Shown piece after piece: positions 1 to 36,551 of a DNA stretch of 36,551 nucleotides (position 1 is the stretch's first letter; each line of letters begins with the position of its first letter). Source of the stretch: Actinomyces polynesiensis (GTDB taxonomy: Bacteria; Actinomycetota; Actinomycetes; Actinomycetales; Actinomycetaceae); the NCBI RefSeq assembly GCF_000820725.1, contig NZ_CCXH01000002.1, forward strand, positions 1 to 36,551. The letters are read 5' to 3'. Under the pieces are notes generated by a model. That model saw nothing but the letters and a program-made list of their open reading frames with translations. It had not been told where the DNA came from and ran no database searches. The position numbers were made by a program, and so were the translations under genes.

Positions 1-87
1 CCCCTCACACCAGCACCGACACACCACTCTCAGCGCTTCAAACCGCTCAGGCCAGCCTCACCAAACCACGCTGAATGACGAAGAGCC
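1..87 (+). mobile_element. right-end relic of an ISL3-like insertion sequence
   Basis: Positions 78-87 read ACGAAGAGCC, identical to the last ten bases (8631-8640) of the intact ISL3 element further along. An open frame from base 1 ends at a TGA at 76-78, immediately before this tip, as the intact copy's transposase ends just before its own tip. I infer the last 25 or so codons and the right terminal repeat of a second, different ISL3-family element whose body lies left of the window. The encoded residues do not visibly match the intact copy, so the assignment rests on the tip and the stop position. Confidence 0.45.
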
Positions 88-110
88 AGCAATGATCAGA
101 ACCTGTGGAT
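88..110 (+). repeat. left terminal inverted repeat of IS256 element
   Basis: This 23-bp end pairs with 1533-1555 in inverted orientation (19 of 23 matches). The mismatches sit in the middle between the AGCAAT tip and the ACCTGTGGAT inner block. Confidence 0.8.
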
Positions 111-219
111 GGCCCTCGGCGGGTGAGCGCGACGGAGCGCACCTTCGCGAGGAAGATCTTGTAGTCACAGAACTCTGATCAGGACCGGCGTTGGCGCGCT
201 GGTTCGGGAAGGTGCGCTC

Positions 220-1525
220 ATGTTGAAGGTAGTCCAAGACGTCGAGGCGTCCAACCATGCAGCCGGTGGGTCGCTGCTCGATGAGATCGTCCGCGACGGC
301 GCTCGGCAGATGCTGGCGGCGGCGTTGCAGGCCGAGGTCGCGGCCTACGTCGAGCAGTTCACCGACGAGCTCGACGAGGCGGGTCGTCGCCTGGTGGTCC
401 GCAACGGCTTCCACGAGCCGCGGGAGGTGACCACCGCGGCGGGCGCGATCCCGGTCAAGGCGCCGCGGGTCAACGACAAGCGGGTCGACCCGGTGACCGG
501 TGAGCGCAGGCGGTTCGCCTCGGCGATCCTGCCGGCGTGGGCCAGGAAGTCGCCACGGGTTGCGCAGGTGCTGCCGCTGCTGTACCTGCACGGCCTGTCC
601 AGCAGTGACTTCACCCCCGCACTGGAGCAGTTCCTCGGCACCAGCCACGGCCTGTCGGCGTCGGTGATCACACGGCTGACCAAGGGACTGGCAAGACGAA
701 GCCAGGGCGCTCAACCAGCGGTCCCTGGCCGGCACCGACTTCGTCTACTGCTGGGTCGAGGGGATCCACCTCAAGGTCCGCCTGGAGCAGGACAAGGTGT
801 GTCTGCTGGTTATCGTCGGTGTCCGTGCTGACGGCACGAAGGAGCTGGTCGCGCTCGACGACGGGCACCGAGAGTCCACCGAGTCCTGGCTCGACCTGCT
901 CCGCAGCTGCAAGCGCCGCGGGATGCGGGCTCCGGTCCTCGCGGTCGGCGACGGGGCGCTCGGGTTCTGGGCCGCGCTGCGCGAGGTCTGGCCCCAGACC
1001 CGCGAGCAGCGGTGCTGGTTCCACAAGATCGCCAACGTCCTCAACGCCTTGCCGAAGTCCGCGCAGCCGGGCGCGAAGGCCGTGCTGGCCGAGATCTGGA
1101 ACGCCGAGAACCGCGACCACGCCGAGCGTGCTGCGGAGGCGTTCGTCGCTGACTACGGCACCAAGTGGCCCAAGGCCGCCGCGAAGATCGCCGACGACCT
1201 CGACGTCCTCCTGGAGTTCTACAACTACCCCGCCGAGCACTGGGTTCACCTACGCACGACCAACCCGATCGAGTCCACGTTCGCGACCGTCCGGCTGCGC
1301 CAGCGCGTCACGAAGGGACCCGGCTCCCGAGCCGCCGGAATCGCGATGGCCTTCAAGCTCATCGAGTCCGCCCAGACCAGGTGGCGCGCCGTGAACGCGC
1401 CCCACCTCGTCGCCCTCGTCCGCGCCGGCGCAACGTTCAGGAACGGCATCCTCGTCGAACGACCAGACGGCCACGACGAGCAGACCTCCACCCACGAATC
1501 AGGAGGTGACGCTCAAGCCGCATGA
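220..1525 (+). pseudogene. IS256-family (mutator type) transposase, one-base frameshift
   Basis: This DDE transposase would cut and paste the surrounding element. The ATG at 220 follows GGAAGG at 207-212. Frame 1 gives the N-terminal half through SASVITRLTK, then leaves the family sequence at 685. Frame 2 resumes it at 686 (DWQDEARALNQRSLAGTDF) and continues to the stop at 1525. One extra G in the GGG at 684-686 accounts for the break. Restored length is about 434 residues, normal for the family. The second catalytic Asp (VGDGALGFW) and the Glu (NPIESTFATVR) are present, but the first motif reads WVEGIH where relatives have DGIH, an Asp-to-Glu change. With both defects the protein is probably inactive. 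A sequencing error in the G run remains possible for the frameshift. Confidence 0.92.
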
Positions 1526-1532
1526 CACGCCG

Positions 1533-1555
1533 ATCCACAGGTCTTGACTATTGCT
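1533..1555 (-). repeat. right terminal inverted repeat of IS256 element
   Basis: Read on the minus strand this begins AGCAAT and ends ACCTGTGGAT, mirroring 88-110. The next base starts the surviving permease sequence. Confidence 0.8.
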
Positions 1556-2163
1556 CGTTGGGAACGGCGCTTCTCACTGTGGTCGCCGGCGCACTGGCTG
1601 CCTATCCGCTGTCCCGCTACAAGATGCGTTTCACCCGCGGACTCATGTACACGATCCTCTTCGGGACATGCCTGCCGATCACGGCGATGATGGTCCCGGT
1701 CTATTCACTGTTCGTGCGCCTGAACCTTCTCGACTCGATGAGTGGGATCATCCCGTTCATGGCAGCCACCTCCCTGCCCATGGCTGTGTGGATGCTGAAG
1801 AACTTCATGGACTCGGTCCCCATCTCCCTGGAGGAGGCGGCCTGGGTCGATGGTGCCAGCGCCATGCAGACCCTGTGGCGGATCGTCCTGCCCCTGATGA
1901 AGCCGGGCCTCGTGGTTGTGTTCATCTTCGTGTTCACAGGTGCCTGGGGGAACTTCGTCGTTCCCTTCGTCCTGACCTTCGACTCGATGAAGCAGCCAGC
2001 CGCAGTCGCGATCTACAACTTCTTCGGAATGTACGGAACAATCGCCTACGGCAAGCTCGCGGCATTCTCGATCCTGTACTCGACGCCTGTCCTGGTGCTC
2101 TACGCGGTGATGCAGAAGGTGTCGGGGAACTCCTTCGCCCTGGCAGGCGCTGTGAAGGGGTGA
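1556..2163 (+). pseudogene. sugar ABC transporter permease (MalG type), 5'-truncated
   Basis: This is the C-terminal ~200 residues of a binding-protein-dependent sugar transporter inner-membrane subunit; intact relatives are about 270-300 residues. Similarity starts right at the IS256 right end (SLGTALLTVVAGALAAYPLS), so the first transmembrane helix and the start codon are gone. The open frame nominally begins at an ATG at 1522 inside the IS. Several hydrophobic helices remain. The cytoplasmic EAA loop, which contacts the ATPase, is intact (EEAAWVDGASA followed by IVLPLMKPGL). The C-terminus ALAGAVKG is typical of MalG-type permeases. No binding protein, second permease or ATPase lies nearby. 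The fragment is probably non-functional. Confidence 0.88.
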
Positions 2164-2269
2164 GTCGCAGCTGAGGCGTGGACCCTTCTTGTCTGTCGGT
2201 CCGGGCGTGAGCCGAATGCGCACGGAGGGAGGTCCCTGGGGTCGTGGCATGTCAGCCTCGAGCCCAGGG

Positions 2270-2302
2270 GCCCGCCCTCGTGGAGACTGCCCGCCCTCGT
2301 GG
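2270..2302. repeat. 14-bp direct repeat, period 19
   Basis: GCCCGCCCTCGTGG occurs at 2270-2283 and again perfectly at 2289-2302. It lies in the gene-free stretch 2164-2452, in which I see nothing else recognisable. Confidence 0.6.
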
Positions 2303-2452
2303 GTGCGCGGTCGGGTCTGCACTTCCGAGGGCAGCCTCCTCGCGCGATGCCACGTGTTGCACCTTTGACTGACGCCCCTCTGGCGTGGGGAGTGAAAGCA
2401 CTGGGAGGAAGACAGAACACCCGCATCGGCACTTGCTGCGAACGAGACCATC

Positions 2453-2596
2453 ATGACCACGACTGAGCAGGTCGGTACGCACACTCGGCTGAAGACTGCG
2501 GACATCCTCGCCAGTCGTGACGAACAGCGTCGTCGTCGGCGCGAGGCGGCACACAAGCTCCTCGATCTCGGCGACGAACTCGGTATGCACAACTGA
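2453..2596 (+). CDS. possible small basic protein, 47 residues
   Basis: ATG at 2453 opens 47 codons ending at TGA 2594-2596. The product starts MTTTEQVGTHTRLKTADILA, has a run of five arginines in the middle and ends LLDLGDELGMHN. It is not a family I can name. The position just upstream of a toxin-antitoxin operon and the charged, helical composition would fit an antitoxin or its remnant. There is no convincing ribosome-binding site, so it may be chance. Confidence 0.3.
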   Translation: MTTTEQVGTHTRLKTADILASRDEQRRRRREAAHKLLDLGDELGMHN

Positions 2597-2652
2597 CGAA
2601 CGAACCTGCTCCGGACGCGGACAGCACATGAGCATGGAGGTTGTGTCCGGCC

Positions 2653-2682
2653 GTTGCATATGTGTATGCAACACGCTAGATT
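2653..2682 (+). promoter_or_regulatory. toxin-antitoxin promoter with palindromic operator
   Basis: A perfect inverted repeat, GTTGCATA-TGTG-TATGCAAC, fills 2653-2672. It overlaps a promoter: -35 TTGCAT at 2654-2659, a 17-nt spacer, and -10 TAGATT at 2677-2682. The antitoxin start is 24 nt further on, after AAGGAGG at 2694-2700. A dyad covering the -35 and spacer is where a ribbon-helix-helix antitoxin would bind to repress its own operon. Confidence 0.75.
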
Positions 2683-2705
2683 GAAGGTCTCCGAAGGAGG
2701 TCATC

Positions 2706-2942
2706 ATGCAGGCCAAGACCGTTGGGTTCGCAATCGACGAGTCGATGCGTCCCGATCTCGATGCTGTGGTCCAGCGATTCGCAGACGGGAACCGCAGTGA
2801 GTTCCTGCGTGTCGCGGTGCGCAGGTACAAGGCTGACATGCTGCGCGAGCGCCTCACCGATGTCCGTGAGGAGGCGAGAGCTGAGCGGGGTGGGAGGATC
2901 TACTCCCACGATGAGGTTCTCGCACTCATCGCCCAATCGTGA
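2706..2942 (+). CDS. ribbon-helix-helix antitoxin
   Basis: This 78-residue protein is the likely antitoxin of the PIN toxin directly downstream. The N-terminal stretch AKTVGFAIDESMRPDLDAVV fits a DNA-contacting beta strand followed by the first helix. NRSEFLRVAVRRYKADM fits the second helix of a CopG/Arc-type ribbon-helix-helix fold. The C-terminal third is charged (REEARAERGG) and would wrap the toxin, as in known RHH antitoxins. The ATG has a near-ideal ribosome-binding site (AAGGAGG, 5 nt spacing). Its stop overlaps the toxin start by four bases (GTGA), so the two are translationally coupled. The palindrome at 2653-2672 is its probable autoregulatory operator. Confidence 0.75.
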   Translation: MQAKTVGFAIDESMRPDLDAVVQRFADGNRSEFLRVAVRRYKADMLRERLTDVREEARAERGGRIYSHDEVLALIAQS

Positions 2943-3439
2943 GCTCGGACGGCACACGGCTTGACGTCATCTTCGACGTCAACGTCTACCTGGACTTCAT
3001 TCTGGGTGCGGACGGCGCCTACCCACCAGTGCTGGACGTGGTGCCACCCGTGTCGGGCAACCACTCGGCTGATGCTCTGTCCATGGCTCTGGATGGCAGT
3101 TTTGCGTTGTTCTCATCGCCGCACGTCATCTGGAACATCAGGGACAAGATGCGTCGGGCCGGTCAGAGTGAACGACTGATCAGCCGCTTCCTTGAGCTTC
3201 TTGTGGACATCTGGGACAACTCTGCAGGCGCAGTCGTGGAACCCGAGGTGCTGGATTTCGGTCTCGCGGACTACGAGGACAACAACATCCTGGCCCTCGC
3301 GATCGATCCGGGTGTGCAGGCGTCGATCATCGTCACGAGCGATCATCACCTGCTCGACGTCGGCCCCAACTGGCGCGGTGTCTGGATCTGCCGACCACGG
3401 GACTTCGTGCAGGTGCTCACCCATCGCAGAGCGCGGTGA
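2939..3439 (+). CDS. PIN-domain toxin (predicted ribonuclease)
   Basis: This 166-residue protein is predicted to cleave RNA as the toxin of a type II system. It starts at a GTG overlapping the antitoxin stop. The N-terminus LDVIFDVNVYLDF carries the first PIN acidic residue, D13, in the usual strand followed by N15. The C-terminal half has the family pattern EDNNILALA (D114) and IIVTSDHHLLDV (D135), matching the PIN group annotated as 'putative toxin component, PIN family'. The middle is helical (FALFSSPHVIWNIRDKMRRA), where relatives place the conserved glutamate, which I cannot pinpoint. It is longer than classical VapC (about 130 residues) because of an insert near residues 22-45. Confidence 0.78.
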   Translation: MSSDGTRLDVIFDVNVYLDFILGADGAYPPVLDVVPPVSGNHSADALSMALDGSFALFSSPHVIWNIRDKMRRAGQSERLISRFLELLVDIWDNSAGAVVEPEVLDFGLADYEDNNILALAIDPGVQASIIVTSDHHLLDVGPNWRGVWICRPRDFVQVLTHRRAR

Positions 3440-3801
3440 GGCTATCCCGAGGGTAGGTGCCAGTCGAGGGGCGGGTCTGTGCGGTGGCGATGCTGACCCG
3501 ATGGCCTCATCTGAGACGACGATGGAGGGGAGAAGTCCACTATGTCGCGTCCTCTCAGTGAGGTGTATAGCCGCCCTCTCGTGCCCGCGCGAGCGCAGGC
3601 GGGATCTGACGCACTCTGGGTCACAGGCCGCCACAGCTGGTTTCAGTGGGGGTTCTCAGTAGAGATTGCGGGCGTCTCCCAGAGAGGCGGACACCATGAT
3701 TGGTCCTGGGGTGGAGCCATTCTTCTTCGCTAGAGTGTGGACCGACTACATCCAGCAGTACGAGTGCCTCGCGCACCTTCACATCCTGACAGGACGGTTC
3801 C
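3440..3801. other. gene-free stretch before the Wzz/kinase gene
   Basis: I find no ORF with family character, no RNA gene and no clear terminator in these 362 bases. AGGACGG at 3791-3797 is the probable ribosome-binding site of the next gene. A promoter for it must lie here, but I cannot single one out. Confidence 0.5.
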
Positions 3802-5559
3802 ATGACCCTGGAGGACTTCCTCAAACTCACCCGACGCCACCTCGGCACGATCCTGGTGTGCATGCTGGTCGGGGGAGTCGGAGCCTTCGGGCTGCTCAAT
3901 GTCACACCGACCCAGTACACGGCGTCCTCCACGGCCTACGTGCGGGTCACGGTGCCCACCGATGACGGCACCGAGGCATCCGCCAACGCCTACTACAACG
4001 CCTCCCAGCTGGCCACGCAGAAGGTCAAGGCCTTCGTGCCCGTCTTCACCTCCCAGACTGTGGCGCAGGCCGTCATCGACGACCTCAAGCTCAACACGAC
4101 CCCCAGTGAGCTGGCCGGGCGCCTGACCGCCTCCAATGCCACCAATGCGCTGACCATCAATGTCACCGCCACCGCAGACACCGCCGACCAAGCACGTGAG
4201 ATCTCCGATGCCGTGGTGGACAAGGCTGCCCTCCAGGTCAAGGAACTGGAGGGTGAGGACTCACCCGTCGGCGTGGTGCTCATGGCGCCTGCCGCGTTGT
4301 CGACAATTGTGGTGACGCCGAGCCCGATGAAGTACCTGGGGGCCGGGATCCTGGCCGGACTCCTGCTCGGGTACGTGATTGCGTTCGCCCGCACCACCTT
4401 GGACAAGCGTCTGCGCACAGTGGAGGACATCCAGACCCGTTTCGAGGCTCCCGTACTGGGAGTCATCCCGGCCTCTGACACCATCGCCCGATCGGAGTCG
4501 GATGATGCGAGGGACTTCCGGGCATCGGAGTCCTTGCGCAAGCTGCGCACGAACCTGCGCTACGCGGACGTGGACCGGGAACTGCGCAGCATCGTCATCA
4601 CTTCCCCCGTGCAGGGGGATGGGAAGTCATCCGTGGCCGCGAACCTCGCGAAGGTGATGGCGGCCGCGGGCCAGCAGGTGCTGCTCATCGACGCGGACCT
4701 GCGGCGACCCACCGTGCGTGAGACCTTCGCAGTGGCCTCGAAGCTGGGCCTGACCCAGGTCCTGGTGGGAGCGGTCAGCCTGGAGCAGGCCGTGTGCCGG
4801 ACCGGCATTGAAGGACTCTCGGTGCTACCGGCCGGGGAAGTCCCGCCCAATCCCTCCGAGCTGCTCGGCTCACAGCGCATGTCGGAGCTGTTGGCGTACC
4901 TGTCCCGGGACCACCTGGTCATCGTGGATGCTGCCCCGGTCCTACCCGTCACCGACGCCGTCGTCCTGGCCAAGCATGCGGACGGCGTGGTCATGGTGGC
5001 CGCTTCCGGATCGACGACCTCGGATGAGCTGGCGGGCGCGCTGGAGGGCATCGAGCAGACCGGGGGAGTGGTCCTGGGGGTCGTGCTCAACCGTGTGGCA
5101 TCGTCGAAACTGGCTCGGTTGCGCTACGGGGACTCCCAGTACGGGTACGGCTACGGGTACGGCTACGGGCATGCCCCCTACAAGCAGGACGATGCGCGGA
5201 CTGCCCGTGCCACGGAGGCCGCTGGCCCGGTGGTGCCGGCGCAGGTGTCCCGGACGACTCCGAACGCCCCGAGCGCCACGACCGCGGTGCCCACGGCCGA
5301 GCCACCCGCCCCAGAGGTGCCGGTCCGGGAGACACGGGTGCCTGGCACCTCCTCGCACGAGACGCCCATCCCCACGGTGACACCCCGCCGGGTCGGGTCC
5401 ACTGGGCGGACCACGCACCGCAGGAGCAGGGCCACCACCACCCAGATGGAGCAGTGGGACAAGGTGGTCGGCGCCGATGAGGACAGCACACCGGCCACAG
5501 TCCCGGACGCTTCCACCCGCAGCGGCGTCAAGTTCCCGCCCCTGCACGGACGCAGCTGA
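3802..5559 (+). CDS. Wzz chain-length domain fused to bacterial tyrosine kinase (BY-kinase)
   Basis: This 585-residue membrane protein is expected to control polymer length and export of a capsule or exopolysaccharide through cycles of tyrosine autophosphorylation. Transmembrane helices lie near residues 14-33 and 176-197, flanking the extracytoplasmic Wzz domain. The cytoplasmic kinase follows: Walker A SPVQGDGKSS with K275, Walker A' LLIDADLRRP (D297, D299) and Walker B IVDAAPVLP with D376. A tyrosine cluster follows at Y442, Y447, Y449, Y451, Y453, Y455 and Y460. It is unusual in sitting mid-protein, before a further ~125 residues that are Pro/Thr/Arg-rich and look disordered. Fusion of adaptor and kinase is common in actinobacteria. 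The LCP gene follows 123 bp later, but no glycosyltransferase, flippase or phosphatase is adjacent. Confidence 0.93.
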   Translation: MTLEDFLKLTRRHLGTILVCMLVGGVGAFGLLNVTPTQYTASSTAYVRVTVPTDDGTEASANAYYNASQLATQKVKAFVPVFTSQTVAQAVIDDLKLNTTPSELAGRLTASNATNALTINVTATADTADQAREISDAVVDKAALQVKELEGEDSPVGVVLMAPAALSTIVVTPSPMKYLGAGILAGLLLGYVIAFARTTLDKRLRTVEDIQTRFEAPVLGVIPASDTIARSESDDARDFRASESLRKLRTNLRYADVDRELRSIVITSPVQGDGKSSVAANLAKVMAAAGQQVLLIDADLRRPTVRETFAVASKLGLTQVLVGAVSLEQAVCRTGIEGLSVLPAGEVPPNPSELLGSQRMSELLAYLSRDHLVIVDAAPVLPVTDAVVLAKHADGVVMVAASGSTTSDELAGALEGIEQTGGVVLGVVLNRVASSKLARLRYGDSQYGYGYGYGYGHAPYKQDDARTARATEAAGPVVPAQVSRTTPNAPSATTAVPTAEPPAPEVPVRETRVPGTSSHETPIPTVTPRRVGSTGRTTHRRSRATTTQMEQWDKVVGADEDSTPATVPDASTRSGVKFPPLHGRS

Positions 5560-5670
5560 GCCACGCCCACCCGGGCGGAAGGACGCCCGACGGCGTCGCC
5601 CTCGTAGATCTGATGGGGTGGCACCGGCAGTGCCCACAGCGGTGGTGACACTTGTGCCCGGTGGGGCGGG

Positions 5671-5676
5671 CATACT
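5671..5676 (+). promoter_or_regulatory. -10 hexamer for possible leaderless LCP transcript
   Basis: CATACT ends 6 nt before the ATG at 5683, placing the expected transcription start at or next to the A of the start codon. GGAG at 5677-5680 could instead serve as a ribosome-binding site on a longer transcript. A -35 is unclear: GTGACA at 5645-5650 is 20 nt away. Confidence 0.4.
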
Positions 5677-5682
5677 GGAGCA

Positions 5683-6717
5683 ATGAGCACACAGGCGACT
5701 CGTTCCTCCAGCCACGCGGTGAAGAAGGGCTGGAGTGGTACCAGGAAGGCGCTCGTCGCGCTGGGGAGCATCGTGTTGGTCCTGGTGCTGGCCGTGGTCG
5801 GGATCGGGCTGGGGATCAGGAGCTCCATCAACTCCCAGATCACGCACATCCCCAACGCCCTGCCCAGTGGCACTGCGACCCAGTCGGGTCAGAGCGGGGC
5901 GCAGTCCGGGGAGACCGGGGACGCCGTCAACTTCCTGGTGCTTGGCTCCGACTCGCGTGAGAGCGGGGGGGACGCCTCCGACTGGCAGTACGGCGGGCAG
6001 CGCAGCGACGTCATGATGCTCGTCCAGATCACCGGGGACAAGAAGGGCGTCAACGTCATGTCCATCCCCCGCGACTCCTGGGTGCCGATCCCGGGTCACG
6101 GGGACGCGAAGATCAACGCCGCCTTCAGCTGGGGTGGGGCGGCGCTGACTGTGCAGACCGTGGAGGACCTCACGGGCGTGACGATCGACCACTTCACGAT
6201 CGTGGACTTCGCGAGCTTCGAGCAGATCACCGACGAGCTCGGCGGGGTCGAGATCACCACGGTGGACGGCCCCCAGCAGATGAACGGTGAGGAGGCCCTG
6301 GCCTTCGTGCGGGAGCGCTACTCCCTGCCCAACGGTGACTTCGACCGGGTGCGGCGCCAGCAGGCGTGGATCAAGGCGATCATGGCGAAGGCCTTCAGTC
6401 AGGACGTGCTGACCAACCCCGGAAAGGTCACCCGACTCACCCAGATGCTGCTGGCCCACTCCGCAGTGGACGACTCCCTGAACTTCGACTCCATGGTGAA
6501 GCTGGGGCTGGGGCTGAAGGACCTGCGGCCCGCCGGGGTGAACTTCATGACCGCGCCGGTCAGCGGCACCGGCACCAGCGATGACGGGCAGTCCATCGTG
6601 CTGCTCAACGACGACCTGCTGGACGGGCTGATGAAGGCCTGGCAGGAGGACGACGTCGCAGCGTTCCTGGAGGAGCACCCGGAGGTTCAGACCTTGGGGA
6701 GTGAAGCGGTGAACTGA
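5683..6717 (+). CDS. LytR-CpsA-Psr (LCP) family cell-wall glycopolymer transferase
   Basis: LCP enzymes move a lipid-linked polymer (capsule, teichoic acid or arabinogalactan type) onto peptidoglycan on the outer face of the membrane. This 344-residue protein has a short cytoplasmic N-terminus, one membrane anchor near residues 24-46, a Ser/Gly/Thr linker, and the LCP domain from about 82 to 230. The characteristic polyprenyl-phosphate-binding arginines and acidic residues are all visible: SDSRE near 90, R107-S-D109, IPRDSW with R130, and the FDRVRRQQ block with D219, D221, R222, R224 and R225. The C-terminal region beyond 230 is the usual accessory extension. It follows the Wzz/BY-kinase, so the pair likely synthesises and attaches the same surface polymer. 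Confidence 0.93.
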   Translation: MSTQATRSSSHAVKKGWSGTRKALVALGSIVLVLVLAVVGIGLGIRSSINSQITHIPNALPSGTATQSGQSGAQSGETGDAVNFLVLGSDSRESGGDASDWQYGGQRSDVMMLVQITGDKKGVNVMSIPRDSWVPIPGHGDAKINAAFSWGGAALTVQTVEDLTGVTIDHFTIVDFASFEQITDELGGVEITTVDGPQQMNGEEALAFVRERYSLPNGDFDRVRRQQAWIKAIMAKAFSQDVLTNPGKVTRLTQMLLAHSAVDDSLNFDSMVKLGLGLKDLRPAGVNFMTAPVSGTGTSDDGQSIVLLNDDLLDGLMKAWQEDDVAAFLEEHPEVQTLGSEAVN

Positions 6718-6719
6718 GG

Positions 6720-7150
6720 GGTGCGTTGGCAGGGGAGCCCCGAGGGCGGCACTCCGTGGTCTTGTGAAGCGTGACACAGTCCGCTCAGGAACTGCTGCCA
6801 GCCCCAGGACATACCCAGAACCTCCGCGATGCAGGCGACGCTGAAGTGCTGGACGACGATGCCCGCCACTGGGCCCAGCACAGCCCGCCCCGGGACACTT
6901 CTTGAGCGCGGCTGGGCCGCCTGAGTGGTGTCCTACCTTCACACCCGCCCACAGCCCGAGTAGCGGTAGCGACGCAGCCGTTACCTGCAGTGTCACCGGT
7001 CTCCAGCCCGAGGGCTTGTGGGCGAGACGGCGGGCCATGGTGTCTGAGGGATCCCCTCACACCCACAGTCGTGACACCACCGGTCGTCGTCCAGCAGCCG
7101 ACAGGCCATCTCGGATCGATCCTGTAGAATCCTCTGGCCTCCCACCACGA
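6720..7150 (-). pseudogene. decayed ISL3-family transposase, N-terminal part
   Basis: Read on the minus strand, pieces of an ISL3 transposase appear in order but in different frames: WCHDCGCEGIPQ (zinc-binding cysteines), ARRLAHKPSGWRPVTLQV, RRYRYSGCGRV, then AVLGPVAGIVVQHFSVACIA and EVLGMSWGWQQF. These line up with residues ~45-155 of the intact ISL3 transposase next door (RRYKCSGCGRSW, GIVVDHLTVSRVA). At least two frameshifts and several stops interrupt it and the catalytic DDE region is missing. This fills most of the otherwise empty 6718-7190. Confidence 0.72.
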
Positions 7151-7190
7151 GACCGAGCTCGTCCGGGCGATTCAGCGTGGTCAGATTAGG

Positions 7191-7218
7191 GGCTCTTCGC
7201 AGTTGAGGGGGTAGGTGG
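7191..7218 (+). repeat. left terminal inverted repeat of ISL3 element
   Basis: It begins GGCTCTTCG and ends GTAGGTGG. Both blocks are repeated in inverted orientation at 8613-8640. Confidence 0.88.
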
Positions 7219-7302
7219 TTGAGCGCGTCGTTGCGGGGGTGAGGGTCGAGGTCTCCCGATGATGGAAGTTCTCACACTGACCATCTGCCGGAAGACCTCG
7301 AC

Positions 7303-8628
7303 GTGCTCCACGCTACCTTTGCGACCCCTGATCTGACCGTGTTCTGCCGACTGGACGAGCTCGGTCTCCTCGCGGTGGGGCAGTGTCTTGAGTCGGACCG
7401 GGCGGTGATCGAGTGCCGGGTTGCGGAGCCGGATCCGTGGTGTCGGGGTTGTGGCAGCCAGGGGCTTTCTCGCGGGACTGATTCGCGGTTGCTCGCGCAC
7501 GAGCCGTTCGGACACCGCCCGACGACGCTGCTGGTCCGGATCCGCCGATACAAGTGTTCCGGCTGCGGGCGTTCCTGGCGGGAAGACCTCACCGCGGCGG
7601 CGCCCGCGCGAGCGAAGCTGTCTCGTCGCGGGATGCGGTGGGCGCTGGAGGGCATCGTGGTCGACCATCTCACGGTCTCGCGTGTAGCCGCGGGCCCAGG
7701 GGTGTCCTGGCACACGGCGAACACCGCGGTCCTCGCCGAGGGCAAGCGGGCACTGATCGATGACCCAGCCCGGTTCGACGGCGTCGCGGTGATCGGCGTC
7801 GACGAGCACGTCTGGCGCCACACCCGCCGCGGCGACAAGTACGTGACCGTGATCATCGACCTCACCCCGGTGCGGGACAAGACCGGACCGTCACGGTTGC
7901 TGGACATGGTCGAGGGGCGTTCCAAGAGCGTGTTCAAGACCTGGCTCGCCGCCCGTCCCCAGGCCTGGCGCGATGGTGTCGAGGTTGTCGCGATGGACGG
8001 GTTCCTCCCCCGCAAGCGGGAGGTGCCCCCAGGGTTCAAGACCGCTGCCGTCGAGGAACTCCCCGACGCGGTCGCGGTGATGGACCCGTTCCACGTCGTG
8101 AGATTGGCTGGCGACGCGCTCGACGAGTGCCGCCGCCGCGTCCAGCGTGACGCATTCGGGCGCCGCGGAAGGAAGGAGGATCCGCTCTACAAGGCCCGCC
8201 GCACCCTCCACACCGGAGCCGGGCTGCTCACCGAGAAGCAGCAGACCCGCCTCGAGGAGCTGTTCGCCGACGAGCAGCATGTCGAGGTCGAGGCGACCTG
8301 GGGCATCTATCAGCGGATGGTCACCGCCTACCGGGAACCTGACCGGGGACTCGGGAAGTTCGTCATGCAGCAACTCATCGACTCCCTCACAAGCGGCATC
8401 CCGGCCGGACTTGTCGAACTGCGCAAGCTCGGCCAGACACTGAAGCAACGCGCCATCGACGTGCTCGCGTTCTTCGACCGGCCCGGCACCAGCAACGGTC
8501 CCACGGAGGCGATCAACGGGCGCCTCGAACACCTCCGCGGCTCCGCCCTGGGCTTCCGGAACCTGACGAACTACATCTCACGGAGTCTGCTCGAAGCCGG
8601 CGGCTTCAGACCCCACCTACACCCTTGA
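7303..8628 (+). CDS. ISL3-family transposase
   Basis: This 441-residue protein is full length for the family and catalyses transposition of the surrounding element. The start is a GTG. Two N-terminal cysteine pairs (CRGCGSQG near residue 47 and YKCSGCGRSW near 83) form the zinc-binding domain. A helix-turn-helix segment follows (LTVSRVAAGPGVSWHTANTA). The DDE triad is present: VIGVDEHVWR, VVAMDGF and GPTEAINGRLE. No frameshift or stop is seen, so it may be active and could act in trans on related ends in this window. Confidence 0.95.
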   Translation: MLHATFATPDLTVFCRLDELGLLAVGQCLESDRAVIECRVAEPDPWCRGCGSQGLSRGTDSRLLAHEPFGHRPTTLLVRIRRYKCSGCGRSWREDLTAAAPARAKLSRRGMRWALEGIVVDHLTVSRVAAGPGVSWHTANTAVLAEGKRALIDDPARFDGVAVIGVDEHVWRHTRRGDKYVTVIIDLTPVRDKTGPSRLLDMVEGRSKSVFKTWLAARPQAWRDGVEVVAMDGFLPRKREVPPGFKTAAVEELPDAVAVMDPFHVVRLAGDALDECRRRVQRDAFGRRGRKEDPLYKARRTLHTGAGLLTEKQQTRLEELFADEQHVEVEATWGIYQRMVTAYREPDRGLGKFVMQQLIDSLTSGIPAGLVELRKLGQTLKQRAIDVLAFFDRPGTSNGPTEAINGRLEHLRGSALGFRNLTNYISRSLLEAGGFRPHLHP

Positions 8629-8640
8629 TTACGAAGAGCC
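8613..8640 (-). repeat. right terminal inverted repeat of ISL3 element
   Basis: The reverse complement begins GGCTCTTCG and ends GTAGGTGG. It overlaps the last codons of the transposase, whose stop is 8626-8628. Confidence 0.88.
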
Positions 8641-8842
8641 GAACAACCACTCACTCCACTTGCGTTGCGGGGGCAGAAAGTGCCTCGTCAATTGTGTGGC
8701 TCCGACGACATGGAGTGATTGACAGCTCCCGAGCGTCAAGACTCCAATGTAGGGGTGCGCTGTTGAGGAATGTGCGGGCTGCAGGTCACAGCTCGTGAAC
8801 GGCTCGGCCACACGATCTGCGATTGTGCCAACGTCAGGTCCC
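8641..8842. other. short spacer, nothing recognised
   Basis: About 200 bases between the ISL3 right end and the stop codon of the minus-strand gene. I see no gene, hairpin or target-site duplication of the IS here. Confidence 0.5.
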
Positions 8843-10048
8843 TTAGGAGAGCAGGCTCTTCTCCGTCACGAAGGCATGCTCTCCGGTCTCGTCCTTCCAG
8901 CAGACGAGAGTGGAGGAGGTCCCTGCATCAGTGGGTGTGGGCGTCTCAAGTGCTGCTCTTGTCTCGCGGGCGGATTCGATGAGGGAATGGAACTCCTCCA
9001 TGATCTCCCGTTCGCTCTCCATCGTCGACATGTAGGCGGCGTTGAGTCTCCCGAGCTCTCTCTCGGTCGAGGCCCCTACGCGACCCGGGAGACGCTCCTT
9101 CCAGCCCATGTCTTGGACTCGAGCCTCGAGTTGCTCCTTCTCACGCTTGAGAACTTGTGAGCGGTCCTGCAACTGCTGCCAGAAACCGATGCCATCGTCG
9201 ATGACGGACTTCAGGTGCTCGATGGAGGAGCTGACCGACTTGGGGTTCTCCTGAATGTTGACGCAGACGCGGAGATAGGAGGTCCGGAGCTCCACGAACG
9301 ATGCGAGCAGTGCGCTGTGGGCGTCATAGTTTGCCTGCTGAACCTCGTCGAGGCCATCGACGTCGGTGATGTCACGGGACTCGACGAGTTGTCGGAACCG
9401 TGCGGCGAGCGCTCTCACGTCGCGCTCAGCGAATGCGAGGCGAATGAGCATGTCGTTCGAGAACGATCCTTCGAGTCCGTACTGTTCGTAGACATCGTCG
9501 ACGATTCTTGATGCGGCGAGTAGTTCGCCAGCATGCGTCGCCTCGATTCTCGCTATCGCCTTGTCCAAAGTGCTCTTGATGGTGTCGAGCTTCTGGTCGA
9601 CCTGCTTGAACTGCTGCATCATCACTGCGGTGCTGAGAGCTTGGACTGCAAGGATCGGTGCCACGACTGGCAGTGAGCTCGCCACAGCGATGAACGGTGC
9701 CTGGGCCACGATCCCGCCGGCTCCCATCACGGCGCTGCCGACTCCGTTTCCGATGGTCATGAGCGTGGCGGGGTTGGCGGTCGCGACGAAGAGTGTCGAT
9801 GAGAATGCTGCGGACAACGCGGTTGCCCCTGTGGCCGCGCCTGCGACGGCCACGGACATGGCACCTTGCGGCGAGACTGCCTTCGCTCCCGGGACATAGC
9901 TGCCGGTCGTCAGATAGCCCTCGCGGAGACTGGAGATCATGAGCTCCCGCAACTTGCCCTGAAACTCGAAGACGGCAAGCTCTGCTCCATCCTTGCCCAG
10001 GCGCCGAACCGCGACCTCTTGAGGCTGTGCTTCTGGTGGTGTGTTCAC
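8843..10048 (-). CDS. uncharacterised membrane and coiled-coil protein
   Basis: I do not recognise this 401-residue protein. It starts at a GTG (10048) and ends at TAA 8843-8845. Residues 1-60 are soluble and mixed. Residues ~62-148 are a long Ala/Gly/Val-rich hydrophobic stretch with no basic residues, enough for two to four membrane passes (VASSLPVVAPILAVQALSTA near its end). An amphipathic helical segment follows (QVDQKLDTIKSTLDKAIARI), then a mostly helical, charged region to about 370 with likely coiled coils, and a short C-terminal tail (TLVCWKDETGEHAFVTEK). There is no signal peptide and no enzyme motif. It is the only minus-strand gene between the IS block and the surface cluster. A small reading frame upstream overlaps its start by four bases (GTGA). 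A membrane-acting effector of a defence or toxin system is one possibility, from architecture alone. Confidence 0.8.
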   Translation of the reverse strand: MNTPPEAQPQEVAVRRLGKDGAELAVFEFQGKLRELMISSLREGYLTTGSYVPGAKAVSPQGAMSVAVAGAATGATALSAAFSSTLFVATANPATLMTIGNGVGSAVMGAGGIVAQAPFIAVASSLPVVAPILAVQALSTAVMMQQFKQVDQKLDTIKSTLDKAIARIEATHAGELLAASRIVDDVYEQYGLEGSFSNDMLIRLAFAERDVRALAARFRQLVESRDITDVDGLDEVQQANYDAHSALLASFVELRTSYLRVCVNIQENPKSVSSSIEHLKSVIDDGIGFWQQLQDRSQVLKREKEQLEARVQDMGWKERLPGRVGASTERELGRLNAAYMSTMESEREIMEEFHSLIESARETRAALETPTPTDAGTSSTLVCWKDETGEHAFVTEKSLLS

Positions 10049-10104
10049 GCCTCATCCTCGGGGTCCAACTCTATGCAGTCGGCGAAGGCTCGGTGCAGCT
10101 CCTG
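10045..10104 (-). pseudogene. C-terminal remnant of a gene coupled to the 401-aa protein
   Basis: On the minus strand the frame ending at TGA 10045-10047 overlaps the GTG start of the 401-aa gene in the GTGA arrangement typical of coupled genes. From its ATG it has 19 codons (MFAQELHRAFADCIELDPED...) and it is closed upstream by a stop after a few more codons. This looks like the tail of a partner gene whose body has been lost or frameshifted. Chance is possible at this length. Confidence 0.3.
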
Positions 10105-10156
10105 CGCGAACATGTGTCGAACGGGGCGTGAGCCTCATTCGTGTCCGGGTCCCACT

Positions 10157-10182
10157 CGTGAGAGTTGCGATGAACTCTCACG
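10157..10182. other. perfect 10-bp inverted repeat with 6-nt loop
   Basis: CGTGAGAGTT at 10157-10166 is exactly mirrored by AACTCTCACG at 10173-10182. It lies between the minus-strand 401-aa gene and the + strand surface cluster. There is no T-run on either side, so a terminator is uncertain; an operator or recombination-site remnant is also possible. The rest of 10105-10429 shows nothing recognisable. Confidence 0.55.
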
Positions 10183-10429
10183 TGCCGACGGTTCGCCGGA
10201 TGCCGGCAGCGTGGGGCTGGCCGGAGCTCTTGGCAACGGGCGGGGGAGTAGAGCACCGGGCTCCGCTCTGCAGGTGAATGGCGTTTTCGTGAATCAGATC
10301 ACATTGGATCCTGCCCCGGGGAGGGCTCGACGCGTGAGGACCCGCGAGATTCTGGGACTGCCAGCTCTCGTGTCTTCTGGGCTGCCGTGATGTGGACTCC
10401 CAGGGTTCGCAAAGCCTTTCGCCAGCTCC

Positions 10430-10459
10430 TTGACAGGTTGTCGAGCCGGGGGTGAGGAT
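10430..10459 (+). promoter_or_regulatory. candidate promoter of the GH30 surface-protein gene
   Basis: A consensus -35 TTGACA at 10430-10435 is followed after 18 nt by GAGGAT at 10454-10459, a weak -10. The start codon is about 108 nt downstream, leaving a long leader that contains the dyad at 10463-10490. Confidence 0.45.
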
Positions 10460-10462
10460 GAA

Positions 10463-10490
10463 CCTGAACGTGCATGGTTGCGTTATCAGG
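10463..10490. promoter_or_regulatory. imperfect dyad, candidate operator
   Basis: The 28 bases begin CCTGAACG and end CGTTATCAGG, giving outer CCTGA/TCAGG arms and inner AACG/CGTT arms around one centre. It lies a few bases after the candidate promoter, where a repressor such as a TetR protein could block transcription. Confidence 0.35.
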
Positions 10491-10566
10491 CTGGAGGCGG
10501 GTGCGAGGTCGCACCGCTGAACCAGCCGCTGCACAGACTGTTCTGCACAACGCTGGAAGGTCACAG

Positions 10567-13500
10567 ATGACACCCTCGACTCCTGCCGGTCCCCATGGCT
10601 CCCGCATCCGGAGGGGCCGCCACACACGTCTCCTGGTCTCTGCCCTGGCCGCGGCCGGCCTCGCGGCCGCCGGCACCACGGGTCTGGTCCCCGCCTCGCA
10701 GGCCGTGCCCGCCGCGACCGCCCCGGCGGCCAGCATCAATCAGGTGACCGTCACCCCCAACCCCTGGTACGCATCGGGCCCCTTCCAGGGTTGGGGCACA
10801 TCCCTGGTCTGGTTCGCCAATGCCACGGGGGACTACCCCGAAGAGCTGCGCTCCCAGCTGTACGACCTGCTCTTCTCCCAGGAGGACGGTCTGGGCCTGA
10901 CCATCGCGCGCTACAACATCGGTGGCGGCAACGCGAGCGACGTGCCCAGCTACCTGCGCGCCGGAGGTGCCGTGGACGGGTACTGGCGCCAGGATGCGGA
11001 CGGTTCCACCGGTCTCTACGGCGGCAGCACCACCAACTATGTCGACAAGTCCGCCGTGCGCGCGAACTTCGATGCCACTGACGACGCCTACTACGACTGG
11101 GACAAGGACTCCACCCAGCGCTGGTGGTTGGAGAAGCTGGTCCAGGACGACAACCTCACCGGTCTGGAGGCCTTCGCGAACTCCGCGCCCTGGTTCATGA
11201 CCGAGTCCGGCTATGTCTCCGGCGGCTTCAACTCCACGGCCCAGCAACTCAGCAGCGACGCCGTCCAGCAGTACGTCCAGTACCTGGTCCATGTCACCGA
11301 GCACCTCGAGGACCAGTACGGTGCCACCTTCAACACCTTGGACCCCTTCAACGAACCCAACACGAACTACTGGGGCACCGGCATCGTCAACGGTCAGCCC
11401 TCGGCTCGCCAGGAAGGCATGCATGTCGGTGCAGCCCAGCAGGCCACCGTCATCGATGCCCTGCAGAAGGCCCTGGAGGATGCGGGCTCCGACACAGCCA
11501 TCTCCGCCATGGACGAGACCAACACCCCCACCTTCGTCAACAACTGGACGTCCTATCCCTCCTCGATCCGCGACGCGGTGACCCAGATGAACGTCCACAC
11601 CTACTGGTCCCCGACCACGGAGCAGGTACGCGACCTGGCACGCAGCGCCGACAAGAAGCTGTGGATGTCCGAGGTCGAGGGCAACTGGGACAGCACCGGC
11701 TTCAACCCCTCCTCAACGGCGAATGCGCTGGGCTTCGCGGGCAAGATCGCTGACGACCTCAACGGCCTCCAACCCAATGCGTGGGTCCTGTGGCAGCCCG
11801 TGGAGGACTACTACAACATGCAACTCAAGGAGAAGCTGAACTGGGGCGAGATCGACATCGACTTCGACTGCCAGTACTACGACACCGTCACCGACCAGGC
11901 GCTCGGCACGACGGACTCCGCGCCTGACGGACACGGGAGTGCCTTCCTCTCCGACCGGCGCGTCGCCGACAACGGGGGCAGGACATCTGGGGTGGAGCCC
12001 TGCAGGATCCTGTTGAACTCCAAGTTCAACGTCCTGCGCAACTACACCAACTTCATCCGCCCCGGTGATTCCCTCGTTCCCACGAATGACACCGCTTCCA
12101 CGGCCGCGATCGGCGCGGACGGCACCTCGACCACCGTCGTGCACCGCAATGAGTCCACCTCCGCGCAGACCGTCACCATTGACCTCTCGAAGTTCGCGGC
12201 GATCGCCCAGGGCGCCTCCGCCACCGCCTATGTCTCGACGACGCCGAACTCGTCCGACGGGACGCCCTCGGAGATCATGGAGACCGGCCTGGTCGCCCAG
12301 GACCCCGTGGCCGTGGACGCGGACGCGAAGTCCGTGACCCTCACGGTCCCCGCCCAGTCGGTGACCACCATCGTCGTCGACGGTGTGTCCGGGACGTCCG
12401 CGGACACCGGCGTGCAGAGCGGGACCACCTACCAGCTCATCGGCGTCCAGTCCGACCTGGCCCTGAGCGCCACCACCTCCACCGACGGCAAGGCCGGTGT
12501 CTCCGTCGTCACCCCTGCCACCACCGCCTCCGCGGCCAAGGCCCAGACCTGGACCTTGCACGAGGCGGGACGTTCCGCGATCAGCGGAGCCCGCAGCTAC
12601 GTCCTCCAGTCCGCCTCCGGGAAGGTCCTCACCTCCGCCTCCTCGACGGTCGGCACCGGTGGGGGAACGGTCTCCGCCTCCGATCTGACCCTGGAGCAGG
12701 CGTCCTCCGACCCGAGCGCCCTGTGGACGATCGGCTCCACGGACGGTACCCGCACCACCTTCGTCAACCAGAAGACGGCCCAACCCATCGAAGTCGGAGG
12801 TCAGTCGAGGGCCAGCGGCGCCGCAGTGGACGTGTGGCCCAACAACGGGGGCGACAACCAGCTGTGGACCCTGCGCTCCACCACACCCACCGGCAGTGAG
12901 CCGGCAACGGCTGCCACACCTGCAGGCACCTCGCCCACGCTTCCCACCACGGTCATCCCAACGTACTCCTGGGGTGCCGGCGCACCCGCACCAGTGGCCT
13001 GGGACGAGGTCCCCGACACCACCTGGGCCACCCCCGGGCTCGTCACGCTCACCGGGACCGCGACGGACATCTTCGGCAACACGCTGCCCGCCACGGTGAA
13101 GGTCGCCGTCGGTGCATTCACCGTCACCGACCCGACGTCGATGACTGTCGCTTCGGGCACCACCCTCGCAGCCGTGCGGGCCGCGGCCCCCACCATTGTC
13201 GACGCACGTGTCGGAACTGATCCGGAGACGATCTTCGAAGCACCCGTCGTCTGGGACTGGAGCGGACTGGGCGACAGCTCCTTCGCGCAGGCCGGGGTGG
13301 TCACCGTCACGGGCACCGCCGAGTCCAACGACACCGACGCGGGCCCCCTGAAAGCGACCCTCTCCGTCATCGTTCTCGACGGAACACTGTCCTCCACCAA
13401 CCTGTGTGCCACGGGCAACTCCGTGACCGTGGTCGCGGCCTACACGGAGGGCAACTACAAGCCCGCCAACACCTGTGACGGGAACACGAACACGTACTGG

Positions 13501-14805
13501 TCGGACTGGGTGAGTGGGGGTCGCAGCGCGAACTCCCTCACCTACTCACTCGGTGCTTCCCGACAGATCTCCTCAGTCACCGTGACCTCGACCGAGCGTG
13601 CTCCCCAGGCGGTGACCGTGAAGTACCTGGACGATGCGGGTCAGTGGGTCGCCACCTCCGCGGGCCAGGTCAGCGGACTGACGACCTCGGCTCCCACGAC
13701 GGTCAGCTTCGACCCTGTCAGCACCACCCGGGTGAGGGTGGAGCTCGTGGAGAACTACTACGCGAAGATCTCCGAGGTGGCCATCAACACCCACGCTGCT
13801 GCCTCCGACGTGGCGACCCTTGCCGCTCTGCGCCTGGGAGCCACCTCCGTGGAGGGGTTCTCCCCTGAGACCACCGAGTACTCCCTGGACACCCCCGCAC
13901 AGGGGCTGCCCACGGTGGTGGCCGTGCCCACCGACAAGGACGCCCAGGTCAGCATCACGCAGCCGAGTGCCGATGATCCCCGGGCAACCGTCACCGTGGT
14001 CGCCGCCGACGGGAGGACCAGCAAGACCTACACCGTGACCTTCACCGACCGCACCGCACCGGTGGTCACGCTGACCGCCACCCCGGCCGAGCCCGATGGG
14101 CGCGACGGATGGTACGTCACCACACCCAGCGTGGAGGTGGCGGCCACCGACAACCAGAGCGAGGAGTCGACCATCGAGTACCGGCTGGTGGACACCGGCA
14201 CCGACGTCGCGGAGGACGACACGGAGTGGACCGCCTACACCGCGGCGGTAGGGATCCCTGAAGGGGAGCACACCCTTCAGGTGCGTTCCACCGACGAGGC
14301 GGGCAACGTCTCCACACCGGTGTCGGCAAGCTTCAGGGTCGACACCACCGCCCCCGAGGTCAGCGCCACGTTGTCGGGTCGCACGGTGACCCTGTCCGGT
14401 TCCGACGCGAACACGATCACCGTGCAGTACGCCCTGGGATCGGGCGCCTGGACCGGCTACGAGGGCCCCTTCAGCGTCCCCGACTCCGCCACCACGGTGA
14501 GCTACCGGGCCATCGACGCCGCGGGCAACACCTCCGGGACGAAGACCCTGGACGTCGAGGCCGTTCCCACCGACCCGGACAATCCGACCCCGACCCCGAC
14601 GCCCACCGCGCCCTCCGACGGCACCGGTCAGGGCCAGACCGGCGGCGGATCTGCGGGCACCGGTCCGGGCTCCGGCAAGGGATCCGGCTCGGGCACCGGG
14701 CTGGCACGCACCGGCGCGGAGCAGTTGCTCCCCACAGTGCTGCTGACCGCCACACTGGCCGCGGCCGGAGCTCTGGCGCTCCTGGGGCGGCGCAGGCGGG
14801 GCTGA
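10567..14805 (+). CDS. cell-wall-anchored GH30-type glycosidase (endo-beta-1,6-galactanase-like)
   Basis: This secreted 1412-residue enzyme probably cleaves beta-1,6-linked galactan side chains as in type II arabinogalactan. The ATG follows GGAAGG at 10554-10559. A signal peptide covers residues 1 to about 45. The catalytic (beta/alpha)8 barrel starts with GPFQGWGTSLVWFA and the IARYNIGGGNAS strand. The acid/base is E263 in LDPFNEPN and the nucleophile is probably E369 in LWMSEVEGNW. Accessory modules follow: a ricin-type beta-trefoil region (~620-768), a bacterial Ig-like domain, an F5/8-type carbohydrate-binding domain (~944-1076, with CDGNTNTYWSDW), a cadherin-like sandwich, and two Ig-like domains with NTSG and AGNVS motifs. 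A Thr/Pro and Gly/Ser linker leads to LARTG (1379-1383), a hydrophobic helix and RRRRG. Subfamily and substrate are inferred from motif resemblance. A strong hairpin follows the stop. Confidence 0.87.
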   Translation: MTPSTPAGPHGSRIRRGRHTRLLVSALAAAGLAAAGTTGLVPASQAVPAATAPAASINQVTVTPNPWYASGPFQGWGTSLVWFANATGDYPEELRSQLYDLLFSQEDGLGLTIARYNIGGGNASDVPSYLRAGGAVDGYWRQDADGSTGLYGGSTTNYVDKSAVRANFDATDDAYYDWDKDSTQRWWLEKLVQDDNLTGLEAFANSAPWFMTESGYVSGGFNSTAQQLSSDAVQQYVQYLVHVTEHLEDQYGATFNTLDPFNEPNTNYWGTGIVNGQPSARQEGMHVGAAQQATVIDALQKALEDAGSDTAISAMDETNTPTFVNNWTSYPSSIRDAVTQMNVHTYWSPTTEQVRDLARSADKKLWMSEVEGNWDSTGFNPSSTANALGFAGKIADDLNGLQPNAWVLWQPVEDYYNMQLKEKLNWGEIDIDFDCQYYDTVTDQALGTTDSAPDGHGSAFLSDRRVADNGGRTSGVEPCRILLNSKFNVLRNYTNFIRPGDSLVPTNDTASTAAIGADGTSTTVVHRNESTSAQTVTIDLSKFAAIAQGASATAYVSTTPNSSDGTPSEIMETGLVAQDPVAVDADAKSVTLTVPAQSVTTIVVDGVSGTSADTGVQSGTTYQLIGVQSDLALSATTSTDGKAGVSVVTPATTASAAKAQTWTLHEAGRSAISGARSYVLQSASGKVLTSASSTVGTGGGTVSASDLTLEQASSDPSALWTIGSTDGTRTTFVNQKTAQPIEVGGQSRASGAAVDVWPNNGGDNQLWTLRSTTPTGSEPATAATPAGTSPTLPTTVIPTYSWGAGAPAPVAWDEVPDTTWATPGLVTLTGTATDIFGNTLPATVKVAVGAFTVTDPTSMTVASGTTLAAVRAAAPTIVDARVGTDPETIFEAPVVWDWSGLGDSSFAQAGVVTVTGTAESNDTDAGPLKATLSVIVLDGTLSSTNLCATGNSVTVVAAYTEGNYKPANTCDGNTNTYWSDWVSGGRSANSLTYSLGASRQISSVTVTSTERAPQAVTVKYLDDAGQWVATSAGQVSGLTTSAPTTVSFDPVSTTRVRVELVENYYAKISEVAINTHAAASDVATLAALRLGATSVEGFSPETTEYSLDTPAQGLPTVVAVPTDKDAQVSITQPSADDPRATVTVVAADGRTSKTYTVTFTDRTAPVVTLTATPAEPDGRDGWYVTTPSVEVAATDNQSEESTIEYRLVDTGTDVAEDDTEWTAYTAAVGIPEGEHTLQVRSTDEAGNVSTPVSASFRVDTTAPEVSATLSGRTVTLSGSDANTITVQYALGSGAWTGYEGPFSVPDSATTVSYRAIDAAGNTSGTKTLDVEAVPTDPDNPTPTPTPTAPSDGTGQGQTGGGSAGTGPGSGKGSGSGTGLARTGAEQLLPTVLLTATLAAAGALALLGRRRRG

Positions 14806-14848
14806 CCCAGGGCCCGGCCGCCACATCCACGGTGGCCGGGCCCCTGGG
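14806..14848 (+). terminator. hairpin terminator after the GH30 gene
   Basis: The stretch from CCCAGGGCCCGGCC just after the stop codon pairs with GGCCGGGCCCCTGGG ending at 14848, with two bulged bases. It is very GC-rich and lacks a T-run, as is common for actinobacterial hairpin terminators. Confidence 0.65.
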
Positions 14849-14903
14849 CCCACCCTTGAGCCGTCACGACCGTCGACCCGCCGGCCCACCCGCACCCACC
14901 CCA

Positions 14904-14933
14904 GACATCCCACTTCACTGGTCGACATCCCAC
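14904..14933 (+). promoter_or_regulatory. direct repeat upstream of the sialidase-like gene
   Basis: GACATCCCAC occurs at 14904-14913 and 14924-14933. The 20-bp offset is about two helical turns, so a dimeric regulator could bind both on one DNA face. It lies 22 bp before the start codon, too close to be an activator site if transcription starts upstream. Confidence 0.4.
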
Positions 14934-14955
14934 ACAGTCGCAGGAAGGGTCATCG

Positions 14956-17900
14956 ATGACGATGGCAGGACTCACCACACCCTCGAACAGGAACACCCGC
15001 CCCACCACGCACCTACGCAAGCGGATCACCCGCGCGTTCCTCGTCGGCCTCGTCTCCCTGGGCATGGTCGCCACCGGTGCCGCCAGCGTGCAGGCCGACG
15101 CCTTCAGCAATTCCGAGGAGGCCATCCTCAGCTACTCCCCGGCCTCCAGCAATGCCTTCGTCGGCTCACCCACCCTGGAGGTCCTCGACGACGGCTCCTA
15201 CGTGGCGGCCTCCAACCGCTTCGGGTCGGGAGCCGACGCCTTCGGTACGGGCGGGAAGCGCTTCACGGAGGTGCTGCGCTCCACCGACAAGGGCACCACT
15301 TGGACCCGGACCGCCGTGGTCGAGCCGATGTTCTGGGCGACCGTGTTCCAGTTGGGGGACTCGCTCTACCTGATGGGCAACGGCTCCGCCGATGAGTACG
15401 ACGACATCGTCATCTCCCGCAGCACGGACGCCGGGGTGACCTGGTCCACCCCCAGCGTCCTCAAGGAGGGGACCTACACGACCGGGGACACCCCGGTGGC
15501 GATCGCCAACGGGCGGGTCTACAAGTCCTTCGAACGCTACCTGGGCGGCGGCTGGGGGAACTTCCGGGCGATGGTGGTCTCCGCCCCCCTCGATGCCGAC
15601 CTCACGGATCCCGCCAGCTGGACGGCGACCAATGAGGGCACCACCAACCTGGTCCTGGAGGGCAACACGGTCGTGGACCGTGACGGCAATGTGCTGGACA
15701 TCCAGCGCTGGCACGACCACCCCACCCAGACGATGTGGGAGCAGATCAGCCCCGATGGCACGACACTGACGGAGCTGGGGGCAGTGACCTGGCCGCGAGG
15801 GGTCTCCATCAACAAGTTCTACATCCTGTGGGACCAGCCCTCCCAGCGCTACCTGATGGTCGGCAACCCGGAGACCGAGGACAAGTTCTCGGGTCTGGCA
15901 CACCACCGCAATGTCCTGGCGCTCTACGAGTCCCCCGATCTCAAGGACTGGCAGTTCGTCACGAACCTGGTCCTGGATGACCAGGGCCAGACGTGGGAGC
16001 AGTCCGTGCGGACCACCGCCTTCTCCCAGCCCACCATCCAGGTGGACGGGGACGACCTGCTGTTGGTGTCGCGCACCGCCTACGAGGGTTCCAGCACCAA
16101 CCACAACACCAATCAGATGACCTTCCACCGCTTCGCGGACTTCCGGACATGGCTGGGTCAGGGCAGGGAGGTCCTCCACCTCGGGTTCGACGACACCGAT
16201 GACCTCGGCGCCGACACATCTGCCACCGCAGGCATCGAGGCGGAGACCGTGGCGGGAACCGTCGTCGAGGACGGGGCGTCCGGTTCGGCCTACGCCCCGA
16301 CTGCCGGTGGCATGGACCTGGGCAACCAGGTGCACCCTGCCCTGTGGGGCGCCCAGGGCATCACCATGGCGGCGTGGACCCGCGCCCAGAGCCCGATCCC
16401 CCAGAACGGTGTGATCTTCCAGAGTGCCGTCAACGGGAGCACCACGGGTGCAGAGGTTTCGCTGCGAGCACCCGCCAACGGCGTCGGTGCCCAGGTGCGC
16501 GCAGAGGTGAGGGCCACCAGATCGACCCCTGCCGTCGTGCGCACCGTCGCCTACCCCGATGACGGGGCGTGGCACCACGTCGCAGCCGTGGCGGACCTGG
16601 TGGGCAACACCATGCGCATCTACATCGACGGTGAGGAGGTGGACCCCCAAGGCGCCACCGTGTCCTACGGATCCAGTGAGTACAAGGTCTCCAACCCGAC
16701 CGTCCACGACCGCGTCGGTTCCGCCACCTGGGGTGCCGCACTGGTGGGAGACCTCGACGACCTGCGCATCTTCCGCGCAGCCCTGGGCGCGCAGGACGTG
16801 GCCGACTTGGCCGACACCACGATCCCCGCCCTCACTCGGGTGACGGTCAACGGAGAGGACGTGGCCTTCACACCCAGCGCGGACGTGCAGACCCTCACCG
16901 TGGATCCCGGCACCACCCACTTGGGACTCACCGCGGGGGACGGAACCACGGTGTCGCCCTCGTCGACGGATGTGGACCTGTCCGCCGGCCAGAGCCGTGT
17001 CGTTGAGGTCCAGCTCACCTCCGGTGGTGCCTCCCGCACCCTGACGCTGCGTCTGCGGGCACCTGCTGCAGCGGAGTCCACCACCGATGTCGTTGGCGTC
17101 TACTTCTCCGGCGCGCCCGCCGTGTACCCGCAGGCGGGGAGCGACGAGTACCACCTCCGCGTCGGCGCCCTGCCCGGCGTCAGCCCCGCCGCGGTGTCCG
17201 TCTCGCAGGTCGTCACCCGATCCCCACACGCACGTGCCGAGGTCATCGAGCAGCCCGACATGACCTCTGACTCACCACGTGCCCAGGTGCGGGTCACCGC
17301 CCAGGACGGGACCACCCGCGACATCACCATCGACATCGACGTCGTGCGCGACACACTGGTGGGGCACTGGACCTTCGACGAGGACCAGTGCTGCACATGG
17401 AAGGACTCCTCACCCTTCGGGCGTACCGCCACCGGAACAGGGACCGCCTCCGACGGTGCGCGCGCTGGCGCCATCACCCTGGACGGGACCGCGCGCGTCG
17501 TGCTGGGCAACACCGTGGACGAGGCGCTCACCGGTGCTCCCGCGATCACGGTGGCCGGCTGGATCAAGCCGAGCGCCCTGGCGGAGTCGGGGGAGAACAA
17601 CGTCGTCTTCGGCACGCGCGTCAACGCGAAGTCCGCCGGGATGGACGTGATCTTCGACGGGAAGAACCTACGGGTGGCAGGGCGCTCCAGTGCGAGCGAC
17701 TCCTACCAGAAGGCGCTCTTCGCCTACCCCGATGACGGCCGGTGGCACCACATCGCCGCCACACTGGACTTCTCCGCGAAGCAGATCAGGCTGAGCATCG
17801 ACGGCCTCGCCGTGAGCGCCCTCCCGGGCGTGGCACCCGTGTGGTCCTCTGCCACCTATCGGCCGGGCAACCCTGCGGACCCCTCCACCCTGGGAGGTTC

Positions 17901-18798
17901 GCCCTCTGCAGGGCTCTTCTTCACCGGGTCCCTGGACGACATGCGCGTGTACGGGAAGGCGCTCGGTGATGCCGAGGCGGCCGATCTGGCCCGCGCGGAC
18001 CTGCCCACGGTCAGCGCGGAGACCACGCCGGAGACTGCCAACGCAGCCGGATGGTTCACCACCACCCCCACTCTCCGGTTCCGCACGACGCAGCCGGTGG
18101 GGGGTCAGGCGGTCACCGTCACCCACACGATCGATGGCGGCGAACCCCAGTCACAGGAGGTAGGCACCGGCCTCACGACCGCGCCCCTCGAACTGGGGGA
18201 GGGACGCCACTCGGTGGTCTTCCACGTTTCCCAGGGCGGCACCGACGGCCCTGAGCAGAAGATCGAGGTGGCCGTCGACACGCAGGCCCCACAGGTCTCC
18301 GCCAGCGTCGACACGGACGGGGCAGCAGCCACGGTGATCCTTGACGCCCAGGACGCCACCTCAGGGGTCGCCTCCGTGGAGTGTGCCCTCGACGAGGGCG
18401 AGTGGGAGGACTGCTCGGAGGGTGTGCGTGTGACGGAGGTCGGGACGCACACGGTGCACTACCGCGCGGCTGACGTCGCCGGGAACACCTCCGCCGGTCA
18501 GGAGCTCCAGGTCACCCTCGAGGAGGATCCGGGGACGGACCCCGGCACTGATCCGGGGACCGATCCGGGGACGGACCCCGGCACTGATCCGGGGACGGAC
18601 CCCGGTAGCGATTCCACTCCCGCACCCGGCGGTGCGGCGACTCCGACACCGAGCAGTGCGAGCAGCAGCCCCGCCGCGGCCGCCACGGGCTCGGGCCTGG
18701 CGACCACGGGAGCGAACGCCCTGCCCGCACTCGCCCTCCTGACCGTGGTCCTGCTCTCCCTCGGAGCACTTCTGGTGACCGGGCGCCTCCGGCGCTGA
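14956..18798 (+). CDS. cell-wall-anchored sialidase-like beta-propeller protein with two LamG domains
   Basis: This 1280-residue secreted protein begins at an ATG after GGAAGGG (14943-14949). The signal peptide ends near residue 49 (SVQADA). Residues ~55-400 form a six-bladed-type propeller with at least two Asp-box turns, STDKGTTW (~110) and STDAGVTW (~156). Annotators would call it exo-alpha-sialidase, but I cannot find the FRIP/YRIP arginine motif of GH33, so it may act on another sugar or be a different propeller glycosidase or lyase. LamG-like lectin domains lie at ~406-621 and ~801-1015, each with YPDDGxWHH. An Ig-like segment, an Ig-like domain with AGNTS, a DPGT repeat linker, then LATTG (1248-1252), a hydrophobic helix and RLRR follow. 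It is flanked by hairpins, which suggests its own transcript. Confidence 0.85.
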   Translation: MTMAGLTTPSNRNTRPTTHLRKRITRAFLVGLVSLGMVATGAASVQADAFSNSEEAILSYSPASSNAFVGSPTLEVLDDGSYVAASNRFGSGADAFGTGGKRFTEVLRSTDKGTTWTRTAVVEPMFWATVFQLGDSLYLMGNGSADEYDDIVISRSTDAGVTWSTPSVLKEGTYTTGDTPVAIANGRVYKSFERYLGGGWGNFRAMVVSAPLDADLTDPASWTATNEGTTNLVLEGNTVVDRDGNVLDIQRWHDHPTQTMWEQISPDGTTLTELGAVTWPRGVSINKFYILWDQPSQRYLMVGNPETEDKFSGLAHHRNVLALYESPDLKDWQFVTNLVLDDQGQTWEQSVRTTAFSQPTIQVDGDDLLLVSRTAYEGSSTNHNTNQMTFHRFADFRTWLGQGREVLHLGFDDTDDLGADTSATAGIEAETVAGTVVEDGASGSAYAPTAGGMDLGNQVHPALWGAQGITMAAWTRAQSPIPQNGVIFQSAVNGSTTGAEVSLRAPANGVGAQVRAEVRATRSTPAVVRTVAYPDDGAWHHVAAVADLVGNTMRIYIDGEEVDPQGATVSYGSSEYKVSNPTVHDRVGSATWGAALVGDLDDLRIFRAALGAQDVADLADTTIPALTRVTVNGEDVAFTPSADVQTLTVDPGTTHLGLTAGDGTTVSPSSTDVDLSAGQSRVVEVQLTSGGASRTLTLRLRAPAAAESTTDVVGVYFSGAPAVYPQAGSDEYHLRVGALPGVSPAAVSVSQVVTRSPHARAEVIEQPDMTSDSPRAQVRVTAQDGTTRDITIDIDVVRDTLVGHWTFDEDQCCTWKDSSPFGRTATGTGTASDGARAGAITLDGTARVVLGNTVDEALTGAPAITVAGWIKPSALAESGENNVVFGTRVNAKSAGMDVIFDGKNLRVAGRSSASDSYQKALFAYPDDGRWHHIAATLDFSAKQIRLSIDGLAVSALPGVAPVWSSATYRPGNPADPSTLGGSPSAGLFFTGSLDDMRVYGKALGDAEAADLARADLPTVSAETTPETANAAGWFTTTPTLRFRTTQPVGGQAVTVTHTIDGGEPQSQEVGTGLTTAPLELGEGRHSVVFHVSQGGTDGPEQKIEVAVDTQAPQVSASVDTDGAAATVILDAQDATSGVASVECALDEGEWEDCSEGVRVTEVGTHTVHYRAADVAGNTSAGQELQVTLEEDPGTDPGTDPGTDPGTDPGTDPGTDPGSDSTPAPGGAATPTPSSASSSPAAAATGSGLATTGANALPALALLTVVLLSLGALLVTGRLRR
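18526..18606 (+). repeat. DPGT-coding tandem repeat in wall-spanning linker
   Basis: Units of 12 bases coding Asp-Pro-Gly-Thr are repeated about six times with synonymous variants. The array spaces the enzyme away from the wall-anchored end. It is prone to copy-number change by slippage. Confidence 0.85.
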
Positions 18799-18805
18799 CC
18801 CCATC

Positions 18806-18852
18806 CGGCCCGGCCGGGACTCCCCTACAGAAGGGAGGTCTCGACCGGGCCG
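18806..18852 (+). terminator. hairpin terminator after the sialidase-like gene
   Basis: CGGCCCGG at 18806-18813 pairs with CCGGGCCG at 18845-18852, and GGGACTCCC pairs partly with GGGAGGTCTC, closing an 8-nt loop. The imperfect stem lies eight bases after the stop codon. Confidence 0.6.
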
Positions 18853-18982
18853 TGGGAGGGTCCGTGGATCCGTTGGACCTGGAAGCAGCGGGCGGTCCCG
18901 GCAGCTGCCGTCGGAGCACGTCCCAATGGTCGCGGTCCGGATTCCGGGCCACTGACCATCCACGCCACCGCGAACCCGCTCA

Positions 18983-19010
18983 CCGCACTCCGACCGACCG
19001 CATTCCGACC
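18983..19010 (+). promoter_or_regulatory. tandem 13-bp repeat upstream of the acetylesterase gene
   Basis: CCGCACTCCGACC at 18983-18995 and CCGCATTCCGACC at 18998-19010 differ at one base and have a period of 15. The gene-free stretch 18853-19110 otherwise shows only the ribosome-binding site GGGAAAGGA before the ATG at 19111. Confidence 0.4.
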
Positions 19011-19110
19011 CAGCACACAACGAGCCACCGACCCACACACCACCACCTGCTCCCAGCGGGAGCCCCCACGGCCGATGCCGACCGCAGGGCGCCCGGGAAA
19101 GGACCTCACC

Positions 19111-22100
19111 ATGTCCCATCCGCACACACCCCGGCGCACGGTCCCCCTCCTCGCCGTCACGGCCCTGGTCGCCGCGACAGCAGTGGTCGGCACGGGCTCT
19201 CCCGCCGCCGCGGCCCCCGACGTGTCCCCGGGCGCCACAGCCTGCGACACCGAAGCACAGGGGGAGGGCATGGAGGTGGTCCAGCAGGTGGACCTGCCCA
19301 CCTCGAAGTGGAACGGCGTCTGGAACTACGACGCCACCGCAGCCATCGGGGCCTTCGACCGGGTCGGGTACTGCCTGGAACTGGGCGCCACCCAGAACAC
19401 GCAGAGCGTCTACACCTCGATGCAGGCCTTCACCACGGATGCCACACGCATCGGTCTGCCCACCGCTGCCGGCGACATCCGCCGCCAGCGGGTCTCCGAC
19501 CTCCACGTGTCCTCCACGGCAGCCAATGTCCCCACCGGTGACCACGAGCAGGGCTACATCGAGATGTGGGGGACCGACTTCGACCCCGCCTCCTCCGGAC
19601 AGGTCCCCGGTGCCAGCGCCACCACCTACGACGCGGACGACCGTCCCTCCGCCACCGGCACCTACGGCTCCTTCCAGGTCCACGCCATCGCCGAGGACCT
19701 CACCGGTTCCACACCGCCCGCCACGGTCCTGGCGGTCAACGCCTGGAACAACTCCTCCTTCACACTGGACCTGGGGATCGGGACCTCCGCATCCGGCAAC
19801 CCCGACTGGACCTTCGCCCACAACGCGACGGGTACTCCACACGCCGACTGACCGTCTACGCCCGTCCCGCCCTCGTCACCCTGGACGAGTCCCCCCAGGA
19901 CCTGCGCCTCTACCCACGCGGGGAGGACGGAACTGGTGACGTGGCCGTCTCCGGGCATGCTGATGCCTCCGTCACCGCGTTGTCCCTGGAAGTGCGCGCA
20001 GACGGTGAGACCGAGTGGAGCGCCACCAACGTACCGATCGCCTCGGACCGTTCCTTCTCGGGAGCGGTGTCCATCCCTGCGGAGCTGCGCAACCGTGAGG
20101 CCCGTCTGGTGGCCACCTCCCCGACGGGACCGAGAGTGGTCGGGCACTGGCACGGACTGGTCGCGGGTACCGTCGTGGTCCTCCAGGGCCAGTCCAACGC
20201 CGAGGCCATGGGGATGACGGCCACCGACCAGGCGGCCGGCAACACCCACGTCTCCGAATGGGTGCGCTCCTTCGGCTCCCCGGAGCAGAACGCCGTGCTC
20301 TCCGGGGCCGAGCAGACCTGGAACTACGCCCAGGCCAATGTCGGCAGCATCGGTGACAGACGCTGGAACGCCGGCCACGTCGGCATGTGGGGCCTCAAGA
20401 TGGGCGCCGACCTCGCCCAGGACAGCGGGATCCCCGTCGCCGTCATCAACGGCGCCAAGGGCGGACAAGTCATCGAGTACTTCGCGCGCAACAGCGCTGA
20501 CCGCGCGGACCTGAACACCAACTACGGGCGTCTCTACACCCGCATGCGCAATGCCGGGCTGCTCAACCAGGTGGACGCCCTGATCTTCTACCAGGGCGAG
20601 AGTGACCACGACCGTGCCGCCGAGCACATCGACGGGTTCGGACGCCTCCTGGAGGGGTGGACCCATGACTTCGCCCGTGGTGCCCAGACCTCCACGATCG
20701 ACTACTACGCCTTCCAGGTGCGGAGCTCCTGCGCTGCAGCGTCCGTGGGCATCACCCTGCGCGAGGCGCAGCGCACCCTGCCCACCACTTTTCCCGGGTA
20801 CGACCTCACCGTCCTGTCCACCACCGGCATCCCCCGCCACGACGGCTGCCACTACCCCTATGCCGGGGGATACGAGACCATCGCCCAGGAGGCCGAGGGA
20901 GTCCTCCTGCGTGACCTCTTCGACGGCGATGGCGCTGGCTACACCGCACCCACCCCCGCACTTGTCAGCGGTTCTGCCACCTCCTCCGTCCTGGAGCTGC
21001 AGCTCGCCGACGCGGACGACTCCCTGAGGATTTCCGGGGATCCCTCCGGTGACTTCGCCCTCACCGGCTCCCAGGCGAGCATCACGCGGGTCACCAACGC
21101 GGGGGGTGGTCTGCTGCGTCTCTCGCTGGACGGGCCGTTGGGGTCAGGGGCCACGGGGCTCACCTACTACGGACACGTCGGCACGGGCCCGACCATCGCC
21201 ACCAGCAGGGACGTCGGACTCCTCAGCTTCAACGCCTTCCCCATCACCCTCTCCGGGACCCCCGCCACCACCGCGACGCTTGCCTCGGTGACCCTGGACG
21301 GTCGGGCCCTGGACGGTTTCGACCCGGCGACGACCACCTACGAGGTCGACTCCACGGGAGGTGTCCCCACTGTGGTGGCCACGGCAACGGATCCGGGGGC
21401 CCAGGTCGAGGTGCGCAGCGCAGCCGAGCGCGTGGACATCCGCGTGACAGCCGCCGACACCACCACGACGACCACCTACACCATCTGGTTGCGACGGGGC
21501 ACGGACTGCTCGGTGTCGGAACCCTGGCGCATCGCCGCCTGGGGTGGCGCCCAAGCATCCTCCTTCTGCGCCGAGGGCACGAACTCCTTCGTCATCGGTG
21601 ACGGCAACCAGGGAATGTGGACCACCTACGACTCCATGTCCACGATCTACAAGTCCGACGCACTCGGGGTGGGCGACGCCCTCGACGTGCGCCTGGCATC
21701 GCTGGGAACCGAGGTCAACGCGGACTCCCGGGCGGGGATCGTCGTGCGTGACGACCTCTCACGGGGCGGCTCCTCAGGGGCGTCCACGGGGTATGCGACG
21801 CTGGCGGTGTCCGGGCAGTCGGGGGCCTTCATGCAGTGGGACGCCGACGGGAACGGGTGGATCGACTCCGAGAGTGCCAAGACGCCCGGCATGAAGGCAC
21901 CCGTCCACCTGCGCGTGGTACGCGAGAGCGCCGACACCCTGGTGGGCTACGCCCGGAGCAGTACCGGCGACCCCTGGACCAGGGTCGCCACGGTCACGCT
22001 GCGCGGAGTCGGGGAGAAGCTCGACGTCGGTGTGTTCGCGACGTCCAACCGTGCATCCGGCGCTCTGGAGACCGCTCGCCTCCAGGGTGCGACCCTGTGG

Positions 22101-24134
22101 CACGAGGGCGCCGAACCGGTGGCAGTGGCACAGCCCACCATCGAGGGAACAGCTGATGCCGGCGCCGAACTGCGCGCTGTGGTCCCCTCCACCGATCCGC
22201 AGGATGCCGAGATCTCCCTGCAGTGGTTGCGGGACGGTCACCCGATCCCCGGCGCGACGGGGAACACCCACCGCGTGACGGCCGAGGACTCCGGGGCCAC
22301 CCTGGCCGTCCAGGTGACGGCCAGCGCCGAGGGGCGCACCCCGGGCAGCGGCGTCTCGGACCCGGTCCACGTGGGGCGCATCCCCGCAGCCGGCATCGAC
22401 TGGGTGGAGGTCTCAGGGACGCCGCGTCCCGGCGCCACCCTGAGCGCCTCCACGACCGCCACACCCGGGGACACCACCGTGTCCTACCAGTGGCTGCGTG
22501 ACGGGGAGACGATCACGTCGGCGACGTCGGACACCTACACGGTGAGTGCCGCCGACGCCGGCCACGCCCTCTCCGTGCGGGCCACCGCGGAGTCGTCTGT
22601 GGCCGGGCAGGCCACAGCCACCTCCCGCAGCCTGGGGGTTGCCGTACTCCTGGCGGCATGGTCCTTCGACGCACCCTCCGACAACACCACCTTCGCGGAC
22701 TCCACAGGTGGGGGTCGGGACGTGACGATCTCCTCCGGACAGGTCACGGGACCCATCGGGGGAGCCATCGAACTGGACGGCACGGCGCGCGGCACCCTCG
22801 GGGGTGAATCCCTGGCCACAGCGCTGGCCGGGGCACCGGCCGTGAGCGTGTCGGCCTGGATCCGCCCCACCGACCTGGACCGGGGTGGTGACACGGAGGG
22901 GAACTGGGTCCTCGGCACCCGCATCGACCAGGCCAAGGCCGGCATCGATGTCGGGTTCGTCGGGGCACACCTGCGCGTGGCGGCCCGCTCCACCGTGGAT
23001 GACCCCGACAACAGCGTCCTCGTCGACTACCCCGATGACCAGCAGTGGCACCACATCGCCACCAGCATCGACTTCGTCGCGGGCACGATCCGCGTGTGGA
23101 TCGACGGAGTGGAGCAGGACCGCGTCGCGGGCAGCACCACGATCAACTTCGCGGCAGACTCCTACACGCCGGGCACCCCCTCCCAGCCCGACACCATCGG
23201 GGCCTCACCGGCCCCCGGTGCCGGAGCATTCACCGGAGGCATCGACGAGCTGCGCATCCAGGCGGGCGCCGTGGGTGACCAGGAACTGCAGGCACTGGCC
23301 ACCCCGCAGGCACCCGGTGTCACCATCGAGACGGATCGGGTCCCCGACCTGGGCGTCTGGCACCGCACCGCACCGGGAGTCACCTTCCCGCTGGCCGTTC
23401 CACTGGCCTCCACCGTGGGCGTCGAGTACCGCCTGGGAGGCGGGGACTGGACGCCGGTCGGGCAGGAATCGCTCCAGGTGCCCGACGGTGTCACGACGAT
23501 CGAGGCACGCTCCGTCGTGGGTGAGGACCGTGGAGCAGTCTCCGCCACGACCCTCTCCGTTGACACCGTCGCACCCGTCGTACAGGTGGGCGACGAGCCC
23601 GACCCGCAGGGCGGACGCAGCACGATCACCGTCACCGCCACCGACGTGACCTCGGGCACCGCCAGCACCGAGGTCAGCATTGACGAGGGCGACTGGCAGC
23701 CCTGGACCACGGCCCTGGAGGTCAGTGGGACGGGGGAGCACAGCGTCCGCGCACGCGCCACGGACAGGGCCGGCAACACCTCGGAGGTGGTCACCCACCA
23801 GGTGACGATCGCGGACACCGACCCCGGGACCGACCCCGGGACCGATCCCGGGACCGACCCGACCCCCGCACCGAGCCCCTCACCCTCCGACGGGGGTGGA
23901 ACCCCGGGTGGAAGCACGGGCGACGACTCCGCCTCGGGTGGGTCAGGCGCCGGTGGCACCGCCTCCGCCGCCACCACGGGCGCCGTCCAGGGCGGCTCCC
24001 AGCAGGGGAGCAACCTTGCCCGCACGGGAGCCGGGTCCGCCCTGCTCCTGACCAGCGCCCTGGCCCTCCTCCTGGCGGGCATCGGCACCTCAGGACTGCG
24101 CCTCCCGCGCAGGCGGCGGGGTGAGGGGCAATGA
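19111..24134 (+). pseudogene. sialate O-acetylesterase-like SGNH surface protein, frameshifted
   Basis: The frame from the ATG at 19111 gives a signal peptide (to ~37) and an N-terminal beta-rich module, but stops at 19851. A second frame picks up at 19833 as YSTRRLTVYARP and runs to 24134. Losing one base near GGGTAC (19829-19834) explains the break; restored length is about 1674 residues. The SGNH domain has GQSNAE (Ser codon 20193), FYQGESD and the catalytic DGCH. A cadherin-like sandwich, a concanavalin-like module, two Ig-like domains (each with QWLRDG), one LamG domain (YPDDQQWHH), Ig-like domains, a DPGT linker, LARTG (24015-24029), a hydrophobic helix and RRRRGEGQ follow. It would remove O-acetyl groups from sialic acids or other sugars. 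It is either broken or carries a sequencing error. Reading frame upstream of 19833 in the second frame is spurious. Confidence 0.85.
23817..23865 (+). repeat. DPGT-coding tandem repeat in acetylesterase linker
   Basis: Near-identical 12-base units (GACCCCGGGACC type) occur four times, coding DPGTDPGTDPGTDP before a Pro/Ser-rich spacer. It is the same linker type as in the sialidase-like protein. Confidence 0.8.
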
Positions 24135-24246
24135 ACAGCCACCACCACGCGTACCGGGTGGACACCCGCGCCCACGACACGGGTTCCGCGCCACAGCGCG
24201 TGTGGACCACCAGCAGCGACGTCACGACGGATCGAAGGGAACCCTG

Positions 24247-27200
24247 ATGGAGACCACAGCACACCGGCCGCGCCGCCCGGGAGCAGTGCGCGGCCCCGCG
24301 CGAGGCGCACGGGCTGCAGGACGTGCCCTCCCCACCTGGGCAGCACGTGCCGGGGCGATGCTCACCGGCCTCGCCCTCGTCGCCTCCGGGGTCGGGCTGG
24401 GGGCACAGCCCGCATCGGCGGAACCCGCGACGCCCGCAGCAGATCCCCTGGTCGTCGCCCAGCAGGACGACGTCACCTACCGGTTCGTGGAGGCCTCGGG
24501 CTCCGCACAGGGGTACGTCCTCGAACTCGACCGGGAGGACGTGCCCCAGTGGCGCACCTCGTCGGGCGCCGTGGGTGTCACCGTGCAGGGGTACTCCACC
24601 GTCAACGCTCCGTACGAGGACGTCACCACCCAGGGTGACACCCGTGTCGCCACTGCCAGCGTCACTGTCGGGGCAGGCACCGTGGTGGAGGTGAGCGACA
24701 CCTACTCCTTCTCCGAGGGGACCCTGGAGATCGCCCGCACCTTCGACGTGACCGCGCTCGCGGCCGCGGACGCGGGGAAGGGGATCTCCCTCACCTTCCC
24801 CCTCGCCGACGCCACAGGGAAGGCACCCGGGTCCTACAAGTGGTTCTCCCCGGGCACCTGGTACGGCAATGACTCGATGACCTTCACGGACCGCAACACC
24901 ATGGCCTTCGACGGGGTGGAGACCTCCCTACCGGTGGACGCCATGACCGCGCCCCTGGTGACCGCCTGGGACCAGTCCTCGACCTACGCCCTCACGCTGC
25001 TGGACCGCACCCCCGGCAAGCGGGAGACGATCGCGGCGGACAAGGACCCCCAGACCTCCAAGACACTGGTCGACGCGCGCATCAACCTCGCCAGCCTGGG
25101 GTTGCGGGCGCTGTCGGGCTCCGGCGGCGCGACCGAACTGTTCCAGACCTACCCGGGCACCAACACGAACTACCGCAACCGCTACTCCGGCAAACCCACC
25201 GCGGCACGCATGGTTCCGCTGTCCCAGGACCTGCACCGGGAGACGGGGATGGCGCTGCGCTACGGGAGTGCGGCGACGTTCGACGACATGGTCACCTCCG
25301 TGTGGCGTCAGGCATTCGCCGAGAGCGCCCGCACCGTGGACCGCGTCGACACGAAGACCCACTTCGACACCATGGTCGACTACATCTACAACTCCTACGG
25401 GACATCCGGCGGGAAGCGCGTCTACTCCACCAACTACGAGCTGCTCCAGACCTCCAGCGGGTTCCTGTGGCGACAGGCCGACCTGGCCTCGATCCAGTTG
25501 GCCCAGGGGTGGCAGCGCGGCGATGAGGAGATGAAGCAACGTGCCCGCAACGTGATCAACGACCAGATCACCAAAGGTGGACTCGTCTCCTCCAACCCCC
25601 GCACCCATGCGGAGGCCATGACGGCGGTCCTCAACGCCTACCTCACGGACCGCGAGCAGGGCACCGACAACCCCACCTGGTTGGCGACCGTGCGCGGCTA
25701 CGGGGACGGCCTCGCGGCCACGCCGAGCATCTGGGCGGTGCCCGTGCTCCTGGACCTGGCGAGCACCACCGGCGAGGCCGGGTACCGCACCAAGGCCTTG
25801 GCCGCCGGGCAGGCCGCCTACCAGACCCAGTCCAAGGACATGTACTTCGTGGGTTCCCTGGAGGACTACAACGGCGGGCCCTCTGAGCGTGACCGTGAGA
25901 TGGGTCTGACCTCCCTGGAGGCCTACATGGCCCTCTACCGGGACTCGACCACCGCGGGTGACAGGGCGAAGTGGCTGGGAGCCGCCCAGCTCGCCGCCGA
26001 CTACTCCGAGACCTGGAGCTACGTCCAGGACCTGACCACGAACCCCGAGGACGCCTCGGCTGACCTGGTGATGTACGGCAATGACCACCTGCCGCCCTAC
26101 GGGATCAGCCAGATCCATGCCGGCGCCGCAGGTGGGGACGTCGCTGCCGCCTTCTTCGTCACCGAGTACTACGAGCTGTGGGAGGCCACCGGGGACGAGC
26201 ACTACCGGGACTTCGCCGTGTTCCTGGAGAAGAACTCCATGCTCTACACGAACATGGGGGACAAGTACGGCCAGATGGCTGACTCCGTGAAGGGATCCGG
26301 ACTGGGCTTCACCAATGAGTACCTGGGCACGGCCGCCAACGACTACTGGAACAACAACCAGCGGGGCGACGGCAACCGCTCGAACATCGGGTGGGCCACG
26401 TACATGCTGGCGGGCATGACCCAGAAGACCCTGGACCGTCTCGGCCGCTACACGGTCGCCGAGCCGACGGTGTCCGACATCAACGGTCTCAACGCCTACT
26501 ACCGACTGGTCAACCGGGCCACGGGCGAGGCACTCGATGTCAGCGACGCCTCACGTGCAGACGGTGCCGCCCTCACCACCACGCCCGTCGAGTCGTCCAC
26601 AGGGGTCTCCACCCAGCAGTGGCTGCTGGAACCCCAGGGCGAGGAAGGACCCGGCGGCTTCAAGGTGGTCAACCGCTCCACCGCGAAGGTGTTGCGCCCC
26701 CAGGGTGATTCCACCAGCGTGGGTGCGGGAGCCGTCCAGAGCATCCCCATGCCGGGACAGCACCTGGGCTACACCTTCTCCCAGCAGGCCGACGGGAGCT
26801 ACCTGGTCACCAACACCGCGTCCGGGAAGGTCCTGGAGCTCAACGACACCGACCCGGCCCTGCCGACGGTCCAGCAGAACACTGCCACAGGATCCGACTA
26901 CCAGAGGTGGTACCTCCAGCCCGTCGGTGATCTCCAGATCCTGGACGCCACCGCCTCCCGGGTCCTGGGAAGCACCCAGGACGGGGTGTCACGCCAATCC
27001 TTCGACGACAATGCCACCACCGCCCAGCGGTGGAGCGCCGTGCCCTCCCTGGACGGATACGTCGGCCTGGTCTCACGTGACTCCGGTCTGGCACTGAGCG
27101 GGTCCGGTGCCACGCCCTCCCTCAGCGCCGCGGGCGCCCCCGACGTCCAGGGGTTCTCACCCGCACAGCAGTGGTTGGTCACGTTGCTCCCCGACGGCTA

Positions 27201-30200
27201 CTTCACGCTGACCTCCCGGGAGGGCCGCTCGCTCGCCGTCGACGGGGACGAGGGCGTCGCCCTCGTCGATGCCGCCTCCGACGGTGCCGCACGTTTCCGG
27301 GTCACCACGGCCGGGCCCGCCACCGTGGACTCCCCGGCCAGTGCCGTGCTCAGTGACGCCGTCACCCTCACGGTCCTCCAGGGTGCGCGGGCCGAACTCC
27401 CCGACTCCGTCACGGTGCACCACTCCGACGGAGCCACGAGCACGGAGCAGGTCCAGTGGGACCTCTCCGGCCTCGACACCCGGGTCGCCGGCACCCACGA
27501 CGTCACCGGGACACTGCCCGGCACGGGTGTCCCCGCACGCGCACGCGTGGTCGTCGTCCCCGAGGGTGACGTGACCGGCCTGCACACGGTGCACCTGGTC
27601 ACCACCGTCGGCACCGTCCCCGTCCTGCCGGGTCTGGTGGTTGCCACCACAGCGGACGGGCGTGAGATCGAACTCCCCGTGACCTGGCAGGGCGTGGACT
27701 CCAGTGACTTCGCCGAGATCGGCGAGGTCACTCTCGCGGGGAGCGTGACCGGGTCCACGCTGCAGGCCAGCGCAGTCATCACCGTCTCGGAGACCCTCAC
27801 ACCCATTGCCGCGGTCCCCGTGGTGCAGGTGCGCACCCAGGCCGGCCAGCGTCCCGTCCTGCCCCAGGACATCGACGTCACCTTCACTGACGGGAGCCAG
27901 GGCTCGGTCCCCGTCCAGTGGCAGGGCGTGGAGGACACACAGTATGCGTCACCGGGCTACTTCACTGTGGACGGCACCACGCCGGGACACCAGGGTGTCG
28001 TGCGCGCCTACGTCACGGTTGCCCAGGTGCTCAACCCCTTCGGCACCGGGGGGGCGAACTGTTGGACGCCCGGCGGGGACGGGACATGGACTGCGGACGG
28101 CTCCCGACTGATCCACGGCGGCAACACAGCCAACAGATCCTCCTACGCCCACGTCTGCGACCCGGTCCAGGGTGGGGCGCTCACCCTGGCCGACGGTATC
28201 GTCGAGACCACGTTGAGCCTGACCTCGACCTACGGCAACGGTGGTCTGTGGGTGCGCTCCAGTGGCACCGACAACGACCGGGACGGCTACTACCTCGGAG
28301 TCGAGCAGCACACCACGAACTTCGTGGCAGGCAAGCAGGTCAACGGCCAGTGGAGTGACGCGATCCAGTGGGCCTACGCCGACACCGGCGTGAAGGGGTC
28401 CGAGTCGCGTCACCTGAAGGTGGTGGCCGACGGGTCGCAGCTGTCGTTCTTCGTCGATGACATGGGGGAACCAGTCCTGACCCAGGAGGACTCCTCCTTC
28501 GCGTCAGGCACCGTGGGGGTGCGGACCTGGCGCTCAGGAGCGGAGGTCACGTCCTTCGTTGTGCGTCCGCTCACCAGCGTCGTGACTGCCTCCGACACGG
28601 CGGTGACCACGTCCGTGGGCACGGCGCCCGCACTGCCGGCCACGATCAGTGCGTTGGACTCCGCGGGTGACGTGGTGTCGACACCGGTGACCTGGGAGAC
28701 CCCCGACCCCGACCGCTACACCACACCGGGCTCCTTCACGGTCCGGGGCCGTCTCACCGGTCTTGACGTCACCGCCGTCGTCACGGTGGAGGACGCCGCA
28801 GCCGCTGCCACCGTGCGCGTGCCCCTGACCCTAACGCGGGTGGGAGTGGCACCGGTCCTTCCCGCGACCGCCACGGAGACGCTGCCCGACGGCACCACCC
28901 GTGACGTCGCGGTGACCTGGCCTCAGTTGGATCCCAGTGACTTCGCCGGGGCCGGGTCCTGGGTGGATGTCGGGGGAACCGTTGTGGGGTCCGCCGAGAC
29001 GGTCACCGCACACGTGGCGGTGGCCAGCTACTCCGACTCCTTTGCCTCCACCGGGGTCGAGGGTTGGAGGACGTACGGCGGGACCTGGTCCACGACCGGA
29101 CCGTCACTGGGCGTGAAGAGGGACACGGCCTGGGGTCGCGGCGAGAAGGCAGTGGCGGATGCTGCTGCGCCCGACGACCTCGTCTACCAGGCGAATGTGC
29201 GTGTGACCGAGGGCAACCAGGCGGGACTCCTGTTCCGCGTGAGCGACCCGGGCGTGGGCGCCGACACCTACCGCGGCTACTACGCGGGCATCGACACCAC
29301 GACCGGCCATGTGATCCTCGGAAAGGCCGACAACGGGTGGACCTCGATCAAGGAGTCCGGAACGGTTCCGGGCATCGCATTCAACCAACCCGTGCAGTTG
29401 CGGGTGGTGGCGCGCGGCTCCCACATCCAGGTGTTCGCAGGTGACATGACCACCCCCGTCATCGACGTCGAGGACTCCAGCCACTCCAGCGGGTCGATCG
29501 GTGTGCGCGGTTGGAACAGTGCCTACCAGGTCTCCGACGCCCTGGTGTCAGGGGTTGCGGACGTGGTCTCGGTGGAGGAGGTCACCACCTCCGTCAAGGG
29601 CAGCGCTGCACCGTCCCTGCCCTCCACCGTACGCGTCACCTACGCGGACGGCTCCTCCGGGCAACTGCCCGTGGAGTGGGACCTCACGGAGGACCTGGAC
29701 CGCACCCAGCCCGAGATCGTCATCACCGGTGCCGTGACGGGGAGCGACATCCCCGCCAGGGCCCTCGTGCAGATCCTGGGTGCCAGTGACATCACCAGCA
29801 CCATGACCGTGTCCGTCTCGACCACCGTCGGGAGCGCCCCGGTGCTGCCCTCCACGGTCAGCGTCACCCGGGTGGAGGGTTCCGTTGCGGACGAGGACGT
29901 GACCTGGGACCAGATCGACCCGGCGCGTTACGCCCGGTCCGGGGCCTTCGTGGTCACCGGGCACCTCACGGACCACCCGGGTGTGGCCGCACATGCCCTG
30001 GTGTACGTGCACGAGGCCACTCCTGACCCTGACGAGATCGTCGAGATCACGCCGGTGGAGGTGGAGACCACGGTCGGCACCGCTCCCGGGCTGCCGGGCC
30101 TGGTCACCGCCGTCCTGGCCAATGGGACCACGCGGGAGGTGGCCGTGACGTGGGATGGCATCACCGCCCAGGAGTACGCCCAGCCAGGGGCCTTCGAGGT

Positions 30201-31227
30201 CCACGGACGCGTCGCGGGCACCGAGGTGAGGGCACTGGCCACCGTCACGGTGGTCGAGATCCCCGCAGGCACTGGGTCCATCGCCGTGGAGGCACGCATC
30301 GATGGAGCGGCAGCCGCGACGGCCCCGGAACAGATTCTGGCCGACGTGGTCTGCACGCTGGACGGCACTGAGGTGGACCTGGGGGACATGACGCGGGTCC
30401 CCGTCGCCACCGGAGGTGCGAGCGTACGCATCGACGGGATCCCGTTGGGTGCCCGGTGCACGGTGAACCAGCAGGGAGAGGTCGGCTCCTTCGGTGAGAC
30501 CCGGCGCTCCTCGACCCCCGAGGGTGGGACGGTCACTGTGGAGCAGAGCGTCGCCGGTGGGGCCGAGGTGCCCGCCGGACAGCGGGTGGTCCTGGTCAAC
30601 ACCTACGACTGGTCTGCCGGTCTGTCCCTCACCCAGGTGGTGCGCGGGGAGGACGGCGCACCCGGGGTGGCGAGTGCGAACCTGGTGGGCGGTGCGAGTT
30701 GGATCGCCATCGGTGGTGGAGCCCCGGGTTCGGTGGACTATGCCCTGAGCTGCTCGACATCTGACGGTCGGCCCGTCGGGGTGGGTGAGTTGGCCTCATT
30801 CCGTCTGACGCACGGACAGGAGGTGCACCTGGGCGGAGCCACGGTCCCTGTGGGGACACGCTGCACCTTGGCTGCCCGGGGCGAGGACGCCACTCACACG
30901 GAGTTCGGGGTGGACCCTGCCTCAACGGTGCAGGCGAACTCCTCGGGCATCCTCGACCTGGTGCTCGGTGAGGACGAGGTCACCATCGTCGCCACGACGA
31001 CCGTCGGGGCAGCCCAGCCCGGTGACGACGGCTCGCCTGATGGCAGTGGTGGCGAGAACGGTTCAGGCGGTCCCAGCACCGGCGCTGGCACAGGAGGACT
31101 GGCCCACACGGGTGCGGACTCCGTCTTGCTGATCACCTTGGGGCTTGTCGGCATGGTGCTGACGATCGCTGGACTGGCTCTCCTGTCCGGGCGTCGCAGG
31201 ATCACTGTGGAGGGTTCGCTCCGCTGA
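24247..31227 (+). CDS. giant cell-wall-anchored protein with unassigned (alpha/alpha)-type catalytic region
   Basis: This 2326-residue secreted protein starts at an ATG after GAAGGGA (24235-24241); an upstream GTG at 24121 is possible but less likely. The signal peptide ends near residue 58 (QPASAEP). Residues ~70-300 are beta-rich. Residues ~340-735 look like an alpha/alpha-barrel enzyme, with conserved-looking segments YNSYGTSGGKRVYSTNYELL, SLEDYNGGPSERDREMG and NDHLPPYGISQIHAGA. The family is not one I can name. A ricin-type lectin region (~742-1020, QQWLLEP, YQRWYL) follows. Then come eight bacterial Ig-like (group 4) repeats interrupted by two concanavalin-like modules (~1265-1440 and ~1595-1770). 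Two DUF5979-like domains precede LAHTG (2285-2289), a hydrophobic helix and a basic tail. It begins 112 bp after the acetylesterase stop with no strong hairpin between, so co-transcription is likely. Confidence 0.85.
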   Translation: METTAHRPRRPGAVRGPARGARAAGRALPTWAARAGAMLTGLALVASGVGLGAQPASAEPATPAADPLVVAQQDDVTYRFVEASGSAQGYVLELDREDVPQWRTSSGAVGVTVQGYSTVNAPYEDVTTQGDTRVATASVTVGAGTVVEVSDTYSFSEGTLEIARTFDVTALAAADAGKGISLTFPLADATGKAPGSYKWFSPGTWYGNDSMTFTDRNTMAFDGVETSLPVDAMTAPLVTAWDQSSTYALTLLDRTPGKRETIAADKDPQTSKTLVDARINLASLGLRALSGSGGATELFQTYPGTNTNYRNRYSGKPTAARMVPLSQDLHRETGMALRYGSAATFDDMVTSVWRQAFAESARTVDRVDTKTHFDTMVDYIYNSYGTSGGKRVYSTNYELLQTSSGFLWRQADLASIQLAQGWQRGDEEMKQRARNVINDQITKGGLVSSNPRTHAEAMTAVLNAYLTDREQGTDNPTWLATVRGYGDGLAATPSIWAVPVLLDLASTTGEAGYRTKALAAGQAAYQTQSKDMYFVGSLEDYNGGPSERDREMGLTSLEAYMALYRDSTTAGDRAKWLGAAQLAADYSETWSYVQDLTTNPEDASADLVMYGNDHLPPYGISQIHAGAAGGDVAAAFFVTEYYELWEATGDEHYRDFAVFLEKNSMLYTNMGDKYGQMADSVKGSGLGFTNEYLGTAANDYWNNNQRGDGNRSNIGWATYMLAGMTQKTLDRLGRYTVAEPTVSDINGLNAYYRLVNRATGEALDVSDASRADGAALTTTPVESSTGVSTQQWLLEPQGEEGPGGFKVVNRSTAKVLRPQGDSTSVGAGAVQSIPMPGQHLGYTFSQQADGSYLVTNTASGKVLELNDTDPALPTVQQNTATGSDYQRWYLQPVGDLQILDATASRVLGSTQDGVSRQSFDDNATTAQRWSAVPSLDGYVGLVSRDSGLALSGSGATPSLSAAGAPDVQGFSPAQQWLVTLLPDGYFTLTSREGRSLAVDGDEGVALVDAASDGAARFRVTTAGPATVDSPASAVLSDAVTLTVLQGARAELPDSVTVHHSDGATSTEQVQWDLSGLDTRVAGTHDVTGTLPGTGVPARARVVVVPEGDVTGLHTVHLVTTVGTVPVLPGLVVATTADGREIELPVTWQGVDSSDFAEIGEVTLAGSVTGSTLQASAVITVSETLTPIAAVPVVQVRTQAGQRPVLPQDIDVTFTDGSQGSVPVQWQGVEDTQYASPGYFTVDGTTPGHQGVVRAYVTVAQVLNPFGTGGANCWTPGGDGTWTADGSRLIHGGNTANRSSYAHVCDPVQGGALTLADGIVETTLSLTSTYGNGGLWVRSSGTDNDRDGYYLGVEQHTTNFVAGKQVNGQWSDAIQWAYADTGVKGSESRHLKVVADGSQLSFFVDDMGEPVLTQEDSSFASGTVGVRTWRSGAEVTSFVVRPLTSVVTASDTAVTTSVGTAPALPATISALDSAGDVVSTPVTWETPDPDRYTTPGSFTVRGRLTGLDVTAVVTVEDAAAAATVRVPLTLTRVGVAPVLPATATETLPDGTTRDVAVTWPQLDPSDFAGAGSWVDVGGTVVGSAETVTAHVAVASYSDSFASTGVEGWRTYGGTWSTTGPSLGVKRDTAWGRGEKAVADAAAPDDLVYQANVRVTEGNQAGLLFRVSDPGVGADTYRGYYAGIDTTTGHVILGKADNGWTSIKESGTVPGIAFNQPVQLRVVARGSHIQVFAGDMTTPVIDVEDSSHSSGSIGVRGWNSAYQVSDALVSGVADVVSVEEVTTSVKGSAAPSLPSTVRVTYADGSSGQLPVEWDLTEDLDRTQPEIVITGAVTGSDIPARALVQILGASDITSTMTVSVSTTVGSAPVLPSTVSVTRVEGSVADEDVTWDQIDPARYARSGAFVVTGHLTDHPGVAAHALVYVHEATPDPDEIVEITPVEVETTVGTAPGLPGLVTAVLANGTTREVAVTWDGITAQEYAQPGAFEVHGRVAGTEVRALATVTVVEIPAGTGSIAVEARIDGAAAATAPEQILADVVCTLDGTEVDLGDMTRVPVATGGASVRIDGIPLGARCTVNQQGEVGSFGETRRSSTPEGGTVTVEQSVAGGAEVPAGQRVVLVNTYDWSAGLSLTQVVRGEDGAPGVASANLVGGASWIAIGGGAPGSVDYALSCSTSDGRPVGVGELASFRLTHGQEVHLGGATVPVGTRCTLAARGEDATHTEFGVDPASTVQANSSGILDLVLGEDEVTIVATTTVGAAQPGDDGSPDGSGGENGSGGPSTGAGTGGLAHTGADSVLLITLGLVGMVLTIAGLALLSGRRRITVEGSLR
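27307..30255 (+). repeat. eight group 4 bacterial Ig-like repeats within the giant protein
   Basis: Protein-level repeats of about 70-75 residues follow a pattern of V-T-T-x-G-x-x-P-x-L-P, then V-x-W, Y-x-x-P-G-x-F and A-x-V-T-V. They start near 27307, 27580, 27800, 28590, 28800, 29570, 29800 and 30040. Concanavalin-like modules occupy about 28040-28570 and 29030-29560. They probably form a rigid stalk. Confidence 0.75.
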
Positions 31228-31235
31228 GACTGGGC

Positions 31236-31274
31236 GTGGGGGGTCTGCGTCCCACAGGGACGCAGACCCCCCAC
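31236..31274 (+). terminator. perfect 18-bp hairpin terminator ending the surface cluster
   Basis: GTGGGGGGTCTGCGTCCC at 31236-31253 is exactly complementary to 31257-31274, closing a 3-nt ACA loop. It begins nine bases after the giant gene's stop. No long T-run follows, but the stem is the strongest in the window. Confidence 0.85.
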
Positions 31275-31473
31275 TCCTGTGCCCGGGCACCTGGTTGCGC
31301 CCTCGTTCGGTGGCGGCAGTTCTGTCGACGCCGGGGGAACAGCGTCGTGGCGTCGGGGTGCGTCCAATGGCGTGGTGCACGGAGGGGGTGGCCGCGTCGC
31401 TGTGAACCCGGCGACGGTGACCGTGCGATCCTTCGAGAGATCTCTTCACGTCCATCTCGAAAGGGCCCCGACG

Positions 31474-31608
31474 ATGCCCGTCGCGCCCGACGACATCGAC
31501 CCTGCTCGTTTCCTCGGTGACCACCTCGCGCAGGTGTCTGCGGCTCTGCTGGGCGACCTGCTCGGCACGGTCATCAACCGGCTGCTGTCCGCGGACCAGG
31601 TCTGCTGA
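31474..31608 (+). pseudogene. N-terminal remnant of an IS256-family (IS1081-like) transposase
   Basis: The 44 codons from the ATG read MPVAPDDIDPARFLGDHLAQ and then a leucine-rich helix ending NRLLSADQVC before a TGA. This resembles the first ~45 residues of IS1081-type transposases, whose N-termini have the pattern ID-x-x-x-LL-x-x-LAQ-x-S-x-x-LL and end with a cysteine-containing LC-G motif. The stop falls exactly where that motif would continue. It is a different IS256 subgroup from the element at 88-1555. The stretch 31609-31767 shows nothing else. Confidence 0.55.
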
Positions 31609-31767
31609 GCCGCCCTCGTCCCCGGTGCCGATGTCAATGCGTGCTCCCCGCCACCGGTGTGAGAGCGAGCCGACATCATCGTCCGAACAGGCGCGTGACC
31701 AGCCGGAGCCGACCGCGTGGACCGCTGGGCGTCCCTGCCCCGCATGGGACTTCGGACCCGGTGATGT

Positions 31768-31773
31768 CATGAT
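31768..31773 (+). promoter_or_regulatory. -10 hexamer for first TetR gene
   Basis: CATGAT ends 6 nt before the ATG at 31780, which would give a leaderless transcript. No clear -35 is visible at the right distance. Confidence 0.3.
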
Positions 31774-31779
31774 GGGGTG

Positions 31780-32508
31780 ATGACAACTTCGACCCGGCGA
31801 CACACACGGACACGCAAGGACCCGGATGTTCGCCTGGAGGAGATCATCCAGGCGGCGACGAAGCTGTTCGGGGAGCGCGGGTTCTGGGCCACCTCCCTGC
31901 AGGACGTGGCCGACGAGTGCGACTTCACAGTCACCGGGATCCTCTACCACGTCGGCAGCAAGGAAGGCCTGATGCAGGCCGTGCTCGACGCCATGGACCA
32001 GAGGCTCTTCGCGGCCTGCGCCCACGAGATGGACCGCGACGGCGTCACCTTCGAACTGGGGCGTGGCGTCCCCGGGATCACCATCGGTCAGCTCTTCCGG
32101 ATCCTCGTGCGCGTCACCGTCACGGACCCCGAGGCCGCCTACCTCTACTCCGTCATGGAGAACGAGTCCACCGACCCCGGCCACCCCGCCCACGCCTACT
32201 TCCGGGTCCGCGAGCAGGCCGCCCTCGAGAGCTACGCCTCCACCGTGCCCGAGGGAAACGGGGACCCGATGGGCGTGGCCCGGATGGCCATGGGGCTGCT
32301 CAGCGGACTCCACGTGCAGTGGCTGCGTGACCCGCACGGCGTGGACATGGTGGCCCTGTGGGAGGAGATCGTCGAGGAGATCCCCGTGCTCGCGGACCGG
32401 ACCCCGGTGGGTCCCCGGCCGGTCGACGCCGAGGGGGGACCGCGGGAGGACGCCCAGGGGGAGTCGGGTGCCGTCCGGGGAGCAGGAGAGGGTGCGGAGA
32501 ATGAGTGA
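31780..32508 (+). CDS. TetR/AcrR-family transcriptional regulator (first of three)
   Basis: This 242-residue repressor-type protein has the TetR helix-turn-helix in residues ~18-65 (EIIQAATKLFGERGFWATSL, QDVADECDFTVTGILYHVG). The C-terminal ligand domain contains the segments YSVMENESTDPGHPAHAYF and MGLLSGLHVQWLRDP, both shared with the two following paralogues. The last ~35 residues are acidic and Gly-rich. I favour the ATG at 31780 over the GTG three bases earlier because a -10-like hexamer sits 6 nt before it and there is no Shine-Dalgarno. Its stop overlaps the next TetR start by eight bases. The adjacent surface-glycosidase cluster is the likely target. Confidence 0.9.
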   Translation: MTTSTRRHTRTRKDPDVRLEEIIQAATKLFGERGFWATSLQDVADECDFTVTGILYHVGSKEGLMQAVLDAMDQRLFAACAHEMDRDGVTFELGRGVPGITIGQLFRILVRVTVTDPEAAYLYSVMENESTDPGHPAHAYFRVREQAALESYASTVPEGNGDPMGVARMAMGLLSGLHVQWLRDPHGVDMVALWEEIVEEIPVLADRTPVGPRPVDAEGGPREDAQGESGAVRGAGEGAENE

Positions 32509-33178
32509 GGAGACGACGGCGGACGGCACATCCCGCAGGCGCAAGCGCCTGAAGCCGGAGGAGAGGCAGGCGCAGATCCTTGGCGCCGCCGAGGAGCTCT
32601 TCGGTCACCATGGCTACTGGGGCACCTCCCTGCAGGACATCGCCAACCACTGCCACTTCACGGTCGCGGGGGTCCTGTACCACTTCGAGTCCAAGGAGGC
32701 CCTGCTCCGGGCGCTCCTGGACTCCCTCGACCGCGCCTACATCAATGACGCCACCCGCGAAGGAGGCGACAAGACCTCGACCTACCGACTGGGAGACCCG
32801 TTGGAGGGGGTGGATCTCGCCTCCATCTGCCGGGTCCTGGTGCTCATCTCCGCCAAGGACGTCTCCCGCACCAGGCTGTACTCGATGCTGGAAAATGAGT
32901 CCACCGATCCCCGTCACCCGGCCCACGACTTCTTCCTGCGCCGTGAGCAGCGTCTGCTCGACTCCTACGAGGTGATCGTGGCACGCACGGTCGAGAGGCC
33001 CCTGTCGATCGCGCGCATGGCCATGGGACTCATCAGCGGGCTGCGCGTGCAGTGGCTGAGGGATCCGGAGGGACTCGACATCCTGGCCATGTGGGACTCC
33101 ATGGTGGAGGGCATCCCCCTGCTGCGCAGGGACGCTGACCGGTCCGGTGGCGACGGGAGCGACCCGGAGCAGGGATGA
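32501..33178 (+). CDS. TetR/AcrR-family transcriptional regulator (second of three)
   Basis: This 225-residue protein starts at the ATG in ATGAGTGA, overlapping the end of the first TetR gene, with GGAGAGGGTGCGGAGA upstream as ribosome-binding region. The open frame extends much further 5' to 32063, but that is a shadow of the first gene. The helix-turn-helix covers ~20-70 (ILGAAEELFGHHGYWGTSLQ, HFTVAGVLYHFESKE). The C-terminal domain repeats the first paralogue's signature (YSMLENESTDPRHPAHDFF, MGLISGLRVQWLRDP). The overlap means the two are co-translated and may form a heterodimer or have diverged in ligand. Confidence 0.9.
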   Translation: MSEETTADGTSRRRKRLKPEERQAQILGAAEELFGHHGYWGTSLQDIANHCHFTVAGVLYHFESKEALLRALLDSLDRAYINDATREGGDKTSTYRLGDPLEGVDLASICRVLVLISAKDVSRTRLYSMLENESTDPRHPAHDFFLRREQRLLDSYEVIVARTVERPLSIARMAMGLISGLRVQWLRDPEGLDILAMWDSMVEGIPLLRRDADRSGGDGSDPEQG

Positions 33179-33224
33179 TGCCCACGGACGTGGCCGGCTC
33201 GGCGGGTCGGCGCAGACCCATCCC

Positions 33225-33253
33225 GTGCACAGGGACGAAGGTCCCCCTAGAGT
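33225..33253 (+). promoter_or_regulatory. promoter of third TetR gene, leaderless
   Basis: -35 GTGCAC at 33225-33230, a 17-nt spacer, and -10 TAGAGT at 33248-33253. The ATG at 33260 is 6 nt after the -10, so the transcript should begin at the start codon. No Shine-Dalgarno is present. Confidence 0.55.
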
Positions 33254-33259
33254 CGGTGA

Positions 33260-34012
33260 ATGGAGACCACAACAGAGCGCAGGCGCACCCGCCTCAGGGC
33301 CGCGGACAGGCGTGACCAGATCATCGAGGCCGCCACGGCACTGCTGGGTCGGCGCGGATTCTGGGGGACGTCGCTGCAGGACGTTGCCGATGAGTGCGAC
33401 TTCACCGTGACGGGGATCCTCTACCACTTCCACACCAAGGAGGACCTGCTCGAGGCCGTGCTGGACACGGTCGACTCCGACTTCACGGACTCCGTCATCC
33501 GGGAGCTCGCCCGGGCGGGGCCCGTGGAGGAGCGCGGCGACGAACCACCACCGCCCACGTCCGACCCGAGCGACACGGGGGTGTGGAGGCTGTGCCGCAT
33601 CCTCATCCGCCTCGACGCCGAGAATCCCGGACGTGCCCGGCTCTACACCGTGCTCGAGTCCGAGTCGATCACCCCCGACCACCCCGCCCACGACTACTTC
33701 CTCAAGCGCGAGCAGAGACTGCTCGGGCACTTCCGGTCCACGGTGCCCCGCGGGGTGGAGGACCCCGAGGCGCTCGCACGCCGAGCCATGGCCGTGGTGA
33801 GCGGATTCCGCCTCCAGTGGCTCAAGACCGGCCAGGACATCGAGCCCGCCGAGATGTGGGAGCAGATGAACACCGCCCTGCGGGAGATGCTCGGAGCACC
33901 CGCGGCGCTCCCACCCGCACAGCCCACAGGGGTGGGCGTGTCGTCTCCATCCACAGGCAGTGGCGTCCGTGGAGCCGGGAGTGGAACGGGACGGATACCT
34001 TCTCATCAGTGA
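33260..34012 (+). CDS. TetR/AcrR-family transcriptional regulator (third of three)
   Basis: This 250-residue paralogue has its own promoter. Its helix-turn-helix is almost identical to that of the first gene (GFWGTSLQDVADECDFTVTG), so the two may read overlapping operators. The C-terminal domain shares YTVLESESITPDHPAHDYF and the RLQW motif but has an extra Pro-rich insert (GDEPPPPTSDPSD) and a Gly/Ser-rich tail. The product of this gene is the most divergent in its ligand pocket, suggesting a different inducer. Confidence 0.9.
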   Translation: METTTERRRTRLRAADRRDQIIEAATALLGRRGFWGTSLQDVADECDFTVTGILYHFHTKEDLLEAVLDTVDSDFTDSVIRELARAGPVEERGDEPPPPTSDPSDTGVWRLCRILIRLDAENPGRARLYTVLESESITPDHPAHDYFLKREQRLLGHFRSTVPRGVEDPEALARRAMAVVSGFRLQWLKTGQDIEPAEMWEQMNTALREMLGAPAALPPAQPTGVGVSSPSTGSGVRGAGSGTGRIPSHQ

Positions 34013-34037
34013 CACGGACCGGGATCACGAGGAGAAT
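34009..34037 (+). promoter_or_regulatory. promoter of the coiled-coil membrane protein gene, leaderless
   Basis: -35 GTGACA at 34009-34014, a 17-nt spacer, and -10 GAGAAT at 34032-34037. Six bases separate the -10 from the ATG at 34044. The -35 overlaps the last codons of the upstream TetR gene. Confidence 0.55.
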
Positions 34038-34043
34038 GGGGGT

Positions 34044-34433
34044 ATGTACATGTCGGCGGAGATCCTCACGACGATCGCCAGCGTGGTGGCCCTGCTCCTC
34101 ACGCTCGCGTCGGGCTTCGCTTGGGTCGTCTCCCACGTGAGCAAGCAGATCAGCCACCTCGACACCAAGCTCAGCGGCGAGATCCGGGCCCTGGACGAGA
34201 AGATGGAGAGACGGTTCGAACAGGTCGACGAGCGGTTCGAGGCCTCGGACAGGTGGATCGACGAGCGGTTCGAGGCCTCGGACAGGAGGGTCGACGAGCG
34301 GTTCGATCGGATGGACGAGCGGTTCGATCGGATGGACGAGAGGTTCGAGCGGTTGCAGCGTGAGCTGACCGAGGTCAAGATCGCAGTGGCGAGACTTGAA
34401 GGTCCGCGCCCCCGGCTGATCGAGGTCCACTGA
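34044..34433 (+). CDS. small membrane-anchored heptad-repeat coiled-coil protein
   Basis: This 129-residue protein has one N-terminal transmembrane helix (residues ~5-30, LTTIASVVALLLTLASGFAW) followed by a highly charged helical domain. The helix domain contains tandem repeats of the type (V/I/M)DERF(E/D) that would form a long coiled coil facing either side of the membrane. At the DNA level there are two 33-nt units (34224-34289) and three 21-nt units (34290-34352). The start is the first ATG after a well-placed -10; the open frame upstream lacks support. Function unknown; small proteins of this build often scaffold or sense. It is not obviously linked to leuB. Confidence 0.78.
   Translation: MYMSAEILTTIASVVALLLTLASGFAWVVSHVSKQISHLDTKLSGEIRALDEKMERRFEQVDERFEASDRWIDERFEASDRRVDERFDRMDERFDRMDERFERLQRELTEVKIAVARLEGPRPRLIEVH
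34224..34352 (+). repeat. tandem coiled-coil-coding repeats (2 x 33 nt, 3 x 21 nt)
   Basis: Units start at 34224, 34257 (33-nt, 11 residues), then 34290, 34311 and 34332 (21-nt, 7 residues). All share GACGAG(C/A)GGTTCGA. Both unit lengths keep the reading frame, so copy-number changes would alter helix length without breaking the gene. Confidence 0.85.
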
Positions 34434-34597
34434 GAAAGGGGTCCCGCAGTCAGCACCCAGAAGGAATTGCTGGATGGTTCGGTAGGTGATGCTGTTGACC
34501 CCGGGTGGGCAGGGACGCCCTCGTCAATCCGGACCCCACCACACGGGCGCGCCCACCCACATGGCGGAACCCGCGACGGGGGGCCCGGCGGGGCGGG

Positions 34598-34603
34598 GAC
34601 AAT
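34598..34603 (+). promoter_or_regulatory. -10 hexamer for leuB, possibly leaderless
   Basis: GACAAT ends 7 nt before the leuB ATG at 34611. No clear -35 is present. The rest of 34434-34597 shows no recognisable attenuator or terminator. Confidence 0.4.
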
Positions 34604-34610
34604 GGCGCCC

Positions 34611-35675
34611 ATGACGACGACGACGCTCAACCTTGCAGTGATCCCCGGAGACGGAATCGGTCAGGAGGTGGTGCCCGAGGGCCTGAAGGTCCTGGACGCC
34701 GTGCTGGCGGGGTCGGGGGTGGAGGTGGCGCGCCACGTCTTCGACCTGGGGGCGGGACGGTGGCACCGCACCGGTGAGGTGCTGCCGGAGGCGGACCTGG
34801 AGGCCATCAAGACCTGTGACGTGATCCTGCTGGGTGCGGTGGGTGACCCCTCGGTGCCCTCGGGCGTCCTGGAGCGCGGGCTCCTGCTCAAGCTGCGCTT
34901 CGGGCTGGACCAGTACGTGAACCTGCGCCCGAGCGTCCTGTACCCGGGGGTGCCGACCCCGTTGGCGCACCCCGGTGAGATCGACTTCGTGGTCGTGCGT
35001 GAGGGTACCGAGGGCCTCTACGTCGGCAACGGCGGGGCGATCCGGGTGGACACGCCCCACGAGGTCGCCACGGAGGTCAGCGTGAACACCGCCTTCGGGG
35101 TGGAGCGTGTCGCGCGTTATGCGTTCGAGATGGCCGCCGCGCGTCCCGCGAAGCACCTGACCCTGGTGCACAAGCACAACGTGCTGGTCAACGCCGGGGG
35201 ACTGTGGGCGCGCACGGTGGAGCGGGTGGGGGAGGAGTTCCCCGAGGTGGCCCACGACTACCTGCACGTCGATGCGGCGACGATCTTCCTGGTGACCGAC
35301 CCGGGGCGCTTCGACGTGATCGTCACCGACAACCTGTTCGGGGACATCCTCACCGATGAAGCCGGTGCCGTCACGGGAGGGATCGGTCTGGCGGCGTCGG
35401 GAAACATCAACCCCGAGGGTGCCTACCCCTCGATGTTCGAACCCGTGCACGGCTCCGCCCCCGACATCGCGGGGCAGGGGAAGGCGGACCCGACGGCGAC
35501 CATCGCCTCGGTGGCGCTGATGCTGGACCACCTGGACTACCCTGCGGAGGCCGAGCGGGTGCGTGCGGCGATCCGGGTGGACATGGAGGCCCGCGCCGCC
35601 GCCGCGCAGGCGGGGGAGCCGCTGGTGCGTTCCACCTCGCAGGTGGGGGATGCGCTGAGCGCCCTCGTCCGCTGA
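34611..35675 (+). CDS. leuB: 3-isopropylmalate dehydrogenase
   Basis: This 354-residue cytoplasmic enzyme oxidatively decarboxylates 3-isopropylmalate to 2-ketoisocaproate with NAD in leucine synthesis. Length is typical for the actinobacterial type. The N-terminus has [10 protein letters not shown]; the substrate loop includes VNLRP and [14 protein letters not shown] and H of VHKHNVL, and metal-binding D221 (HVDAATIF), D245 and D249 ([10 protein letters not shown]), are all present. [19 protein letters not shown] is the NAD-binding adenine loop. The ATG at 34611 is the first that gives a normal N-terminus; the frame upstream to 34467 is unsupported. No other leu gene is in the window, as is usual in actinobacteria, where leuB stands apart. 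Confidence 0.96.
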
Positions 35676-35754
35676 GGCGAGGGGCGACGGCCACGGCGGC
35701 ATCCCCGGCCCGATCCGCCACAAGGAGCGGTGGCGCAGTGGTGGAAGTGGAGAC

Positions 35755-36384
35755 ATGACCCCCGCATCGACGCGCGTCTCGGCTCGCACCCTCGACGATC
35801 CGCGCCTGCGCTGGGCGCTCTCGGGGATCGTCGTCCTGGTGCTCGGGACCGCGCGCGGAGCCCTCTGGGACCTGCTCCTCGGTGAGGTGTCGGACAAGGT
35901 CGCCCTGGCGTTCTGGACGGTCCAGGGAGTGGCCATGGTGCTGGGGTGGCTGCTGTCCGGCGCCCTGGTCCTCGCCGCGACGCTGTGGGTGTCCCCGCTG
36001 GGGGGCGACGACGTTCGCCGCAGCATCGGGTGGTGGGCGGCGCTGGTCGCGCTCGACGCCATCTGGCGCCTCGTGTTGGTCCCGATGGATCTCCTGTGGG
36101 TGGAGCCCTACCTGGGGCCGGCTGTCGGCGCACTCGCGGTGTGCGCGGTGCTCGCTTCCCGTCGCAGCCCACTGCGGAGCTACCTCGGTTCGGCGCTGAC
36201 CGCCGGTCTGGTGCTGGCCCTCCTGACCTGGACCAGCGGAGCACCGGGTTTCAGCATCTTCTTCGCGAGCCAGCACCGCATGCTCGCCGAGTCCGTCTTC
36301 AACGCGGCCGTGCTCCTCGCAGTGGCGGCGGGATGCGCGGTGGGTGTGGGGATCGGGCGGGTCCGGCGGGTCGCGTTGCCCTGA
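35755..36384 (+). CDS. multi-pass membrane protein of unknown function
   Basis: This 209-residue protein has about five transmembrane helices: ~19-36, 53-77, 90-110, 120-133 and 145-165 with a further one near 185-203. It matches no family I recognise; the pattern resembles small YIP1-like or DUF membrane proteins. GTGGAGAC just before the ATG may serve as ribosome-binding site. It follows leuB by 79 bp on the same strand and could be co-transcribed, but nothing ties it to leucine synthesis. Confidence 0.8.
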   Translation: MTPASTRVSARTLDDPRLRWALSGIVVLVLGTARGALWDLLLGEVSDKVALAFWTVQGVAMVLGWLLSGALVLAATLWVSPLGGDDVRRSIGWWAALVALDAIWRLVLVPMDLLWVEPYLGPAVGALAVCAVLASRRSPLRSYLGSALTAGLVLALLTWTSGAPGFSIFFASQHRMLAESVFNAAVLLAVAAGCAVGVGIGRVRRVALP

Positions 36385-36530
36385 GCCAATGGCAGGGCGG
36401 TCGGGGTGCCGTCGGGTTCGTGAGCTCGACGGATAGACCCGCACCGCGAAGGAGGCATGGGCGCCGGGCCACCCTCGTCCTGCCGGCGGGCACGACGGAA
36501 CCGTCCTCCCGTGCCTGTCCGCAGCGAAAC

Positions 36531-36536
36531 TAGACT
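36531..36536 (+). promoter_or_regulatory. possible -10 element near the right edge
   Basis: TAGACT lies 15 nt before the end of the window and could drive a gene beginning outside it. The remainder of 36385-36530 has no supportable gene. Confidence 0.25.
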
Positions 36537-36551
36537 GGTCCCACACGGGAA

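Follow-up and report, generated by a model that had tools for sequence, protein, structure and literature searches.

A row of four genes in Actinomyces polynesiensis probably equips the cell surface to degrade the side chains of type II arabinogalactan, as found in plant arabinogalactan proteins and gums. This polysaccharide is well supported as the target of proteins 1 and 4. The window that we analyzed comprises 36,551 nucleotides and is the entire contig C2 of one draft genome (309 contigs, 95% complete). Four long open reading frames follow one another on its forward strand between 10.5 and 31.2 kb (Table 1). The genes are contiguous on one strand with intergenic gaps of 112 to 312 bp, and their likely starts, judged by reading, are 10567, 14956 or 14962, 19111 and 24247. 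Signal peptides were assigned by reading of the sequence rather than by a tool.

Table 1. Genes of the cluster and a transporter remnant in the window
Feature	Position	Strand	Description
Protein 1	10567..14805	+	Secreted; GH30 beta-1,6-galactanase-type head, RicinB, Big_4, F5/8C and Ig-like modules, LARTG
Protein 2	14956..18798	+	Secreted; putative Asp-box beta-propeller head (about 15094-16185), two LamG_3 stretches, OmpL47-type domain, LATTG
Gene 3, first part	19111..19851	+	Signal peptide (by reading), N-domain without Pfam match, ends at the frame break
Gene 3, second part	19830..24134 (start in the true frame approximate)	+	SASA/SGNH esterase (GQSN, DxxH), LamG-like tail, LARTG
Protein 4	24247..31227	+	Head (24427-26475), RicinB, Big_4 in 8 stretches, 3keto-disac_hyd, DUF5979, LAHTG
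ABC sugar permease remnant	1522..2163	+	Overlap between its 5' end and the right end of an IS256-like element; at most a candidate member of the system; families by reading

All four C-termini carry an LAxTG motif (LARTG, LATTG, LARTG and LAHTG in gene order) followed by a hydrophobic stretch and basic residues. Because the Pfam model Gram_pos_anchor matched none of the four proteins, its sole two matches in the genome lying on contig C240, the assignment as wall-anchored proteins rests on this motif. Two sortase matches were found in the genome, away from the cluster. An earlier note on this DNA had described four large wall-anchored proteins in a row, each with a distinct enzyme-like head and with carbohydrate-binding modules. 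The row of reading frames and the sorting motifs were confirmed, but gene 3 is frame-broken and does not encode one intact secreted protein. The heads are indeed distinct, comprising a GH30 type, a putative Asp-box propeller, a SASA esterase and a head lacking a Pfam match. Binding modules were detected by Pfam in proteins 1, 2 and 4, whereas protein 3 had no Pfam lectin match and has a tail that resembles the LamG-bearing tail of protein 2 (39% identity over 436 aa). Since these tails are homologous, we grouped proteins 2 and 3 as a pair. RicinB and Big_4 modules are common to proteins 1 and 4 according to Pfam.

By its sequence and active-site residues, protein 1 is well shown to be of the GH30 beta-1,6-galactanase type. 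The best solved match of its head was the S. avermitilis endo-beta-1,6-galactanase Sa16Gal30A (PDB 24td, E 2.9e-34). The accessible part of the description of this enzyme names Glu217 and Glu320 as the catalytic residues (acid/base and nucleophile) and lists galactose contacts through Gln229 at the axial O4 as well as through Tyr294 and Trp350 in subsite -1 (PMC13431644). In the alignment all five residues are identical in protein 1, and with both catalytic glutamates and Gln229 kept, the earlier assignment to GH30 enzymes that cut beta-1,6-galactan was borne out. In contrast to Sa16Gal30A, protein 1 has a sorting motif and lectin modules, and two positions are altered, the distal-site Trp341 being replaced by Gly and the subsite residue Asp354 by Glu. 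Trp341 belongs to a distal galactobiose site which the same source, as far as accessible, proposes as a trait of GH30_5 without making it a definition (PMC13431644). Moreover, the Pfam match of protein 1 was not GH30 but the related GH59 (35.7 bits). Owing to the Gly at this distal position and the GH59 match, exact membership in GH30 subfamily 5 is stated as probable. The homologue of protein 1 in Galbitalea matched Pfam Glyco_hydr_30_2 with 68.6 bits. A comparable arrangement is the beta-galactan locus BLLJ_1840/1841 of Bifidobacterium, of which we take BLLJ_1841 to be a GH30 enzyme. Adjacent surface beta-1,3- and beta-1,6-galactanases of a Gram-positive bacterium are described for this locus in the accessible part of the source (PMC8406136). 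Our cluster, however, combines the GH30 protein with a PL27-like one, a propeller and an esterase, and Pfam detected no GH43 among the four proteins.

Gene context in relatives also bears on the substrate. Of 98 related genomes, 13 carry a GH30 homologue, our own included; only one of these 13 is among the 34 further genomes of the genus. Around eight of the 12 other homologues the region was compared: a GH35 akin to that of our genome was found in four (L058, L059, L060, L063) and related permeases in six (L058, L059, L060, L063, L064, L065), while L061 and L062 had neither. The closest parallel was found in Galbitalea sp. SE-J8 (L009), where a homologue of protein 4 (49% over 1987 aa) precedes one of the GH30 protein (35% over 1226 aa). 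Upstream of this pair lie genes for a GH35, a solute-binding protein and permeases of an ABC transporter, and LacI. Thus a GH30 gene lies in the same cluster as the gene of the protein 4 clade in both lineages that we know of (own and Galbitalea). In the Galbitalea operon the two homologues are adjacent, and it differs from our cluster in that it includes the GH35, the transporter and the regulator; the homologue of protein 4 has no sorting motif at its end, where the own protein has LAHTG, and no propeller-head or esterase-head match was found in the 21,150 of 30,770 bases covered.

In the own genome, a LacI/ABC/GH35 operon is located on contig C245. A comparison of ten loci showed its products to be nearest to those of Galbitalea (solute-binding protein 70%, permeases 68 and 75.5%, GH35 52%), except for LacI, which is nearest to L065. 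Together with the GH30 type, the gene neighbourhoods in relatives and the own operon support the proposal of type II arabinogalactan as one substrate. The idea of a complete utilisation system could not be upheld, as the window holds only the permease remnant and the GH35/ABC/LacI operon sits elsewhere. By reading of the open reading frames, the window has neither an intact sugar transporter nor a GH35, and the combination of transporter and regulator at the same locus that characterizes a Gram-positive glycan utilisation locus was not found at the cluster. Scans of the window with Rfam and for tRNAs gave no matches; a promoter and terminator scan was uninformative, with no promoters and six terminators, compared with 3.7 expected. 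Directly behind the cluster (31777-34012) there are three tandem TetR-like regulators, mutually similar by eye, and it is possible that they act on the cluster.

Further genes in the window were assigned by reading. Upstream of the cluster we found a CpsD/Wzz-like kinase (3802-5559) and a LytR-CpsA-Psr-like protein (5683-6717). An ISL3-like element with 28-bp inverted repeats (7191-8640, transposase 7303-8628) sits between polysaccharide-export-type genes and the cluster. The IS256-like element at 88-1555 has 23-bp inverted repeats and encodes its transposase in two overlapping frames (220-831 and 797-1525).

Protein 4 comprises 2326 aa. Its head had no Pfam match, and the only NCBIfam match to the whole protein was HypBA2, which scored 60 bits where the cut-off is 3200 and had its best stretch in the Ig-like part. 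The predicted model of the head (pLDDT 81.1) consists of an N-terminal beta-sandwich and a helical barrel. When this model was submitted to Foldseek, the top two matches were both PL27 (5no8, E 2.1e-11; 5nok, 8.6e-10), and the next one followed at 1.0e-6; at weaker E values multi-domain phosphorylases, GH116, GH63 and PL26 were also listed. In VIA, 5no8 was the only one of 50 listed matches that spanned both domains (Z 19.1 and rmsd 7.2 over 472 aligned residues), the matches ranked above it being single-domain alpha/alpha barrels (epimerases, GH76) with Z up to 20.6. The likeness is structural only, with 11% identity between the head and 5no8. A PDB search with the head sequence alone gave no match at E up to 1, and a profile of 22 family members yielded 16 matches, mostly generic alpha/alpha enzymes, 5no8 being absent at E up to 1. 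We describe the head as a predicted PL27-like two-domain fold that would resemble a rhamnose lyase. The earlier view of a fourth enzyme outside any family still holds insofar as the head has no Pfam match, but the predicted fold now provides a lead.

In the accessible part of the source, PL27 is described as a two-domain architecture of N-terminal beta-sandwich and alpha/alpha barrel that frees rhamnose from gum arabic through beta-elimination at GlcA (PMC8377490). The L-rhamnose-alpha-1,4-D-glucuronate lyase BACCELL_00875 (5no8) has this beta-sandwich and alpha/alpha barrel in common with the model of the head. Unlike BACCELL_00875, protein 4 has a sorting motif and a Gram-positive host, no link between the two was found at sequence level, and its genome gave no GH88/GH105 match. 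The latter was searched with PF07470, which we take to cover both families; there was no match in the own genome, a draft of 95% completeness, and 3 of 14 control genomes were positive. Cleavage by a Rha-GlcA lyase would produce an unsaturated uronic acid, and the lack of a PF07470 match is evidence against a lyase with a product that is metabolised further.

The head is rare among relatives, with matches in 3 of 98 related genomes and 3 of 396 genomes of the phylum, the own genome being counted in both and the other matches being distant or weak. None of the 12 other GH30-bearing relatives among the 98 has a match. A scan of a genome contig collection returned 24 family loci, of which 21 were aligned with the head; by record titles they belong to Actinomycetota, Bacteroidota, Planctomycetota, Verrucomicrobiota, Gemmatimonadota, Chloroflexota and Bacillota. 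A further relative, from Deinococcus, was detected separately. One relative in a genome of the same order (L004, genome G071) agrees in length and in its first 60 residues with the protein of an Occultella locus (L022), so that G071 may be an Occultella. The heads of our protein and of the Galbitalea homologue share several changes at sites that are conserved in the other 20 members (e.g. an Arg replaced by Pro and a Lys by Arg, both conserved in 20/20). Because of these shared changes the two form a clade of their own, and its chemistry need not equal that of the rest. Across the neighbourhoods of 14 of the 24 loci, genes were mixed; sulfatase-like proteins occur among them by reading, and no common theme was found. 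Two FGGY kinases near distant relatives were nearest to xylulokinase, below the cut-off. As judged by reading, two family members stand in tandem in a Planctomycetaceae MAG (L011, 7467-12034), and members in two Bacteroidota loci (L013, L020) lie amid several sulfatase-like genes. A Gemmatimonadetes MAG carries two members on one contig (L017, L023).

Gene 3 spans two reading frames. The open reading frame 19566-24134 is in the wrong frame for its first approximately 90 residues and has no signal peptide by reading. The signal peptide and the N-domain, which had no Pfam match, lie in the open reading frame 19075-19851 (likely start 19111), which stops in a frame other than that of the esterase. 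Therefore, 19566-24134 was rejected as a complete gene. The homologue encoded in G036, a related genome, holds both parts in one open reading frame of 1510 aa. The break in this one draft is either an assembly error or a pseudogene. The earlier prediction of an SGNH esterase with a GQSN motif was confirmed, as Pfam SASA (PF03629) matched with 49.3 bits against a cut-off of 24.8 and the GQSN and DxxH motifs are present; removal of O-acetyl groups would be the expected activity. G036 is the only one of 97 other relatives with an esterase homologue, and there the gene adjoins one for an alpha-L-rhamnosidase, followed by a GH20 gene.

For protein 2, the head matched Pfam BNR_2 below the cut-off and contains two SxDxGxTW Asp boxes. 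BNR_4, the seven-bladed propeller of PL42/GH145 type with its His/Arg site, was not among the Pfam matches, and a model predicted from the single sequence was too low in confidence to use (pLDDT 32.1). The arginine of the RIP motif is a canonical feature of GH33 sialidases. This position is Gly, Tyr or Thr here, and none of eight aligned members has an Arg two residues before the conserved Pro, the position being inferred since the local alignment to the sialidase begins at the Pro. Protein 2 was therefore rejected as a canonical sialidase. A first PDB profile search was led by GH33 sialidases; with a second, larger profile many GH33 were again listed, but sortilins scored best, so that the match is generic for Asp boxes.

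Relatives of the propeller are scarce as well. The window protein detected one of 72,556 plasmid records, and a further search with this relative added two. One contig of a phage collection and 5 of 395 other genomes of the order (one partial) held relatives, a viral contig collection held none, and 7 of 396 genomes in the phylum sample, including the own, gave short matches of Asp-box propeller type. In a Burkholderia and on a Sinorhizobium plasmid, homologues lie less than 2 kb from Kdo cytidylyltransferase genes; two Sinorhizobium records of equal identity were counted as one case, and propeller contexts are few overall. A homologue in a gut contig has a DHDPS-family aldolase and an SSF symporter nearby, and one in a related actinobacterium lies near sulfatase, DHDPS-family and beta-helix proteins. 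DHDPS-family aldolases also act in uronate catabolism. As a lead, the target of the propeller may be an acidic sugar, either ulosonic or uronic. The record L066 (1-4203), filed as an unverified bacteriophage, encodes an SSF symporter, a propeller protein and a DHDPS aldolase and looks like bacterial chromosome.

In the model that we favour, protein 4 would remove the caps first and protein 3, where intact, would de-acetylate the chains. Protein 2 may trim the ends, either by removing a terminal acidic sugar or by splitting a uronate linkage, and protein 1 would then cleave the side chains. The galacto-oligosaccharides would enter via the transporter of the LacI/ABC/GH35 operon on C245, with GH35 acting inside; anchoring by sortase would prevent the loss of enzymes and products from the cell. 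The enzyme class is well shown only for protein 1, and we infer the remaining steps.

The earlier note saw all four proteins acting in sequence on one glycan, with mucin as a candidate besides arabinogalactan. Surface glycan-degrading enzymes and arabinogalactan as one substrate stood up to our analysis, whereas mucin and the full locus did not; action of all four in sequence is still a proposal. Our observations group protein 1 with 4 and protein 2 with 3, and no direct evidence for arabinogalactan was found for proteins 2 and 3. A substantial, if minority, possibility is that two unrelated pairs lie side by side, proteins 1 and 4 acting on arabinogalactan and proteins 2 and 3 on another acidic O-acetylated glycan with a 3-deoxy-ulosonic acid (sialic, Kdo or Kdn type) or uronate. 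The similar tails of proteins 2 and 3, the RicinB and Big_4 modules of proteins 1 and 4, and the propeller homologues near Kdo cytidylyltransferase and DHDPS-family aldolase genes fit such a division. It accords less well with the tight spacing of the four genes on one strand and with the alpha-L-rhamnosidase beside the esterase homologue; moreover, the Sinorhizobium records are one case among few, and the aldolases could also serve uronate catabolism. Degradation of host mucin or sialoglycans by a sialidase (protein 2) and a sialate O-acetylesterase (SASA) appears very unlikely to us. The SASA match, the two Asp boxes, the GH33 sialidases in both PDB profile lists and the GH20 gene second along from the esterase homologue would agree with it, but the sialidase arginine is missing at the inferred position in 8/8 members, the best match of the larger profile to sortilins marks the Asp-box similarity as generic, and the esterase homologue directly adjoins an alpha-L-rhamnosidase. 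The GH30 galactanase and the GH35/ABC context also point to plant galactan.

On the same arabinogalactan, protein 4 might instead be a hydrolase, e.g. a glucuronidase or arabinofuranosidase, with the PL27 likeness reflecting shared architecture only, and we place this option somewhat below even. GH127 matched 13 and GH76 10 of the 22 family members (best E about 1e-6), alpha/alpha barrels occur across many activities, and the lack of GH88/GH105 matches in the genome is in line with it; yet PL27 led the Foldseek matches by over three orders of magnitude and was alone in covering both domains among the 50 listed VIA matches. A bolder form of the arabinogalactan model, which we consider rather doubtful, would make the head of protein 4 the founder of a new lyase family that is surface-anchored, acts on uronates and is distantly related to PL27 by fold alone, and with which Gram-positive bacteria would uncap arabinogalactan side chains. 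It would act within a four-step wall-bound system for acetylated arabinogalactan, together with an arginine-less, sialidase-like propeller of new ulosonate or uronate specificity and a de-acetylase.

Removal of Rha-GlcA caps from plant gums is described for Bacteroides (PL27, PL42/GH145) and for a fungus (PL42) in the literature that we consulted, which included the accessible parts of PMC8377490, PMC8406133 and PMC7889515. In the literature covered by our search, i.e. titles and the beginnings of abstracts, neither a wall-anchored PL27-like protein nor this gene set was described, which is weak evidence of novelty because most subscription papers were outside its scope. The kind of system is known, and this gene set looks new in its composition. 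The propeller belongs to a family without family assignment that recurs near 2-keto-3-deoxy-acid genes in the few contexts covered. If our reading is true, a wall-anchored actinobacterial counterpart from a family without assignment would widen the tool set for arabinogalactan. Moreover, it would offer new enzymes for the structure analysis of gums and give a function to a multi-phylum family for which no named family was found.
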